In this document: positions 1 to 64,000 of the stretch, in pieces | Numbering within the stretch: the stretch's first letter is position 1 | Layout: every line of letters begins with the position of its first letter | Position numbers and translations under genes: made by a program | Notes under the pieces: model-generated | Seen by the model: the letters and a program-made list of their open reading frames with translations, nothing else | The model's database searches: none | What the model was told of the DNA's origin: nothing | Source: Halolamina pelagica | Lineage (GTDB): Archaea; Halobacteriota; Halobacteria; Halobacteriales; Haloferacaceae | Assembly (NCBI RefSeq): GCF_001307315.1 | Contig: NZ_LGUC01000001.1 | Span: 2,542,001-2,606,000, forward strand | Length of the DNA stretch: 64,000 nucleotides | Direction of reading: 5' to 3'

Positions 1-639
1 GTCGAAGCCGTAGTTGTACCCCATCGCGAGGATCGGCCAGTGCCAGACGCCCCAGATCACGCCGGAGAGCACGACAGCGCGGCGGTAGCCGAGCGGGGTC
101 AGCTTCGGCAGCAGATACGCCCGCCAGCCGAACTCCTCGCCGAACGCGAACAGCCCATTGATGATCGGCGCGATCGTGAGCGCGCTGACGATCTGGATCG
201 CCGCCAGCAGCCGCGGATCGATTCCGACGCCCATGCTCGCCATCTGCTCGCGGAAGGCGGCCATCGTCGGGTCGAACTGGCCGGGGAACACCGCGAAGTA
301 GAGCCCGGCGCCGACGACGGTCAGCCCGGCCGGCACCAGCCACGCGGCGGCGTACGTCCACATCGTCCCCTCGAACTCGGGGCGGAGACGGTGGCGATCC
401 CAGCCCTCGCCGGTCGCGAGTCGGGCGACGACGTTGCCCACCGCGGGGCCGAACATGTAGGCGGTCGGCAGCAGGACGGTCGCGAGCGTGATCCCGCTGG
501 TGAGTTCGGGGCTGTCGGTGAACCCGCCGGTGACCCAGATGGCCAGCGCCGTCGCCCACGAGACGCCGAAGGCGACCAGGAGGAAGAGGGCGATCCGGCG
601 GCGCTGCAGCGTCGTCGGCGCCCGTAACCGGTCGTGCAT
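1..639 (-). CDS. CPBP family intramembrane metalloprotease (3' end cut by window)
   Basis: Multi-pass membrane protein of the CPBP/CAAX protease (ABI) family; 213 codons are visible and the gene continues left of the window. The start codon is the ATG ending at 639, followed by a basic N-terminus and several hydrophobic segments. Near residue 170 the motif EEFGWRAYL gives the two catalytic-type glutamates and the arginine of CPBP motif 1, and about 35 residues later HWPI supplies the motif 2 histidine. Members cleave prenylated or other membrane substrates or act in bacteriocin immunity; the substrate here is unknown. It lies just beyond the 3' end of the malate dehydrogenase gene on the same strand. 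Confidence 0.88.
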   Translation of the reverse strand, partial: MHDRLRAPTTLQRRRIALFLLVAFGVSWATALAIWVTGGFTDSPELTSGITLATVLLPTAYMFGPAVGNVVARLATGEGWDRHRLRPEFEGTMWTYAAAWLVPAGLTVVGAGLYFAVFPGQFDPTMAAFREQMASMGVGIDPRLLAAIQIVSALTIAPIINGLFAFGEEFGWRAYLLPKLTPLGYRRAVVLSGVIWGVWHWPILAMGYNYGFD

Positions 640-681
640 ACCTCGCCGGTGGGACCGCCGCCAGCAAAAACGTTGGCGAGT

Positions 682-1595
682 CTACTCGATCTTCGCGTAC
701 TGGTCCCGCAGCTTCTCGGCGGCCTCGTCCATCAGGTCGGCCTCGTAGTCGGAGAGCTCCCACTCGACGACCTCCTCGACGCCGTCGGCGCCGAGTTTGA
801 CCGGGACGCCGAAGGCGGTGTCCTCGTAGCCGAACTCGCCGTCGAGGACGATGCTACCGGGGAGCACCTCGCCGGTGTCGTTGATGATCGCCTCGGCCAT
901 GTGGGCGACGCCCGTCGCGGGTCCCCACTCGGTGGCGCCTTTGCGCTCGATCACGTCCATCGCCGACTGCTGGAGGTCGCCGAGGATCTCCTCGCGCTCG
1001 TCGGGCGTGAACTCGGGATCCCGGCCGTCGACGCGCACTTTCGAGAACAGGGGACCTGTGCGTCGCCGTGCTCGCCGAGGATCGTCGCCTCGACGTTGCC
1101 GACCTGGGTGTCGAACCGCTCGGAGAGCACGTAGCGGAACCGCGCGGAGTCCAGGCGGCCGCCGAAGCCGATCACCTTCGAGCGGTCGCGCTCGCCGGTC
1201 TCGTACAGGTGGCGGTTGAGCAGGTCGACGGGGTTGGAGGTGGTGATGGTGACGAAGTCGTCGTTGTGCTCCGCCAGCGAGGCGCCGATGTCGTCCATGA
1301 TCGGCGCGTTGTCGCCCGCGAGGTCGATCCGGGTCTGCCCCGGCTCTCGGGGGATGCCAGCGGTGATGATCACGACGTCCGAGCCGGCCGTGTCGGCGTA
1401 GTCTCCCTGCCGAACGGTCGTGTTGGAGTCGTAGGCGACGCCGTGGTTGGCGTCAGCGGCCTGGCCGACGGTCACGTCCTCCTGTGAGGGGATGTCGACG
1501 TACACCAGTTCGTCGACGATATCCCGAAGCGCGAGGTTGTACCCGGCGGCTGCGCCGACGGTTCCTGCCGCACCGACTACGCTGACTTTCGTCAT
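682..1595 (-). CDS. mdh: Malate dehydrogenase (one-base frameshift)
   Basis: NAD-dependent malate dehydrogenase of the lactate dehydrogenase-like haloarchaeal type, oxidising malate to oxaloacetate in the citric acid cycle. The start [14 protein letters not shown] carries the Rossmann GxxGxxG loop; [14 protein letters not shown] and the active-site region GEHGDAQVP follow. At the G run 1050-1053 (C run in the coding strand) one base is missing: the frame leaves after GEHGDAQVP and resumes with [15 protein letters not shown] to the natural end. With one base restored the protein is 304 residues, the usual family length. All catalytic regions are conserved, so I read this as a sequence error rather than a dead gene. 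Confidence 0.93.
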
Positions 1596-1700
1596 GACGC
1601 GTACGAGTTGGGCGAGTCGGCGATTAAACCCAGCGATGGCGGTGAGTGAGAGCGGACCCACACCGGGTCGCGATCGGCCGAAAGACGCCGTGAGACCGCC

Positions 1701-1961
1701 TTAGCAGGCCTCAGCACCGAACGCCGACTTCACGACGTTCGGCACCGGCAGGTCGGCCATCAGCCCCGAGACGAAGTCGGGGACGAGGCCGCCCACGAAC
1801 CCGGGCGGCCCCTCGCCGTCCGGGCCGTTCTCGGCGTTCTTGCAGTCGTCGACCTGTTCGGCCGGGCCGTCGGCGGCGCCCGGCGCGGCTGCCGCGGGCA
1901 TCGCGACGACGCTCAGCAGCAGCAGCGCCGCGAGGGCGCCGATGATCGGGTTGGCGTTCAT
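1701..1961 (-). CDS. Small secreted protein, unknown function
   Basis: An 86-residue protein beginning MNANPIIGALAALLLL, with a clear Sec-type signal peptide ending near the Ala-rich stretch at residue 25-28. The mature part is acidic and Gly/Pro-rich, with one cysteine after the acidic DD and another as the very last residue, which could form a disulfide. An in-frame ATG five codons upstream (1976) is possible, but the chosen start puts the hydrophobic core in the normal place. No family recognised. It stands between the divergent mdh and HIT genes. Confidence 0.6.
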   Translation of the reverse strand: MNANPIIGALAALLLLSVVAMPAAAAPGAADGPAEQVDDCKNAENGPDGEGPPGFVGGLVPDFVSGLMADLPVPNVVKSAFGAEAC

Positions 1962-2108
1962 TGCGTCTCGAGCCACGAGCGGGAGGGGGATAAATCGGGC
2001 AAGCGCTACAGCCGGTTTGCGGCCGATTTAACTCCGGTTAACGCCGCTTCGACTCGGATGGAGCGATCGAGGGGAACCACTAACCGGCGGCCGATCGATC
2101 CTGCGAGC

Positions 2109-2657
2109 ATGGACCAAATCTTCGCCCCCTGGCGGATCGACTGGGTCGAGCGCGACCCCGAGGACGACGAGATCGACGGCTGCCCGTTCTGCGTGCTCCC
2201 CGAGCGCGACGCCGACCGGGAGAGCCGCATCGTCGCCCGCAGCGAGCACTCGTTCGTCATCCTCAACAACGCGCCCTACGCCCCGGGCCACGTGATGGTC
2301 ATCCCCGAGCGCCACACCGGCGAGTGGGGCGAGCTTTCGGACGCCGAACTGCTCGATCACGCGAAACTGAAGGTCGCGACCATCGAGGCGCTGGAGGCCG
2401 GGTTCGACCCGAACGGCGTCAACGCCGGCGAGAACCTCGGCGGCGCCGCCGCCGGCGGCTCCATCGACGACCATCTCCACACCCACCTGATCCCGCGCTG
2501 GGCGGGCGACACGAACTTCATGCCGATCGTCTCGGACACCAAAGTGATCGTCGAGGGGCTGGAGGCGAGCTACGAGAAGCTCCACGACGCGTTCGCGTCG
2601 CTGTCCGAGAGTGAACACGCCGAAAAGACGGCCGCGGTCGAGCTCCGATTCGACTGA
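2109..2657 (+). CDS. HIT family nucleotide-binding hydrolase
   Basis: Histidine-triad protein of 182 residues. The HIT signature HLHTHLIPRW lies near residue 125, giving the H-phi-H-phi-H loop that attacks the alpha-phosphate; an N-terminal CPFC pair near residue 23 is typical of the branch that includes Ap4A phosphorylase-like and archaeal HIT proteins. Expected activity is hydrolysis or phosphorolysis of AMP-linked nucleotides such as Ap4A. An earlier in-frame ATG at 2058 would add a basic 17-residue tail unlike the family, so the start MDQIFAPWRIDW, which matches relatives, is preferred. It converges on the symporter gene with an 11-base gap. Confidence 0.9.
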   Translation: MDQIFAPWRIDWVERDPEDDEIDGCPFCVLPERDADRESRIVARSEHSFVILNNAPYAPGHVMVIPERHTGEWGELSDAELLDHAKLKVATIEALEAGFDPNGVNAGENLGGAAAGGSIDDHLHTHLIPRWAGDTNFMPIVSDTKVIVEGLEASYEKLHDAFASLSESEHAEKTAAVELRFD

Positions 2658-2668
2658 GCGCGGGGCGC

Positions 2669-4012
2669 CTACAGGAACGGCAGGCCCGGCGAGGCGTAGA
2701 TGGAGGTGACGCCCAGGTACAGCGTGACGAACACGCCGACGAACACCACCGTGCGGAGCCACCAGACCCAGAGCCGGGCGTACATCGCGTCCGCGTTCGA
2801 TCCCTGCTGGACCTCGTCGATCGCTTCGGGGCCGTACACCCAGCCGACGAAGATCACGCCAAGCAGCACGGACGCCGGCAGCAGGACGCTGTAGGCGAGC
2901 GTGTCGAACCAGCCCAGCCACGCCGTGTCCCACGCCGCGAGCGTCCCGAGCAGGAACAGCGCGCCGCCGAAGCCAAAGGCGGTCGCCTTGCGGTTCCAGC
3001 CGTACTTGTCGACGCAGTAGGACGTGACGACCTCCAGCAGACTGATCGCCGAGGACAGCGCCGCGATCAGCACGACGAAGAAGAACAGCGCGCCGACGAC
3101 CCGGCCCGCCATCCCGAGGTTCGCGAACGCCTGCGCGACCGAGACGAACAGTGCGCCCGGGCCGCCACCCGCGGCGCCCTCGGGGACCTGCCCGAACTGG
3201 ACGAACAGCAGCGGGATCACGACCAGCCCCGCCAGCACGCCGATCGCGGTGTTGAGGCCGACGACGAGCCCGCCGTCAGCCGGGAGGCTCTCGTCTTTGT
3301 CGATGTAGGAGGCGTAGGTGATCATCGCACCCATCCCCAGCGAGAGCGAGAAGAACGCCTGGCTCACGGCGAACGGGACGACGGAGCCCAGGTTGTTCGC
3401 GAGATACCCCATATCCGGGGAGAGGTAGTAGCCGTACGCGGGGCCGCTCCCGTCGAGCGTGAACGCGTACACGCCCAGGCCGAGCAGCATCAGCACCACC
3501 GACGGCACCATCAGCTTCGTCGCCTTCTCGATCCCGTCTTCGACGCCGAAGGCGACGATACCGGCGGTGAGCGCCATGAACAGGGCGTGGAACGCGATCG
3601 CCTCGACACCCGTGGAGACGGCGCCGAAGTACGTCGCAGTGTCGGCGAAGTAGCCGCCGGTCAGGCTCCCGATCGTGTACCGGATCACCCAGCCGCCGAC
3701 GACGCTGTAGTACGACAGGATCCACAGTCCCGTGAACAGCCCCAACCCGCCGACGACCGTCCAGGCGGGGTGGTTCAGCTGCTCGAACGCCTCGACGGCG
3801 TTGAGCTTCGCCCGCCGGCCGATCGCGAACTCGCCCAGGATCGTCGGCAGCCCGATCAACACAGCCGCGAGCAGATAGACGAACACGAACGCCGCCCCAC
3901 CGTTCGTGGCGGTTTTGAACGGGAACTGCCAGATGTTGCCCAATCCGACTGCGCTTCCGACCGCAGCGAGGATGAACCCCGCACGCGTGGTCCAGGTTTC
4001 TCTCTGTGCCAT
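2669..4012 (-). CDS. Sodium:neurotransmitter symporter (NSS/SNF) family protein
   Basis: A 447-residue, roughly 12-pass transporter of the LeuT fold. The N-terminus MAQRETWTTRAGFILAAVGSAVGLGNIWQFPF contains the NSS hallmark GSAVGLGNIWQFP in the unwound helix 1, where substrate and sodium bind. Members import amino acids or related solutes using the sodium gradient, which suits a halophile; the solute cannot be read from the sequence. It is divergent from the cation efflux gene, with about 90 bases between start codons that must hold both promoters. Confidence 0.92.
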   Translation of the reverse strand: MAQRETWTTRAGFILAAVGSAVGLGNIWQFPFKTATNGGAAFVFVYLLAAVLIGLPTILGEFAIGRRAKLNAVEAFEQLNHPAWTVVGGLGLFTGLWILSYYSVVGGWVIRYTIGSLTGGYFADTATYFGAVSTGVEAIAFHALFMALTAGIVAFGVEDGIEKATKLMVPSVVLMLLGLGVYAFTLDGSGPAYGYYLSPDMGYLANNLGSVVPFAVSQAFFSLSLGMGAMITYASYIDKDESLPADGGLVVGLNTAIGVLAGLVVIPLLFVQFGQVPEGAAGGGPGALFVSVAQAFANLGMAGRVVGALFFFVVLIAALSSAISLLEVVTSYCVDKYGWNRKATAFGFGGALFLLGTLAAWDTAWLGWFDTLAYSVLLPASVLLGVIFVGWVYGPEAIDEVQQGSNADAMYARLWVWWLRTVVFVGVFVTLYLGVTSIYASPGLPFL

Positions 4013-4100
4013 GTATCCGCAAGCCGGACATCTGATACAAGATTCTACCGGTTTTCAAAGAGCGACCATTCAAGTACGATGGCGCACCCAGTGTACCCGA

Positions 4101-5015
4101 ATGGAGCGCAAGCAGACCGTCCGCCGGGTCGGCGTCGTCGTCCTCGTCGCCAACCTTGCACTCGCAGTGCTGAAGGCGGGCGTCTGGCTGGAGACCGGAA
4201 GTCTCGCGCTGGTGAGCGAGGCAGTCAACAGCGGCGCCGACGCGCTGTACAGCGCCGTCGTGGTCGCCGGGCTCTACCTCACGACCCAGCCCCCGGACTT
4301 CGAACACCCACACGGCCACGAGCGCATCGAGCCGTTCGTCTCGCTGTTCGTCGCCGTCGGCGTGCTCGGCGCCGGCGTCGGGGTGGCGTGGTCCGGCATC
4401 AACTCACTGCTCACCGGCTCTTACACCGCAGTCCCGCCGCTGGCGGCGGCGGTCCTCGGCGTCGGCGCCGCCGCGAAGTACGCGCTGTATCGCTACTGCC
4501 TTGGCGTCGGCGAGACGCACAACTCGCCCGCGCTGGTCGCGACCGCGAAGGACAACCGCACGGACGTCCTGACGGCGGTGGCGGCGCTGATCGGCGCCGG
4601 CGGCGCCGCCGTCGGCTACCCGGTGCTCGACCCGATCGCCGCCGTCGTCGTCGCGATCGGCGTGTTCCTCACCGGTATCGACATCGTCCGGGACAACGTC
4701 GGCTACCTCGTCGGCGCCGCACCGCCGGAGGATCTCCGACAGGACATCGTCGAGGCCGCGCTCTCCCACCCCGACGTGCAGGGCGCCCACGACGTGGTCG
4801 CCCACTACGTCGGCCCCGAGGTCGACGTGAGCCTCCACATCGAGGTCGAGGGCGACATGACGCTCCGTGAAGCCCACGACATCGAGACGGCGGTGATCCA
4901 GGCGATCCGCGACCTGCCGGAGGTCGACGACGCCTTCGTCCACATCGATCCGAAGGAGCTGGGCGAGTGGAAGGAGGACGACCGCTGGCGCGACGAACGC
5001 GTGAACCGCGAGTGA
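4101..5015 (+). CDS. Cation diffusion facilitator (CDF) transporter
   Basis: A 304-residue CDF family exporter of divalent metal ions such as zinc, manganese or iron(II). Six predicted membrane helices are followed by a cytoplasmic ferredoxin-like C-terminal domain. Family motifs are visible: LVSEAVNSGADALYS in helix 2, where the second metal ligand position is usually His or Asp and here reads Asn then Asp, and the loop HPHGHERIEPF. The C-terminal part (about residue 215 on) ends with DDAFVHIDP, a typical metal-sensing edge. The Asn variation may alter metal preference (inference). Start ATG at 4101; longer upstream in-frame starts overlap the neighbouring gene's antisense. Confidence 0.9.
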   Translation: MERKQTVRRVGVVVLVANLALAVLKAGVWLETGSLALVSEAVNSGADALYSAVVVAGLYLTTQPPDFEHPHGHERIEPFVSLFVAVGVLGAGVGVAWSGINSLLTGSYTAVPPLAAAVLGVGAAAKYALYRYCLGVGETHNSPALVATAKDNRTDVLTAVAALIGAGGAAVGYPVLDPIAAVVVAIGVFLTGIDIVRDNVGYLVGAAPPEDLRQDIVEAALSHPDVQGAHDVVAHYVGPEVDVSLHIEVEGDMTLREAHDIETAVIQAIRDLPEVDDAFVHIDPKELGEWKEDDRWRDERVNRE

Positions 5016-5084
5016 TCGAAGGGCGGCCGCGAGAAGGGGGGCAGGCGGGCGAGCGCTTATTCGCGTCCGTGCCCGAATACCCCC

Positions 5085-6505
5085 ATGGCCGGCTACGAAG
5101 CGGGGTTTCGCGACCTGACCGAGGAGTTCCGTGCCCGCGAGCTCCCGGTCGATGGCGCGGTCCCGGACTGGCTCGACGGCGCGCTGTACCGGAACGGCCC
5201 GGCGCGCTGGTCGGTCGGCGACGCCGAAGCCGACCACTGGTTCGACGGGCTCGCCCACCTCACCCGGTTCGCGTTCGACGACGGCGCGGTGCGGTACACC
5301 AACCGATTCCCCCGGACGGGCGCCTACCGCGCCGCGGTCGAGGAGGGGAGTTTCGCCGGGCAGTTCTCCTCGACTGACGGCTACCTCTCCCGGGTGACGT
5401 CGATGCTCGCCGGCGAGTCGACCGACAACGCGAACGTCCACGTCGCCCGACTCGGCGGCGATCTCGTGGCGTTGACCGAGACGCCCAACTGGCTCCGGGT
5501 CGACCCCGACACGCTGGAGAGCCACGGGTCGCTCGACTACGACGACGATCTCACCGCCCACCACGTCACCGCACACCTTCGGCAAGACCCAGCGACGGGG
5601 GCGCACTGGGGCTACTTCACGCGGTTCGGCCGGACGACCGAGTACGTCCTCTTCAAGATTCCCGACGGCACCACGCGCCGGGAGTCGGTCGCGCGCGTCG
5701 CCGTCGACCGCCCGGCGTACATGCACAGCTTCGCCCTCACCCCCACCTACGCGGTGTTGGTCGAGCCGCCGCTGACCACCCACCCGGCGAAGTTCCTGCT
5801 CCCGGGGTCGGGCGGGTTCATCGACAACTACGACTGGCAGCCCGGCCGCGGAACGCGCTTTCTGGTCGTCCGGCGCGACTCGGGCGAACTGGTCCGCGAG
5901 GCCACCGTGCCGGCGTTTTTCACGTTCCACACCGCGAACGCGTTCGAACGGGGCGGCGAGAGCGCCGACCCCGAGGCGATCGTCGTCGACCTCGTCGCCT
6001 ACGACGACGACAGCGCGGTGACGGATCTCTCGATCGCGGCGCTCCGTGGCGGCGACGCCGGCTTCCCCTCGGGCGAGCTCCGGCGCTACCGACTCCCGCT
6101 CGACGGCGGCAAGCCCGAGTTCGATAACCTCGCCGACAACCTGGAGATGCCGCGGTTCGCCCCCGACGTTCACACCCGGCCGTACGAGCACGTCTACGCG
6201 CAGTCGACGGAGATGGAGGGCGGCAACGCGCTCGTACGCGTCGACGTGAGCGAGGAAGGGGAGACGCCGACACCGGCGTCGCCGAACGCTGGGAGGCGTC
6301 GGGCGTCTACTCCGGCGAGCCGGTGTTCGTCCCCCACCCCGACGGGGCCGAAGAGGCCGACGGCGTCGTGCTCTCGCTCTGTCTTGACACCGACGCCGAG
6401 CGCTCGTTCCTGCTGGTCTGCGACGGCGAGCTGACCGAACTCGCGCGGGCGCCGCTGCCCCACGTCGTCCCGTTCGGGTTCCACGGGGAGTACTACCGGA
6501 ACTGA
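5085..6505 (+). CDS. Carotenoid oxygenase family protein (one-base frameshift)
   Basis: Iron(II) carotenoid cleavage dioxygenase of the RPE65/CCD family, 473 residues once one base is restored. Three of the four iron-binding histidines lie in the first frame: near VTAHLRQDP, YMHSFALTP and FTFHTANAFE. The fourth, in VPFGFHGEYY, lies only in the shifted frame that ends the gene. The break is at the G run 6258-6261; adding one G joins the frames through DTGVAERWEASG. A TTATTC box at 5057, 28 bases before the ATG, suggests a leaderless transcript. Haloarchaeal relatives make retinal or apocarotenoids, but no rhodopsin gene is nearby. Product specificity is open. Confidence 0.85.
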
Positions 6506-6508
6506 GGA

Positions 6509-7425
6509 TCAGGTCGGCGTCGAGGCGTCCTCGACGGTGATCTCCTGTTCGGCGCTGACGTGCCCCTCGATACGGAGCGTGATCGGGCCGTCCTCGTCGG
6601 TCGTGTAGCCCGTGTCGATCGTGAGCGTCGCCGTCGTCGACGCGCCGGCGTCGACCGCCTGCTCGATCAGGTGTGACTCGTCGTCGTCGGCGATCAGTTC
6701 GGTCGGCCAGTAGGCGGCCGCGAGGAAGCGTCCGTCGGTGTCGCTGGTGTTGGTCACCGAGAGTTCGATCGTCATCGCCTCGCCTTGAGTGACCGAATCT
6801 GGCGCCGACAGCGAGTCGAGTTCGAACGACGGCGCAGACCCGGCGAGGGTCTGGGCAGCCTCGTCGGGCAGGGACCACGTCGCCGACTCGCCGCCGCGTT
6901 CGAGCACGATCTGTGGGTCGTCAACTTGGATGGGCGAACCGAGTTCGAACGCGACGTAGCGGGCGGCGTCGCCGCCGGTAAGTTCGGGGCTGCCGACGAT
7001 CCCGCCCTCGTGGCCGGCAACGGCGTAGTTCTGGGCGCCCTCGTCGCCGGGGTCGACGGCTGCCCACGTCTCGCCGCCCGCGCGGAGGCTGAACGCGTCC
7101 AACTCGAGTTCGGCGTCGCTGCGGACCGAGGCGACGACGAACTGCCGCCCCTCGGGGGCGACGACGCCGCCGGAGCCCATGATGGACTCGTAGGTGACGG
7201 CCTTCTCGGCGACGATGTCGAACACGGCGACGGCGTCGCCGCCGACCGTCCGCTCGGACGACGCCGGCGGGGGACCTCTGTCTCGGACGGGGACCCGTTC
7301 GGTGGTTCTGGGGAGTCGGTCGGCGATTCGTCGTCGCCGGGCGAGTCGCCGATACAGCCGGCGGTCGCCAGCGCCGCGGCGGCGCCGAGGCTACTCGCCA
7401 GAAACTGTCGTCTGGTGGAGGGCAT
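6509..7425 (-). CDS. Tat-exported lipoprotein, unknown function (one-base frameshift)
   Basis: Starts MPSTRRQFLASSLG: twin arginines, a hydrophobic stretch and lipobox ATAGC, so it is probably exported by Tat and anchored by a lipid on Cys near residue 25. A Ser/Asp/Pro-rich linker follows, then two beta-rich halves of about 120 residues; the second reads like a CARDB-type adhesion fold (TIELSVTNTSDTDG). The frame breaks in the G run 7269-7273 (five C in the coding strand); restoring one base gives 305 residues. Convergent with the carotenoid oxygenase gene, whose stop is three bases away. Confidence 0.7.
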
Positions 7426-7488
7426 CACCCGAAACTGGGGGCACCGACCGTAACAAGCCTTGTGGGGGCGACTGCGGCGTCGGCGGAG

Positions 7489-8739
7489 TCAGACCGGCGT
7501 TCCGAACGCGTACACCGTCTGGTGACTCGTGACCTCGACCTCCGCGAAGTCGCCGGGTTCGAGGCCGTGCTCGTCGGCGTTCTGGACGATGATCTGTCGG
7601 TAGGCGGAGTCACGGCACTTCACCGAGTCGCCGGTTCCCTCCTCGACCACCAGCACCTCGCGGGTGGTGCCGATCAGCTCCTCGTAGGCCTCGGCGACGA
7701 CCTCGTGCTTGAGTTCGCTCATCGCCTTCGAGCGGTCCTTCTTCGTCTGGCCGCCGAGCCCCTTCATCTCCGCGGCGTCGGTGCCGGGCCGCTTGGAGAA
7801 GCGCGTGACGTTGACCTTCTCCGGGCGCACCTCGCGGAACAGCGCCATCGACTGCTCGTGATCGGCCTCGGTCTCGGTGGGGAAGCCGACGATGAAGTCC
7901 GTCGACAGCGTCCAGTGGTCGAGCGTGTCGTCGAACGTCTCGACGATGTCGAGGAACTTGTCGACGCGGTGCTGGCGTCGCATCTCCGCGAGCACCTCGT
8001 CGCTGCCGGACTGCACCGGCGCGTGGAGGAAGTCGTACAGCTTCTCGTTGCGGGCGAACACGTCGGCCAGCTCCTCGCGGATCCCGTGAACGCCGCCGGG
8101 GTTGGCCATCCCGACGCGGACCCGGAACTCGCCGTCGATGTCGCAGATGCGGTCGAGCAGTTCGGGCAGCTTGCGCTCGCCCTCGTCCCAGCCGTAGACG
8201 CCGGTGTCCTGGCCGGTGACGCGGAGCTCCTTCGCGCCGGCGTGGACCAGCGCGCGGGCTTTCTCGACGTTCTCCTCGACGCTCGGCGAGTCGATCCGAC
8301 CCGTGGCCTGCTTGGTGATGCAGTACGAGCAGTTGCTCATGCAGCCCCGAGCGATGGGGAGGATGCCGACGACGCCGTCGAGGACGGGCTCGGTGCCCGG
8401 TCCCGGTGTGGGGCACTCGCCGTTGGTGACGGCCTCGGGCACGTCGTCCCAGTGGAGCACCTGCGCGTCGATGTCGGCCTGCTGGAACTCCTCGCTCTGG
8501 GCCAGCGCCATGCAGCCCGTGACGATCAGGTCGGCGGTCTGCTCGTCGAGCTCCTCGGCGCGTCGGAGCATGTTGCGCTCGGTCTTCTCGACGACCGTAC
8601 AGGAGTTGAGGATCGACACGTCCGCCTCTTTGGGCCCGTCCACCCGGTAGTGGCCGGCGTCGCGCAGGGCGCTCTCGATCGACCGACTCTCACCCCGGTT
8701 CGACGTACAGCCGTACGTCTCGATGTGGTAACGGGCCAT
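7489..8739 (-). CDS. tRNA (N6-threonylcarbamoyladenosine-C2)-methylthiotransferase
   Basis: Radical SAM enzyme of the e-MtaB/CDKAL1 branch, which converts t6A37 to ms2t6A37 in ANN-decoding tRNAs. 416 residues from MARYHIETYGC. The N-terminal UPF0004 domain has the three cysteines of one cluster (YGCTSNRG, NSCTV, TGCMA); the radical SAM motif RGCMSNCSYC lies near residue 140; a TRAM RNA-binding domain ends the protein (about residue 355-416). An upstream in-frame start at 8769 is possible but adds ten non-conserved residues. The start lies about 60 bases from a tandem repeat array. Confidence 0.92.
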   Translation of the reverse strand: MARYHIETYGCTSNRGESRSIESALRDAGHYRVDGPKEADVSILNSCTVVEKTERNMLRRAEELDEQTADLIVTGCMALAQSEEFQQADIDAQVLHWDDVPEAVTNGECPTPGPGTEPVLDGVVGILPIARGCMSNCSYCITKQATGRIDSPSVEENVEKARALVHAGAKELRVTGQDTGVYGWDEGERKLPELLDRICDIDGEFRVRVGMANPGGVHGIREELADVFARNEKLYDFLHAPVQSGSDEVLAEMRRQHRVDKFLDIVETFDDTLDHWTLSTDFIVGFPTETEADHEQSMALFREVRPEKVNVTRFSKRPGTDAAEMKGLGGQTKKDRSKAMSELKHEVVAEAYEELIGTTREVLVVEEGTGDSVKCRDSAYRQIIVQNADEHGLEPGDFAEVEVTSHQTVYAFGTPV

Positions 8740-8797
8740 CAGTGTCGGAACTGGGCGAGCGGTGGGCAAAAGGCCGACGGTTGAAACTCCGCCGCGG

Positions 8798-8997
8798 CGA
8801 CGGCCAGCCGCGGCGGTGTGGACGACAACGTGGCGACGGCCAGCCGCGGCGGTGTGGACGACAACGTGGCGACGGCCAGCCGCGGCGGTGTGGACGACAA
8901 CGTGGCGACGGCCAGCCGCGGCGGTGTGGACGACAACGCGGCGATCAGCCCAGCCGCGGCGGTGTGGACGACAACGTGGCGATCAGCCCAGCCGCGG
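8798..8997. repeat. 36-base tandem repeat array overlapping the 3' end of the ABC permease gene
   Basis: Four head-to-tail copies of a 36-base unit (8798-8833, 8834-8869, 8870-8905, 8906-8941), then a 38-base variant (8942-8979) and an 18-base partial copy (8980-8997). The first three copies are identical in the unit core GCCGCGGCGGTGTGGACGAC; copy 4 has one substitution. The 38-base and partial copies contain the last codons and stop of the permease gene (PRLG-stop on the minus strand), so the array seems to have grown from the gene's 3' end. There are no unique spacers, so it is not a CRISPR array. Because the unit is 12 codons long, several frames stay open through it without being genes. 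Confidence 0.95.
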
Positions 8998-10098
8998 ATC
9001 CAGCGCCTCGACCAGCGCGTCGCCGACGAGCTTGAACGACACCACCGTCGCCGCCAGCGCCGCCGCGGGGAACACTGACACCCACCACTTCGTCAGCATC
9101 GGCACCTGACCACCGAGCCCGCGGGCCATGACGTTACCCAACGACTGGAGGTCGAACGCCTCCAGCCCCAGGAACGCGAGCCCCGCCTCCGTCAACAGCA
9201 ACACGGGCGCCTGCTGGGTCGCGGTCGGGATCGCCACGACCGACACCGCGGGGAGGACGTGTTTCCGCAGGACGTGTCGGTCGCTCCCGCCGAGCACTTT
9301 CGCGGCCTGGACGAACTCGGTCTCGCGCAGCCGTCGCGCCTCGCTCCGGACGACCCGGGCGGCGCCGCCCCAGCCGAGGAAGCCGAAGAGGAGGATGATC
9401 ACCAGCAGCGACTCGCCGGTGATCCAGATCAGCAGCAAGTACATCACCAGCGGCGGCACCGCGTCCTGCACCTCGACGGCCCGCATCGAGACGTTGTCGA
9501 TCAGCCCCCCGTGATAGCCGGCGCTGGTGCCGACGACCAACGCCAGCGGCACGATCAGCGCCAGCGCGATGACGGCGACGTACAGCGTGACGTGCAGCCC
9601 CTGCAGCAGCAGGATCTCCATCGCGTAGCCGTTGATGTCGGTCCCGAGCGGGTACTGCCAGCTCCCGTGACAGCGCCCGTCGACGACCGGACCGGCGCAC
9701 TTGTGCGGGAGTTCGTCAGCCGGGATCGTCCCCCAGATCGGCGGCTGATTCCCGTTGAGGAAATCCAGCTTCGGCGCCGGCACGAGCGCGAGGCCGACCG
9801 TGCCGAGCACGTACACCACCCCGAGCCACGCCGCGCCGGCGATAGCTTCGGGCTTCTCGCGGAAGCGCTGCCACACCGTCGCCGCACGCTCCCGGTCTTC
9901 GAGGATCGGGAGGACGCCGTAGAACAGCAACACGACGTTCGCGAGGATGAACAGCCAGTCCAGCGGCGACGCCAGCCAGGTGCCGACGGTGTAGCCGTCG
10001 TTCACCTGTGTGTCGTAGAGGGCGAGGGCGACGACGACGGCCAGCACCACGATGGAGAGCGGGATCCGGCGGCGTCGCCAGTCCAGCGACGGGGACAT
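8983..10098 (-). CDS. ABC transporter permease, DppC/OppC type
   Basis: A 371-residue inner-membrane subunit of a peptide/nickel-type ABC importer. About six to seven membrane helices; the N-terminal 130 residues include two extra hydrophobic segments and a periplasmic-type loop with Cys pair (HKCAG...GRCHG) before the usual DppC core LGTDINGYAMEILLLQG. The EAA loop that contacts the ATPase reads ETEFVQAAKVLGGSDRHVLR near residue 265. It is divergent from the matching DppB-type gene; no ATP-binding or substrate-binding subunit lies in the window, so partners must be encoded elsewhere. Its stop lies inside the tandem repeat array. Confidence 0.9.
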   Translation of the reverse strand: MSPSLDWRRRRIPLSIVVLAVVVALALYDTQVNDGYTVGTWLASPLDWLFILANVVLLFYGVLPILEDRERAATVWQRFREKPEAIAGAAWLGVVYVLGTVGLALVPAPKLDFLNGNQPPIWGTIPADELPHKCAGPVVDGRCHGSWQYPLGTDINGYAMEILLLQGLHVTLYVAVIALALIVPLALVVGTSAGYHGGLIDNVSMRAVEVQDAVPPLVMYLLLIWITGESLLVIILLFGFLGWGGAARVVRSEARRLRETEFVQAAKVLGGSDRHVLRKHVLPAVSVVAIPTATQQAPVLLLTEAGLAFLGLEAFDLQSLGNVMARGLGGQVPMLTKWWVSVFPAAALAATVVSFKLVGDALVEALDPRLG

Positions 10099-10222
10099 TG
10101 TGGTACGATGTAGTGCGGTTCGGCCGTGATAAACCTTCTCGATCGGTAACGTTTAACAGTCAGTCGTCCCACGCTAGGGGCGTGCCCGTCTGCCAGTCGC
10201 CCCTCCACTGGATACGCGACCC

Positions 10223-11143
10223 ATGAGTCTTCGGTCACGGCTGCTCGCCCGGTTCGGCTTCGCCGTCGTCGCCGTCTACCTCGTGATCACGCTGACGTTC
10301 CTCGTCGTCGTGCTCACCCCGGACACCAACCTCCGCGGGATGCTCGGCACCGCGCTGTGGTCCGGCGCCTCGCCCGCCGAGATGGAGCAGATGCGCGAGA
10401 CGTACCTGGCGGCTCGCGGCCGGAACCAACCGCTGTACCGGCGCTACCTCGACTGGGTCGTCAACATCACGCTGTTCCGCTGGGGGCTCTCGGCGACGTT
10501 CGGCGAGCCGGTGACCCAGGTCGTCGGCGCCGCCACCCTCGAGACGGCGAAGTATCTCGTCCCCGGTGCGGTGTCGGCCTGGATCGCCGGCATCGCCGTC
10601 GGCATCCGGTCGGCCCGGGAGCGCGGGAGCCGGTTCGACCGCCTCGGCCGGCTGGCGACGTACGTGCTGTTCGGGCTGCCGGGGTTCTGGCTGGCCGCGC
10701 TCGTGCTCGTCGCCCTCGACGGCGGGGGCCAGCTCGCCCGCGACGTGATCGTCCCCGGCGGCGCCGTCGCCGCCGCGCTGTTGGCCGGCCAGGTGAGCCT
10801 GACGCGCTCCCGCAGCGTCGATGAGTTCGACGCCGACTACGTGCGCTACCTCCGCGCGAAGGGGCTCAGCGACCACGGCGTCGACCGCCGCGTGTTCCGG
10901 AACGTGCTCGTCCCGGTGCTGTCGATGACCGCCGCGGAGCTGTTCTCCGTGCTCGTGCTCTCGGTCGTCGTGCTGGAGTCGCTGATCGGGATCGAGGGGA
11001 TCGGCTGGCTCACCTACGAGGCCACCCAGGAGAACGACATCCCGCTGATCCTCGGGACGACGATGGTGCTGGTCGTGGTCGGCATCGGCGGGAGCATCGT
11101 CTGCGATCTCGCGAGCGCGTGGCTCGATCCGCGGTCGCGGTAG
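10223..11143 (+). CDS. ABC transporter permease, DppB/OppB type
   Basis: A 306-residue membrane subunit pairing with the DppC-type protein encoded divergently. The N-terminal helix is followed by the exported loop typical of DppB, containing QPLYRRYLDWVVNITLFRWG, and the core of five helices. The EAA loop DFDADYVRYLRAKGLSD-like segment (residues about 200-215, DADYVRYLRAKGLSDHGV) is clear, and the C-terminus GIEGIGWLTYEA matches the conserved DppB end. Substrate class is peptide, nickel or sugar-acid like and cannot be decided here. The 124 bases between the two starts hold both promoters. Confidence 0.9.
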   Translation: MSLRSRLLARFGFAVVAVYLVITLTFLVVVLTPDTNLRGMLGTALWSGASPAEMEQMRETYLAARGRNQPLYRRYLDWVVNITLFRWGLSATFGEPVTQVVGAATLETAKYLVPGAVSAWIAGIAVGIRSARERGSRFDRLGRLATYVLFGLPGFWLAALVLVALDGGGQLARDVIVPGGAVAAALLAGQVSLTRSRSVDEFDADYVRYLRAKGLSDHGVDRRVFRNVLVPVLSMTAAELFSVLVLSVVVLESLIGIEGIGWLTYEATQENDIPLILGTTMVLVVVGIGGSIVCDLASAWLDPRSR

Positions 11144-11187
11144 GCGAGGAGGCAGTTTCTTGCACCCGTCGCGAGAAGCGGTGAGTG

Positions 11188-12357
11188 ATGCCCTCCAGAC
11201 GCGAGTACTTGGCTGCAGTCGCGAGCGCCACCGCGGTCGGCGTCGCCGGCTGTCTCGACGGCGCCGACGCCGCCACAGCCGGCACGGACGAATCGACCGA
11301 GTGGCCGATGCGAAACTACGACCGCTACGGCGCGGCGTACGCGAGCGATGCCGCCGCCCCGCGGTCGTCCCCGGGCGAACGCTTCGAGACCGCACTCGAG
11401 GGCACCCCGCGCGGGCGACCGATCGTCGCCGGCGGCCGCGTGTTCCAGTCGACCTGGGCCGGGATCGAGGCAGTCGACGCCGAGAGCGGCGAGAAGCTGT
11501 GGACCTACCGAGCCGAGGAGGGCGCCAGCCACTACCCGACGCCCGCAGCGCACGACGGCGTCGTCTACGCCGGCACCGATGCGGTACTGATCGCCCTCGA
11601 CGCCGAGAGCGGCGACGAGCAGTGGCGCGTCGACACTGACGGGCGGGTCACGGCGTCGCCGGTGCCCGGCTACGAGTGGGACCCCATCTACGTCGGGACC
11701 GACCACGGGGAGGTGCTCAAGGTCCGCGACGGCGGCGATGTCGAGTGGCGAGCGACCGTCTACGGCGAAGTGACCCACCTCGTCACGCCCAACGTCGCCG
11801 GCGTCACCGCCGCCACCAGCGGCGGCGAGGTGTTCACGCTGTACCAAGGCCGCGGACTCTGGCGGAAGAAAGTCCCGGGCCAGGTGACCGCGATCGCCGC
11901 GCAGAGCGGGAACGACCTGTTCGTGGCCACGTTCGGCGGCGGCGTCCTCAAACTCCGGACGGCCGCCCACGCAGGGCGAACCGCGTGGCGCAGCGAGCGC
12001 GGACCGGTCGCCGACGGCGCGCTCGTGCTGGCCGACGGCGCCGTGTTCGGCGGTGACCTCTCGGGCGTCCACCGCCTCGACGCCGGCGACGGGGGCGTCG
12101 GGTGGGAGCTCGGCGACGACACGTACTCCGTCGCGGCGGCGGGGGACACGCTCTACGTCGGCGCCGACGGGGCGGTGATCGCGCGCCCGCTCTCGGGCGG
12201 TGCCGGCGTCGGCGGGAGTCGCCTGAACGCGGAGCGGTTCCGGTACGGGATCGGCGACGAAGCCGCGGCGATGGGCGTCACGCCGGCCGACGGCGCGCTG
12301 TTCGCTGGCGTGACCGACTCGGGCAGCGGGGAGGAGCGCCTGCTCGCGCTGGAGTAG
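11188..12357 (+). CDS. PQQ-binding-like beta-propeller lipoprotein
   Basis: A 389-residue exported protein. The N-terminus MPSRREYLAAVASATAVGVAG then C is a Tat signal with lipobox near residue 22. The rest is a series of about seven PQQ-like blades with motifs such as VDAESGEKLWTYR and LDAESGDEQWRVD, each with the conserved W at the end of a strand. Such propellers in haloarchaea are seldom true quinoprotein dehydrogenases; none of the catalytic calcium ligands is obvious, so a scaffold or assembly role is as likely. A GTG codon immediately precedes the chosen ATG. It meets deoC stop-to-stop with no gap. Confidence 0.85.
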   Translation: MPSRREYLAAVASATAVGVAGCLDGADAATAGTDESTEWPMRNYDRYGAAYASDAAAPRSSPGERFETALEGTPRGRPIVAGGRVFQSTWAGIEAVDAESGEKLWTYRAEEGASHYPTPAAHDGVVYAGTDAVLIALDAESGDEQWRVDTDGRVTASPVPGYEWDPIYVGTDHGEVLKVRDGGDVEWRATVYGEVTHLVTPNVAGVTAATSGGEVFTLYQGRGLWRKKVPGQVTAIAAQSGNDLFVATFGGGVLKLRTAAHAGRTAWRSERGPVADGALVLADGAVFGGDLSGVHRLDAGDGGVGWELGDDTYSVAAAGDTLYVGADGAVIARPLSGGAGVGGSRLNAERFRYGIGDEAAAMGVTPADGALFAGVTDSGSGEERLLALE

Positions 12358-12993
12358 CTACTCCGGGGCGCCCGAGAGGATCTCGACGCCCGAACTCGCA
12401 CCGATGCGCTCGGCGCCGGCGTCGAGCATCGCCATCGCGTCCTCGTAGCTGCCGACGCCGCCGGAGGCTTTGACGGGGAGGTACTCGCTCATCAGCTCCA
12501 CGTCCGCCACCGCGGCGCCGCCATCGGCAAACCCCGTCGACGTTTTCACCATGTCGGCGCCCGCGGCCTCGGCGGCCTCGCAGGCGGCGTGTTTCTCGTC
12601 GTGGGTGAGCAGCGCGGTCTCGATGATCACCTTCACCGGCAGCGGCGTGGCGGCGACGACGCCCGCGAGATCCTCCTGGACGGCGTCGGTCTCGCCGGCC
12701 TTGAGTCGGCCGACGTTGAGCACCACGTCGAGCTCGTCGGCGCCGTCGGCGTCGGCGACGACCGCCTCCTCGCGCTTGGCCGCCGCGGCGTGCTGGCCGT
12801 GGGGGAAGCCGATCACCGTCGCCAGCGTCACGTCGGGCGCGTATTCGGCGGCCTCGCTCACGTAGCACGGCGGGATGCAGGCGTTCATCCCGTGCTCGGC
12901 GGCCTCGTCGAGCACGCGCTGCGTGTCGGCCCAGGTGGTCTCCGGGCCGAGGACGGTGTGGTCGATCTTGGGGGCGAGTTCGTCGCGATCCAT
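12358..12993 (-). CDS. deoC: Deoxyribose-phosphate aldolase
   Basis: A 211-residue TIM-barrel class I aldolase that splits 2-deoxyribose 5-phosphate into acetaldehyde and glyceraldehyde 3-phosphate. The Schiff-base lysine is in the segment [14 protein letters not shown] (about residue 145), with a second conserved Lys in VKASGGVGS near residue 175 and an Asp in ELDVVLNVG. The start [17 protein letters not shown] is standard for the family. Together with uridine phosphorylase 1.4 kb away it fits nucleoside salvage. Its stop codon abuts the propeller gene's stop (TAGCTA at 12355-12360). Confidence 0.95.
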
Positions 12994-13077
12994 GCCCGCC
13001 TCTGGGCCCGCCGAGGTGAAAAACACCGCCGCTCCGCGCTCCGAAACGCTTTCGCCCCGCCCGCTCCCCCGGCAACC

Positions 13078-13884
13078 ATGGTACTCCCCGCCGGCTTCGC
13101 GCTGCCGCCGCTGCCGTACCTGCTCGCGCTGCTGCTCGCCGGCGGCGCCGTCGCCGTCGCGCTGTGGCGCCGCGATCCGGCCGTTTCCGACCGCCTCGTG
13201 CTCGCGCTCGTCCCGTGGATGCTCGCCGGCGCGTGGCTCCACGTCCTCCACGTCGTCGGCGCCGCGCCCGAGGCGATCGACCCGCTGCTGGGGACGCCGG
13301 CGGCCTACCTCACCACGGCGATCCTCGCGGGCGCCGTCTGGCTGGCTGTCGACGCCGGCGAGATCGCGACCGAGCGGGCGTTCGCCGCCGCCGGCGCGGC
13401 CGTCGCGGCGCTGGTGCTCGCGGTCGGCGTCCAGTGGGGGCTGGACGAGGGGACGTTCGCGCCCGCCTGGCCCGTCGTCGCGGCCGTCCTCGGCGTCGGC
13501 GTGGGGATCGCGGTCTGGCTCGGCCTCCGGCGTGCGTACCCGGGCGTCGGCGACGCGGGCGCCGCGGGCGCGCTGGCGATCGTCGCCCACAGCCTCGACG
13601 GGATCTCGACGGCGATCGGGATCGACCTGCTCGGCGCGACCGAGCGCACGCCGCTCTCGCGGGCGGTGATCGAGTTCGGCGCGACGCTGCCGACCGCGGA
13701 GCTGCTGGGGACTGCGTGGCCCTTCGTGCTCGTAAAACTTGCACTCGGCGCCGGGATCACGGCGCTGTTGGCGGAGTCGGTCCGGGAGGCGCCCCGCCAG
13801 GGCCGGCTCCTGCTCGCGTTCGTCGCCGCCGTCGGGCTCGGCCCCGGCGCCCACAACCTGCTGCTGTTCTCGATTATGGGCTAG
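13078..13884 (+). CDS. DUF63 family membrane protein
   Basis: A 268-residue archaeal membrane protein of about seven to eight helices. Features of DUF63 are present, including the strongly conserved region [18 protein letters not shown] near residue 172 and the End segment LGPGAHNLL. The family is widespread in Euryarchaeota and has no assigned function; the conserved H and D residues inside the membrane hint at ion or proton handling (inference only). ATG at 13078 follows directly on a divergent gap from deoC. Its stop shares the four bases CTAG (13881-13884) with the convergent gene's stop. Confidence 0.88.
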
Positions 13885-14270
13885 CGCCGACCGCGGCGGC
13901 GCTTGCTGTACCACTCGCGATCGCGTCGCCAGCGTCGCAGGCGCGATCGGAGCGAGCCCTCCAGCATCCCGTGGCCCGGGTCGGCGACGAACTGGTACGT
14001 CGCGAGCGCGAACACGGGGAGGCTGATCGCGACGTTGAACGCCGTGAGCGCGAGGAACTCCCCCGTGACCAGATCGACGAACAGCGCGATCGCCAGCAGG
14101 CGGAGGCCGACGACGATCAGGAGCTCGTCGAGGCGGGCGAGCAGGCGCTCGCCGAAACTCGGGCGGCCGGGGCGGCCCGAGTCGAACAGCAGCCGCTCGA
14201 CGCGGTCGGGGAGCCGGGGGCGGAAGTACGCCCGAAGCGGGCGTGAGCGACGTGGTCCGCGAACCGACAT
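13881..14270 (-). CDS. Small basic membrane protein, unknown function
   Basis: A 129-residue protein with a very basic N-terminal third ([20 protein letters not shown]), two hydrophobic segments (about residues 48-66 and 72-92), and a strongly basic C-terminal tail rich in Arg ([19 protein letters not shown]). The positive charges on both ends suggest both tails face the cytoplasm. No domain recognised. It ends in a CTAG shared with the DUF63 gene and is divergent from the nucleoside phosphorylase gene. Confidence 0.65.
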
Positions 14271-14363
14271 GGCTCCGAGCACGGCGGGGAGGGAAAAGAA
14301 AGCTTGCCCGACCGGAGCGCCCGGACCGCGGTGTTTTTGGCGACGCCGACGACATCCGCGAGT

Positions 14364-15088
14364 ATGGCCAAACAGCCCCACCTGCTCGTCGGCGAGGGTG
14401 ACGTGAACGAGATCGCGCTCATCCCGGGCGACCCCGGGCGCGTCGACCGCATCGCCAAGCAGTGTGAGAACGTCGAGGAAGTGTCCGAAAACCGCGAGTA
14501 CAAGGTCGTCAACGCCGAGTACGAGGGCACTGAGCTGACCATCTGCTCGACGGGGATCGGCTGCCCCTCCGCCGCCATCGCGATCGAGGAGCTGCACAAC
14601 GTCGGCGTCGAGACCGTCCTCCGCGTCGGCACCACGGGCGCGCTGCAGGCGGACATCGAGATCGGCGACATGGTCGTCGCGACCGGCGCCGCCAAGGAGG
14701 AGGGGACGAGCAAGCGCTACGAGTCCGCGACCTACCCGCGGTGCCGGACTACGACGTGCTCTCCCGGCTGGTCGACGCCTCCGAGGCCAACGACGAGGAC
14801 GTCCACGTGGGGCCCATCGTCTCCGACGACGCGTTCTACAACGAGAGCGACGAGTTCGTCGAGGACTGGGAGGCGGCCGGCCTGCTCTGTATCGAGATGG
14901 AGGCCGCCGCCGTCTTCTCGCTGGCGCGGCGCCGCGGCATGCAGGCCGGCGCGATCTGTACCGTCGACGGTAACCTCGTGAAGGGCACCCAGAAGGGGGA
15001 GACCGAGGGCGAGGAACTGCCCGAGAAAGCCAAGAACAACGTCGAGCGCGCCATCGGCATCGCGCTCGACGCCGTCGCCGCGCTCTGA
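14364..15088 (+). CDS. udp: Uridine phosphorylase / nucleoside phosphorylase (one-base frameshift)
   Basis: A PNP/UDP family enzyme that releases the base from a nucleoside with phosphate. Family motifs are [10 protein letters not shown] (phosphate-binding), [27 protein letters not shown], and [13 protein letters not shown] with the MEAA ribose-binding glutamate. The frame breaks at the C run 14735-14737 in the codons for YESATYPAVPDYD; restoring one base gives 241 residues, the normal length. Upstream GTGTTTTTGG about 30 bases before the ATG could be a promoter box. The stop is followed two bases later by the HPP-Usp gene, so the two are probably co-transcribed. Confidence 0.92.
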
Positions 15089-15090
15089 AG

Positions 15091-16563
15091 ATGGGGCGGC
15101 GCCGGGAGCGGGTGCGCACGGCGATTCGCCGGCTCCGGTCCGCCCAGCGGCGCGAAGTAGGCGAGTTCCTCCGGTGGATCGAGAACACCGACAACCTCGT
15201 CCACCTCTCGGTGCTGGTGTTCGTCCCGCTGCTGATCGCGCTGGTGACCCTGCTCTCGAACGCGATCGAGGCGCTGCCGTACCTCCTGTTCCCGCCGCTG
15301 GCGTCGGGGGCGTACACGCTGTTCGTCCGCCCCGAGAGCCGCTACGCCTCGCCCAGACGCTTCGTCGGCGGCATCACGCTGGGGGCGCTCTGTGGCTGGG
15401 TCGCGTTCGTCGCCGCCCAGCGACTGTTTCCGGCGTCGACGTTCACCGTCCCGCCGGCGGCGGCCGCCGGCGCCATCGCGCTGACCGGGATCGTGACGTG
15501 GGTGCTCGATCTCGAGGAGCCCTCGGCGTTCTCCTCGGCGCTGCTGGTGCTGGTCGTCGAGATGGGGACCGGCACGATCACCCTGCAGCCGCTCCCGGCG
15601 CTGGTGATCCGGCTCTCGCCGCGCTCGGCGTACGTCCTCAGCGTCCTGCTCTCGACGGCGCTCGTCGCCGCCGCCTTCGTCGTCTGGGACAAGACGTTCT
15701 ACGAGCGCCGGGCGACGTACCTCTACGGCACGACCCACGGCGACGACCACGTCCTCGTCCCGATGCGCGGCGACGACGGCGTCGAGACGGCGACGATGGC
15801 CGCCCGGATCGCCGCCGCCCACGACGCCGGGAAAGTCGTCCTCCTAGACGTGTTAGAGGACCTGAACCCCGACGTACTGGCCGCCCACCGCGGCGAGGGC
15901 GACCCCGCGGCCGTCGACGAAGCCGGCGCCGAACGCGTCCGGCGGGCCGCGGAGCGGCTCGACAAAACCGCCACCCGGCTCCGTGAGCAGACCGGAGTCC
16001 CCTGTGAGGTGATCGTCGCCAGCGGCGACCCCGCGCCGACGACGCTCGACACCGCCGACCGGGCCAACTGCGACCTCATCGTGATGCCCTACGAGACCGC
16101 GGACGGCGCGCTCTCGCCGTACGTCCGGCGGGTGCTCTCCGGCCCCATCGACGCCGTCGCCCACCGGTCGACCGGGACGACCGACTGGCGCCGGGTGATG
16201 GTGCCCGTCGTCCGTCCCGGCGACACCGCCCACGCGATGGTCGACTTCGCGACCCGCCTCGCCGGCGACACCGGCCGGGCGAGCGTCTGTACCTGTATCG
16301 GCGACGAGAACGCCCGCCGGGGCGCCGAACACCGCCTCGCCAACGTCGTCGAGGCGTTCGACGCGCCGGTCGAAACCCGGGTCGCCCGCGCGGAGATCAC
16401 GACGTACATCCAGGAGAACGCGAAAGCGTACGATCTCGTGATGCTCGGCTCCTCCGGCGACCGCTCGACGGCGTCGCGGCTGATCTCGCCGCCGACGTTC
16501 CGCCAGATCCGGGACGTTGACTGCGACGTGGCGATTGTGGACCGGGGCGACGCCGGGCGGTGA
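15091..16563 (+). CDS. HPP family membrane protein with two C-terminal Usp domains
   Basis: A 490-residue fusion. Residues about 40-205 form five to six membrane helices of the HPP type (LPYLLFPPLASGAYTLF with the conserved Pro-Pro, and LVVEMGTGTITLQPLP). Residues about 220-490 hold two universal stress protein domains, the second with the GSSGDRS nucleotide-loop-like ending (MLGSSGDRSTAS). HPP proteins include nitrite/nitrate-linked transporters; Usp domains often bind ATP and regulate the attached transporter. This suggests a nucleotide-controlled transporter, as seen for several haloarchaeal Usp fusions. Its stop abuts the convergent channel gene (TGACTA). Confidence 0.88.
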   Translation: MGRRRERVRTAIRRLRSAQRREVGEFLRWIENTDNLVHLSVLVFVPLLIALVTLLSNAIEALPYLLFPPLASGAYTLFVRPESRYASPRRFVGGITLGALCGWVAFVAAQRLFPASTFTVPPAAAAGAIALTGIVTWVLDLEEPSAFSSALLVLVVEMGTGTITLQPLPALVIRLSPRSAYVLSVLLSTALVAAAFVVWDKTFYERRATYLYGTTHGDDHVLVPMRGDDGVETATMAARIAAAHDAGKVVLLDVLEDLNPDVLAAHRGEGDPAAVDEAGAERVRRAAERLDKTATRLREQTGVPCEVIVASGDPAPTTLDTADRANCDLIVMPYETADGALSPYVRRVLSGPIDAVAHRSTGTTDWRRVMVPVVRPGDTAHAMVDFATRLAGDTGRASVCTCIGDENARRGAEHRLANVVEAFDAPVETRVARAEITTYIQENAKAYDLVMLGSSGDRSTASRLISPPTFRQIRDVDCDVAIVDRGDAGR

Positions 16564-17712
16564 CTACTCCTCGCCCAGCAGGTCGCTGGCCTCCCGCTCG
16601 CTGTCGCCGCGGCCCATCGCCGCCTCGACGAGCAGGTGGCCGCCGATCGCGGCCGGGCTGATCACGGTGTCCGCGCCGGCACGTTTGAGCTTGCTCACGT
16701 TCTCGCGCTGGGTCACGCCGACCGCGATGTGGATCTCGGGGTTGAGCTCCCGGGCGGTGAGAATCGAGAGCGCGTCGTTGGCGTCGTTGTTGGTGGCGGC
16801 GATGACGGCCCGCGCCCGGTCGATCCCGGCGTTCTTGAGTGGCTCCTCGTCGCTGGGGTCGGCCGTCAACACGTGCACGTCGTGGTTGGTGAGCCGTCGG
16901 GTCACCGTCTCGTCCTCCGTGATGACGACGAACGTCGTCTGGGCTTCGAGCTCTTCGAGGATCGGTTCGGTCAGGTCGCCGTAGCCGAGAACCAGCACGT
17001 GGTTCTCGAGCGTGTCGAGTTGTTGTTCGGTCATACGTCCGAGTGCCGCGGAGAATCGGGCCTCGATCATCGGCGTCAACACCACCCCCAGTGCGACGGC
17101 GAAGGAGGCCACCGAGAGCATGATCGCCGACATGGCGAACAGCCGGGCCTGCTGGGTCTGGGCGTAGATGTCGCCGTAGCCCACGGTGCTCCCGGTGACG
17201 AGCGTGTAGTAGAACGCGTCGATGAGGCTGTTGACGCCCTGGAACCCGTCCCGGAGCGCGAAGGTGCCCACGGTGCCGTACACCTGCGCGGCGACGAGCG
17301 CCCCCAGCGCCGCCAGTTGGGTGGTCGTCAGGTCGAGTTCGTGGTGGAACGTCCGGCGGTTGAGCGCGACGACCGGCAGGGTGAGCAGCGACAGCGCCAC
17401 CAACGGGTAGGAGTAGTTGCTGGCCTGCAACAGCCCTTGGACGGCCGTGATCGGCAGCATCCCCACCGTGAGGAACCAGCCCGCGCGGTAGCGCTTCCGG
17501 AGCATGAACGCGCCGGCGAGGGTGAGAAAGCCCGTCAGTACGCCCGTGAACCCGGCCGTCTGGCGCACCATCGGCGGGACGTACGCCGCGAGCGGGCCGG
17601 TGGCGGTGGTGGTGGAGATGTTGATGATCCCCGTCGCCACCGAGAGCGCGGCGACCGCGAACGTCAGCCAGACGGAGGCGCGGACGCCGATCCAGTCCCG
17701 GTCCCACTGCAT
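16564..17712 (-). CDS. Potassium channel protein with RCK (TrkA-N) domain
   Basis: A 382-residue ion channel. Six N-terminal hydrophobic segments precede a pore helix and the selectivity filter TGSTVGYGDIY near residue 190, followed by the inner helix. From about residue 237 a TrkA-N/RCK Rossmann domain begins (VLVLGYGDLTEPILEELE) with the acidic end of strand 2 (VVITED), so NAD(H)/ADP-type regulation is likely. No C-terminal TrkA-C domain is attached; the divergent neighbours encode TrkA-C-type proteins, which may complete the system (inference). Confidence 0.93.
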   Translation of the reverse strand: MQWDRDWIGVRASVWLTFAVAALSVATGIINISTTTATGPLAAYVPPMVRQTAGFTGVLTGFLTLAGAFMLRKRYRAGWFLTVGMLPITAVQGLLQASNYSYPLVALSLLTLPVVALNRRTFHHELDLTTTQLAALGALVAAQVYGTVGTFALRDGFQGVNSLIDAFYYTLVTGSTVGYGDIYAQTQQARLFAMSAIMLSVASFAVALGVVLTPMIEARFSAALGRMTEQQLDTLENHVLVLGYGDLTEPILEELEAQTTFVVITEDETVTRRLTNHDVHVLTADPSDEEPLKNAGIDRARAVIAATNNDANDALSILTARELNPEIHIAVGVTQRENVSKLKRAGADTVISPAAIGGHLLVEAAMGRGDSEREASDLLGEE

Positions 17713-17799
17713 ACACGGGGGGAAATGCGCCGGGGGCTTAAATGCGCAGCCGATCTGGCCGCCGGTACGTCTATACAGGCGCCGACGCTCCGTCGCTGT

Positions 17800-19014
17800 A
17801 TGGCTTCGTTCCCGCTCCAGATCCTGCTCGGGGTGTATCTCGGGCTGGTGACGGGGATCGTGCCTGCGCTGGTGGCGTGGGTGCTCGGTTTTACCTTCAA
17901 GTACTTCACCAACGTCTCCATCCCCGGGTTCGGGGTGGTCGTGCTCGCGCTCGCCATCGCGGGGGTCAACGGCGGCCTGCTCGCGCTCAACGACCGGGCG
18001 ATCGTCGGCGGCGCCAACGGCGTCGCCATCCTCGTCGCGATCGTCGTCGTGCTGATGCTGTCAATGTACGCCCACGCCAAGGGCGACCAGATGGGGGCGG
18101 CGACGCCGAAACGGCTCACGCTGAAGAAGCTCGCCGACCGCACCCTCTCGGCTGACGTGGTCGACCTCGTCGGCGGCCGCGGGGAGGTGAGCCTGCAGAT
18201 CACGGGCGACGTGGGCGACATGGAGGGGTACCCGCCGCTGCCGGGCGAACTCCGCCGGGCGATCCGGGAGGCGTCGATCGCGCTGCCCGCGGACCTCCCC
18301 ATCTCCGAGCTCGAACACCGCGCCGAGGACCGCCTCCGGAGCGAGTTCGACCTCGCGAACGCCTCGGTCCGGATCGACGAGCGCGGCCACGCGACCGTCG
18401 CCGCCGCGCCGCCGACCGCCGGCCTCTCGAAGCGCGTCCCCGCGGGCAAGCGCGCGGTGTCGCTGACGACGATGGTGCCCACCGGCACCGCTGCCGGCGA
18501 CGAGGTGACGATCCGCACGCGAGACGCGACCTACGAGGGGACCGTCGTCAGCGTGCGCCCGGCGAAGGAGGGCAGTGGGGAGCCCGCCGCGACCGACGGC
18601 GGCACCGAGGCCGAAGCGCCGTCGCCGCCCGTCGCCAAGACCGCCGCGGGCGGGCGTGACCGCGTGACCGTCGCCGTGAGCCGCGAGACCGCGGGGGTGC
18701 TACTCGAACACGAAGTGACCGGGCTCAGCGTTCGCTCCCGGGGCGAGCGCCGGGAGTTCGAGCTGCTGGCGCTGCTGCGGCGCTCGGGCAAGCGGCTCCG
18801 CCGGGTGACCGTCCGGGAGGGCGGCGCGCTCGACGGCCACGGGCTTGGCGAAGTGGGCGTCCACTCGCAGTACGGCGTCGTCGTCCTCGCGGCCCGGGGC
18901 GACGGCGGCTGGACGCTCGTCCCCGGGGGTGGGTACGTCCCCGCGGCCGGTGAGGAGCTGTTCGTCGTCGGCACGCCCGCCGACCTCGACGCGTTCGCGG
19001 GGGTGGCGGCGTGA
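17800..19014 (+). CDS. Membrane protein with C-terminal TrkA-C-type domain
   Basis: A 404-residue protein with three N-terminal membrane helices (to about residue 90) and a long cytoplasmic part. The central region (about 115-245) is an unrecognised alpha/beta domain; after an acidic, Pro/Ala-rich linker the last 110 residues resemble an RCK_C domain (EFELLALLRRSGKRLRRVTV ... AAGEELFVVGTPADLDAF). RCK_C domains bind ions or nucleotides and gate channels. It is divergent from the potassium channel and overlaps the next gene by four bases (GTGA), so the two are translationally coupled. Confidence 0.8.
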   Translation: MASFPLQILLGVYLGLVTGIVPALVAWVLGFTFKYFTNVSIPGFGVVVLALAIAGVNGGLLALNDRAIVGGANGVAILVAIVVVLMLSMYAHAKGDQMGAATPKRLTLKKLADRTLSADVVDLVGGRGEVSLQITGDVGDMEGYPPLPGELRRAIREASIALPADLPISELEHRAEDRLRSEFDLANASVRIDERGHATVAAAPPTAGLSKRVPAGKRAVSLTTMVPTGTAAGDEVTIRTRDATYEGTVVSVRPAKEGSGEPAATDGGTEAEAPSPPVAKTAAGGRDRVTVAVSRETAGVLLEHEVTGLSVRSRGERREFELLALLRRSGKRLRRVTVREGGALDGHGLGEVGVHSQYGVVVLAARGDGGWTLVPGGGYVPAAGEELFVVGTPADLDAFAGVAA

Positions 19015-20201
19015 TCCTCCAGATGCTGCTCGGGGAGATCGACCTGCTGCCGGCGCTCGGCCAGCTGTTCGGACTCTCCGTGCTCGCCTTCCTGGTGTCG
19101 GGGACGGCCTCGGTCGGGTATCGCTGGTACTTCCGGGAGCCGATCCCGCGCGGGCTGGCGGCGCTGTTCGGCGTCGCCGCCGTCGCGCTCTACCTCAACA
19201 CCGTTGGGCTACTGGGCCGGGTGATCGGGACGCCCGGGACCGACCCCTTCGACGCGGCCGGGGTCGGCGTCGACCTGCTCACGCTGCTCGTGGCGTTCGT
19301 CGCGACCGTCCCCGGCCGCCGGCTCGGCGACGCGCTCCGGGCGGATCTGGCCTCCGCGGCGGGCGCCCGCGAGGTCAACGCCAGCGTCGGGCGCGCGCTT
19401 CGGGGCGTCGCCCGCCTCTCCGCCGTGGAGCTCCCCGCCGCCGACGAGATCGAAGACATGCAGAGTCACGACCCCGTCCCCGCGGAGGTGAAGACCGAGC
19501 TGGGCGGGAAGACGCTACTGTTCCCCCGATCGAACCGCGAGGCGCTCCGCGATCGGCTGGTGACCCGGCTGAAGGAGGACTACGGCGTCGGCTACGTCGA
19601 CGCCGAACTCGCGGCCGACGGGACAGTGACGTACCTCGCGCTCGGTTCGCGGCTGGCGGGGATCGGCCTCACGCTGGGGCCCGGCACCTGCGCCGTCGCC
19701 GTCGAGGCCGACCCCGCCAGCGACGCCGGCCCGGGCGACATCGTGCAGGTGTGGACGACGCCGAACGCGACCGCGACGGCCGAGGGCGATGCTGGGGAGG
19801 CGCCGTCGTCGCCGCGCCGCGTGACAACCGCGGAACTGCGCGCGACCGCAGGCGAGACGGTGACGCTGGTCGTCGACGAGGCCGACGCCGCGGCGCTGTC
19901 GCCCGACGAGCGCTACCGGCTGGTGACGCTGCCCGTGAGCGCGCGGGCCGACCAGGAGTTCGCGTCGCTGCTGCGGGGCGTCGACGAGACGCTGGGCGTG
20001 GTGCAGATCCCCGAGGGGAGCCCGCTCGTCGGGACGACCGTCGGCGACCTCGAGTCGGCGGTCGTCGCAGTGCGGCGCGGGACGGGCGCCATCGACGCGC
20101 TGCCGGGTTCGGAGCGCGTGCTCGAGCCGGGTGATTCGGTGTACGCCATCGGTCGCCCGGACGTGCTGCGCGGGCTGGAGGAGCGGGCGAACAGTCGCTA
20201 G
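19011..20201 (+). CDS. Membrane protein with TrkA-C-type domain, paralogous in layout
   Basis: A 396-residue protein starting at GTG 19011 inside the stop of the previous gene. Layout mirrors its partner: three N-terminal hydrophobic segments, a central alpha/beta region starting LGGKTLLFPRSNREALRDRL, then a C-terminal RCK_C-like domain with SPLVGTTVGDLES, VVAVRRGTG and EPGDSVYAIGRPDVL, which is the canonical end of TrkA-C. The pair probably forms a heteromeric sensor or channel regulator next to the potassium channel; this is inferred from gene order and domain type only. Confidence 0.82.
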   Translation: MILQMLLGEIDLLPALGQLFGLSVLAFLVSGTASVGYRWYFREPIPRGLAALFGVAAVALYLNTVGLLGRVIGTPGTDPFDAAGVGVDLLTLLVAFVATVPGRRLGDALRADLASAAGAREVNASVGRALRGVARLSAVELPAADEIEDMQSHDPVPAEVKTELGGKTLLFPRSNREALRDRLVTRLKEDYGVGYVDAELAADGTVTYLALGSRLAGIGLTLGPGTCAVAVEADPASDAGPGDIVQVWTTPNATATAEGDAGEAPSSPRRVTTAELRATAGETVTLVVDEADAAALSPDERYRLVTLPVSARADQEFASLLRGVDETLGVVQIPEGSPLVGTTVGDLESAVVAVRRGTGAIDALPGSERVLEPGDSVYAIGRPDVLRGLEERANSR

Positions 20202-20257
20202 CGAGAACAGCGGGCGTGCATCGGCCGCGGTCGGCACGCTCGTGGGGAGGGCCCGTC

Positions 20258-20350
20258 TCAGCCCGCGAACCGGAACAGCAGGAACGTCGAGAGCCCCAGC
20301 ATCGCGAGGAACACGAACGTGACCATGAGTATTCTGTTCTCTCGTGACAT
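20258..20350 (-). CDS. 30-residue single-pass membrane microprotein
   Basis: A short open frame reading MSRENRILMVTFVFLAMLGL then a hydrophobic end and FRFAG-stop. A charged five-residue N-terminus precedes a single membrane helix of about 20 residues. It lies between two plus-strand genes (RCK_C protein and DUF58) on the opposite strand. The codon pattern and the clean start-helix-stop architecture look real, but there is no recognised family, so it is only a candidate. Confidence 0.5.
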   Translation of the reverse strand: MSRENRILMVTFVFLAMLGLSTFLLFRFAG

Positions 20351-20471
20351 TTGTTAGCTTCGAATATGGGATTACCTACCATAAATTGTTCTATCATGTT
20401 TCGGCTCATCTTCGATAGAGCGTTTCAACCAAGCCAGAAGTTTGAACTGCCGCATCGTCTATGCTCGTGGT

Positions 20472-21906
20472 ATGCGTCCCACCCCGCGGTTCCTGCAGAT
20501 CGGCACGGCAGGTGCCGTGCTCGTTGGGGTGGGAGTCCTCGCCAAATCCCCGGTCGCGGTGCTGGGCGGCGTCGCCCTCGGCTGTTGGTTACTCGTGGAG
20601 CAGTATACCGCCCTCCGATCGTTTGCACAGGCGACCGAGCGTCTCGACGTCGACGTCAGCCCGGTCCGGACCGCCGCGATCGTCGACGAACCGCTCTCGG
20701 TCACCGTCGACGCCACGCTCGCAAGGCCGGTCGACACGACCATCGAGGTCGCGATCGATCTCCCCCCGGCGCCGAGTACGGGGATGCGCCTCCGACACTA
20801 ACACTCGAACCGGGCGAGACGGCGGCGTCGACGACGTTCTCGTGCTCATTCCCTGTGGCCGGCGAGTTCGCGTTCCCGCCGGTGACAGTGACACTGTCGA
20901 ACCAGCGCGAGACGGTGACCGAATCGGTTCCACACGATCCCGACCAATCCGTCCGGATCGACCCACGCCGGCCGCGAAACCTCCACGTCGGCCAGGGCGG
21001 CGACCGGATCGACGCCTACGGCGAACATCCGGCCGGGAGCGGGGCCGCGGGGCTCGTCCCCGAGGAGATCCGCCAGTACGTCACGGGCGACGCCCTGAGC
21101 CAGATCGACTGGAAGGCAACCGCCCGGCTGCAGGCCCCCCACATCCGGGAGTTCGAGACCGAGACCAGCCGGCAGACCGTCATCGCGGTCGACCATCGCC
21201 ACACGATGGAGCACGGGCCAGACGGCCAGACGATGCTCGACTACGCGCGGGAGGTGGGACTTGGCTACGCGCGAGCCGCCGAGTCCTTCGACGACCCACT
21301 GGGCCTGTACGCGATCGGTGACGGCGGGATCACGGTCCGTCGCCGGCCGACGAGTTCCGCCCGCGGGTATCGCCACGTCCGGAACGCCCTCCACGATCTG
21401 GCACCCACCCAGGCCGAGGGTGGCGCCGTCGACGCCACGAGCAACCGACTCAGCCGGCCCGACGCGACGTGGTCGGCGGCCCGCACGCTTTCGACCGACG
21501 ACTCCGCGTTCGCGCAAACGGTCGCGCCCTTCCTCGCCGACACGGACGCGTACGTCCACCGCATCGACTCGGACCCGCTGTTCCGGGCGATTCGGCAACT
21601 CCTGGCCGAGACGAGCGGTGAAGTCTGGCTCGTGTTGCTGACCGCGGATACCGGGCGGAACCGCCTCCGGGATATCGCCTCACTGGTCGCCAACGAGGGG
21701 GCCACCTCTCGCTGTTTCTCACCCCGCGGGTGCTGTTCGACGCCGACGCGATGGACGACGTGAGCGCGGCGTACGACCGGTACGCCGACTTCGAGTCGTT
21801 CCGCCGCACGGTCGCCCGGACCCCGCGGACAGAAGTGTACGAAGTCGGGCCGGGTGACCGCCTCGATGCCCTGCTGGCCGCCCGACGACGCGCTCGGCAG
21901 GCCTGA
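20472..21906 (+). CDS. DUF58 domain protein (two one-base frameshifts)
   Basis: Membrane-anchored DUF58 protein, the usual partner of MoxR ATPases; 478 residues after two bases are restored. Two N-terminal hydrophobic segments are followed by a beta-rich region and the DUF58 core: hallmark motif YVTGDALSQIDWKATARLQAP, then the VWA-like fold with VIAVDHRHTM. Breaks fall in the C run 20762-20767 (joining through PPGAEYGDAPPTLTLEPG) and in the G run 21697-21701 (joining through GGHLSLFLTPRVLF). Function is thought to lie in surface protein or complex maturation with MoxR; no biochemical role is established for haloarchaea. Confidence 0.87.
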
Positions 21907-21965
21907 GTCGGCGAGGGGTGGCCGTTTCAGTATCTTCAAATGGATGTACCCGAACAGTTGGGCCA

Positions 21966-22438
21966 ATGGGAGAACCACCGCTCGTCGTCGCGCCCCGCGG
22001 TCGCGAGGTGCTGGGGAACCCCCCACATCGGCGGCGATCGGTGTTACGGCAGTCGGGTTTGCGCTGCTGGGCGGGCCGACCGCCGCAGCGCTCGCGGTGG
22101 TTCCGGCACTCGGGCTCGTGCTTGGTGGCCCGGTGCTGGCGTTCGTCGCCGGGATCATCGGCCTGCTCGGCGTCGGCGACGTCGTCGGGCTAGCGCCGAT
22201 TCCGTCGGCACTGGTGCTCGCAACTTTCCCGCTCGCAGCTACGTACGACACACACGGCCCGCGGCCGGCCGGGATCTATCTGGCGACCGTCGCCGCCGCA
22301 GTCGGGACGTTCGTCGTCGCCCGAGCGACACTCGACGGGCTGTTGGCGGTGGCCGCTGTCAGTATCGGCGGGCTGGCGTTCGTCGGGTACGGGATCCACA
22401 GGTACGAACTACTCACGCTGGGGCTGATCGATGAGTGA
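21966..22438 (+). CDS. Membrane protein of the MoxR-DUF58 cluster, unknown function (one-base frameshift)
   Basis: A 157-residue protein when one base is restored in the C run 22019-22024. It starts MGEPPLVVAPRGREVLGNPP and continues in the shifted frame with five hydrophobic segments (AAIGVTAVGFALLGGPTAAA through GLLAVAAVSIGGLAFVGYG). Without correction the initiator and the membrane part are in different frames. It overlaps the next gene by eight bases, consistent with an operon that begins at the DUF58 gene. No family recognised. Confidence 0.6.
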
Positions 22439-23357
22439 AACACAGTCGCGGGAGGCGGTAGTGGACGGTGACGAACAGGCGACCGAGCGCATCGAGGATC
22501 TCCGCGCCCAGGTCGACCTGCTCCGCAGTGAGAACGAGCGGCTCCGCAACGAGTACGCCCGCGCCCGGCAGGCAAGCTATCGCCGAACGGCACTCGGTCT
22601 AGGCGTTGTCGGCGCCGTCGCGGTCGCCGGTGGGTTGTTGTTCCCCGCGGCGCGGGAGGTGCTGTTCGTACTCGGTGCCATCGGGATCTTCGGCGCCGTC
22701 CTGACCCGCTACCTCACGCCCGAGCGGTTCGTCGCCGCCGAAACCGGCGAGCGGATCTACGCCGCCCAGGCCGACAGCCTCGGCGATCTCACTGGGCAGT
22801 TGGGCCTCGAACCGACGTGGGTGTACGTCCCCGTCGAGGGCGACCCGCCGGCGAGGCTGTTCGTTCCGCAACACAGCGAGTACGAGATTCCGGACGAGGC
22901 GGCCCTCGAGCGACCGTTGGTCGTCGGCGACCGCGATGCCGAACGGGGCGCGTCGTTCGTCCCCACTGGCGGGACGCTGTTCCGCGAGTTCGAGCGCTCG
23001 CTGACCGGCTCACTCGGAAACGAGCCCGGGACTGTCGCAGAGCAAGTCGCCGACGCGCTAGTCGAAGGGTTCGAACTCGCCCAGACCGCCGAGGTGGCGA
23101 CCGACGGCGACGCCGGCCGCGTGACGGTCTCGGTGACGGGGTCGGTGTACGCGGATGCCGAAGCAGTGGATAACCCGCTCGGGTCGCTGCTCGCGGTCGC
23201 GCTCACAGAGGCACTCGGACAGCCGGTTCGACTCGAAACCACACGCAGCGACGACGACCTCGTCCTGAACTGCCGCTGGGACGTGGACGAGTCGGAGGAC
23301 GAAACGGACGGGACGAGGGGCGCAGTCGAGACGGACGGCGAAGCGCCCGACAGCTAG
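22431..23357 (+). CDS. Coiled-coil membrane protein of the MoxR-DUF58 cluster
   Basis: A 308-residue acidic protein. Residues about 18-48 form a coiled coil (IEDLRAQVDLLRSENERLRNEYARARQ), two hydrophobic helices follow (about 53-95), then a soluble domain of about 190 residues and an Asp/Glu-rich tail. The soluble part contains YVPVEGDPPARLFVPQ and SFVPTGGTLFREFERSLTG, a pattern I have seen only as haloarchaeal hypothetical protein. Its place next to DUF58 and MoxR suggests a structural or adaptor subunit. Its stop shares CTAG (23354-23357) with the convergent MoxR gene. Confidence 0.75.
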   Translation: MSETQSREAVVDGDEQATERIEDLRAQVDLLRSENERLRNEYARARQASYRRTALGLGVVGAVAVAGGLLFPAAREVLFVLGAIGIFGAVLTRYLTPERFVAAETGERIYAAQADSLGDLTGQLGLEPTWVYVPVEGDPPARLFVPQHSEYEIPDEAALERPLVVGDRDAERGASFVPTGGTLFREFERSLTGSLGNEPGTVAEQVADALVEGFELAQTAEVATDGDAGRVTVSVTGSVYADAEAVDNPLGSLLAVALTEALGQPVRLETTRSDDDLVLNCRWDVDESEDETDGTRGAVETDGEAPDS

Positions 23358-24340
23358 CTGTCCGCGGGTTGATCGGCGACTGCGCTTTCGCGAGTTGCCT
23401 CCTCGGGCACCGGGACGGAGTCGAGCAGCCCCGTGATCAGGTCGTCGACGCTCTCGCCGCCGAGTTCAGCGTCCGTGCTGAGCACGAGCCGGTGACGGAG
23501 CACGGGATGGGCGAGTTGCTTGATGTCGTCCGGGATCACGTACGAGCGGCCGTCGATGGCCGCCGCCGCTTTGCCGGCGTTCAGGAAGGCAAGTGTCGCC
23601 CGCGGCGACGCACCGTACTCGACGTCCGGGGAGTCCCGCGTCGCCCGGACGAGGTCGAGGATGTACTCGCGGACGGGGTCGGCAACGTGAGTCTCCGCAA
23701 CAGCCGCGCGTGCCTCTTCGAGATCCTCTGGGGTGACGACCTGGCTGACGCTCGACGGGCCGATATCCGGTTCGTCGTCGAAGCGGTCGAACAGGTTGCG
23801 CTCCATCTCCCGACCCGGCAGGTCGACGGTGAGTTTCAGCTGGAAGCGGTCGCGCTGGGCCTCCGGCAGCGCGAACGTGCCCTCCATCTCGATCGGGTTC
23901 TGGGTCGCGATCACCATGAACGGCGCCGGCAGCGAGAGCGTGTCGCCCTCGATAGTGACGGTCCCCTCCTGCATCGCTTCGAGCAGGGCGCTCTGGGTTT
24001 TCGGCGTCGCGCGGTTGATCTCGTCGGCGACGACGACGTTGGCGAACACGGGACCGCGCTGGAGTTCGAACTCGCCGGTCGGCTCCCGGTAGATGTGGGT
24101 GCCCGTGATGTCCGCGGGAAGGATGTCCGGCGTCATCTGGATGCGCGTGTACTCGAGGCCGGAGGCGCGCGCGAACAGGTTCGCGATGGTCGTCTTCGCG
24201 ACGCCAGGGACGCCCTCCAGCAGGACGTGCCCCCGAGTCAGCGCGGCGATCGAGAGCCCCTCGAGGATCTCCTCGTTGCCGATCAACACCGCGCTGGCCT
24301 CATCCCGCACGGCGTCGTGGAAGGCGGCCGGGTCAGTCAT
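23354..24340 (-). CDS. MoxR family AAA+ ATPase
   Basis: A 328-residue AAA+ ATPase. Walker A is LLEGVPGVAKTT (about residue 36), Walker B VVVADEINRATP (about 98), sensor 1 in FMVIATQNPIEMEGTFALPEAQRDRF, and the C-terminal lid contains ASPRATLAFLNAGKAAAAIDGR. MoxR proteins are chaperone-like and act with DUF58/VWA partners to mature or assemble complexes, here presumably at the membrane. ATG at 24340 overlaps the upstream gene's stop by eight bases; longer starts are less likely. It is the last gene of a minus-strand operon with DUF4350 and a small membrane protein. Confidence 0.94.
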   Translation of the reverse strand: MTDPAAFHDAVRDEASAVLIGNEEILEGLSIAALTRGHVLLEGVPGVAKTTIANLFARASGLEYTRIQMTPDILPADITGTHIYREPTGEFELQRGPVFANVVVADEINRATPKTQSALLEAMQEGTVTIEGDTLSLPAPFMVIATQNPIEMEGTFALPEAQRDRFQLKLTVDLPGREMERNLFDRFDDEPDIGPSSVSQVVTPEDLEEARAAVAETHVADPVREYILDLVRATRDSPDVEYGASPRATLAFLNAGKAAAAIDGRSYVIPDDIKQLAHPVLRHRLVLSTDAELGGESVDDLITGLLDSVPVPEEATRESAVADQPADS

Positions 24341-25432
24341 TGCCTTCTGTTGATTCGTCAGTCCGTATAACACCTCGCATCACACGGCGGAGTCGCCGTT
24401 CGTCCCAGTCAGGATGCCGTCGCTGCAGGTACGCGACGACCTCGTCGGGACTGGCGTCGGCGAGTGCGAGCTGGGCGTCCGGCGGCTCGTGACCGAGTCG
24501 GTCCAGGACGGTGGCTGGGAGTCGTCGGAGGCGACGCCCCCAAACGACCGCGCCGATGCCCACACTGGCGACGACGACCTGCCAGAGCGGACTCTTCTGG
24601 AGGGTCAACAGGGCGACTGCAAGCGGGGGCTGGCCCGTCACGTGTGAGTAGTCGAGGATCGCGGCCTCGTGACCGGCGAAGAGGTTCGCCGCGAACTGGG
24701 CGTTCCCGGGCCGCTCGAGCATGGCGTTAATGAAGATACTCGGGTCGGCGACGACGTACACCGTCCCCGCGCCGGCCGATTCACGAACCACGACGGGCCG
24801 GCTGGCGAGCGTCTCGTTGTCGTCAAGCTCGCCGTCGCGGTCGGTATCGAGGTAGGCGAACTCCGAGGAGTTGACGAGGACCGTGGTGTTGGTCCCGGAG
24901 TCGGTGACTGCCAGGCTCGTCCCGTGGTTCAGCGTGAGTTGGTTGACGTTCTCGGTCTCGGGATGGGTGGAGACGTTCGTGGCGACTGGGAGTGCGGGTG
25001 AGCGGTAGTACTCCTGCTCGTCACGGAGCGGCGCGCCGTCGAATCGCGTCTCAGCGCCGACGGCCTCGAGAAGCGGCGTGCTGTGGGGGCCGAAGTCTTC
25101 GGCGACGACGAGCGTCCCCCCTGTTCGACGAACGCCGCGAGTCGCTCGCGATCCTGTTGGGAGTAGGGCTCGTCGGGCGACAGGACGACTGCGATCGTCC
25201 CGTTCGGGTCCGCTTCGGCGTACTCGGTCGTGTTGAGTGCGACGACGGGGTCGGCACCCTGTTCGCTCGCCGCCTCACGGAGGTCGCTGGCGCCGTCCCA
25301 CGCGGCGTTGTACGTACTGAAGGCGGTCTGTGACGTGCCCGCGGCGACGACGCCGGTTATCGCGATCGTGAGGGCGAGAGTGACGAGGAGGAGCTGCGGG
25401 ACCGACCAACCCTCGGGGAGCCAGTCGGCCAT
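24333..25432 (-). CDS. DUF4350 domain membrane protein (one-base frameshift)
   Basis: 366 residues once one base is restored in the C run 25116-25121. An N-terminal membrane helix precedes a GATase-like DUF4350 domain: LSPDEPYSQQDRERLAAFVEQGG is the usual edge of that fold, and the shifted frame continues TLVVAEDFGPHSTPLLEAVG. A second hydrophobic segment lies near residue 260, with a cytoplasmic tail ending in helical, charged sequence (YLQRRHPDWDERRLRRVM). DUF4350 proteins are standard companions of MoxR-DUF58 in archaea and actinobacteria. Operonic with the genes on both sides. Confidence 0.82.
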
Positions 25433-25707
25433 TCAGAGCACCCCGGCGGGAGGATTTCGAGGATGCGCCTGATCACGATGTAGCCGAACACGGCGAGTCC
25501 CGCCGCGATCAGCCACTTCAGCCGGGAGCGCCACGTCGGCGTCACGCGAAACGGGGCCGTGAGCTCGACGACGACGAGCAGCCCGATCAACGAGACGACG
25601 AACACCAGTTCGTAGCTGAGGCTCGACAGGAGCGTGAGCACGAGCGTCGCGCCGAGCAGCCACGCGAGGGTCGCCCGGACGAACCGCTGGCGCCGAGCCG
25701 TTGCCAT
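25433..25707 (-). CDS. Small membrane protein upstream of DUF4350 (probable one-base frameshift)
   Basis: A protein starting MATARRQRFVRATLAWLLG with three hydrophobic segments and ending ILEILPPG. As written the frame runs 76 bases into the DUF4350 gene. One extra G in the C run 25441-25444 would end it at a TGA (25433-25435) immediately before the DUF4350 ATG, giving 91 residues and tight coupling, which fits the many similar breaks in this window. No family recognised; the function is presumably linked to the MoxR-DUF58 system. Confidence 0.6.
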
Positions 25708-25867
25708 TGTCGGGTTGTGGACCATCTTCGTCTTGAGAGTATCGCCTTCACCAGTGCTACGGATTGCGAGCGACGCTCGTCGAGGTTGCAGCCGTTACTG
25801 GCGCCAACCCGAGGGTCGAGGTGGATGTTGCCGCAAGGTTTTTCGTTGACAGAAAGTATATGCGCGC

Positions 25868-26083
25868 ATGAACGACCACCGCGAGATCAGCGTCACTCTG
25901 GATAGCGACGCCGCGCATGCCTACGAACGCATCTTGAACGAGTTGGAGCAACAGCAGGGCCAGCCGGTCGAGATCGACGAGCACGCGGAACGGATCCTGC
26001 GGAAGTACATCGCCGACGAGTACCGGAAACTCATCCTGAACGGGAGTGCCACGACAGAGATCCCGAAGCTCGCAGAGGAGTGA
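25868..26083 (+). CDS. Small acidic hypothetical protein
   Basis: A 71-residue soluble protein starting MNDHREISVTLDSDAAHAYE, with a helical centre rich in Glu and Gln (ILNELEQQQGQPVEIDEHAE) and a charged C-terminal helix. The beta strand then helices could be a ribbon-helix-helix-like or small dimeric fold, but I do not recognise the family. An AAAGTATAT stretch lies just before the ATG. It stands alone between the minus-strand MoxR operon and the DUF457 gene. Confidence 0.6.
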   Translation: MNDHREISVTLDSDAAHAYERILNELEQQQGQPVEIDEHAERILRKYIADEYRKLILNGSATTEIPKLAEE

Positions 26084-26167
26084 AGACGGGGACTGGGAGC
26101 TGTCCCAGCCGAGTAACCGCCCCCAAGTCGACACCCCTATCCGTTCGCTAGGGGGAGTGACACCCGA

Positions 26168-26740
26168 ATGCTCCCGTGGGGCCACGCGGCGGTCGGCTAT
26201 CTCTCCTACCGGCTGTACACGTTTCTCAGGCGTCGACGCCCGCCAAAGGGGGTCGCCGTGGTCGCCCTCGCGATCGGCACGCAGTTCCCCGACCTGGTCG
26301 ACAAGCCGCTGTCCTGGACGGTCGGGATCCTCCCCTCGGGCCGAAGTCTCGCCCACTCACTGCTCGTCCTTGGACTTGTCGCCGGCCTGCTCTACCGAGT
26401 GAGTCGTGGGCGCTCGGACCGAACACGGACAGCCGTCTTCGCGTTCGGGTTCGGCTGGCTTGCCCACGTGTTCGCTGACGGCTACACGATCCTGCTCGGG
26501 CAGCCGACCTGTGTGAACTACCTCGTCTGGCCGCTCGCCATCTGTCCGTACGACGAGGTCGATCGCTCCATCATCGAGCACCTCCTCGCAACCGACCTCA
26601 CCACCGGCACCCTGATCGGGCTGGCGCTGACCGCGATCGCGAGCGCGGTCTGGGTCCTCGATGGGGCGCCCGGCCTGTGGTACCTGCTTCGACTGGTCAA
26701 GGAGCGGTTGGGGTGGCAGGAGCAACCGGTGAACCCCTAA
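26168..26740 (+). CDS. DUF457 (YdjM-like) membrane-bound metal-dependent hydrolase
   Basis: A 190-residue membrane protein of the LexA-binding/YdjM (DUF457) family. The N-terminus MLPWGHAAVGYLSYRLY has the conserved H of motif 1; ALAIGTQFPDLVDKP supplies the D residues; SGRSLAHSLLVLGL and WLAHVFADGYT add further histidines and an aspartate, the set proposed to bind metal. Four hydrophobic segments. The family is annotated as a hydrolase by fold similarity (phospholipase C-like); no substrate is known for archaea. Confidence 0.85.
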   Translation: MLPWGHAAVGYLSYRLYTFLRRRRPPKGVAVVALAIGTQFPDLVDKPLSWTVGILPSGRSLAHSLLVLGLVAGLLYRVSRGRSDRTRTAVFAFGFGWLAHVFADGYTILLGQPTCVNYLVWPLAICPYDEVDRSIIEHLLATDLTTGTLIGLALTAIASAVWVLDGAPGLWYLLRLVKERLGWQEQPVNP

Positions 26741-26920
26741 TCCACCGCCTAACGATGGGTGTGGCGCGCGGAGAGAGCACATGGCGAGACACTTCCCGGC
26801 CGAACAGAACGGCTGTTACTACGGCCGTGTGGCCGACTGTTGCTGGCTCTGCTACTTCCGCCTACTGGGGGCAGCCGTGAAAGCCCGCCTGCGGGTGTAG
26901 GCTGCGCGGGCCACTCCCGA

Positions 26921-28165
26921 TCACCGCAGCCCGTCGACGGGCGAGAGCCGTGAGACCTGCCAGCCGGCGACGGCGGCGCCGATCAGGCTGATCGGCACGG
27001 CGATCGCGACGCCCGCACCGAGCACCCACGGCGGCGTCCGGACGACGTTCTCGAAGCCGACGAGGGAGGCAGCGACCGCATCGAGCCCCATCCCCAGCGG
27101 GATCGTCGCTGCGACGCCGAGCAGGCCGCCGATGACGCCGAGGAAGAGCGCCTGGACGACGACGATCCCGACGAGCGTGCGCGTCCGGGAGCCGAGAGCT
27201 TTGAGCGCCGCCAGTTCACGACGCTGCTGGTACACTACCGACACGAGCAGGTTCGCCGTGAGCGTGATGCCTGCGAGTACCGCGAGGACGACGAGACTCC
27301 CGCCGCTGGCAAGCACCACCGCCTGTCGCTCCAGCGTCGCCTCCAACTGCTCGCGGTTCGTGCGCACCTCGTACTCGGGGTGCTCGCGCTCGATCTCCTG
27401 CGCAACAGTCGCAGGGTCGGCGCCGTCCTTGAGGTCGACAGTGATCAGCGACGCGCGATCCGTTGCGGTGGTGCCGGTTACCTCCTGGAGTTCACTCAGG
27501 TGCAGCGTGACTGTCGGCGTCCCGAGGAACCGCGAGAACGTCGGCGAGATGCCGACGACGGTAAACTCGTTGGCGCGGGCGTCCGAGATCGTGCCGCCGA
27601 TGTGGAGCGTGTCTCCCACGGAGACGTTGAACATGTCGGCCGTCCGCTGATCGATGATCACCTCGTGGGTCATCGGGCCGGTGTAGTTTCCGTCGGCGTA
27701 GTGGATATCCCGGTTTTGGAACGCCTGACCCTCGGTCACCTGGACGCTGGGGCCGCGGCCGGGCGCGCCGGTGCCGACGAGCGTCTCCCAGTCCTCCCCG
27801 TCGGTACTGACGTACACCGTCTGGAACGCCATGGGCACCGCTGTGCTCACGTCCTCTCGAGACTCGATCGCGGCGCTGATCTCGTGGGCGTCGACGACGG
27901 TGTTCTCGAACCCGCCCACAGTCCCGGGGGCGAGCGTGATGGGGCCACCAGTGACCCAGAGGTCGCGCCCGGAAGCGTCGAACTGCTCTTCGCCGGTCTC
28001 CACAACGCCGATGCCCACGCCGCCGAGCAGGGTGGTCGCGAGCACGGCCAGCGTGATCCCCAGCACCGACAGCACCGTCCGGGTTCGGTCGTGACGCAGT
28101 TGGGCGATCGCGATCCCCACGACCGCACGGACCCGTGTCAGCGCACTTCGGAGCCGGCCGCTCAC
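26921..28165 (-). CDS. ABC transporter permease, FtsX/MacB type (second subunit)
   Basis: A 414-residue FtsX-domain permease. An N-terminal helix (VLSVLGITLAVLATTLLGG) is followed by a large extracellular MacB_PCD region (about residues 60-245) and three C-terminal helices with the FtsX core LVVLAVLAGITLTANLLVSVVYQQRRELAALKALGSR. The GTG start at 28165 overlaps the upstream permease stop by four bases (GTGA). With the first permease and the LolD-type ATPase it forms a complete MacB-like ABC system, likely mechanotransmitting or extruding surface lipoproteins rather than importing. Confidence 0.9.
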   Translation of the reverse strand: MSGRLRSALTRVRAVVGIAIAQLRHDRTRTVLSVLGITLAVLATTLLGGVGIGVVETGEEQFDASGRDLWVTGGPITLAPGTVGGFENTVVDAHEISAAIESREDVSTAVPMAFQTVYVSTDGEDWETLVGTGAPGRGPSVQVTEGQAFQNRDIHYADGNYTGPMTHEVIIDQRTADMFNVSVGDTLHIGGTISDARANEFTVVGISPTFSRFLGTPTVTLHLSELQEVTGTTATDRASLITVDLKDGADPATVAQEIEREHPEYEVRTNREQLEATLERQAVVLASGGSLVVLAVLAGITLTANLLVSVVYQQRRELAALKALGSRTRTLVGIVVVQALFLGVIGGLLGVAATIPLGMGLDAVAASLVGFENVVRTPPWVLGAGVAIAVPISLIGAAVAGWQVSRLSPVDGLR

Positions 28166-29375
28166 TGGTCGAGCACCTCCACGATGTTCGTCCGGCGGGC
28201 GAGCCACGCCGGATAGGGCGAGGCGAGCAGGCCGATGACGATCGCGACCAGTGGCCCGTACGCGAGCAGCGCGGGGTGGAACTGGGCGACGTTCTGGACG
28301 CCGACGTACGCCTGGCTGACGTAGTTGATGGCGACGACGCCCCGAGGCCGAGCAGCGTCCCGGCGATACCGCCGAGGCCGGCGATCGTCACCACCTGCGA
28401 CAGGACGAGGATCGTCTGCGAGCGGCGGGAGAACCCCATCGCGCCTTGGGCGGCGATCGTGGCCCGGTTGGCGATGACGTCCAGCCCCGTGAGCGTCGCG
28501 ACGAACAGCGCGCCGATGCTCACCGCCGTCAGGAACGCGGCGACGGCGACCGCAAGCGGGAGGCTCGACGTGGAGACGCTGGCGCCGCCGACGCCCGATC
28601 GAGTCAACACGTCAGTGCGGGGGTAGACTCCAGTCAGTTCGCGCTTGACCGACGGGTCGTTCGTGCTCACGAGGATCTGGTCCGCCTGATCGCCCGCCGA
28701 GGTCCCGGTGATCGTCTGCAGTTCGCTCAGGTGGACCACCATCACCGGCACGGGACCGAGCCCCGTCGACACGTCGGCGTCCGCAACGTCGACGGCGCGG
28801 AGCGAGCGGTCAGTGCCCGAAGCGGTCAGTTCGGCGCCAGTGTCGGCGCCGAGCACCTCCGCCGCCGCGGAGCTGAGGACGGCGTCGCCAGTCCACGTGC
28901 CGTTGTACGTGCCGTTAGCGTAGTGGGGATCGCCCGGCGCCAGTGACGCCGTCGGTAGGCCGAGCACGCGCTGGCCGTCCGCGGGCGGGACGACCCCGGC
29001 TGCGAGGACGTATTCGGACGTGTTGCCAGCGCTGACTTGCAGGATTTGGAGTTGCACTGGCGTCGCGTAGGTGACGCGGTCGTCGGCCTCGATCTCCGCG
29101 GTCGTCGGGTGGACCGCGCCGAGTCGTGGCCCCTCGACGGAGACGGCGATCGTCGACGCCGACCCGCCCTCGGGGACGATCCAGTAGTCGACGTCGTCAC
29201 CCTGCACGGTTGATCCCGACGCGAGGCCGACCGCAACGCTGGTCACGCTCACCATCAGCGCCACGGCGAGAGCGACGCCGAGGGTCGTCATCACGAGCCG
29301 GCGGGCCTCGGCCGTGCGGAACCGGCCTAGCGTCTCAATGACGCCGAGCTTCCAGAGGGCGAGTAGCCTACGCAT
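28162..29375 (-). CDS. ABC transporter permease, FtsX/MacB type (first subunit, one-base frameshift)
   Basis: 404 residues when one base is restored in the C run 28340-28343. N-terminal helix LVMTTLGVALAVALMVSVTS, a large external domain, then the FtsX core (VAAFLTAVSIGALFVATLTGLDVIAN, with AAQGAMGFSRRSQTILVL). In the given sequence the frame leaves after GTLLGLG and would miss the last helix and the end, LARRTNIVEVLDQ, which lie in the next frame and stop at 28162, exactly overlapping the second permease start. This supports an error rather than a lost gene. Overlaps the ATPase gene by eight bases. Confidence 0.88.
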
Positions 29376-30108
29376 CGCTCACGACCTGGCCGTCGCGGAG
29401 TCGGATGATTCGATCCACGCGGTCGAGCACCGCCTGGTCGTGCGAGGCGACGATGACCGCGCGGTCCTCGGCCACGTCCGCCAGCAGGTCGAGCACGTTC
29501 GCCCCCGCCTCGGAGTCAAGTTCGCCAGTGGGTTCGTCCGCGATCAGCAGCTCCGGCTCGCCGGCGAGCGCTCTGGCGACGGCGACCCGCTGCTGTTCCC
29601 CACCGCTCAGTTCCGCAGGGCGGTGGGTCAGTCGGTCCCCCAGGCCGACCCGGTGGAGAAGGAGTTCGGCCCGGTCGTGACGCTCCGTTTTGCCAACGCC
29701 CCACTCGATGAACGGGAGGGCGACGTTCTGTTGGGCCGTCAGCGCGGGGAGCAGGTGGAACCGCTGAAACACGATGCCGATGTGGTCGCGTCGGAGCCGG
29801 CTCCGGGCCCGCTCGCTCAGCTCGGCCGTGTTCGTCCCGCCGATCTCGATCCGGCCGGTTGTCGGCGTATCGAGTGCCGCGAGCAGGTGGAGCAGCGTCG
29901 ACTTGCCGCTCCCGCTCGGGCCCGCGATCCCGACGAGTTCGCCCCGGTTGATCGCGGCCGAGACGGTGTCGAGGGCGGTGACGACGGTCGCGTCGCTGTT
30001 CCGGCCCAACAGGCCGCCCTGGCCTCGCCTGTACGTGCGGCCAACGTCGACGGCGTTGACGACGGGGGTGGGCTGCTGGGCAGCGTCATCGGGGTCGATA
30101 CGGCTCAT
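29368..30108 (-). CDS. ABC transporter ATP-binding protein, LolD/MacB type
   Basis: A 246-residue ATPase. Walker A GPSGSGKST (about residue 64), the family-typical LHLLAALDTPTTGRIEIGG, Q-loop in IVFQRFHLLPALTAQQNVALP, signature LSGGEQQRVAVARAL and Walker B LLIADEPTGELD are all intact. The sequence is of the MacB/LolD class that pairs with FtsX permeases. It is the first gene of the three-gene ABC operon and lies 55 bases from the end of the large surface-protein gene, which may be co-transcribed upstream of it. Confidence 0.95.
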   Translation of the reverse strand: MSRIDPDDAAQQPTPVVNAVDVGRTYRRGQGGLLGRNSDATVVTALDTVSAAINRGELVGIAGPSGSGKSTLLHLLAALDTPTTGRIEIGGTNTAELSERARSRLRRDHIGIVFQRFHLLPALTAQQNVALPFIEWGVGKTERHDRAELLLHRVGLGDRLTHRPAELSGGEQQRVAVARALAGEPELLIADEPTGELDSEAGANVLDLLADVAEDRAVIVASHDQAVLDRVDRIIRLRDGQVVSDA

Positions 30109-30163
30109 GGGTCGCCTCGATTGTCAGACATGATCAGCGGGGAAGCGTCGCGGGGGTGGTTAG

Positions 30164-32508
30164 TTAGCGGTAGTCGTCCAACTCGAAGTCGCCGCGGAAG
30201 TAGAGGAACGCTCCCGCGCCGATCACGAACAGGATGAGGAGCCCAATCACGATCCCCCGATCCCGCCACCGCCGTCACCGCCCGGCGTGTCGGTCGGCGT
30301 GACGGTTGCGGTGTCGGTCGGCGTGGCCGTGCCGTCGTCGGACGGCGTCGGCGTCATCGTCATCGTCTCCGTCGGCGTGTCAGTGGCGTCCTGTTGGCTC
30401 ACGAAGCCGATCGCGTAGGCGGTGAACCCGGGCGAGCGGGCGCGGTACTCGTCACCGCCGAGGTGGGTCGTCTTGAGCGTCGTCCACTCGCCGTCGACGT
30501 AGCGGAACAGCCGGACGTCATCGGGCGAGCGGTCACCCAGCTCGCTCTCCGAGAGCGTGAAGGTGAACTTGACGTTGCCGATCCGCTCGTCACTGAGGCC
30601 GATCGCCTCCGCGGTGAAGTAGTTCACGGCAGTTCCCTGCGCGGGATCAAGTTCGGGCGTCCGCGACGGCGGGCCGGCCTGGGGCTTGGTGAACTCGACG
30701 CGGAAGTTGCTCTCGCTGAACCGCGTCGTGAGTGTGAGCCCAGTCACCGCTGCGTTGTCGGCGGCGACGTTGGGGACGTCGACGCTCAGGGGCTGCCCGC
30801 TACGGGTGCTTCGGAAGTTGACCGTCGCGCCGGTGTTCGTGGCGATGGCGCGTGCCTCGCCACCCTCGTCACCGCCGCCCTGGCCACCGCCGCCACCACC
30901 GCCGGCAGGCGGGCCGCCACCACCCTCACCGGGCGCTTCCGTGACGGTGATGTCGACAGTGTCGCTGAGGTACACCACATCGTCCGTGTCGGCCTTGGTC
31001 ACTGTCGCCGTGAAGTTCCCGACCTCGCCCGGTCGGATGGTGGCGCGGCCGTTGGCGTTGGTCGAGACCGTCTGGCTGCCGAGCGTGATCTCGGCGTTCG
31101 CGATCCGCTGCCCGTCGCCACGGACCGTGAAGCGGATCGCCTGGGGGACCTCCACGTTCGTCCGGTTCGCCGTGAGGTCGAGTTGGACCTCGCGGGGCTC
31201 GGTCCCGACGGTGATGTTCCCTTTCGCCGTGCTGAACTCGTTGGTGTCGTTCGTCGAGGCGACGTAGACGTACTCGTACGTGCCGTTCGTCCAGTTCTTC
31301 GACGTGCCGACCTCGAGCGTCGTCGAGCCGCTCTCGGTGACGACGGACGTTGTCGAGGCGTTCAGCACCGTGTCGCCGGTCGAACTGGTTGCGGGTTCGT
31401 TGACGTTCGATTCGGTCGCGAGGAACTCGATCAGTGCCGGGAGGCCGACCGTGCCGCTCCGCGATCGATCGGCGAGATTGATGCCCATGACCTGGGAGTC
31501 ACTGTCGACGCGTGCGACGCCGTCGATGGCGTCGATGCTGTGTTCGATCGTGACGTTGTCGGCCGTGTTGTTCGCGTCGAACCCGTTCGCGGTGAGCGTG
31601 TCGAGATCGCCGTCGTAGTTGATCGTCGTCTCCTCGCCGGCGAGCACGGACTCGTTGACGAGGACGACGGTGTGGCTCGTCCGCTCGTCAGCGAGGTTGG
31701 AGTTCACGTCGAACGTGACGTTTTCGCCTGGGTCGATCGTCTCCTGCTGCGGCGTTGCGGTTGCCGAGGCCGCTTGCACCGGCGCGGCGTCGACGCCCAG
31801 AATCCGGACGTCCTCGCTGATCGAGGCGTTGCCGTTGGAGACGCTGACTGCTTGGCCCGAGTCAGACGCGACGAGCATGAGCGCGTAGGCGCCCGGTTCG
31901 CTTGGCGTGAAGCTCGTGGTGACGGTACCCTCGCTGTCGATGGTGCCGGTATCGGCGACCGTGAAGGTGAAGTTGCGGTTCACCTCAGATGCGGTTCGGT
32001 TCTGGGCGAAGAGCCGATCAAGCGCCTCGTTGGCTGTGAGCCCCATCGTCGCCGACGTGTTCAAGTTCGACGTATTCGGGTTGTCGGAAACGCGTGCGGC
32101 GACGAGTTGGACGTTTTGGCCGTCGAACTGGTCCGTTCCGGCACCGACTCGCCGATTAAACTCAAGCGTGATCGTCGAGCCGGGTTCGAACACGCCGACA
32201 GTGTCCTTGTTGATCGGTGCCAAACCCGTTTCGTCCGTGTATATTTGGGTCGTCGGCCCCTCGACCGTCGTCGTCGCCGTCGACGTGTCGACGCGGAGCG
32301 GAAGCGCCGCCCGCTCCCAGACTGACACGTTCTGGGACGTGTTGACGAACGAGTCAGCCGCCACGAAATCCGCATCAGTCGTACTGAACGAGGCGCTCTG
32401 CGCGTCCGCAGTGGCCCCGACTCCCGCCACGGCCCCAGGTGCCGTAGCGGAGAGCACTAGCAGCGCAGCGACTGCCAGTGCAGACGTTTCAGCCAAGCGA
32501 GAGTGCAT
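30164..32508 (-). CDS. Large secreted surface protein with PGF-pre-PGF domain and C-terminal anchor (one-base frameshift)
   Basis: 781 residues when one base is restored in the C run 30254-30258. A signal peptide (MHSRLAETSALAVAALLVLS) is followed by several beta-sandwich regions rich in NxS/T sites, a Gly-rich hinge near residue 555, and a PGF-pre-PGF domain ending EYRARSPGFTAYAIGF (about residue 700). A Thr/Pro stalk (TPTETMTMTPTPSDDGTA) follows. As written the protein stops at GGGGIGGS; in the adjacent frame a membrane helix GIVIGLLILFVIGAGAFLYF and tail RGDFELDDYR complete it. It is therefore probably anchored by a C-terminal helix and heavily glycosylated. Adjacent to the FtsX-type ABC genes. 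Confidence 0.85.
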
Positions 32509-32737
32509 TATGCGCTAAAAAGGGAAGCATTGGTGCAAAAGTGTTACGCTAACTTTACTAATTCAGCAAAGGGCGTTAGGAAGGAATTACCCGGAGCGCG
32601 GCTAATTCATCCGGAACAGCCACCTCGTGCAGAAAGCCAAGCCTACATGCATCGTGAGAGAGTGTTCCCTGCCAAGTCCCAATCCCGAGGTTAGGAGGTC
32701 GCCAACGATATATGCAGGCGGGTAAGCTACCAACACA
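32509..32737. promoter_or_regulatory. Divergent promoter region between two surface-protein genes
   Basis: About 230 bases between two divergent starts, noticeably AT-rich on the left (CGCTAACTTTACTAATTCAG at about 32548) where an imperfect palindrome CTAACTTT...AAAGGGCGTTAG could bind a regulator. For the right-hand gene a GATATATG box at 32707-32714 lies about 29 bases before the ATG, the spacing of a haloarchaeal promoter driving a leaderless transcript. No gene is visible inside. Confidence 0.45.
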
Positions 32738-33799
32738 ATGAGTCGGTTCGCCGCAGGCGTGATTGCCCTCCTCTGCTGGACAGCCCTATTGGCCGGTGGC
32801 ATCGCCGCCGCCGACGGCAGTTACGACCTCGCCATCGACGGGAGCGTCGACACACCCGATCGCGTCGTCACACTCGAAGGCAACGAGTACACCGTCTCGG
32901 CGATCGGCGTCGTCGACCCGGGCGAGCCCATCCAGGTCTCGGTTGAGGCGCCAACCAACACGGAGTACGACCTCTACCTGTACAACGACGATCGACGGAG
33001 CGAAGACCGGATCAACGACGCAGGTACTTCGGAAACGTTCGATGGCGACTACCCCGCCGGGTCGTACATGGTGGCGATCTATGCGGACGGGAACTTCGTG
33101 ACGGTTCACCCGGTCGTCGTTCGCTCCTACGACGTCACCGTCGACGCGCCCGCGACCGCCGAGGCTGGGGAGGAGATCGAGCTCTCGGTCAGCGTCGAGA
33201 ACGTGCAGGGAACGCCAACCGATCTCGAGACCGTGCAGGTCGTCCTGGGCCACAACGGGAAGGCGGAAACGCTGACGGCGACCGAGACGAGCGACGGGAC
33301 CTACACCGCGACGACGACGCTCTCCGAAACGGGCGACTACCTCGTCTACGCGAACGCGCGCGGGTCGGACACCGTCGATGGCGAGAACGAACTGGTTGGC
33401 GTGAGTCAGTCGAACGAAATCACGGTGCAGACGGCGACGACAACGGCAACCGTGACGGCGACGCCGACCCCCGGCGATGGCGGAGACAGTGGTGGGCAGG
33501 ACCCGTCGACGGACACCGCGACGCCGACGGCCACCGCGACCGTCACGCCGACAGCGAGTAACGACTCGACCGCGACGGCGACTTCGACCGCAACGGCAAC
33601 TTCGACGGCCACAGCGACGGACCAGCCGACGGCCACCGACACGGCGACATCGACGGCAACCGCGACACCGACACCGACACCGGCGAACGTCCTCACGCCA
33701 AACGACTCGTCGCCGACCACGACCACTGGGAGCCTCTCAGTCCTGCTCCCGCTTGGGGCACTACTCGGGTTCGGTCTCCTGGCACGCCGGCAGCGCTGA
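32738..33799 (+). CDS. Secreted surface protein with Thr-rich stalk and C-terminal anchor
   Basis: A 353-residue protein. Signal peptide MSRFAAGVIALLCWTALLAGG; two beta-sandwich domains (about 28-120 and 125-225); then a low-complexity stalk of about 85 residues of repeated TAT/TPT (ATATSTATATSTATATDQPT), likely O-glycosylated; finally a hydrophobic segment GSLSVLLPLGALLGFGLLA and RRQR. The C-terminal layout resembles PGF-CTERM proteins, but the exact PGF tripeptide is absent, so archaeosortase processing is uncertain. Same strand and next to the DUF4129-like gene. Confidence 0.8.
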   Translation: MSRFAAGVIALLCWTALLAGGIAAADGSYDLAIDGSVDTPDRVVTLEGNEYTVSAIGVVDPGEPIQVSVEAPTNTEYDLYLYNDDRRSEDRINDAGTSETFDGDYPAGSYMVAIYADGNFVTVHPVVVRSYDVTVDAPATAEAGEEIELSVSVENVQGTPTDLETVQVVLGHNGKAETLTATETSDGTYTATTTLSETGDYLVYANARGSDTVDGENELVGVSQSNEITVQTATTTATVTATPTPGDGGDSGGQDPSTDTATPTATATVTPTASNDSTATATSTATATSTATATDQPTATDTATSTATATPTPTPANVLTPNDSSPTTTTGSLSVLLPLGALLGFGLLARRQR

Positions 33800-33849
33800 C
33801 CGCCGCGGCCAATGGCGGAGCGAACTCCCACTCGGGGATGGAACACACA

Positions 33850-33855
33850 TTTATG
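33850..33855 (+). promoter_or_regulatory. TATA-like box for the leaderless GTG start at 33878
   Basis: TTTATG lies 28 bases before GTG 33878, the distance seen in leaderless haloarchaeal mRNAs. This decides for the GTG start, because the in-frame codon further upstream (33812) would lie before the box. Confidence 0.55.
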
Positions 33856-33877
33856 CTGGCATGAATATCTCGCAGGT

Positions 33878-35974
33878 GTGCGCGCTTCTGCCCCGCGACG
33901 GCTCCTGATCGCGACGGTCGCCCTCCTGTGTGTGCTGCAGGCCGTCGCTGGGGCGGGCGTCGTCGCCGGGGCGTCGACGGCATCGGCCACCGAGCTAGCT
34001 CAGATGACCCCAACGCCGACGAACAACACGACCGTCCAGCAGGAGAACCCGGACGACGTCGACGAGTCGGGTGACACCGAGGCACTGGAGTCGTACCTCG
34101 CCCAGTCGCTCGCCGAGCGGTTAGGCGACAGCGCGATCCGGATCAGCGAGTCGGAGTACGAACAGGGTCGCTCGATCCTCGGCGACGAGTACGACAGCAC
34201 GTTGGAGAAGTACGTCGACGTCGCCGGGGAGACTGACGACAGCGGTGCCGACTCGTTCGACCAGGCCGCCGAAAGCCAACGCGAGTTGGCCGGGACGGCA
34301 GAGACGTACAACGAGACCTACCAGGAGTACCAGGAAGCGAGAGCGAACGGGAACGACACCCGTGCCCGCGAGTTAGCCCGCGACCTGAATCGGCTCGCCA
34401 CCGACGCGAACGCGTCAGCCCGACAGCTCGCGGATGCGTACACGCGGATCGAGAACGCAACCGGGGTCGATCTCTCGGCGGCCGAACAGGAAGCAATGAG
34501 CGTCGCCGAAGAGGTGTCCGAGCAGCACGAGACAGTCATGGCCGAAACGTTCGTCGAGACGCGCCTGTCGGTTCAAACCAGTGCCGACACGGTGTCGTTT
34601 GCCGACCCGGCGACTGTCGAGGGGCGGCTCACCCTCGAGAACGGATCGGCACTACGAAACGAGACGGTACGGATCCGGATCGGCGAGCAAGTCGAGACGG
34701 TGGAAACCGATAGCGACGGTCGGTTCACCGTCACGTATCGGCCGGTCACTATCGAGAACGGGACGGACGCCGTCTCGGTCGCCTACCTGCCGGCCTCGGA
34801 ATCGCCGTATCTCGGGTCGAACGCGACGCTCGACACGACGATTGTGCAGACGACGGCGACACTCACCGTCGATAGCGAGTCAGCACGGACAAGCTTCGGT
34901 GACAACGTGACGGTTGCGGGCCGTGCCCACGTCGATGGCGTGGCTGTCGAGGGGGCACGCGTCCGGGTAACTGTGGACGAGATCACGCTCGGAACGGTGA
35001 CGACCGGCGCCAACGGGAGCTACGACCTGACGAGCTCTCTCCCTGCGTCGGTCGAGAGTGGCGATCAATCGGTGGAAGCAGTGATCGTCCCCACCGACAG
35101 CGCCGTCGGATCGGGAGTGGCGTCGACGCCCCTAACGGTCGAGACAACGTCCACGACGCTCTCGCTGAACGTGACGGGGACGAGTACCGAGCGCGTCCGG
35201 CTCACGGGGGAACTGACGACGGCCGAAGGCGCACCCATCGCCGGCCAAACGGTCGACCTCCGGATCGCGGGGACGACTGTCGCCGCTGTTGAGACGCGAG
35301 CCGACGGGACGTTTTCGGCGACCGTGACGCCCCAGGCCGAGCTGACGGGGACCGTCCCCGTTCGTGCCCTGTACGACGCGCCGTCGAGCAACCTCGCGGG
35401 GGCGACCGCACGGGCAGCGCTCGATCTGGCTCAGCTGGGGGCGAGGAGCACCACCGCGAACGAGACGAACACGGGAACTGGCACCGACAGCAGCGTCGTC
35501 GAGAACGACGCGTGGCCGCTGTCGGTGGAACTACTTGGTGGCGGCGGCGTCGCCGTCCTCTCGGTACTCGCCATCGGCTGGCTCGTTCGGCGTGGGGAGA
35601 CGTCCACTGATGAAGAGTCGCCGGCCCCTGCTGCGTCACCGCCAACAGCCTCCAGCACTGATGAGGGCGGAACCGATCGGGTCGCAAAGGCCACCGCCCT
35701 GCTCGACGAGGGTGACTCGGCGGCCGCGATCCAGGCGTTCTACGGTGCCGTCCGACGCTCGCTCAGTACGGGCGACGACTCTCAGACCCACTGGGAGTTC
35801 TACGCGACGGCGAGCGATCGGCTACAGCCCGAACGTGCCGGCGCGCTGGAGCGGCTGACCGAGGCGTACGAGCAAGTGGTCTACAGCCCCGACGGCGTGG
35901 CGACGGAGGATGCCGCCGCTGTGGTTGCCGATGCGGCGTCGTTGCTCGGTGACGACGACGAGTCGGCGTCGTAG
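33878..35974 (+). CDS. Membrane-anchored protein with Ig-like repeats and DUF4129-like C-terminus
   Basis: 698 residues from GTG 33878. A signal peptide (RRLLIATVALLCVLQAVAG) leads to a helical region with many Glu/Asn (about 85-240), then three Ig-like or carboxypeptidase-regulatory-like modules, each with a turn such as ETDSDGRFTV, TTGANGSYDL and ETRADGTFSA. A membrane helix (VELLGGGGVAVLSVLAIGWLV) near residue 560 is followed by a cytoplasmic domain like DUF4129 (KATALLDEGDSAAAIQAFYGAVRRSL ... ALERLTEAYEQVVYSPDG). DUF4129 proteins are typical members of MoxR-DUF58 clusters. It may link surface and cytoplasm; this is inference. Confidence 0.78.
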   Translation: MRASAPRRLLIATVALLCVLQAVAGAGVVAGASTASATELAQMTPTPTNNTTVQQENPDDVDESGDTEALESYLAQSLAERLGDSAIRISESEYEQGRSILGDEYDSTLEKYVDVAGETDDSGADSFDQAAESQRELAGTAETYNETYQEYQEARANGNDTRARELARDLNRLATDANASARQLADAYTRIENATGVDLSAAEQEAMSVAEEVSEQHETVMAETFVETRLSVQTSADTVSFADPATVEGRLTLENGSALRNETVRIRIGEQVETVETDSDGRFTVTYRPVTIENGTDAVSVAYLPASESPYLGSNATLDTTIVQTTATLTVDSESARTSFGDNVTVAGRAHVDGVAVEGARVRVTVDEITLGTVTTGANGSYDLTSSLPASVESGDQSVEAVIVPTDSAVGSGVASTPLTVETTSTTLSLNVTGTSTERVRLTGELTTAEGAPIAGQTVDLRIAGTTVAAVETRADGTFSATVTPQAELTGTVPVRALYDAPSSNLAGATARAALDLAQLGARSTTANETNTGTGTDSSVVENDAWPLSVELLGGGGVAVLSVLAIGWLVRRGETSTDEESPAPAASPPTASSTDEGGTDRVAKATALLDEGDSAAAIQAFYGAVRRSLSTGDDSQTHWEFYATASDRLQPERAGALERLTEAYEQVVYSPDGVATEDAAAVVADAASLLGDDDESAS

Positions 35975-36032
35975 ATCGTGAGCGTGCCCCAGGACCGACT
36001 GGTTTTTCCGCGCCCGCAAACCTGACTGGGGT

Positions 36033-37106
36033 ATGGCCGACCGGTCACGCTGGTGGCAGTTACTGCCGGCTCCAGTCCGGCGACTGCCGGCCGATCTCGC
36101 GGCCGTCGTCGCGCTGGTCGGCATCACGGCCGCCGTCGTCTTCCTCCCGGTCGTTTCCGAGACGCCGCTCCGGGTGGTGTTCGGCCTCCCGTTCGTGCTG
36201 TTCGTCCCGGGGTATGCGTTCATCGCGGCGCTGTTTCCCGAGGCCGGGACGTTTGAGCCGAGTGCAGATGGCGAGGAGGTAGGTGAAGAGGCAGTCGACG
36301 ATCGCGAGGGTATCGACGGCATCGAGCGCGTTGCGTTGTCTTTTGGGCTCTCGATCGCGGTCGTCCCGCTGATCGGCCTCGTGCTGAACTTCACGCCCTG
36401 GGGGATCCGCCTGGTGCCGATCATGGTCGCCGTCAGCCTGTTCACGCTGGCGTCGACGGCCGTCGCCGCCCGGCGTCGCTGGGAGCTCGATCCCGAGGAT
36501 CGGTTCGAGGTGCCGTGGCGTGCATGGGTCGCCGATGCGCGGGCGGAGTTGTTCGAGCCGGACTCGCGGACGGATGCGGCGCTGAACGTGCTGCTGGTCG
36601 TAAGCGTCTTGCTGGCTGTCGGGAGTGTTGGATACGCCGTTACAGAACCAAAGCAGGGCGAGGCGTTCACGGAGTTCTACCTCTTGACGGAGAACGAGGA
36701 CGGCGAGCTGGTCGCCGATGACTACCCGACGAACTTCACGCAGGGTGAGAGCCAGTCGCTCGTGGTCGGGATCGGCAATCATGAGCACCAGCCGACGAAC
36801 TACTCGGTGGTAGTCGCGTTACAGGAGGTGCGGATCGAGAACGACTCCGCAAATCAGGTGAACGACTCTACGGTGAGTGGGAACATCTCGATCGTGGTTG
36901 AACGGGAACATGTGTTGCGGCGTTTCCAGACCCAGGTCGCCCACAACGAGACGTGGCACCTCCAGCACAACGTGACGCCGACGATGACCGGCGAGCGGTT
37001 GCGGTTGACGTATCTCCTGTACAAGGGTGAGGCACCTGCGGACCCCACAACGGAGAACGCGTACCGAGAGCTGCATCTCTGGGTGAACGTGACGGCACCT
37101 GAGTGA
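36033..37106 (+). CDS. DUF1616 domain membrane protein
   Basis: A 357-residue protein with an N-terminal DUF1616 region: four to five hydrophobic segments, including PLRVVFGLPFVLFVPGYAFIAALFPE with the conserved FVPGY, and RVALSFGLSIAVVPLIGLVLNFTPWGI. After a further helix (about residue 195) the C-terminal 150 residues form an external beta domain with several NxS/T sites. DUF1616 genes often stand at the edge of archaeal surface glycan loci, as here. A strong hairpin follows the stop codon. Confidence 0.88.
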   Translation: MADRSRWWQLLPAPVRRLPADLAAVVALVGITAAVVFLPVVSETPLRVVFGLPFVLFVPGYAFIAALFPEAGTFEPSADGEEVGEEAVDDREGIDGIERVALSFGLSIAVVPLIGLVLNFTPWGIRLVPIMVAVSLFTLASTAVAARRRWELDPEDRFEVPWRAWVADARAELFEPDSRTDAALNVLLVVSVLLAVGSVGYAVTEPKQGEAFTEFYLLTENEDGELVADDYPTNFTQGESQSLVVGIGNHEHQPTNYSVVVALQEVRIENDSANQVNDSTVSGNISIVVEREHVLRRFQTQVAHNETWHLQHNVTPTMTGERLRLTYLLYKGEAPADPTTENAYRELHLWVNVTAPE

Positions 37107-37108
37107 AC

Positions 37109-37133
37109 CGCCTCGGGGTCACGCCCCGAGGCG
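37109..37133 (+). terminator. Hairpin after the DUF1616 gene
   Basis: A perfect 10-base stem CGCCTCGGGG / CCCCGAGGCG with a five-base loop begins three bases after the DUF1616 stop. No T run follows, so it may act by mRNA end stabilisation or RNA processing rather than as a classical terminator. Confidence 0.55.
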
Positions 37134-37445
37134 CTCGGCCTGCTCCGCCTGTAGCGGATCTGTTAGCGGAGGGCTATACGGAAACCCGCCTTAACCAACA
37201 ACTGGGTCAGTTAGTCGGAGTGTTGGTTAATAATTTGGTACACCAATCCCCTTTGCTCCCGGAAGAGGTTCTTTCCAATTCAAGAACCATCGACGCGACC
37301 GGCTATCCCGGGCATCCCCCACACCGACTTCACCCAAGATTTCGTTCATTCAGCGACCTGTTAGGGACACACTTATGTTGACTAGATTCACATTAACATA
37401 CAGAATCTACCGTGGGAGCGCAGCGAGGACACGTTGGAGGGGACA
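37134..37445. other. Gene-free left flank of the glycan locus
   Basis: About 310 bases without a convincing gene. It contains a second weak stem (CTCCGC near 37143 with GCGGAG near 37166), the inverted repeat at 37191-37230, an AT-rich stretch (TTAATAATTTGG) and, before the AglJ-like gene, a box CTTATG near 37372 followed by leader sequence and a GGAGG ribosome-binding site. Short open frames here look like chance. Confidence 0.6.
37191..37230. repeat. Inverted repeat TTAACCAACA-N20-TGTTGGTTAA (left copy)
   Basis: Two perfect 10-base arms (37191-37200 and 37221-37230) separated by 20 bases. The same two arms occur once more at 60152-60194 with a 23-base unrelated spacer. The two copies lie outside the first and last glycan genes. 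Arm centres are 30 and 33 bases apart, about three helical turns. It may be a protein-binding site or a boundary element; nothing in the sequence fixes the function. Confidence 0.85.
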
Positions 37446-38692
37446 ATGTCTAGTGTAAATGCCGATCAAGAGGTTGTTGAACAGGGTGGGGAGTACCAGA
37501 TAGAGCAGGAGCCAGGGCTAAACGAGCGGCGGGCGGGGACAGCGTGCTGTTGCCGGCCGACAGCGAAGCGACCCCGCAGATCTCGCTCGTGATGCCCACG
37601 CTCAACGAGGAGGAAGGCATCCGGGAGTGCATCCAGCGAGCGAAAAACGCGTTTCGTGACCTCGGCGTCCAGGCCGAGATCATCGTCTCGGACAGTTCGA
37701 CCGACCGAACACCCGAGATCGCCCGGGAGGAGGGCGCCATCGTCGTCGAACCAGACGGGAAAGGGTACGGCTACGCCTACCGCTATGCGTTCGACAAGGC
37801 CCGAGCCGACGTGATCGCGATGGGCGACGCCGACACGACCTACGACTTCGAAGAACTCCCGAAGCTGTACGAACTCGTCGCCAACGGCGACGCCGATATG
37901 GCGATGGGGAGCCGTCTCGAGGGAGAGATCAAGCCCGGTGCAATGCCGACCCTCCACCAGTACGTTGGGAATCCGCTCCTGACGAAGTTCCTGAACACGT
38001 TCTACGGCGCCGGTGTTAGTGACGCCCACTCAGGGATGCGTGTGTTCACCCGCGACGCCTGGGAGGAAATGGGCTGTGAGACAACGGGGATGGAGTTCGC
38101 CTCCGAGATGATCATGCAGGCCGGCGCCGCCGACCTGAAGATCGAAGAACTTCCGATCGTTTATCACGAGCGTGAGGGCGAGGAGACCCTTGAGAGCTTC
38201 AAAGACGGCTGGCGGCACGTCCGGTTCATGCTCCTGAACGCGCCGGGGTATCTGTTCTCGGTGCCGGGGATGGTGCTTGGCCTGTTCGGAATGCTGCTGA
38301 TGGCTGGCGTCGCCTTCGGTGTTCCCGGGAGTTCGGTGACGCTGGGTCCGAACACGATGATTGCGGGGAGCCTGTTCACGATCGTCGGGTATCAGGTGGC
38401 GTCGATGGGTGCGTTCGCGACGGTGAGTGGCGACCCTATCAGGAAGCCTGATGATCCCGTGACGGAGTTCGTCGTCGAGCGTCTGAGCCTTGAACGCGGG
38501 GCGACGGCCGGGATCGTGGTTGGTGGCGCCGGTGCGGTGTATGCCGGCTACCTGGTTGTGACGTGGGCTCAGAGTGGGTTCAAGTCAGTGCCGTTTACCG
38601 TCGCGTCGCTCCTGGCGTTCACCGCGATCGTCATCGGCGTCCAGACGGTGTTCTCCGCGTTCTTCATGAGCGCGGTGGCAAGTTCGCGGTAG
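37446..38692 (+). CDS. aglJ: AglJ-like dolichyl-phosphate glycosyltransferase (probable one-base frameshift)
   Basis: GT2 enzyme of the haloarchaeal AglJ type, which loads the first hexose on dolichyl phosphate for N-glycosylation. Core motifs: ISLVMPTLNEEEGI, the nucleotide-binding AEIIVSDSSTDRT, metal-binding MGDADTTYD and the acceptor-site region SDAHSGMRVFTRDA. About four C-terminal membrane helices begin near LLNAPGYLFSVPGMVLG. A well placed GGAGG lies upstream of ATG 37446, but this start is in a different frame from the core; one missing G in the runs at about 37483-37486 or 37535-37538 would join them (415 residues). Otherwise GTG 37544 must be used. First gene inside the left inverted repeat. 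Confidence 0.82.
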
Positions 38693-38764
38693 ATCGGGAA
38701 CTGCTCGTTGTCCGAGATTCCTGATCGCTCGGCTCGTGTTACAGTCGAGAGGGAGACACCCGAC

Positions 38765-38916
38765 ACCGAGTGAAACCGTGGTTTGGCGTGTGTTCGGACG
38801 GGGTTAACCCCGTAACGAGTGTATTCAAGGGGAGTGGTAAACGTGGGTTATCACTCGGTGCACGGTGTGGGGTGAGTGGGGGTTTGCTGTGGTACTCGGT
38901 TTGTGTTTCACTCGGT
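38765..38916. repeat. GT-rich intergenic segment bounded by a 12-base inverted repeat
   Basis: ACCGAGTGAAAC (38765-38776) and its exact complement GTTTCACTCGGT (38905-38916) bound a strongly G/T-biased 150-base stretch. Inside is a perfect 16-base palindrome ACGGGGTTAACCCCGT at 38798-38813. It lies upstream of a hypothetical gene whose start is unclear. Could be a regulatory region or the footprint of a lost element. Confidence 0.55.
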
Positions 38917-39617
38917 TCAGGGAGTGTCTCTTGGGTAGGGACCACTGTAGAGTTAGATGTACGTTCTGTTCATCGCTACCACGGCAGCCCCTCGTACACG
39001 ATGCTGTCGCGGCGACCATCGACGACGGCCGGGAATTAGGGCCGATTCTCACGCCCGAAGACCGACCACGCGGGATCCTCTCCCCGACCGACCGGGAGTA
39101 TCTCTGCGGACACAAGGAGTACGCCCAACCCCAGACGGATGCGAATAGACGGCAGGCCATCCGCGAACGGGTCGTGAACGGGCTCAAGGACTTCGCGCTA
39201 CTGAGCGTTCTCCTCGACCCCGGGAAACGGGAGAAGGTCTTCGCGGAACTCGGGCTTGAAGAGACCGACGAGGCCCTTGCGTCGATGGTCGCGTTTGCGT
39301 ATCTCGGGGTAGGGGGTGATCGTCATCGGTTCGAGACGTGTCTCGAGTACGGTATCATCCAGGGGGCGAACGTCGGCCAATTTTCTGAGTCGGGTGGTCG
39401 GGCGACCAACGCGGACGTGTCCATCTCGGTCGAGTACGACCCCAATATCGAGGCGCTGTATCGGCGTTACGAGGACAGGGAGGAGTTGACTGATGCCGAA
39501 ATTGGGGCGCTGGTTCGGGCCGGTAGAATTGGTGGGGATGATCTCGAGGAATCGGCCGAGTCGTCCGGAGGGTTTCCCGGTGTGTTTGTGGGGAAGGGAG
39601 CTGAAACTGGGGAGTAA
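38865..39617 (+). CDS. Haloarchaeal hypothetical protein, start uncertain
   Basis: The conserved-looking part begins near 38991 (AVAATIDDGRELGPILTPED) and contains RGILSPTDREYLCGHKEYAQ followed by a basic helix, then an alpha-helical acidic region to the end (250 residues for the longest reading). I recall the LSPTDREYL block from haloarchaeal hypothetical proteins that often sit in surface-glycan and mobile regions; no function is known. No good ATG lies just before the conserved part: the frame offers only GTG at 38865 in GT-rich DNA that does not look coding. The native start may be lost, so the gene may be a 5'-damaged remnant. Confidence 0.55.
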   Translation: MWGEWGFAVVLGLCFTRFRECLLGRDHCRVRCTFCSSLPRQPLVHDAVAATIDDGRELGPILTPEDRPRGILSPTDREYLCGHKEYAQPQTDANRRQAIRERVVNGLKDFALLSVLLDPGKREKVFAELGLEETDEALASMVAFAYLGVGGDRHRFETCLEYGIIQGANVGQFSESGGRATNADVSISVEYDPNIEALYRRYEDREELTDAEIGALVRAGRIGGDDLEESAESSGGFPGVFVGKGAETGE

Positions 39618-39649
39618 CGTGAACGTTGGATGTTGTGAAGGGCTGGTTT

Positions 39650-40789
39650 TCACCAGGATCCGTCGATGGCACTTTGATAAGCAGTTTCAGCCTGGTCCGC
39701 GACTGCGTCCCAGTCATATCGCTGCGCGCGTTTGACGGGGTCGGAAGATGGTCGGGCACCGCAAAGTGCCGCTTCAAGTGTCTTCGTGAGGGCGTCGACG
39801 GTTGGCTCGACGAGGAAACCGGCGTGGCCGATGACCTCGTCAGCGGCGGAGTCGGGATGGTCGGCGCCGATGACGGTGCAGCCGGCGGCCATTGCCTCGG
39901 CGTAGGTGATGCCGAAGCCCTCACGCGTGCTCGGGGAGGCGAACACGTCCGCGGCGCGCATGTGGCCCAGGACGTCCTCGTAGTCGTCGAGGAAGCCGAG
40001 GAACTGGACTCGGTCGGCGTGGCTGAGCGTCCGGTGGTTGGCTTCGAGGCGCTCGCGCTCCGGGCCGTCGCCGATGATTCCCAGGGTGACGTCGTGGTCG
40101 GCGGCGACGGCGTCGAACGCCTCGAGCAGCTGGTCGACGTTCTTGTGCTCGATGAGGCGGCCGGCGAAGAGCACATCGTAGCCCTGCTCGGGGAGTGGGG
40201 CGTTCTGGATTTGCTCCACGTCGATGCCGTTGGGGATGGTGCGGATGCGGTCGCGTGGGGGACCGATTTCCGCGAGGCGGTCGGCGGTGATGCCCGAGAC
40301 GGCGATGGTGTGCTGTGGAGTCCTGGCGGTGATGCGCTCGGTGAGTTTCCCGAAGGGCGCGAGGTGGCCGAGGTACTCGGTCCAGTAGTCGCCCCAGACC
40401 TCGTGCCAGGTGGTGACCAGTGGGGTGTCGGTGCCGACGGTGGCGAGCTTGGCGGCGAGTACGGGGAAGTACGGGAAGACTGAGGCGACCACGAGGTCGT
40501 GTTCGTCGTTTCGGAGGTGTTTGTTCAGTGGGTGGATGGCGCGGGCGGCGAAGTCCAGGGCCTCGGTGATAGATCGGCGATCGTTGGTGTAGAGTTCGGT
40601 TTCGGGGGCGACGGCGCGGAGCGTCATGCCCTCGTGGGTGGTTTCTGCCGGGCCGTCCCAGAAGTGCCGGCCGTAGATGGTTACGTCGTGGCCTTTGTCG
40701 GCGAGGCGGGTGCCGATCTCGTGGATGCGTTTCTCGGCGCCGCCGGTGACGAATGGGTAGACGACGTTACTGACGAAGGCGACGCGCAT
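39650..40789 (-). CDS. Glycosyltransferase family 4 (GT-B) protein
   Basis: A 379-residue GT-B glycosyltransferase. The N-terminal domain begins MRVAFVSNVVYPFVTGGAEKRIHE, with the Gly-rich acceptor loop. The donor-binding domain contains RTIPNGIDVEQ, VLFAGRLIEHKNVDQLLEAF and the E-x7-E motif EGFGITYAEAMAAGC near residue 295. Retaining transfer from a nucleotide sugar to a lipid-linked glycan at the cytoplasmic face is expected. It is the only GT4 enzyme in the window and is convergent with the preceding hypothetical gene. Confidence 0.93.
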   Translation of the reverse strand: MRVAFVSNVVYPFVTGGAEKRIHEIGTRLADKGHDVTIYGRHFWDGPAETTHEGMTLRAVAPETELYTNDRRSITEALDFAARAIHPLNKHLRNDEHDLVVASVFPYFPVLAAKLATVGTDTPLVTTWHEVWGDYWTEYLGHLAPFGKLTERITARTPQHTIAVSGITADRLAEIGPPRDRIRTIPNGIDVEQIQNAPLPEQGYDVLFAGRLIEHKNVDQLLEAFDAVAADHDVTLGIIGDGPERERLEANHRTLSHADRVQFLGFLDDYEDVLGHMRAADVFASPSTREGFGITYAEAMAAGCTVIGADHPDSAADEVIGHAGFLVEPTVDALTKTLEAALCGARPSSDPVKRAQRYDWDAVADQAETAYQSAIDGSW

Positions 40790-40889
40790 TCTTGTCGAGG
40801 ATGTCGGTGTGTTGGGAATACTGTTTCGGACCGGTCGTCATGCTCGCAGTGACCCCAAGTACGTATACTCCCATCCTGAAAGGAGTGCT

Positions 40890-41252
40890 ATGAGTATCGC
40901 ACTGACTCACTTCGCGTTCGGCGCGTTGTGTATGACCCTCCTCCTTGCGTACCTCCCTGTCCGTACCCGGTACTTCATGGCGCTCTCGGTCGCCAGCTGC
41001 GTCTGGGCGATGATGCCGGACTTCTGGCGGGTGAGCCCCGTCTACGAGACCGCGTTGCGAAACCTGGGCCACTCGGCATTCGGGTATGTGTTCTGGCTCC
41101 ACCCGCTGTTCGACAAGGCGGATGCGAGTGACTCCTACCGATTGGCGGCCGTGATGGTCGGCGTCTACTTCCTCGTGGGAATGCTCTACGCGGAGCGCCA
41201 TCAGGACGAGCCGATGCTCCGGGTCGACGTGGAGCGGTTTCGGAACTGGTGA
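40890..41252 (+). CDS. Small membrane protein in the glycan locus
   Basis: A 120-residue protein with three hydrophobic segments (MSIALTHFAFGALCMTLLLAYL, YFMALSVASCVWAMMPDFW, LAAVMVGVYFLVGMLYA) and histidines in HFAFG and LGHSAFGYVFWLHPLFD, a pattern reminiscent of DUF457/YdjM-like metal-dependent membrane proteins. A ribosome-binding site AGGAG lies five bases before the ATG. It precedes the first sulfatase-fold gene by 75 bases on the same strand and may be co-transcribed. Confidence 0.65.
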   Translation: MSIALTHFAFGALCMTLLLAYLPVRTRYFMALSVASCVWAMMPDFWRVSPVYETALRNLGHSAFGYVFWLHPLFDKADASDSYRLAAVMVGVYFLVGMLYAERHQDEPMLRVDVERFRNW

Positions 41253-41327
41253 CACGGCTGAGTGGTTTGCTTCTCGATAGGTCGGAACGCAAAGTTATTA
41301 GCCACGTAGTGGTCTTTCTCCTTCACG

Positions 41328-42584
41328 ATGACTGCGGACTGGGAGAACGTAATCCTGCTCTCGGCCGACGCGCTGCGAGCGGACCACCTCTCCTGTTACG
41401 GCTACGAACGAGAAACGACTCCTGTCCTCGACGAGCTGGCGGAGGAGAGTATCCGGTTCACGAACGCGTACAGTGCGAGCTCGCACACGCGTGAGGCTGT
41501 TCCGGCCCTTTTGACCGGGGAGTACCCCGACGTCGCCGTCGATTCGGGGTATCACCTCGCGACGGAGACGGTGGCGTCGACGCTCTCCGAGAGGGGGTTC
41601 GCGACTGGTGGATTCCACTCGAACCCGTTCGTCTCGCGAGCGTATGGATTCGACGAGGGGTTTGACCACTTCGACGACGACCTCCATCTGGGCCAGCACA
41701 AACTGATCGCGCTGGCCCAGCGGGCGCTGGACAAGCTCCGGAATCGGCATTACGCCCGTGCTGAGGAGATCAACGAACGGTCGTTGAACTGGGTGGATTC
41801 GTTGGAGGAGGACCAGCCGTTCTTCCTCTGGAACCACTACATGGACACCCACGGACCGTACGAGCCGCCGGGGGAGTACGCAACGCTGTACGCGGATGAT
41901 GGACTGTCAGGACGTGATGCGCAGTCGCTGTATCAGCAGGCTATCGACAATCCAGAGTCGATTACTGAAGAGGAGCGGAAGCTGTTGGTTAATCTCTACG
42001 ACGGGGAGATTCGGTACAACGACATGCGGATCGGGGAGTTCTTGAACGAGCTTCGGGAGCGTGAGTTACTGGAGGAGTCGCTGTTGATTGTAACGTCCGA
42101 TCATGGGGATGCCTTCGGAGAACATGGCTATTACGAGCATCCGCGGTATCTGCATGAGGAGATTACGAAGGTGCCGCTCATGGTGCGGCCGCCAGGTGGC
42201 CGCAGCGAGGTAGTGAAGGCGCCTGCGAGTACGCTAGATGTCGTTCCGACTGCAGAGGCGGTTGCCGGCCGCGAAGTTGAGCTGTCGCTATTAGAAGATC
42301 TTGAAGACGACCGAAGAGTGTTCTCACAGGTTCGTGGGGAAGACGTCAATAGCCATCTCCGGCGATACGCCCTCTGGACCAGCGAGGATGTGTGCTTTTG
42401 TGAGTGGGACCCCTACACGGAAGAAATACGAGTTACCGAAACGACAGCCCGGTCGCTTGAGGCCGAACTAGAAGCACACGTCAAACAGCGGATACGCGTC
42501 GAGAACAGCCCAGAGGCTGCGGGGGAGGGCGACGTGGACGAAGAAATTGAACGGCGGTTAGAAGCACTTGGGTATAAAGGTTGA
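41328..42584 (+). CDS. Sulfatase-fold (alkaline phosphatase superfamily) protein
   Basis: A 418-residue soluble protein with the metal-binding start NVILLSADALRADHLSCYGY and the second metal site LLIVTSDHGDAFGEHGYYEHPRYLHEE, both standard for the superfamily. At the nucleophile position, counted seven residues before LLTG, there is Thr (SSHTREAVPALLTGEYP) rather than Cys or Ser, so formylglycine sulfatase chemistry is unlikely; phosphatase or phosphotransferase-like chemistry is possible. Many haloarchaeal glycan clusters carry such genes, perhaps acting on sulfated or phosphorylated sugars. No signal peptide, so it acts in the cytoplasm. Confidence 0.88.
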   Translation: MTADWENVILLSADALRADHLSCYGYERETTPVLDELAEESIRFTNAYSASSHTREAVPALLTGEYPDVAVDSGYHLATETVASTLSERGFATGGFHSNPFVSRAYGFDEGFDHFDDDLHLGQHKLIALAQRALDKLRNRHYARAEEINERSLNWVDSLEEDQPFFLWNHYMDTHGPYEPPGEYATLYADDGLSGRDAQSLYQQAIDNPESITEEERKLLVNLYDGEIRYNDMRIGEFLNELRERELLEESLLIVTSDHGDAFGEHGYYEHPRYLHEEITKVPLMVRPPGGRSEVVKAPASTLDVVPTAEAVAGREVELSLLEDLEDDRRVFSQVRGEDVNSHLRRYALWTSEDVCFCEWDPYTEEIRVTETTARSLEAELEAHVKQRIRVENSPEAAGEGDVDEEIERRLEALGYKG

Positions 42585-42830
42585 AAATGAAATGAACATA
42601 CCGTACTATCGAGAGAGTTTCCATCATATGTCTTCAGTAGCATCTCGTACCGCGATGGTTAGTCAAGCCTAGAAGGTCACACGAAATGATTTCTGCTGAC
42701 CAAGGTCAAAATCCCATACCTTAGCGAAAGTAAGACTGGATTGGTTTGGGTTCTGTGGAGTGCGGACAGACACACAAGTGAGCGATGAAGTCAGTAGATG
42801 ATATTGGGGCGAACCTTTGTTCAATAGGGC

Positions 42831-44177
42831 CTATGAAATATAGCCCAGATCAGACAGCCGATCCTGTGTTTCTTTATCAATCTCTTGTTGAGGGCCTGAA
42901 TGACCACGGTTTGGGAAGTGTTTGTTCAACGACTCAACAACACCCTTGTTTTCTGTGACTTCGCCACATTCGCGGTCAATAAGGATGTAATCATCGGACT
43001 CTGACACTCTCGTCAGCATCCATCGGTCGGTGACGACCGCCTGTTGGTCCAACCCATGTCCAATTTCGCCTGCATGTGCCACGCGCTCCTCCATAATCTC
43101 CGAGAATTGTTGGCCATCAAACTGCAAGCTGGAGGGATCTTCGACACCTGATTCAGAGAGAATGTTCGGGGCGATATCCACTGTGGAGACAACACCATCA
43201 GCTGCTTTGACTCCATCCATAAACAACGGGACATCAAGCACTTCTGGGATGAGAGCGTGTCCGTGCCCAACCCCATAGATACCTCGTTTCCCAGCGAAAT
43301 ATTGTTCGCTTAATTCGACTCGGTCCCACATCTCCTCTCCGTGGTCGCTTGTTATTACGACGAGTGCATCATCTGGAAGGTGTGACATGAGCCGGTTTAA
43401 TTGCTGATCTACAAAATAGAGTGCCGTATCATATAATTTCTTTCGGGCTTCCCGATACTGATTAAACCCAGGGCCAAAGTTTGCCTGTTGATATCTCCAT
43501 CGGCGCAACCCGTCTACGTCCGGAATATCACCGAACGGTTTCTCGTTTGGTACCGTAAGAGGCTCATGTAAATCACCGAGATGAAGATAGGAGAATCGAG
43601 GTCCTTCAGTCTGTTCCCACCATTCAAGAAACTCTGAAACAAGTTCGTCCGCAGGCGTCTCATGTGCAATCTTACAGTGTGGAAGATGTCCGCGAACAGA
43701 AAGCTCTGCGGTGGCAATCGCCGTTGAGAAATATGTCTCATAGCCAGCAGCATCAAACAATTCGGGTAGCAATATCGTTTCATCCAGCAATGAGGTCATT
43801 TCACCATCATCAGATCCACGATCCCGGTAATCACCGACGTATCCCGCGCCGTGGTTATGTGGGAATAGCCCCGAGAGGATGCTAGGAACTGCCGCATATG
43901 TCCAGGGTGCAGCAGATACAGCTGTCCGGTGCATATCAATTGTATCTAAGAATGGGGTCGTTTGTCGATGGTAACCGGTGCGCGAGAGGCGATCGGCTCG
44001 CAGACAATCAATAACGACGATAACGACATCACGGCCATTCAAATGTAACTTAGGAATGTCTCCCCGAGAAGACTGTTGGAACCTATTCCACCGATTGATT
44101 GCAAACGAATAGTAGGGGAGAGCATGCTTCGTAAGCTGATCCCGTATGGAATCAAGTAACCCTGAATCTTCACTCAT
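42831..44177 (-). CDS. Second sulfatase-fold protein, AT-rich gene
   Basis: A 448-residue member of the same superfamily as the previous gene but of clearly different base composition. Metal site DVVIVVIDCLRADRLSRTGYHR, nucleophile region SAAPWTYAAVPSILSGLFPHN with Thr at the usual Cys/Ser position, and second metal site DALVVITSDHGEEMWDRV followed by GVGHGHALIPEVLDVPLFM. The N-terminal 45 residues form a helical, membrane-associated-looking extension. It is oriented toward the first copy, and its AT-richness marks the start of the transferred-looking part of the locus. Confidence 0.88.
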   Translation of the reverse strand: MSEDSGLLDSIRDQLTKHALPYYSFAINRWNRFQQSSRGDIPKLHLNGRDVVIVVIDCLRADRLSRTGYHRQTTPFLDTIDMHRTAVSAAPWTYAAVPSILSGLFPHNHGAGYVGDYRDRGSDDGEMTSLLDETILLPELFDAAGYETYFSTAIATAELSVRGHLPHCKIAHETPADELVSEFLEWWEQTEGPRFSYLHLGDLHEPLTVPNEKPFGDIPDVDGLRRWRYQQANFGPGFNQYREARKKLYDTALYFVDQQLNRLMSHLPDDALVVITSDHGEEMWDRVELSEQYFAGKRGIYGVGHGHALIPEVLDVPLFMDGVKAADGVVSTVDIAPNILSESGVEDPSSLQFDGQQFSEIMEERVAHAGEIGHGLDQQAVVTDRWMLTRVSESDDYILIDRECGEVTENKGVVESLNKHFPNRGHSGPQQEIDKETQDRLSDLGYIS

Positions 44178-44202
44178 ATCATATCATCGGATTATTTCAT
44201 TT

Positions 44203-45821
44203 TTAACTCTGTCGTGTGTTACACACATAGTATTCACTTGCCCATATCTGGCTTTTGTTTCCACATGCGTTGTCTGTGATTGTGAGATGGGATTCGCCGA
44301 GAGGACCATGCATAGTGTTCTTGACGTCCGTTTCCAATCGCTCAGTCGAGGCGGCATCATTGGGATTGAATCGCTCGATGGCCATATATTGGTCCCACTC
44401 CGCGTTAGTGTACACACGGTTCATGTCGATTAATGGATTGTCAATATCGTTGCCAAGTGGTGAAATTGGAGATGCTGCAGCGTATCCGCCTGCGGTAATC
44501 AACAAAATCGCAACAGTCGCGCGCTTTAATGCGCCCGTTGGCAGCGTATCCCGGACATATATAAAGAAGACGCTGCCACCGAGTATTAAGAGTGGCCCAA
44601 TAAAGTAAAACATGCGATAGTGGAGTTTGAAGTTGATACTTGCAATCAATGCACCTACTGTTAGAAGGCCTGCTGAGAGCATAGCAACAATGAATGGTGT
44701 CTTGATGATATCGCGCTGACGAACAAGCCGAGCCCAGAGATACACAATTCCGCCGCCCACCCCAAGTCCACAGGTGTACAGCAAGGGATAATACTTAATA
44801 GCTCTTAACGGCGCGCTTAATGTAACTCCGCTTTCAACGTTTCTCCCAACGCTTTGACTCGCCTGCCCTGATGACGGAAGAATGAGTTCCAAAGGATTTG
44901 CGGGAAACTGAAACGTGAAAACGCTCATGAGAACCCCTATGGCTGGGGATCGCCACGCACTCCAGAGAATGTGAATTAGCAGTAATAGCACGGGTGCGAC
45001 AATGATTGCAATCCACCGATTTTGATGGCCAGCATCACTCGCCATTCCTAACCATCTGAGAAAGTAACACCCAAGAAGGATGCCAGTGCTAATTGAAATG
45101 ATTACTGTCGCATAAAAGAAATGCACCCAGACAACACTGAGCAGCAATCCTACTGCGAGGATATTGTATCGTCTGTCGGCGCCGCCAATGGCCGCCAATA
45201 ACACAATTAGAACCACTAGAAATAAAGGAACTGCTAAATGCTCTGATTGTGTGATTGTTGAACTGCGAAGAAAAAGAGGGAACGGAACTGAGAGAATAGC
45301 AGCGACAAGTGCAGCATCTTTGCTGAAAAGATTCCTAGACCCGACTCCATAGATGAGGACTGGTGTGAACGCAGCGACAGCAATTGTAATGCCGCCTGCA
45401 TCGTATAAGCGGACACCAAATGGCACAACGATTCCGTCGCCAGCAACTAACTTACCGATAACCAACTCAATGATGAAAAGCGGAGATGCGTGATACATTC
45501 CGCTCCCTTGTACAAATCCTTCATTTGCCCAGCGGCCTGCTTTTCCCGCCCAATTCTGCACATCGGTTCCCCTGTTGCAATATGCACGAATGGTCCCGCT
45601 CGCAAGAAGAAGCTCAACAAAAGAGTTCCAAGAAGGTATGGGGTATTTGATTGTTTTTCCCCGGTCATGACTCCAAAGAGAAACAAAATGAGCGTGGTTG
45701 CAACGCCCACGTAGACGAACGGCGGTCTAGGAAATGGCGTGCCTAGGAAGGTATATAATGCAACCGTCACTCCAAAAATCGCGAACGCTAGACATATAAT
45801 ATATTTTTCAGTCGATCTCAT
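44203..45821 (-). CDS. Large multi-pass membrane protein, possible GT-C type (one-base frameshift)
   Basis: 539 residues when one base is restored in the C run 45569-45572, which joins HIATGGTDVQNWAGKAGRW. About twelve hydrophobic segments, then a soluble C-terminal tail. The first external loop, with an acidic D before VQNWAGKAGRWANEG and MYHASPLFIIEL, has the position expected for GT-C glycosyltransferases (DxD-like acid after helix 1), but the motif is weak. It could be a lipid-sugar dependent transferase or a polymerase. AT-rich gene between a sulfatase-fold gene and a GT2 gene, all on the minus strand. Confidence 0.7.
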
Positions 45822-45907
45822 GTCTCGGACTCATTTTGTGGCCAATTAACTGATACACTGTTGCATATACATATATCACTTGGAATATTGGTGTATCATG
45901 GGATACT

Positions 45908-46954
45908 TCACTCATTATCGTCTTTCACTGTTTTATAGAAATCTTCTTTGTCCAACCCGATTCCAACGTACTCAGCGAACGACTTGCTCTGAATTTCGGT
46001 CGTCCACTCCATGTTACGACCAGCTTCCCGTTCGCGGAGTCCCCGAACAGCGTACTGCAACTCACACGAGAAGGCACGCGTCGCTTGGACGATTCCATCC
46101 CGCCAGGCTAGAATGAGGTTCCAATAAAGAAAACTCAAAATAAGTATTGGGAGCCCTTTTGCCAGCAGTGTCAGCGGGAAGTGCTTTGTCAGCATTTTTG
46201 CCCTGTTGATGTTCTGGTGGTATATCTGGAAGCTGTTCTTCCCGTAGTCAACTTTTTGCTTGACACTTTGGGAGAACCCGTGGAAAACGACCGAATCGGG
46301 TTCGTAAAGAACCGTCCAGCCATCCTCTTGGAGCCTGAGACAGAACTCAAGGTCCTCAACATACATAAAAAAGTCTTCATCGAAGCCACCTAGCTCGTCG
46401 AACACAGCGCAGTCAACAAGCATAGCACAGCCCGACCCCCAGAGTGTCTCGCAAGTCTCATCCGGTACCTCTTCAGCCCCAACTGGACGAAGATGATGTG
46501 GATGCCACCCGAATCCAAGTTCGTCAAGCGCACCGATGCCCTTGTCTATTAGATCGTGGTCATGTTCTAATCGAACCTGTGGAACGACCGCACCAACACT
46601 TGACAACTTCAGGTCCTCAACAAGTTTGGTGACGGTGTCGGATATAATGACGGCATCAGAATTTAAAAAGAAAATGTAATCGCCCGTCGCCTTTCTTACC
46701 CCGTAGTTACAGCCACCTGCAAAGCCCCTGTTCTCGGACAGGAAGTGGAGATCAGTGTGCGAAAGCGAGGCGGTGAGCTTGTCTTGATCGGCTTCGTCCG
46801 ATGCATTGTCAACGACTAATATTTCGGTTATTGGATACGCTGACTCTTCCAGTGAATCAACACATCGCTTCGTTAACTCCGCAGTATTGTAGTTTATTAT
46901 AACAGCAGAAACAGTCGGGCTGTGAGTTGCGTTCTCGGACCGGGTCTGTTCCAT
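45908..46954 (-). CDS. Glycosyltransferase family 2, rhamnosyltransferase-like
   Basis: A 348-residue GT-A enzyme starting at ATG 46954 (a GTG precedes it). Motifs: TVSAVIINYNTAELTKRCVDSL, EILVVDNASDE, the donor-binding FLNSDAVIIS with the DxD-like NSDA, and LGGFDEDFFMYVEDLEFCLRL with the catalytic ED. This pattern (WbbL-like) is frequent in rhamnosyltransferases, which fits the complete dTDP-rhamnose pathway downstream. Two hydrophobic helices near the C-terminus (LLAKGLPILILSFLYWNLIL) tether it to the membrane. Confidence 0.9.
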   Translation of the reverse strand: MEQTRSENATHSPTVSAVIINYNTAELTKRCVDSLEESAYPITEILVVDNASDEADQDKLTASLSHTDLHFLSENRGFAGGCNYGVRKATGDYIFFLNSDAVIISDTVTKLVEDLKLSSVGAVVPQVRLEHDHDLIDKGIGALDELGFGWHPHHLRPVGAEEVPDETCETLWGSGCAMLVDCAVFDELGGFDEDFFMYVEDLEFCLRLQEDGWTVLYEPDSVVFHGFSQSVKQKVDYGKNSFQIYHQNINRAKMLTKHFPLTLLAKGLPILILSFLYWNLILAWRDGIVQATRAFSCELQYAVRGLREREAGRNMEWTTEIQSKSFAEYVGIGLDKEDFYKTVKDDNE

Positions 46955-47008
46955 CACCCTAAATCACCTCGCTGCGGTTAAAAACGATTTGGGATTCCTG
47001 TATCGGCA

Positions 47009-47019
47009 CCCCCCCCCCC
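47009..47019. repeat. Run of eleven C between divergent glycan genes
   Basis: An uninterrupted tract of 11 C in otherwise AT-rich DNA, 55 bases from the GT2 start and 66 bases from the DUF616 gene start. Such tracts slip during replication and can change promoter spacing. Given the homopolymer errors elsewhere in this window, the exact length is unreliable. Confidence 0.8.
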
Positions 47020-47084
47020 ACTCATACTTACAACCATACAATTTATATTTGATGTGTAACTACTACGTTGTACAAGGCTATTAA

Positions 47085-47921
47085 ATGAGCGAGTCATTAG
47101 TGGTTTATACCGCAGTCTTTGGTGACTATGACGTTGTTGTCAACCCAGTTAAACCAGAAGAGGATATAGACTATATTTGTTTTACCGATCGTCCAGATTC
47201 GATACCCAGCGGCTGGGAGACGCGTGAGATAGAGCTTCCAGACCTCTCGGACAAGCTCAAAAGTGGGTATATAAAAATACATCCTCACAAGCTGTTCCCC
47301 GAACACAAAATGAGTCTATGGGTCGACGGGAATATTGTCATTGTCGGAGAGGTATCTGCATTAGCCGAGCAGTTGCTACAAGAAAGTGATTTAGCCGTCC
47401 CCATGCATCCAGACCGGAATTGCATATACAGGGAGGCAGACGTCTGTTTGAATATGGGTATCGTAGAAGAGAGGGCGACAAGTGAAAAGATGGACCAGTA
47501 TCGCCGTGAAAATTATCCGAAAAACAACGGTCTCAGTGAAACGCGAATTCTTGTAAGGAAGCACCAGGAACCAGATATTGTTATGACGATGAATCTGTGG
47601 TGGGAGGAGTACAACAGTGGGCCCGAGCGAGACCAATTGAGTTTCGATTACGCTACTTGGAAGGCGGGAATAAACGTTAATCACCTTGATTCCACTTTCC
47701 CAGTCGACTCGCAGTATTTCAAACAGTATCCACATAAAGCGGATATGAAGGCGAAGCGAGTCTATGAGATCCTGCTGAGGATGCGGTGGAATCCGCGATA
47801 TGCTGTGCAAAAATACATTGGCTTAGTGCTGTTGTCAGTGTACTTATTCGGAGTGGCAGTTGCAGAAACACTAATTCGTGCAGTAAAGTTACTAACGGCA
47901 CCGGAGAAAAGGGAGTTCTAA
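47085..47921 (+). CDS. DUF616 family glycosyltransferase-like protein
   Basis: A 278-residue protein. The start SLVVYTAVFGDYDVVVNP and YICFTDRP are the signature of DUF616 (the TOD1/MUCI70-like family, grouped with GT-A glycosyltransferases), followed by LSDKLKSGYIKIHPHKLFPEHKMSLWVDGNIVI with the DGN metal-binding-like site. The C-terminus has one membrane helix (IGLVLLSVYLFGVAVAETLI). A TTTATAT box near 47042 is a plausible promoter. AT-rich, in the transferred-looking part of the glycan locus. Confidence 0.82.
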   Translation: MSESLVVYTAVFGDYDVVVNPVKPEEDIDYICFTDRPDSIPSGWETREIELPDLSDKLKSGYIKIHPHKLFPEHKMSLWVDGNIVIVGEVSALAEQLLQESDLAVPMHPDRNCIYREADVCLNMGIVEERATSEKMDQYRRENYPKNNGLSETRILVRKHQEPDIVMTMNLWWEEYNSGPERDQLSFDYATWKAGINVNHLDSTFPVDSQYFKQYPHKADMKAKRVYEILLRMRWNPRYAVQKYIGLVLLSVYLFGVAVAETLIRAVKLLTAPEKREF

Positions 47922-48026
47922 GAGTAATCAGCACAACCTTTGGCTATTCGGGAGGAATGTTTCGATCCAGTCGGTGGCAAAGCTGACGCGGTGACTTAAT
48001 TGAAGAAATATTTCGGTGAAGAACTC

Positions 48027-48235
48027 TCAGAAGTGGTCTTCGCATTCATAAATCTCTGGTGACACCTCTCGTTTGAGGCTCTTACAGAACGGTTCGATCC
48101 CGTTCAATGTCGGCGAATGGGGCGGAATGAAGACGAACTCGATGCCGAGTTCGTCGGCCCATTGTTGGGTGAACCTTGCGGGATGGGAGCCATAGTTGTC
48201 CGCCACGAGCAGAATCCCGGCACGCGGATTATACC
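48027..48235 (-). pseudogene. IS630-family transposase, C-terminal remnant
   Basis: The minus strand reads GILLVADNYGSHPARFTQQW, then LGIEFVFIPPHSPTLNGIEP and FCKSLKREVSPEIYECEDHF-stop. VADNYGSHPA and PPHSPTLNGIEP are the DDE-domain ends of IS630-type transposases (last catalytic Asp and Glu). Nothing upstream of about 48235 continues the frame, so only the last 70 codons survive. It is one of two dead insertion sequences between the DUF616 and FkbM genes. Confidence 0.8.
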
Positions 48236-48373
48236 CATCATGGGGAAAACTTCTCTGTCACTTCAATAGAAGTCATTTGAAGAACTCAGAAAACTCATTG
48301 CCGACCCTTTCTACGTTGCCGTCAGATACTACGGTCAGGTAGTCTCTAAGAGCTGTTTCGAAGAGTCAGATAG

Positions 48374-48381
48374 GTCTATTT
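48374..48381. repeat. Target-site duplication, left copy (GTCTATTT)
   Basis: The 8 bases GTCTATTT lie directly outside the left terminal repeat of the IS5-type element and are repeated directly outside the right end (49321-49328). This is the duplication left by insertion and fixes the element boundaries. Confidence 0.85.
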
Positions 48382-49320
48382 GGCTCTGGTGAATCACTAG
48401 ACAACGTCGGTTCCAACCGTTAGAACTTGGAAGATGAAGCGGGAAATTTGCGATAGGTCATGTCGAAGATCTCCGGCTTCACGAGCAAAGCGGTTACGTT
48501 AGCTAAAAATGCTGTTGGTGGCCGAGGCAAAGTCGCCGCCCCCGAAGGGGGTGGCGGCTTCGTCGACTACCCCCTCGTCTCGCTGCACTGTCTGCGGAAT
48601 TTACCTCGATGAATCGTACCCCAACGCATTCGATCTGTTGAGCGAGATGCCGCATAATTGTGGGGAGATCGGCCTCAAAGAGGTCGATCTCCCTGACCAT
48701 TCGACGCTGGTAAAGGCTTTTGATAGGTTCGAGATGGAGGTCTGGCGAGTGCTGCTGCGCCTGTGCTGCAGCTGCACGACCCCTCGGGTCACGCCGCCAT
48801 CGACCTGACGTTCTTCGACCGCGAAAACGCCAGCAAGCACTACTGCCGCCGGACGAATTATCGCGTTCAAACACTGAAAGCGACGGCACTCGTCGATATA
48901 GAGAGTCAAGCTAGCCTCGACGTTCACTGTATGACCGAGAAAATGCACGACACACAGCTCGGCTGGCAGGTCGCCTGCCACAACGCAGCCGACCTGACCA
49001 GCCTCGCTGCTGACAAGGGGCTTTACTGGATGCAATTACGCGAGAAATTGCGGAAAGAGGACGTGAAGCCGCTGATTAAACGTCGCATCTTCTACCCATC
49101 GACCACGTGCATAACGCGCGGGTCGATGGGCCTCGCTACCGGCAAAGATCGATGTGTGAGACCGTCTTCCCGTCGATCAAGCGCACGCACGGCAACGCCG
49201 TGCCTGCGCGAGAATGCTGTACCGAGAATTTCGTGAACTCGTCTTGAAATGTGCCGTGCATAACATCAACCGTGCCGCAACATAGCCAAATCAACCGCAG
49301 TATGGCGATTCATCAGAGCC
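48382..49320 (+). mobile_element. IS5-family insertion sequence (ISH-like), inactive
   Basis: A 939-base element with imperfect 16-base terminal inverted repeats: GGCTCTGGTGAATCAC (48382-48397) and, on the other strand at the right end, GGCTCTGATGAATCGC (49305-49320). An 8-base direct duplication GTCTATTT flanks it. Size, ends and the transposase inside match the haloarchaeal ISH1-like group of IS5. The transposase gene is broken, so it cannot move by itself, but the well kept ends suggest a fairly recent insertion. Confidence 0.88.
48460..49285 (+). pseudogene. IS5-family transposase, frameshifted
   Basis: Starts MSKISGFTSKAVTLAKNAVGG and continues in pieces: a frame change in LHCLR/IYLDESYPN near 48595, another in LLRLSAQLHDPSGHAAIDLT near 48765, and loss of frame again near 49100 before IDGPRYR-like sequence and CAVHNINRAAT-stop at 49285. 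The conserved FFDRENASKHYCRRTNYRV segment holds a catalytic Asp. At least one change is an added base (extra A near 48598), unlike the missing-base pattern of the other genes, so this gene is probably really dead. Confidence 0.85.
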
Positions 49321-49328
49321 GTCTATTT
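49321..49328. repeat. Target-site duplication, right copy (GTCTATTT)
   Basis: Direct repeat of the 8 bases at 48374-48381, immediately outside the right end of the IS5-type element. Confidence 0.85.
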
Positions 49329-49876
49329 GAAACCGAAGCTGTGGAGCGCTTGTGAGGTCATTTGACCGCCGTTTACAGATTGTGCCCTATATAATTTCTA
49401 ACACTTTTACCTGACTTTCTCGCCAAGGGCCGCGCTCTTGGCCGGGTCAACCAACAGCGTCGCAATAGCACCACAGTCCTCTAATTGAGCCTCAATTCTC
49501 AAATTCAGGGTGGCCGTCCAAGAGAATGGTTAGCCGTCGCCGAACACCTCTCAAGCAATGATACTTCAAACTCATAAATCGCCCACTTCTCCCAACGTCG
49601 ATGCCCCGGTTTCTCCTACAATTTTCAAGAAAATACAAAAGTGTAGTAGTTATAATAAACCATCAGTAAACTCAATCTCATGTCCATACAGTATACTCGG
49701 AGTTGACCGCGTTGAGTAGCAGCAGACAAGATTCTTCGATTTGTCGCACAGTCTAATGGCATATACATTGGCTGAGAGAATCTACCTACTTTGATCGGAT
49801 ATATATCAGTTGATTGCCTTATGACAAAACCCGACCAAAACAGATATGAACCTACTATAATAATCTAATTCTAATT
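49329..49876. other. Gene-free AT-rich stretch after the IS element
   Basis: About 550 bases with no intact gene. On the minus strand around 49420-49480 a short stretch reads like protein (AIATLLVDPAKSAALGEKVR) but is surrounded by stops and I cannot place it; it is perhaps a relic. The right 200 bases are very AT-rich and probably hold the promoter of the FkbM gene. Confidence 0.5.
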
Positions 49877-50714
49877 GTGACATCTGTCATCAGACGGGGC
49901 ATAACCATCTATCAAGAGGAAGGTGCAACAACCCTTCTTCGGAGAGTTCTTGGGAAATTACAATCAGACGTATACAGTAAATCAAAGTCTGTCCGTGGGC
50001 AGTACTCCTTCACTCTGGCTAATCATACTGTCACATTTTCTGCTCCGACACCCACGGTGGTGAAACGTAATCAAAATCGTTTTAAATCTGAAAAACAGGA
50101 GCTTAGAGATTTCATTAACGAGATTAAGGAAGGCGACGTTGTATACGATGTTGGAGCGAATACGGGCCTGTACACGCTTTTTGCAGCGAAAGCCTGTCCA
50201 GATGTAGAGGTGATCGCGTTTGAACCGTACCCCCGAATCTCGACCTGTTGAAACAAGATGTCGCTCGAAACCAACTACAGAATGTAGAGATCCTGGACGT
50301 GGCGTTGTCGGATTCTGTTGGGAATATCGAATTCAGTCAGCCAACTGAAGATGATGTGGGTTATGGGTCATCATCGATAGAAGCAAACGAGTCAGAAGCT
50401 ACGATCGAAGTCCCAACCACGACTGGGGATCATCTCATTGCTGGTGGTAAGATACCTGCACCGAATGTAGTTAAGATAGACGTGGAGGGATCAGAGCCGC
50501 TTGTTCTTGAGGGGTTAGAAAAGTCACTCTCCGCCCCAGTTGCCGAACGGTATACTGCGAGGTTCATTTACCGGGAGTGGATAAGCGGCCTTCTGTTGAA
50601 AATTTCGGAAGTTCAGCAGAAGACATAGAGAACCGATTGCGAGAGTTCGGTTTTACAGTTGAGCGACTCCGCAGCAGTAGGGGAAGTGAAGTTTTCTATA
50701 AGGCTATAAAATAA
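49877..50714 (+). CDS. FkbM family methyltransferase (two one-base frameshifts)
   Basis: SAM-dependent methyltransferase of the FkbM type, 279 residues after two bases are restored. Motif I is DVVYDVGANTGLYTLFAAK, followed by EVIAFEPYP; motif PNVVKIDVEGSEPLVLEGL is the FkbM hallmark (D and E of the post-II region). Breaks: C run 50230-50234 (joining EPYPPNLDLLKQDVARN) and C run 50534-50537 (joining to CEVHLPGVDKRPSVENFG). The family O-methylates sugars in natural products and glycans, so methylation of a glycan sugar is likely. AT-rich; 28 bases ahead of the flippase gene. Confidence 0.87.
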
Positions 50715-50741
50715 CATATCTTCATTTAATTCTCACCATCA

Positions 50742-52252
50742 ATGGGGGTTGACATCATTCGGGGTTTGTTTCTATCCTTGGTTCGAAAGTTGCTACATTA
50801 TTCCTGGGGGTGATCATAACTCCAATTCTCGCTCGTTTACTTGGTAGTTCACAATATGGTGACTATGCATTTCTTTTGTCAATACTTGGTGTTACAATGA
50901 TAATTATTAATGCAGGAATTTTTGATGGGACTCGAAAATACATTGCCGAGGATCGAAATGAAGCCAATTGGACTGAACATGTCTTTGTATTTTATTTTAG
51001 GCTAGCTTTCGTATTGGCAATCATTGGTGCATTAATCTATACGGCTATCTCATGGTCTGGTCTACCTGACTATCTTTTTGGAGATGGCTTCAAGATCTAC
51101 TTTTTTCTCATAGGAGTTTTGATAGTTGGTCGCCAGATGAATTCCGTCGCTCGTGGGGGGTTGATGGGACTTGGGCTCGAAAATCGAAGTGAGCCATTAA
51201 ATGTATTAAAAAAGACACTCTTTGCTGTTGTTGGATTATATCTTGTATACACCGGATATGGAATCGTTGGCGTTCTTGTTGGTCATATAATGTCAACCCT
51301 GATTGTTTCTATCCTTGGATACACAGTTTTGTTTAAACACTTGGACCTCCGAGCGGTTTTTATACAGATACCTACCAGTTTTCCTAAAAGACAATTACTA
51401 TCGTTTAATGGTCTTAGTATCATTCTGATATTCTTGACAGCGTCTCTTTATCATATCGATATAATTTTCCTCAGACTACTTACTGGAGATCAAGCGACTG
51501 GGTACTATAAGGCGGCACTCGTAGTCGCTGAATTTCTTTGGTTGGTGCCGAATGTGCTCCAGATGGTACTTCTCCATTCGTCTTCGGGATTGTGGTCAAA
51601 CGACCGCACAGACCGGATTACGAGTTTAGCATCTCAAACCACGCGATATAACCTCTCTCTCGTACTTCTTTTAATGATCGGCCTAGCAGCACTGGCACAT
51701 GATTTTATCCCAATCTATTACGGCCCTGAATTTGATGCTGCTATTCTACCCCTTCTCTTGTTACTCCCGGGTGTTTTGGGTTTCGCACTTGCCCGTCCAA
51801 TATTCGCTATTGGACAAGGAAAAGGTCAACTTAAGATACTGATTATGGCGACTGGTACTGCCTCACTGGTTAATTTGTGTTTGAATGCACTGTTGATACC
51901 TTCTTTCGGTATGGTAGGGGCAGCTATTGCAACGAGTATTGGTTACGGCTCAATGTTGATACTCCATATCCTCGCTGCACTCAGAATCGGATTTAACCCG
52001 ATAAATGATCTTCGGCTTATGAGAATTACAGCTGTTGCAATCATTGCCACTGGAGTTATTTTTGGCCTTACCTCAGCTATTAATTCATCAATTGTATCAC
52101 TCGTTATAGTACCTCCGGTTGGATTTATTGTTTATAGTATACTCTTGTTAAAATTCTCTGTTGTGTCCCCAGAAGAAACGGAACTAATTATACAACAACT
52201 ACCGAGCCCACTCAAGGAATACGCAGAAAGAGGGATGCGGTTCATTAGTTGA
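50742..52252 (+). CDS. Flippase of the Wzx/AglR type (one-base frameshift)
   Basis: A 503-residue, about 14-helix MATE-like polysaccharide flippase (MurJ/Wzx clan), which should move the lipid-linked glycan across the membrane. The real N-terminus MGVDIIRGFVSILGSKV is split from the rest by one missing G in the run 50761-50764; without it the protein would start only at helix 1 end (IITPILARLLGSSQYGDYAF). The ILARLLGSSQYGDYAF block is typical of the haloarchaeal AglR/Wzx group. Strongly AT-rich, last gene of the transferred-looking part. Confidence 0.9.
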
Positions 52253-52654
52253 CTAGAATTATAACATCTGTTTAGGATTATCCTAGCCAACTGGTGATTT
52301 TGATTCTAATATTTTTTTTTTTTGCATTATTTAGAGGCCGATTATTGAATTCACCTCCTGCTACGAGCAGGGTGAAGACCCGGTTGAACCAAACTCGTAG
52401 TTCGTGATGGCGACGACCACTCTCTCGGAAACATGTTGCGTGCCATCGTCTGTAATGATAGTCAGAGATCAGGTAAGTCGGCCGAAAAGAAAAGACCAAA
52501 TTACTAGGAGGAATCTACCGAAAGGAGATTCCAATACATGGCCAATTACCAAAACTGCAAACATTAATGAACCTATTGGTATTATCTGACTGACGAGCAT
52601 TTATCATTTTCTGATTTTCAACAAGGCTAAGACAGTACAGCAATATCGTCGATT
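52253..52654. other. Gene-free gap between flippase and rhamnose genes
   Basis: About 400 bases. The left part is AT-rich and ends the flippase transcription unit with a T run; from about 52340 the composition shifts back. A short minus-strand stretch (52400-52470) reads ITDDGTQHVSERVVVAITNY before a stop, which may be a scrap of a lost gene, but it is too short to name. The right end holds the rmlC promoter region. Confidence 0.5.
52312..52323 (+). terminator. T-run terminator after the flippase gene
   Basis: Twelve consecutive T on the coding strand 60 bases after the flippase stop. Oligo-T on the non-template strand is the known signal for archaeal RNA polymerase termination. Confidence 0.65.
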
Positions 52655-53119
52655 ATGATTCACGATGTAGAGGTTAAAAGCCTCCAAGTGAATGCTGACG
52701 AACGCGGCCATCTCGTCGAAGTATTCCGAACCGACTGGGAGGAGTACAACATCGACCCAGCCATGTCCTACTACTCCATGACTTACCCCGGAATCATCCG
52801 GGCGTGGCACCGCCACCTCGAAGGACAGAACGATCACTTTGTCTGCCCACAGGGTCGCATCAAGGTCGGCGTCTACGACGATCGCGACGACTCACCCACC
52901 CAGGGCGAACTCAACACGTTCGTCATCGGTGAGCACAACCAGAAGCTCATCCACATCCCTGGCGATTGCTGGCACGGCTTCAAAGCCATCGGCGACAAAC
53001 CCGCCCTCCTCATCAACTACCCCACCGAACTCTACGACTACGAGAACCCCGACGAGGAGCGCATCCCATACGACACAGACAAAATACCTTTAGACTGGGA
53101 AGAACCACCTCACGAGTAG
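52655..53119 (+). CDS. rfbC: dTDP-4-dehydrorhamnose 3,5-epimerase family protein
   Basis: A 154-residue cupin of the RmlC family. VKSLQVNADERGHLVEVFRTDW matches the RmlC start; GIIRAWHRHLEGQNDHFVCPQG carries the active-site His, and GDCWHGFKAIGDKPALLINYPTELYDYENPDEERIP the conserved end. It is shorter than bacterial RmlC (about 180) but typical for archaea. With rmlA, rmlD and rmlB just downstream it completes the dTDP-L-rhamnose route. The stop is three bases before rmlA, so co-transcription is near certain. Confidence 0.92.
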   Translation: MIHDVEVKSLQVNADERGHLVEVFRTDWEEYNIDPAMSYYSMTYPGIIRAWHRHLEGQNDHFVCPQGRIKVGVYDDRDDSPTQGELNTFVIGEHNQKLIHIPGDCWHGFKAIGDKPALLINYPTELYDYENPDEERIPYDTDKIPLDWEEPPHE

Positions 53120-53122
53120 TAC

Positions 53123-54196
53123 ATGAAGGGCGTCTTACTTTCCGGCGGAACTGGCTCTCGACTCCGTCCGATCACCCATACTGGACCGAAACAGCTGGTC
53201 CCCGTCGCGAACAAGCCAGTCCTCGAGTACGCGATTGAGGACATCAAAGAGGCTGGCATCACCGAAATTGGCGTCATCCTCGGAAACAAAGGTCGGGAAG
53301 AGATCCAGGAACTCCTCGGCGACGGCTCGAAGTACGGCGTCGACATCACATACATCGTCCAAGGGAACCCCCTCGGGCTCGCTCACGCGGCTGGCTGCGC
53401 GCGAGAGTTCGTCGGCGATGACGACTTCGTGATGTACCTAGGCGACAACATCCTGAAGTCCGGTGTTACCGAGCTCGTCGAGAGCTTCGAGGCCGGTAAC
53501 TATGGGGCGGGTATCGCGCTTCAGGAGGTCGACAACCCTCAGGCGTTCGGCATCGCCGACGTCGACGACGAGGGCAACGTCACAGAGCTCATCGAGAAGC
53601 CCGACCAACCGCCGACGAACCTGGCGCTCATCGGGATGTACGTCTTCTCTCCGGCGGTGTTCGACGCCATCGACGACCTCGAGCCGTCCTGGCGCGGGGA
53701 GCTCGAGATTACCGACGCCATTCAGGACCTCCTCGAAGACGGCCACGAGATCGACTCCCACGTCGTGACCGGCTGGTGGAAAGACACAGGGAAGCCCGAG
53801 GACATTCTGGAGGCCAACCGCCTCGTCCTCGAGGATAAGGAACTCACGACGGCAGGGGTCATCGAAGACGGCGCCGAAACCGACGGCCGGATAGAGCTCG
53901 CAGACTCGTCCGTCATCGAGTCCGGCGCCGTCGTCCGTGGGCCCGTCTCGATCGCTGAGAACGTCACGATCCAGGGCGGAACCTACGTGGGACCGTACAC
54001 ATCAATCGGCGCCGACTCCACGCTGGAGAACATCCACATCGAGAACAGCGTCGTCATCGGCGGCTCCGAGATCTCGGCCTCGGGCCGCATCGTCGACAGC
54101 CTCCTCGGCCGGAACGCCGACGTCGAGAGTGCCGACGAACTCCTGCCCGAAGGTCGACGACTCGTCGTCGGCGAGAACTCCCAGCTCAAACTCTAA
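53123..54196 (+). CDS. rfbA: Glucose-1-phosphate thymidylyltransferase, long form
   Basis: A 357-residue sugar nucleotidyltransferase, first step of dTDP-rhamnose synthesis. The signature GGTGSRLRPITHTGPKQLVPV, the YLGDNIL metal site and EKPDQPPTNLALIGMYVF are conserved; WWKDTGKPEDILEANR closes the catalytic domain. Residues about 245-357 add a left-handed beta-helix tail (hexapeptide-type repeats such as GPVSIAENVTIQGGTYVGPY), giving the archaeal long form with possible allosteric or acetyltransferase-like function. Confidence 0.93.
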   Translation: MKGVLLSGGTGSRLRPITHTGPKQLVPVANKPVLEYAIEDIKEAGITEIGVILGNKGREEIQELLGDGSKYGVDITYIVQGNPLGLAHAAGCAREFVGDDDFVMYLGDNILKSGVTELVESFEAGNYGAGIALQEVDNPQAFGIADVDDEGNVTELIEKPDQPPTNLALIGMYVFSPAVFDAIDDLEPSWRGELEITDAIQDLLEDGHEIDSHVVTGWWKDTGKPEDILEANRLVLEDKELTTAGVIEDGAETDGRIELADSSVIESGAVVRGPVSIAENVTIQGGTYVGPYTSIGADSTLENIHIENSVVIGGSEISASGRIVDSLLGRNADVESADELLPEGRRLVVGENSQLKL

Positions 54197-54198
54197 CC

Positions 54199-54378
54199 AT
54201 GCGCATCATCACCCACTCCTGCCCGGCCTGTGGAACCGTCATCGCGGCGAACGAACTCGAGGACAACCGCGTGATGAAGTGTCCGGGACTGGACTGCCAG
54301 GAGGTGCTCCGGTTCGACGACCTCCCCGAGGATGCACGCGAGCACTTCCTCGAACACCGAGACCGGTACCAGATCTAG
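54199..54378 (+). CDS. Zinc-ribbon microprotein between rhamnose genes
   Basis: A 59-residue protein MRIITHSCPACGTVIAANEL ... with a CPAC knuckle at residues 8-11 and a second CPGLDC at about 29-34, a four-cysteine zinc ribbon, followed by an acidic helical tail ending DRYQI. Its ATG lies two bases after the rmlA stop, so it is in the same operon. Its stop shares CTAG (54375-54378) with the convergent rmlD. A role in glycan synthesis, regulation or RNA binding is possible; none is known. Confidence 0.75.
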   Translation: MRIITHSCPACGTVIAANELEDNRVMKCPGLDCQEVLRFDDLPEDAREHFLEHRDRYQI

Positions 54379-55262
54379 CGGAACGCTTCCTCTATCGCCT
54401 CGATATCTTCTCGTAACGTCGGCTGTTCCCGATTCAGAGTCGACTCAAGCCGAGCAACGTTCAGACAGCTGTATGTCGGCCTTGTTGCTTCCCGTTCCAC
54501 GTCGGCGACAGACCCCTCTCGAAGATCCGCATCCTCGTCGACGTACTCGGAGAGCAACTCCCCGAACTCGTAGGGAGTAACACAGCTGCGGCAGGCGACA
54601 TGGAACAGGCCATCGGCCCCTTGCGCTGCAAGATCGAGCAGCACGTCTGCAGCCTGCCCGGCTCGTGTTGGAGTCACCCACTGATCTATAAACAACGGCA
54701 CGTCATCCCCGTCGAGGAACTTCCCACGTACCCACGCAGGGAACCCTGTGAGCTCCTCGTCTCCGCGATGAACTCCCCACACGAACGACAGTCGGGCTAT
54801 CAGAGCGCTCTCTTGTACCTCCTCGACTGCCTGTTCACCTGCCAACTTGGACTCCCCGTAGGCCTGTACCGGGTTCATTTCGTCGGTTTCGTCGTACGGC
54901 ACGCGTGCAGTTCCGTCGAAAACGTAGTCTGTGGAAATATGGACGAACTCAATATTCTCGCGACGGCACTCCGCAGCCATCTCACCAGGTGCCTCACCGT
55001 TGAGTTCGTAAGCCAGTTCCGGGTTCGTCTCGCAGGCGTCTACATCGGTCATGGCCGCACAGTTGATGACGGCTTCCGGCTCGTGTTCCGCAAGGATGTT
55101 CCTGAATACGTCGTAGTTCCGGAGACCGTGCTGGTCCAGCGGGATATCGAACGCTGGCCGTTCGGAGTGATACGTACCACGAACGTCCCAGCCACGCTGT
55201 TGAGCGGTGTGAACGACGTTGCTGCCGAGGAGACCGTTCGCGCCGACGACGAGGAGCCGCAT
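54375..55262 (-). CDS. rfbD: dTDP-4-dehydrorhamnose reductase
   Basis: A 295-residue short-chain reductase giving dTDP-L-rhamnose. NADPH-binding MRLLVVGANGLLGSNVVH, the catalytic triad region HISTDYVFDGT and YGESKLAGEQ (Tyr-xxx-Lys) and WGVHRGDEELTGFPAWV fit RmlD. It lies on the minus strand, convergent with the rmlC-rmlA operon and divergent from rmlB, with about 50 bases to the rmlB start. Confidence 0.94.
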   Translation of the reverse strand: MRLLVVGANGLLGSNVVHTAQQRGWDVRGTYHSERPAFDIPLDQHGLRNYDVFRNILAEHEPEAVINCAAMTDVDACETNPELAYELNGEAPGEMAAECRRENIEFVHISTDYVFDGTARVPYDETDEMNPVQAYGESKLAGEQAVEEVQESALIARLSFVWGVHRGDEELTGFPAWVRGKFLDGDDVPLFIDQWVTPTRAGQAADVLLDLAAQGADGLFHVACRSCVTPYEFGELLSEYVDEDADLREGSVADVEREATRPTYSCLNVARLESTLNREQPTLREDIEAIEEAFR

Positions 55263-55314
55263 ACGCTAACCTTTCAACAGTAAGGTAAATACGTGCCGCT
55301 CGTAAGCCAATAGT

Positions 55315-56241
55315 ATGCGAATTCTCGTTACTGGCGGAGCCGGATTCATCGGGTCGAACTTCGTCCACCACGTCCTTTCTGAACACGAAGACGACGAGAT
55401 CGTCACGCTCGACGCACTCACCTACGCGGGGTCAAAAGACAACCTCGAAGGCGTACTTGACAATCCCCGTCACGAGTTCGTCAAGGGTGACATCCGCAAC
55501 GAAGAGCTCGTCCGTGACCTCGTCGACGATGTCGACGCAATCGTCAACTTTGCGGCTGAGTCTCACGTCGATCGATCGATCGAGGGAGCGAAACCGTTCG
55601 TCCAGACGAACGTCGAAGGGACGCAGGTGCTCCTTGACGCTGCGAAAGAGGCGGACATCGATCGGTTCCTCCAGATCTCGACGGACGAAGTGTACGGGCA
55701 GATCCTTGACGGGAAATTCTCGGAGGACGACAAACTCTCGCCGCGAAACCCCTACTCCGCGACCAAGGCGGGCGCTGATCACCTCGCCCAGAGCTACGAA
55801 ACGACCCACAATCTTCCTGTGCTCATTACGCGCACGTGTAACAACTTCGGCCCGCGTCAGAACCCAGAGAAGCTCATCCCCAAGTTCATCCTGAACGCAG
55901 CAAACGGAGAGAACCTCCCCGTCTATGGCGATGGGTCAAACGTCCGGGAGTGGATTTATGTGGAGGACAACTGCCGGGCACTCGATGTCGTCCTCCGTAA
56001 GGGCGAGGTCGGGGAGGTCTACAACATTGGGAGCCACGCGGAGAAAACCAATCTCGGGGTTACGGAGGCAATCATCAATGCCGTCGGTGCGTCTGACGAT
56101 CTCATTGAGTTCGTTGAAGACCGTGCTGGACACGACCAGCGGTATGCGCTGGAAACTGAGAAGATCGAGGCACTTGGGTGGGATCCGGAATACACCTTTG
56201 AGGAGGGGCTAGAACGTACGGTCGATTACTACATCGGGTAA
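55315..56241 (+). CDS. rfbB: dTDP-glucose 4,6-dehydratase
   Basis: A 308-residue extended SDR enzyme, second step of the rhamnose route. NAD-binding MRILVTGGAGFIGSNFVHH, then ALTYAGSKDNLEGV, the substrate-specific FAAESHVDRSI, QISTDEVYGQI (with the catalytic Asp-Glu pair after STDEVYG) and YSATKAGADHL are all RmlB hallmarks. TRTCNNFGPRQNPEKLIPKFI closes the sugar pocket. It is divergent from rmlD. Confidence 0.95.
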   Translation: MRILVTGGAGFIGSNFVHHVLSEHEDDEIVTLDALTYAGSKDNLEGVLDNPRHEFVKGDIRNEELVRDLVDDVDAIVNFAAESHVDRSIEGAKPFVQTNVEGTQVLLDAAKEADIDRFLQISTDEVYGQILDGKFSEDDKLSPRNPYSATKAGADHLAQSYETTHNLPVLITRTCNNFGPRQNPEKLIPKFILNAANGENLPVYGDGSNVREWIYVEDNCRALDVVLRKGEVGEVYNIGSHAEKTNLGVTEAIINAVGASDDLIEFVEDRAGHDQRYALETEKIEALGWDPEYTFEEGLERTVDYYIG

Positions 56242-56290
56242 TCACTTACAGAAGAAAAGGTCTGGTAGTTCTCAACCAGATATCTCTACT

Positions 56291-57015
56291 TCAAGCTTCC
56301 ACTTGCTTCCCCTGTAACCGCTCCTCTGCCTCATCTCGATCCTCGGGATACCCAACGTCGATCCGCCAACCTTCCAACCCAATCGCATCGATCGTCCGAC
56401 CACTCTGAATCAGCAGGTCAATCGCCTCCGAAATTTCGTACTCGCCACGGTTAGAAGGCTGCACGAGGTGACACGCGTGGAAAATCGCCGGGCTGAACGT
56501 GTAGAACCCGGTCATCACCAGGTTCGACGGCGGCTCTTCTGGCTTCTCCACTACGTCAGTAATCTCCCCGTATTGATTCGTGTCACACACCCCGTACCGA
56601 CTAGCATCCTCCCAGTCAACCTCCTCCACGAGGAACGCCGCATCTGCCCGGTCCTCCTGCTGCCGACGAACCACGTCTTCCAGATTCGCTTGGAAGATGT
56701 TGTCCCCGAGCATCAGCATGAAGTCGTCGTCAATGTGCTCTTCGACGTTTAACAGCGCATGCGCGAGCCCTTTTTGTTCACGCTGGTGGGCGTACGTAAT
56801 CGGCACCCCTCGAACTCGTCGCCGTAGTGCTCGATGATGTTCTGTTTCAGGTAGCCAACCACCACCACCAGTTCATCGGCGCCCAGCTCCACCAACTGCT
56901 CGAAACAGTGGGTCAGGATCGGCTTCCCGTCGACCTCGACCATCCCCTTCGGTTTGTCTTCCGTGAGCGGACGCAGGCGCGTCCCCTCGCCGGCAGCAAG
57001 TACGACAGCTTTCAT
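56291..57015 (-). CDS. Sugar nucleotidyltransferase, short form (one-base frameshift)
   Basis: 241 residues when one base is restored in the C run 56806-56809 (joining DEFEGVPITYAHQREQ). MKAVVLAAGEGTRLRPLTEDKPKGMVEV is the nucleotide-binding signature, HALLNVEEHIDDDFMLMLGDN the metal site and VVEKPEEPPSNLVMTGFYTF the sugar site. Short enzymes of this type include AglF-like glucose-1-phosphate uridylyl/thymidylyltransferases. Being next to UDP-glucose dehydrogenase, it may supply UDP-glucose for glucuronate; the base specificity cannot be read here. Confidence 0.88.
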
Positions 57016-57102
57016 GACTATGTTGGAGTTGCCATACACCGCCATATGTCTTTTCACACGGATAACCAAACCTATGAGTGACCCTCTTGCTTACCCGACC
57101 CC

Positions 57103-58407
57103 ATGCACCTCTCTGTCGTCGGCAGCGGCTACGTCGGCACCACGATCGCGGCCTGCTTCGCGGACCTCGGCCACGACGTCGTCAACGTCGACATCGACGA
57201 AGAGATCGTCGACGCCATCAACGCCGGCGAAGCGCCAATCCACGAGGACGGCCTCCCTGAGCTCCTCGAGAAACACGCCGGCTCCAACAGCACAAACCGC
57301 CTCCGTGCCACCACAGACTACGCCGAGCTCCTCAACACTGACGCGACCTTCCTCTGTCTCCCGACGCCGCAGAACGACGACGGCAGTATCGACCTCTCCA
57401 TCATGGAGACCGGCGCCGCACAATTAGGCGCCACACTCGCCGACAAGGACGACTGGCACACCGTCGTCGTGAAAAGCACCGTTATCCCCGGCTCCACCGA
57501 AGACAAAATCACCCCCATCCTCGAGAGAGAATCAAACAAGATCGCCGGCGAGGACTTCGGTATCGGCATGAACCCCGAGTTCCTCCGAGAGGGAACTGCA
57601 GTTCACGACTTCCTCGACCCGGACAAAGTCGTCCTCGGCGCCGATGACGACCGCGCGCTCGCGGACATGCACGAAGTGTTCGACCCGCTCATCGACCAGA
57701 CCGATGCCCCGGTCGTCGAAACTGACACTAGGACGGCGGAAATGATCAAGTACGCGAACAACTCCTTCCTCGCGGCCAAGGTCAGCCTGATCAACGACAT
57801 CGGGAACATCTGCAAGGAGCTCGGCGTCGACGCCTACGAGGTCGCCGACGCAATCGGCCTCGACGACCGTATCGGTGCGCAGTTCCTCCGCAGCGGCTTG
57901 GGCTGGGGCGGCAGCTGCTTCCCCAAGGACACCGCAGCAATCCGCGCAGCGGCCCGTCAGCACGAGTACGAGCCGCTCATGCTCGACGCCGCCACCGAAG
58001 TGAATGACGAGCAACCAACGCGCCTCCTCTCGTTCATGGACGACCACGTCGACGTCCGCGGAAAGCGAGTCACCGTCCTTGGCCTCGCGTTCAAGCCCGG
58101 GACTGACGACGTCCGTAACTCCCGGGCCATCCCCGTCATCGAAGGCCTCCAGCAGCGTGGCGCTAAGGTCGTCGCCTACGACCCTATCGCTGCCGAGAAC
58201 ATGCGCGAGCACTTCCCCAACATCCAGTACGCAGAAAGCCCTGCGGCCGCGCTCGACAGCGCCTCGGCTGCCCTAATCGTCACCGACTGGGAGGAAATCA
58301 CCTTGCTCGACAAGGAGTTCGACGCCATGGCCACGCCTGTCGTCGTCGACGGCCGCCGCGCGATCGATCGCAGAGACGGAATCGTCTACGAAGGCCTCAC
58401 CTGGTAA
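57103..58407 (+). CDS. aglM: UDP-glucose 6-dehydrogenase, AglM-like
   Basis: A 434-residue nucleotide-sugar dehydrogenase that oxidises UDP-glucose to UDP-glucuronate in two steps. NAD-binding MHLSVVGSGYVGTTIAACFADLGHDV, substrate domain GMNPEFLREGTAVHDFLDPDKV, KYANNSFLAAKVSLINDI, and the catalytic cysteine in GLGWGGSCFPKDTAAI are present; the C-terminal domain has LGLAFKPGTDDVRNSRAIP. Glucuronic acid is a common component of haloarchaeal N-glycans. Divergent from the nucleotidyltransferase gene. Confidence 0.94.
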   Translation: MHLSVVGSGYVGTTIAACFADLGHDVVNVDIDEEIVDAINAGEAPIHEDGLPELLEKHAGSNSTNRLRATTDYAELLNTDATFLCLPTPQNDDGSIDLSIMETGAAQLGATLADKDDWHTVVVKSTVIPGSTEDKITPILERESNKIAGEDFGIGMNPEFLREGTAVHDFLDPDKVVLGADDDRALADMHEVFDPLIDQTDAPVVETDTRTAEMIKYANNSFLAAKVSLINDIGNICKELGVDAYEVADAIGLDDRIGAQFLRSGLGWGGSCFPKDTAAIRAAARQHEYEPLMLDAATEVNDEQPTRLLSFMDDHVDVRGKRVTVLGLAFKPGTDDVRNSRAIPVIEGLQQRGAKVVAYDPIAAENMREHFPNIQYAESPAAALDSASAALIVTDWEEITLLDKEFDAMATPVVVDGRRAIDRRDGIVYEGLTW

Positions 58408-58800
58408 CTGTCGTTTCGACCAGTTCTGAAGCTCGCATAAATCCGTCGCCTATCCCCGTAATTATGCCATAATTTGAAGAATGCTGAACATTTATGACCC
58501 CGCCGCCCTACAGTCATATCTAGCGAATCACCAGACGGCGACGAGTGCTGTAACGCAGCGTGACGATATCTAATCGACGCCCGCCGGAACATTTATAAGT
58601 AACCCGGCGCCGTCGTGTGAATACGAATCGTCACGTTTCGTGGCTGTACCTGCAGGAAATTGGCAGGTATAGTGAGATATTTGATAAACAGTGGCGTCGA
58701 TTGGATCACCAGTCACCACACCATTGACTGCTGTCTACGAAAGAGAGGTAAGAACCAGATAAATCGGGACCCATTAGTGAATCGCCATGTACCACATGTC
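58408..58800. promoter_or_regulatory. Gap with two near-identical promoter boxes
   Basis: About 390 bases after aglM. Two boxes in similar context, AACATTTATGACCCCGCCGC (58487 on) and AACATTTATAAGTAACCCGG (58589 on), look like duplicated haloarchaeal promoters. TTTATAA at 58592-58598 lies 25 bases before GTG 58617, which opens a 36-codon frame starting VNTNRHVSWLYLQEIGRYSE and ending at 58727. This may be a leaderless microprotein or a non-coding transcript; evidence is limited to spacing. Confidence 0.4.
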
Positions 58801-58935
58801 ATGAGCCGATACCCTCGATCTGTACGCTCTTCTCGCGTGAAGTGTATCCCGTGTAACGCACCGGCCGCCGAAACTGTCGACGGCGACTACGTCTGTGTTG
58901 AGTGTGGCGACACAGTCGTCGGCGACGAGGATTGA
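58801..58935 (+). CDS. Zinc-ribbon microprotein, copy 1
   Basis: A 44-residue protein starting MSRYPRSVRSSRVKCIPCNA with a basic N-terminus and two CxxC knuckles (CIPC and CVEC) 20 residues apart, a minimal zinc ribbon, ending GDTVVGDED. A close paralogue (same length, about four fifths identical) lies at 59928-60062, on the other side of the epimerase gene. Size and charge suggest a nucleic-acid or protein adaptor; function unknown. Confidence 0.75.
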   Translation: MSRYPRSVRSSRVKCIPCNAPAAETVDGDYVCVECGDTVVGDED

Positions 58936-58986
58936 CACCCGGGATCGATCGACACCCTTTCCACCAACTATCGAACACGAACTCCC

Positions 58987-59919
58987 ATGCAGAACCAACG
59001 CGTCCTCGTCACTGGTGGCGCGGGCTTCATCGGCTCAAACCTCGCGAATCAACTCGCCGAGACGAACAACGTCATCGCCGTTGACGACCAGTACCTCGGC
59101 ACGCCCGACAACCTTGACGAAGCAGTGGAGTTCGTCGACGCATCCGTCGTCGACGACGATCTCCCCACGGACGTCGACGTCGCGTTCCATTTGGCGGCAC
59201 TCTCCTCCTACAAAATGCACGAGGACAACCCCGCGAAAGGCGCCCGCGTCAACGTCGAGGGGTTCGTGAACACGATCGAACAGGCCCGCAAGGACGGCTG
59301 CGACACCGTCGTCTACGCGACCACGTCCTCCATCTACGGCGACCGGACCGAACCCTCTCCCGAAAGCATGGACGTCGAAGCCCGAACCGGGTACGAAGCC
59401 TCGAAACTCGCCAGGGAGCGCTACGCCGAGTACTTTCACAACTTCCACGACATGACCCTCGCCGGCCTGCGATTCTTCTCGGTCTATCAGGGCTTCGCCG
59501 GCGCCGAGGAACACAAAGGCGAGTTCGCCAACACCGTCGCCCAGTTCACCGACAAGATCGCCAACGGCGAGCGGCCGGAACTGTTCGGCGACGGCACGCA
59601 AACCCGCGACTTCACGCACGTCGACGACGTCGTCCGCGCCTGCGAACTCGCCGCCGACCATGAACTCCAGGGCATCTACAACGTCGGCACGGAGGAGAGC
59701 TACACGTTCAACGAGATGGTCGCGATGATCAACGACGAACTGGGCACCGACGTCGACCCGAAGTACATCGAGAACCCGCTGGAGGTGTACGTCCACGACA
59801 CGATGGCCGACTACTCGAAACTCCACGAGGCCACGGGCTGGGAGCCGACGATCGACTTCGAAGAAGGTGTCGCGCGAGTTTGTGAGCCGTACACGGACTC
59901 GGTGGTCACGGAGAACTAA
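58987..59919 (+). CDS. NAD-dependent sugar epimerase/dehydratase
   Basis: A 310-residue extended SDR protein. NQRVLVTGGAGFIGSNLANQ binds NAD; the catalytic set is TSSIYGDRTEPSPES and TGYEASKLARERY (Tyr-xxx-Lys); FFSVYQGFAGAEEHKGEFANTV and FGDGTQTRDFTHVDDVVRA are the sugar-binding parts of UDP-glucose/UDP-glucuronate 4-epimerase-like enzymes. With UDP-glucose dehydrogenase nearby, UDP-glucuronate or UDP-galactose could be the product; the specific reaction is unproven. It sits between two copies of a zinc-ribbon microprotein gene. Confidence 0.9.
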   Translation: MQNQRVLVTGGAGFIGSNLANQLAETNNVIAVDDQYLGTPDNLDEAVEFVDASVVDDDLPTDVDVAFHLAALSSYKMHEDNPAKGARVNVEGFVNTIEQARKDGCDTVVYATTSSIYGDRTEPSPESMDVEARTGYEASKLARERYAEYFHNFHDMTLAGLRFFSVYQGFAGAEEHKGEFANTVAQFTDKIANGERPELFGDGTQTRDFTHVDDVVRACELAADHELQGIYNVGTEESYTFNEMVAMINDELGTDVDPKYIENPLEVYVHDTMADYSKLHEATGWEPTIDFEEGVARVCEPYTDSVVTEN

Positions 59920-59927
59920 CCACACTC

Positions 59928-60062
59928 ATGAGCCGCTACCCTCGAACCGTCCGATCCTCGCGTGTAAAGTGCATCCCCTGTAACGTCCCTGCCGCAGAAA
60001 CCATCGACGGCACGTACGTCTGCGTCGAATGCGGCGACACCGTCATCGGCGCCCGAGACTAA
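59928..60062 (+). CDS. Zinc-ribbon microprotein, copy 2
   Basis: A 44-residue paralogue of the protein at 58801-58935: MSRYPRTVRSSRVKCIPCNV ... CVECGDTVIGARD, with both CxxC knuckles kept and about nine differences. Its ATG lies eight bases after the epimerase stop, so both are co-transcribed. Duplicate retention on both sides of one enzyme gene suggests a tandem gene-pair duplication with loss of one epimerase, or selection for dosage (inference). Confidence 0.75.
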   Translation: MSRYPRTVRSSRVKCIPCNVPAAETIDGTYVCVECGDTVIGARD

Positions 60063-60382
60063 CGCGCACCTTTCTCCACGACTACCCGTATTCCTCCCAT
60101 TGCGACACGTGGGAGTATCTCGTGAGCGCTCACAGGGAGCCGCTGGGGCGATTAACCAACAGATGTCGACGGTATGGCGCGATGTGTTGGTTAAGACTGC
60201 GCACTCTCGAAGTCTCGACCTCCGTCTCGAGTCCGTGAACCAGTACGGACTAGCGTCGCTGCCACGAAACGCCCACTCAACAAACCCTCGGCCACCAGCG
60301 ACCCCTACTGAACAGCCACCCGAAGAGCCGTGACCCGTCACGAGGACATAGAGTTAACAAGAAGGAAACAGATTATCCACTC
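60063..60382. other. Gene-free right flank of the glycan locus
   Basis: About 320 bases with no convincing gene. It contains a perfect 12-base palindrome GTGAGCGCTCAC (60122-60133) and the second copy of the inverted repeat (60152-60194). Beyond it the sequence returns to core-like GC-rich DNA with the 49-residue zinc-ribbon gene. Confidence 0.55.
60152..60194. repeat. Inverted repeat TTAACCAACA-N23-TGTTGGTTAA (right copy)
   Basis: Arms at 60152-60161 and 60185-60194, identical to the arms at 37191-37230; the 23-base spacer is unrelated to the left copy's 20 bases. The differing spacers argue against a simple recombinase crossover core and for two binding half-sites about three helical turns apart. 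Confidence 0.85.
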
Positions 60383-60532
60383 GTGCGCCTCCTCAAGCGC
60401 CTCCGCAGCGTCGTCGACGACGAGCCCACAGCGATGTGGGAGTGTCGACGCTGCGGGGAAACGCTCGCAGCCGACACGGAGGTATGCCCGAACTGTGGGA
60501 CCAGCGATATCGCCTGCTACCGGTTTAGCTAG
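60383..60532 (+). CDS. Haloarchaeal zinc-ribbon protein, 49 residues
   Basis: GTG-initiated protein MRLLKRLRSVVDDEPTAMWE followed by CRRCGETLAADTEVCPNCGT, the double zinc knuckle of a rubredoxin-like or zinc-ribbon fold, and an end SDIACYRFS. Proteins of this size and sequence are common in haloarchaea without known role. It lies just outside the right inverted repeat and on the same strand as the microproteins, but it is not closely similar to them. Confidence 0.7.
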   Translation: MRLLKRLRSVVDDEPTAMWECRRCGETLAADTEVCPNCGTSDIACYRFS

Positions 60533-60722
60533 TACTGGTGCGAGACGTTGCGGCATCGCCGCCGAGCGGGCGAGACGATCGGAGGGCAGACAGTAACGGA
60601 CACTGATTTCGGCATCGGATCTGTATTGAGGGAGCCATACACTACCCAAGCCGCATTTGATACACATCAGGACCCGGATTTTGCGAAAGCGCTATTAATT
60701 CGGCATGTAACATATTTCGATG

Positions 60723-60947
60723 ATGGGTCCCCGCGAAGAACTCAAAGAAAAGGTCCAACGCCGAACGGACAGCGTCGTCGATGCGACGGCCAACGGAACG
60801 GCAGCTGTTGGCCTCCACGATCCGAACCACGATATTGCGGCGTACGAGTCCCTCGACATCGTCAAGCGGGTCGAGCAGGCCTGTCCTGACGAAATCGAGA
60901 TGCGGGTGTACGTTACCGCGCGACCGGGCGGCGTCGGCGTCAGCTGA
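60723..60947 (+). CDS. Small acidic hypothetical protein
   Basis: A 74-residue protein (ATG at 60723; another ATG directly before it). A charged helix (PREELKEKVQRRTDSVVDA) precedes a small alpha/beta part with GLHDPNHDIAAYESLDIVKRV and RVYVTARPGGVGVS. An AT-rich stretch TATTAATTC and ATATTTC before the start may be its promoter. I do not recognise the family. Confidence 0.55.
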   Translation: MGPREELKEKVQRRTDSVVDATANGTAAVGLHDPNHDIAAYESLDIVKRVEQACPDEIEMRVYVTARPGGVGVS

Positions 60948-61028
60948 GCCAGGGCGTCTAGACCACGACGCCTGAGTCACGGGCACCTCGCTCCTGCTTG
61001 CCGGCTCGTCGATGAACCGGCCCTGCCA

Positions 61029-61904
61029 TCAATGTCGGTTTCCACGACGCGACACCATCCTGCGAAGAGAATCGACCTGCCGCAAGCCGTACTCCACGAG
61101 ACCGCCGATCAGGAAGATCGCGAGAAAGACGAACCACGCCCCGAAGTAGAGTGCGTGGGCGTCCTCGACGCTCGCCGCAAACTCCGACCGAACGTCGATG
61201 ACGATGAAGCCGGTGAGCAGCGTCGCTGGAACCACGAGCCGGTGGCGAACGAGCAGGTAGAGCGGCACCGCCGCGAGCAGCCACATCCCGACCGTGCTGG
61301 ATGCATAGAGCACCCACTCGTAGCCACCGGTAATCGTCACGCCGAGTCGGCGAGCGAACCACACCATTACGACGAGGTGGAGTAGCCCACCCGCGGCGGC
61401 GACACTCACAGCCTGCCGTCGAGAGACGGGTGGGGAGAGCCAGTCCGGCAAGCCGGGGGGAGCGGGCAGCCGTCGCCAGTCACTCCGGCTGACAGCCTCG
61501 ACCAACCCAGCAAACAGGAACCCGACGAGCCAGACGGAGGCGTTCATCATGTAGCGCACGATGTACAGCCCGTTCTCGACGACGATGATACCGGTCGGTT
61601 CGTCGAGGCGCTCGAATTCGGCGACGTCATGGAACGTCGGTCCGGGTGGCGTGAGCTCCATCCCGAAAACGTAGCCAGTCGTGAGCACGAGGGCCAGCAG
61701 CGGAACGACGAGCCGGAAGCGAAGTGCAAGCCAGACTGGAACGGCGGCGACAACAACGAGCCCGCCATAGCGCCAGAGCAAGCCGATCGCTGTGTATTCG
61801 GCTGGGCCGACTGCGTAGCCAAGCTCAAGTGCAACACCCAGGAGTCCGGCCGCATGGAGGACACCGACCAACAGACTGCGTGTGATCCGACCGACGGAGG
61901 GCAT
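61029..61904 (-). CDS. Multi-pass membrane protein, unknown function
   Basis: A 291-residue protein from MPSVGRITRSLLVGVLHAAG, with seven to eight hydrophobic segments arranged as two similar halves (RFRLVVPLLALVLTTGYVFG in the first; RHRLVVPATLLTGFIVIDVR in the second), suggesting an internal duplication of a three to four helix unit. A longer in-frame start at 62000 would add 32 hydrophilic residues. Basic C-terminal tail. No family recognised. Divergent from the acyl-CoA synthetase gene. Confidence 0.65.
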   Translation of the reverse strand: MPSVGRITRSLLVGVLHAAGLLGVALELGYAVGPAEYTAIGLLWRYGGLVVVAAVPVWLALRFRLVVPLLALVLTTGYVFGMELTPPGPTFHDVAEFERLDEPTGIIVVENGLYIVRYMMNASVWLVGFLFAGLVEAVSRSDWRRLPAPPGLPDWLSPPVSRRQAVSVAAAGGLLHLVVMVWFARRLGVTITGGYEWVLYASSTVGMWLLAAVPLYLLVRHRLVVPATLLTGFIVIDVRSEFAASVEDAHALYFGAWFVFLAIFLIGGLVEYGLRQVDSLRRMVSRRGNRH

Positions 61905-62106
61905 ACCTGAGTTGATGTCCGCTTTGGCATCTATCTTGTCCCCATCGAGGGAGCTTGGACGCTGGACAGCGGTATCGAAGGGGACGAACAGGTGAGACAC
62001 GCCGCCCTACTGCGCTACTCGGTCGGGTCGTTCCCCGCGTTGCTCCGTGAGGAAGGCGCAACAAAACCACCGAAAAACTATTGCGCGTGTTACCACGACT
62101 CTAACT

Positions 62107-63766
62107 GTGACTGGCTACCAACAGACGCTGAAGCCGTTCCTCTGGCGTGCCGAAAACATCACCCCGGAGCGAGAGATCGTCGCCCGCACACACGAGGGGA
62201 CGAAGCGGTACAGCTACGACGAGTACGGTGACCGCGTCGGGCAGTTGGCGAACGCCCTCGACGAGGCCGGCGTCGAAACAGGCGATCGCGTCGGGACGGT
62301 CTGCTGGAACACCGACCGCCACTTCGAGACGTACTTCTCGGTCCCGAACATGGGGCCCAGCTCCACACGATCAACCCGCTGCTGCCCGACGGCCACATCC
62401 AGCACATCGTCGACGACGCCGAAGACAAGGTGATCTTCGTCGACCCGTCGCTGGCCGAGAAGCTGGCCGCCGCGTACGACCCCGAGGCGTTCGAGAGCGT
62501 CGAGCAGTTCGTCGTCATGGGCTCGGAAGTGCCCGACCTGCCGCTCGAGCCCATCACCGACTACGAGTCGTTCATCGGCGACCAGTCGACGAGCTACGAG
62601 TTCCCGGAACTGGACGAGGAACAGCCCGCGGGGATGTGCTACACCTCAGGGACGACGGGGATGCCGAAGGGCGTCGAGTACACCCACAAGATGCTCCACG
62701 CCCACACGATGGCGACGATGGTCCCCCAGGCGCTGAACATCGACGACGCGGACGTGGTGATGCCGGTGGTGCCGATGTTCCACGTCAACGCGTGGGGATG
62801 CCGTTCTCGGCGGCCGCCGCCGGGGCCAAGCAGGTGTTCCCCGGCCCGTCGCCGGAGCCGGCGGACCTCGCCCGGCTCATCGAGGAGGAGGGCGTGACGC
62901 TGACCGCGGGCGTGCCGACGGTCTGGCTGGGCCTCCTCGACTACGTGGAGGAGCACGACGTCGACCTCTCCTCGCTCGAGCGGATCGTCATCGGCGGGGC
63001 GGCGGCCCCGGAGGCGCTTATCGAGCAGTTCGACGAACTCGGCGTCGAGGTCCTCCACGCGTGGGGCATGACCGAGATGTCCCCGATCGGGACGGTCGCG
63101 AACCTGAAACACGACCTCCTGGACGCCCCGAAAGAGCAGCAGTTCAACGTGAAGTCGAAACAGGGGCTGATCGTGCCCGGCCTCGAGTTCAAGGTGATCG
63201 GCGACGACGGCGACGAGATCGAGTGGGACGGCGAGGCGTTCGGCGAGCTGCTCGTCCGCGGTCCCTGGGTGACGATGGAGTACTTCAACAGCCCGGCGGC
63301 GAACGAGGCGGACTTCGAGGGGTCGTGGCTCCGGACCGGCGACATCGTCACCGTCGACACGGACGGCTACATCGAGATCGTCGATCGGGCCGACGACGTG
63401 ATCAAGTCCGGCGGGGAGTGGATCTCCTCACAGGAACTGGAGAACGCGATCATGGCCCACGACGACGTCAGCGAGGCGGCGGTCATCGGTGTCCCACACG
63501 AGCGCTGGCAGGAACGACCCGTGGCGATGGTCGTCGCGCCCGAGGGGACCGACCGCGACAAGTTGAGCGAGGAGCTCCGGGAGATGCTCCGCGAGGAGTA
63601 CCCGAAGTGGTGGATCCCGGACGGGTTCGAGTTCATCGACGAGATCCCGAAGACGGCGACGGGGAAGTTCTCGAAGAAGGATCTGCGAGAGCTGTACGAG
63701 GGCGAAGAGAGCGAGCTGCTCGAAGAAGACGCGCCCGCAGACGCGGCCCCGGAAGGCGAGGACTGA
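62107..63766 (+). CDS. AMP-dependent fatty acid-CoA ligase (two one-base frameshifts)
   Basis: 553 residues from GTG 62107 when two bases are restored in the G runs 62352-62355 and 62794-62797. Adenylation motifs are GMCYTSGTTGMPKGVEYTH (P-loop, A3), HAWGMTEMSPIG (A5), SWLRTGDIVTVDTDGYIEIVDRADDVIKSGGEWIS (A7-A8) and the A10 lysine in PKTATGKFSKKDL. The enzyme activates a medium- or long-chain fatty acid to its CoA thioester through an acyl-AMP. Breaks join through PNMGAQLHTINPLLP and NAWGMPFSAAAAG. The acidic tail is typical of halophiles. Confidence 0.92.
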
Positions 63767-63855
63767 CCAGCCTCGCTGATTCCGGTACGGTTGGGGTTCG
63801 ACCGGACGCGACAACGTAAAAAAGCTGAACTCAGTGTTTGTACCTCAGTCGGCCA

Positions 63856-64000
63856 ATGACCGACACGCCCCTCCGTGCCTCAATTAGCCTTCGTGGGGTC
63901 ATCCTCAACCGACGACGAACTGCTGCTCGTTCGTCGAGCGAGCGATAGCGGGTGGGAGCTCCCTGGCGGTCGACTCGAACCCGGCGAGAATCCCGTTCCC
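63856..64000 (+). CDS. Nudix hydrolase (5' end, cut by window; frame uncertain)
   Basis: From ATG 63856 the frame reads MTDTPLRASISLRG and then loses coding sense; a different frame from about 63897 reads STDDELLLVRRASDSGWELP and GGRLEPGENPVP, the start of a Nudix box (GGxxEx-type) cut by the window. Two bases would have to be missing near the G run 63894-63897, or the gene starts at GTG 63893. The Nudix identity is solid; the start is not. Confidence 0.65.

Follow-up and report, generated by a model that had tools for sequence, protein, structure and literature searches.

KorB operators of RK2-type plasmids are small, dispersed palindromes, one class of which lies at promoters and others at a distance, and they serve both repression and partition. 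The repeat of the CIRCE/HrcA system is a highly conserved inverted repeat with a 9-bp spacer that marks heat-shock promoters. In the SegAB system of the Sulfolobales, the segB gene lies behind segA and encodes a ribbon-helix-helix protein, the motif of which is compact and 13 bp long, with 83.7% of the S. solfataricus sites located inside genes (PMC12284271, PMC5120986). What archaeal centromeres are and where they lie, on chromosomes and on plasmids, is listed among the open questions in a 2016 review (PMC5120986).

Here, we describe a DNA tag that recurs near-unchanged on haloarchaeal plasmids, viruses and genome islands, and an uncharacterised family of proteins of about 107 amino acids (P107) as its candidate reader. 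The SegB system and this one share an archaeal host, a DNA-binding protein (a candidate in the case of P107) and palindromic sites upstream of the protein's own gene or operon, which cluster near that locus and are also dispersed; unlike those of SegB, the P107 half-sites are about 32 bp apart and intergenic, the ATPase partner is not constant, and the predicted fold of P107 is not ribbon-helix-helix. With KorB operators the sites have in common that they are small, palindromic and dispersed, include one promoter class and may combine repression with partition, and with the parS sites of ParABS that conserved palindromes cluster near a replication/partition locus (although not on some contigs). 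In contrast to both KorB and ParB, P107 has no match to the ParB/KorB domain in Pfam or NCBIfam scans, and half-site spacing and host domain also differ from those of KorB. Like CIRCE, the element is a 9- to 10-bp inverted repeat, extremely conserved across a wide taxon and with one candidate reader family, but its spacer is 20 to 23 bp long and most sites lie away from promoters. In contrast to what is expected of Orc1 origin recognition boxes, the sites are not confined to the origin beside orc1: they spread over 100 kb and more, and the site set of genome G023 comes without an Orc1 relative in the 200 kb examined. Literature searches, with most subscription journals outside their coverage, returned no haloarchaeal paper on the arm sequence and no description of the element in work on haloarchaeal operators, partition or pNRC200 among the matches listed, and found no paper on DUF6788, the domain family to which we relate P107 below.

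A strict pair of half-sites and its distribution

The preliminary description of the window (the whole 64,000-nucleotide stretch of Halolamina pelagica DNA that was analysed) had reported two perfect inverted pairs with spacers of 20 and 23 bp, both in gene-free DNA and with unrelated spacers, and had considered chance improbable; all of this was borne out, with no such pair in 100 shuffles (Table 1, sites A and B). Exact copies occupy 10 places in the H. pelagica genome (reversed control, 0), and the 9 distinct ones comprise four chromosomal copies within about 129 kb and five on a 339-kb contig (C2). Beyond this genome, exact copies were found in 33 of the 60 genomes searched, H. pelagica included (controls, 0), and the element is present in 50 viral stretches. 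The consensus, TTAACCAACR-N20-23-YGTTGGTTAA, consists of two half-sites and is strict: the spacer measures 20-23 bp in 222 of 230 distinct sites, under a search that permitted at least 16-28 bp. In the spectrum of listed loci, which were picked by exact site and are biased to exact copies, near-sites are almost absent beyond one change, A10>G accounting for 23 of 29 one-change sites. Two checks are free of this bias, one on stretches of the H. pelagica genome, where no sites with two or three mismatches were found in the 19-24 bp class, and one on 40 homologues gathered by protein similarity.

Table 1. Positions of sites A and B and of neighbouring features in the window
Feature	Position	Strand	Remark
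Site A, TTAACCAACA-N20-TGTTGGTTAA	37191..37230	.	Predicted P107 binding site
Site B, TTAACCAACA-N23-TGTTGGTTAA	60152..60194	.	Predicted P107 binding site
Lone exact half-site in sulfatase gene, no partner arm	41983..41992	-	Probably chance
DUF1616 gene	36033..37106	+	Final gene of conserved left flank; G004 homology ends at 37104
Family-2 glycosyltransferase	37544..38692	+	Shared, along with site A, with contig C3 of G005
Low-GC core of glycan cassette	42000..54000	.	47-49% GC in 4-kb windows within 42-54 kb
NAD-dependent epimerase family gene ahead of site B	58987..59919	+	Shared with G005 contig C3
44-codon ORF after the epimerase gene and ahead of site B; two CxxC pairs on visual inspection	59928..60062	+	Alignable in four genomes

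Presence of the element follows that of P107. All 24 genomes with a strong P107 match (E<1e-30) contain exact sites, compared with 9 of the other 36 (Fisher, 1e-9), among them G002 with one site. With any match (E<=1e-3), sites occur in 28 of 36 genomes, leaving 8 without an exact site, versus 5 of the 24 genomes lacking a match (2e-5). In the order searched, the family itself is widespread: 303 of 392 genomes and 78 of 95 genera have a match. One member is WP_010904196.1 of Halobacterium salinarum. Among viral records with sites, 40 of 42 show no P107, although these records may be fragments. Since sites occur both in such records and in the 9 genomes lacking a strong match, some of them have another reader or none. 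A bacterial contig was recovered by the DNA pattern alone; it has two sites, one of them 11 bp before a P107-like gene, and no relatives of this bacterial protein were found on the viral contigs.

Placement of the sites relative to genes and to P107

Most sites are intergenic (131 of 168, against 40 at random, with gene calls from a home-made gene caller). Among the matches listed, with the bias to exact copies noted above, P107 adjoins 35 of 228 sites and has the site upstream in 32 cases; it is the largest such family, the next reaching 11. These sites form an exception class, placed mostly 9-16 bp ahead of the P107 start codon and usually near orc1/cdc6. Sites other than those of P107, 157 in number, show no promoter enrichment. 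They fall into tandem, divergent and convergent gaps in numbers of 99, 29 and 29, close to the proportions of all gaps (64/20/16% by number and 58/26/16% by length), and within tandem gaps 40 of 93 sites lie in the first fifth, right after the upstream stop codon and away from promoters. Rather than being scattered at random with no link to islands, an outcome that the preliminary description had named as refuting its proposal, the many copies cluster near P107 genes. Non-promoter sites are closer to P107 than expected (KS p=1.5e-7 for 48 sites on 11 contigs, among the sites listed, with one contig of unknown length dropped and the H. pelagica one-change sites included), even though some contigs, such as those of G046 and G024, show no such clustering. 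DUF7558 genes were recorded at 40 loci near sites and are present in 24 of the 60 genomes.

An orc1 gene lies within 1.5 kb of P107 in all eight annotated plasmid neighbourhoods inspected and is among the displayed genes at 24 of 34 P107 loci, several of which are cut short. ParA is encoded on 8 of 12 P107-bearing replicon pieces, the other four being partial; in G013, G048 and ChaoS9 it is less than 3 kb away from P107. In H. pelagica, P107 is encoded on contig C2 (105028-105336), where the closest orc1 relative is 33 kb away, and a search of the 232 kb surrounding the chromosomal sites revealed no P107 gene.

The best explanation of these patterns, and on the whole a probable one, is jointly that sites A and B are P107 binding sites, that P107 autoregulates and that the dispersed sites serve mainly in replicon maintenance. 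A P107 dimer would read two half-sites of 9-10 bp whose centres are separated by about three helical turns. In front of the P107 gene, the site would cover the presumed TATA region and lead to autorepression, and elsewhere the sites could act as centromere-like marks for partition or pairing. Because the sites avoid promoters, tend to cluster at P107 and are dispersed on plasmids, integrated elements and viruses, replicon maintenance would most likely be their main role. P107 and its sites may constitute an undescribed plasmid-inheritance system, and they offer a concrete, testable centromere candidate that is widespread in haloarchaea.

Alternatively, P107 could regulate transcription across the whole mobile element, acting in effect like KorA/KorB, with the dispersed sites as plasmid-wide operators. 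Such a role would fit the position of its promoter site over the presumed TATA region and the near-constant upstream distance of sites at DUF6610 genes (63-81 bp in 7) and at HVO_2833-type HTH genes (83 bp in 8 of 11), and silencing at long range could do without sites close to promoters. We nevertheless regard it as rather unlikely, given that the non-P107 sites follow the gap proportions and so often come just after a stop codon, and that a ChaoS9 site at the end of orc1 faces a convergent gene.

Going beyond the preferred explanation, we tentatively put forward a wider joint reading, which we would not yet call probable. P107 and its sites would serve haloarchaeal Orc1-type megaplasmids as their centromere system, in which a reader not identifiable as ParB or SegB binds two half-sites separated by three helical turns; head-tailed viruses without P107, since they carry exact copies, would borrow the plasmid machinery; and the DUF6788 superfamily, in bacteria too, would comprise autoregulated DNA-binding proteins whose half-site is predictable from the sheet. 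If viruses do rely on a plasmid reader, plasmids and viruses would be joined in one regulatory or inheritance network.

Covariation of P107 and its sites

Where the P107 diverges, the arms at the corresponding position diverge as well, and additional sites of the same variant are present in all four genomes of this kind that were examined. The TTACCCCACA site set occurs in 1 of the 60 genomes, the one with that variant P107, and variant sets with a matching P107 were likewise found in G013 (CTAACCAACA) and G023 (CTAACCCACA). A single residue (Tyr or not) splits two half-site classes in 71 of the 71 homologues with an operator (69 before two frames were corrected), a count made irrespective of shared ancestry; a single change may have given rise to all the Tyr forms. 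The residue belongs to the first strand (Tyr versus Thr/Ser), and the base concerned is the one at half-site position 7 (C or A). The operator finder accepts TA.CC.A-type arms only, and 23 of 94 homologues have no operator of this type, although the usual tail is present in 7 of these. The AlphaFold model of P107 comprises two helices and a three-stranded sheet, at moderate confidence (pLDDT 76.6, pTM 0.41). From this predicted fold and the covariation, we infer that the sheet, located in the C-terminal half, would make the contacts to the half-sites. A fold search against the PDB and viral models returned nothing at E<=0.001, and the P107 profile nothing below E=0.17 against PDB sequences.

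P107 is very probably the reader of the element, because of its promoter-linked sites, the covariation between protein and sites, and the decay of a site in a congener that lacks P107. In the latter case, the 20 arm bases of site B are all kept in H. pelagica and its congeners G004 and G005, which have P107, while 8 of the 20 are mismatched in G002, where no P107 was found. The same three observations lend good support to the earlier proposal that the repeats may bind a regulator. It is also conceivable, if improbable, that another replicon protein reads the sites (Orc1/Cdc6, a small ParA-linked protein or a divergently encoded HTH protein) and that P107 is merely one of its targets. Orc1 is encoded no more than three genes away from 53 of 228 sites and also next to sites of viruses in which no P107 is seen, and covariation with the sites is expected of any replicon-encoded reader. 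Against this, P107 is the gene most often preceded by a site, the half-site class tracks one of its residues, and the bacterial contig combines sites with a P107-like gene. Furthermore, G023 has a private set of variant sites and its own P107, and in the 200 of 561 kb examined there, neither Orc1 nor ParA nor the ParA-linked protein was detected.

By sequence comparison, the P107 family is related to DUF6788 (PF20586), whose function is unknown. Its homologue L260 scores 36.6 bits against PF20586, over the cut-off of 27.2, while the P107s proper that were scanned have no match and the bacterial L107 protein stays under the cut-off with 11.4 bits. Haloarchaeal DUF6788 genes have inverted repeats of 12-14 bp within 6 bp of the start codon in 7 of 13 cases, the 13 being those with a recognisable DUF6788 motif among 29, about half of which were wrongly framed (the repeat-bearing L391 is excluded). 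The arms of these repeats differ from those of P107 sites (e.g., CCTTATGTAACA). DNA binding is proposed here as a role for this domain family, and with it comes a testable residue-to-base rule.

The glycan locus and the history of its cassette

Site A lies 84 bp 3' of the DUF1616 gene and 313 bp 5' of the glycosyltransferase ORF, taking the ORF start set by the home-made gene caller. Upstream of site B, the epimerase gene is followed by the 44-codon ORF, which has no match in Pfam. The GC content of the 4-kb windows outside the low-GC core is 56-73%. That the pairs mark the edges of the glycan locus, as the preliminary description stated, is true but not specific, the genome having 9 distinct exact copies of the element. 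A glycan-specific mark was rejected on the grounds of this recurrence and of that in other genomes; the glycan locus is incidental to the element.

To all appearances, the sites travelled as passengers on plasmid DNA. The cassette between them differs in the close relative G004. On contig C3 of G005, a P107-type plasmid contig, both cassette ends are present together with their sites, separated by about 3.1 kb, and the orthologue of site A there has two identical arms and a diverged spacer. Under the P107 explanation, the window copies would have arrived with glycan-cassette DNA exchanged with a P107-type plasmid and be retained while the cell has P107. The element could then serve as a marker of chromosomal islands exchanged with plasmids, here a surface-glycan cassette.

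The cassette differences in G004 and G005 could also suggest recombination or insertion targets for cassette exchange, as had been proposed. The stretches shared with relatives, however, stop 87-176 bp beyond the sites, or 396 bp on the right side of G004. No breakpoint falls in the spacer in 326 one-sided homologous pairs, a set consisting mostly of P107 promoters, and in the same pairs the spacer half beside the homologous flank is the less conserved one (0.44 vs 0.63), opposite to what strand exchange in the spacer predicts. Target duplications are absent, on which ground a transposon generating them was rejected. Hence, the proposal is unsupported, and we consider it very improbable. An RNA hairpin, a terminator or a chance repeat is hardly credible, for although the arms could pair in RNA and many sites come right after stop codons, there is neither stem extension nor covariation beyond the arms, the loops would be 20-23 nt long, divergent gaps are used about as expected, the arms conserve sequence and not pairing alone, and shuffles and reversed controls gave none.

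The gene downstream of site A, called AglJ-like in the preliminary description, is designated here by its family, as a family-2 glycosyltransferase.

The inverted pairs and the geometry of the element

The preliminary description had placed two identical inverted pairs at the outer edges of the glycan locus and judged them too improbable for chance. Both pairs were recovered at exactly those positions (Table), and they go beyond chance, with two in the window versus none in 100 dinucleotide shuffles. The whole Halolamina pelagica genome contains ten exact copies and none of the reversed control. Because the ends of the chromosomal contig C1 apparently overlap, one C1 copy is a repeat of site B, and thus nine copies are distinct, four of them chromosomal inside ~129 kb and five on the 339-kb contig C2. 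Relaxing the innermost position to any base gives 14 places.

Coordinates of sites and associated features
Feature	Sequence	Position	Remark
Site A	window	37191-37230	spacer 20
Site B	window	60152-60194	spacer 23
Third exact half-site	window	41983	within sulfatase gene; partner arm absent
Repeat of site B	C1	7923	
Apparent C1 end overlap (~18.7 kb)	window; C1	52222-64000; 1-18700	unclosed circle; window right end duplicated in assembly
Plasmid-type module	C1	94-114 kb	same chromosome; three further sites
P107-like gene, Candidatus Tritonobacter	L107	5544-5987	two exact sites upstream
Split P107 promoter site, pNRC200	L305	10458-11986	insertion; 1511 bp between 9-bp half-sites

Spacers of 21 bp (n=95) and 22 bp (n=87) were the commonest among 230 distinct sites, followed by 20 bp (n=21), 23 bp (n=19), and other lengths (n=8). 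Across 2.18 Mb of sequence, the 19-24 bp spacing class held 222 exact pairs, 29 with one change (A10>G in 23), five with two, and two with three; the corresponding numbers at spacings outside this class were 4, 1, 3, and 37. In H. pelagica itself, no two- or three-mismatch pair of the 19-24 bp class was present on contig C2 or in the chromosomal stretches. Base preferences in spacer and flanks were weak only, and neither stem extension nor target duplication was seen around the sites. Strict arms and a narrow range of spacings would be expected if a protein dimer bound the DNA through two separate half-sites.

Exact copies were found in 33 of 60 genomes (H. pelagica included), with a maximum of 27 per genome, and every control gave none. 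Scanning named genomes yielded at least 118 stretches with the site, and a viral collection 50; the record titles among the matches listed in the former scan were haloarchaeal except for two, one of which reads only "uncultured archaeon."

Association of the sites with the P107 family

Among 168 sites with sufficient flank, 131 were intergenic, 26 lay across a gene end, and 11 lay within a predicted gene, versus 40, 15, and 112 expected at random positions. The 157 sites outside the class associated with P107 (a family of ~107 residues) occupied tandem, divergent, and convergent gaps 99, 29, and 29 times, matching the occurrence of such gaps (64, 20, and 16%), and 40 of 93 sites in tandem gaps lay in the first fifth, directly behind the upstream stop codon. 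With gaps used as they occur and sites crowded behind stop codons, most sites thus bear little resemblance to promoter operators of the ordinary kind. A few families do carry a site at near-constant upstream distance, and P107 is the clearest exception: it adjoins 35 of 228 sites, with the site upstream in 32 (runner-up families, 11, 8, 7, and 7 cases). In the fetched loci, a site precedes the start codon of 39 of 56 P107 homologues, in 35 of these at 9-16 bp, and the spacers of these promoter sites contain a conserved CTATG, probably part of the TATA region.

Sites are present in each of the 24 genomes that have a strong P107 match, versus 9 of the remaining 36 (Fisher 1e-9); when every match at E<=1e-3 is included, the numbers are 28 of 36 versus 5 of 24 (2e-5). 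P107 occurs on 233 plasmid records and in virus ChaoS9, and the family as a whole is matched in 303 of the order's 392 genomes searched. The usual gene order is site-P107-orc1, often with a further site and polB; orc1 lies within the displayed neighbourhood at 24 of 34 P107 loci. In all eight annotated plasmid neighbourhoods examined, Halobacterium pNRC200 and pHS2 among them, it is no more than 1.5 kb from P107, whereas in H. pelagica 33 kb separate P107 from the closest orc1 relative. The promoter site of pNRC200 is split by an insertion (Table); pHS2 (L306) has the same gene spacing and likewise no intact P107 promoter site, and P107 may be misregulated in these laboratory strains.

Covariation of P107 with its site

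In many divergent P107s, a different inverted repeat stands in the place of the standard site; when 40 divergent homologues were selected purely on protein similarity, 26 had a recognised start-codon repeat. The TTACCCCACA/TGTGGGGTAA variant was found in 1 of 60 genomes, and that genome encodes the matching P107. There it is present as four exact and eight near copies, on a contig with four exact sites of the standard form and a P107 of the standard kind. Elsewhere, we found four CTAACCAACA sites and no standard site within 80 kb (G013), four exact and one near CTAACCCACA sites with one near standard site within 200 kb (G023), and two pairs of TACCCCACA type with spacer 8 (G009). In the P107 relatives at L298 (G009) and L384 (G279), the operator spacer measures just 8 bp, shorter by about one helical turn. 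On contig C4 of G029 (L266-L283), TTAACCAACA and TTACCCCACA systems occur together with P107 genes of both kinds, and the two are apparently mutually orthogonal.

In total, 71 of 94 homologues have a start-codon repeat. Half-site position 7 is C in 20 of these, two of which (TACCCCACA type) were counted after a one-base frame correction, and in all 20 the predicted first strand begins with Tyr; the remaining 51 have A, and in none of them does this strand begin with Tyr (Fisher 4e-18, shared ancestry ignored). The C-terminal tail was scored absent in 4 of the 71. Where no repeat of the type sought was present (23 homologues), the tail was scored absent in 16 and present in 7. The homologues L352, L361, L364, L367, L368, L377, L378, L379, L381, and L383, which have neither the usual tail nor a recognised upstream repeat, are perhaps a repurposed branch.

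A bacterial MAG contig of Candidatus Tritonobacter was discovered by DNA pattern only. One of its two exact sites lies 11 bp before the start of an ORF of 105 aa. This ORF matches the P107 profile (E=6e-6 across the six frames of two loci), and in the alignment, read by eye, it has Ser at the first-strand position. The other bacterial match, L069, carries one site, whose spacer is 24, and lacks a P107-like ORF, as expected by chance.

Given these sequence associations, P107 is very probably the reader of the sites, and the position of its own promoter site suggests that it would regulate itself. In the AlphaFold model of the H. pelagica protein (pLDDT 76.6, pTM 0.41), a pair of N-terminal helices is followed by a three-stranded sheet, and the model has no structure match at E<=0.001. 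One homologue matches Pfam DUF6788, and inverted repeats scoring >=10 stand at the start codon of 7 of 13 recognisable haloarchaeal DUF6788 genes versus 0.17% of 580 shuffles, so the habit of an operator at the own gene extends beyond P107. Several such genes (L390-L419) have 12-14 bp repeats, e.g., TACCTTATGTAACA..TGTTACATAAGGTA.

Dispersed sites and the glycan cassette

On indirect evidence, we favour a centromere-like role in maintenance for the dispersed sites: they avoid promoters and tend toward the replication core, and ParA occurs on 8 of 12 P107 replicon pieces, in three cases no more than 3 kb from P107. Distances to P107 genes are shorter than expected for 48 non-promoter sites on 11 contigs (KS p=1.5e-7), and all eight sites of the two single-contig genomes in this set are within 38 kb of P107; no such clustering was found on G046 and G024. 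Against maintenance, the presence of ParA is not constant, and the absence of P107 from 40 of 42 site-bearing viral records (L158-L204), which are possibly fragments, also counts against it. These P107-free records carry exact sites, several adjoining Orc1 or ParA genes; under such a role their viruses would have to borrow the reader, perhaps from host plasmids, or use another.

Site B keeps all 20 arm bases in the congeners G004 and G005, both with P107, while its spacers differ by substitutions and indels. In G002, where P107 was not found, the surrounding 1.3 kb is 83% identical, yet 8 of 20 arm bases are changed, a single case in a genome that retains one exact site elsewhere.

The flanks of the glycan locus are 90-94% identical in G004; both corresponding edges, which fall on two contigs, carry a site, and only a few pieces of the cassette interior match within the stretches fetched. 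In H. pelagica, the interior has 47-49% GC versus 56-73% in the other intervals of the window. On contig C3 of G005, which bears P107/orc1 and many sites, the two cassette ends, a glycosyltransferase with site A and an epimerase with site B, lie within 3.5 kb. The simplest reading would be that the cassette was exchanged with P107/orc1-type plasmids, the sites travelling as passengers.
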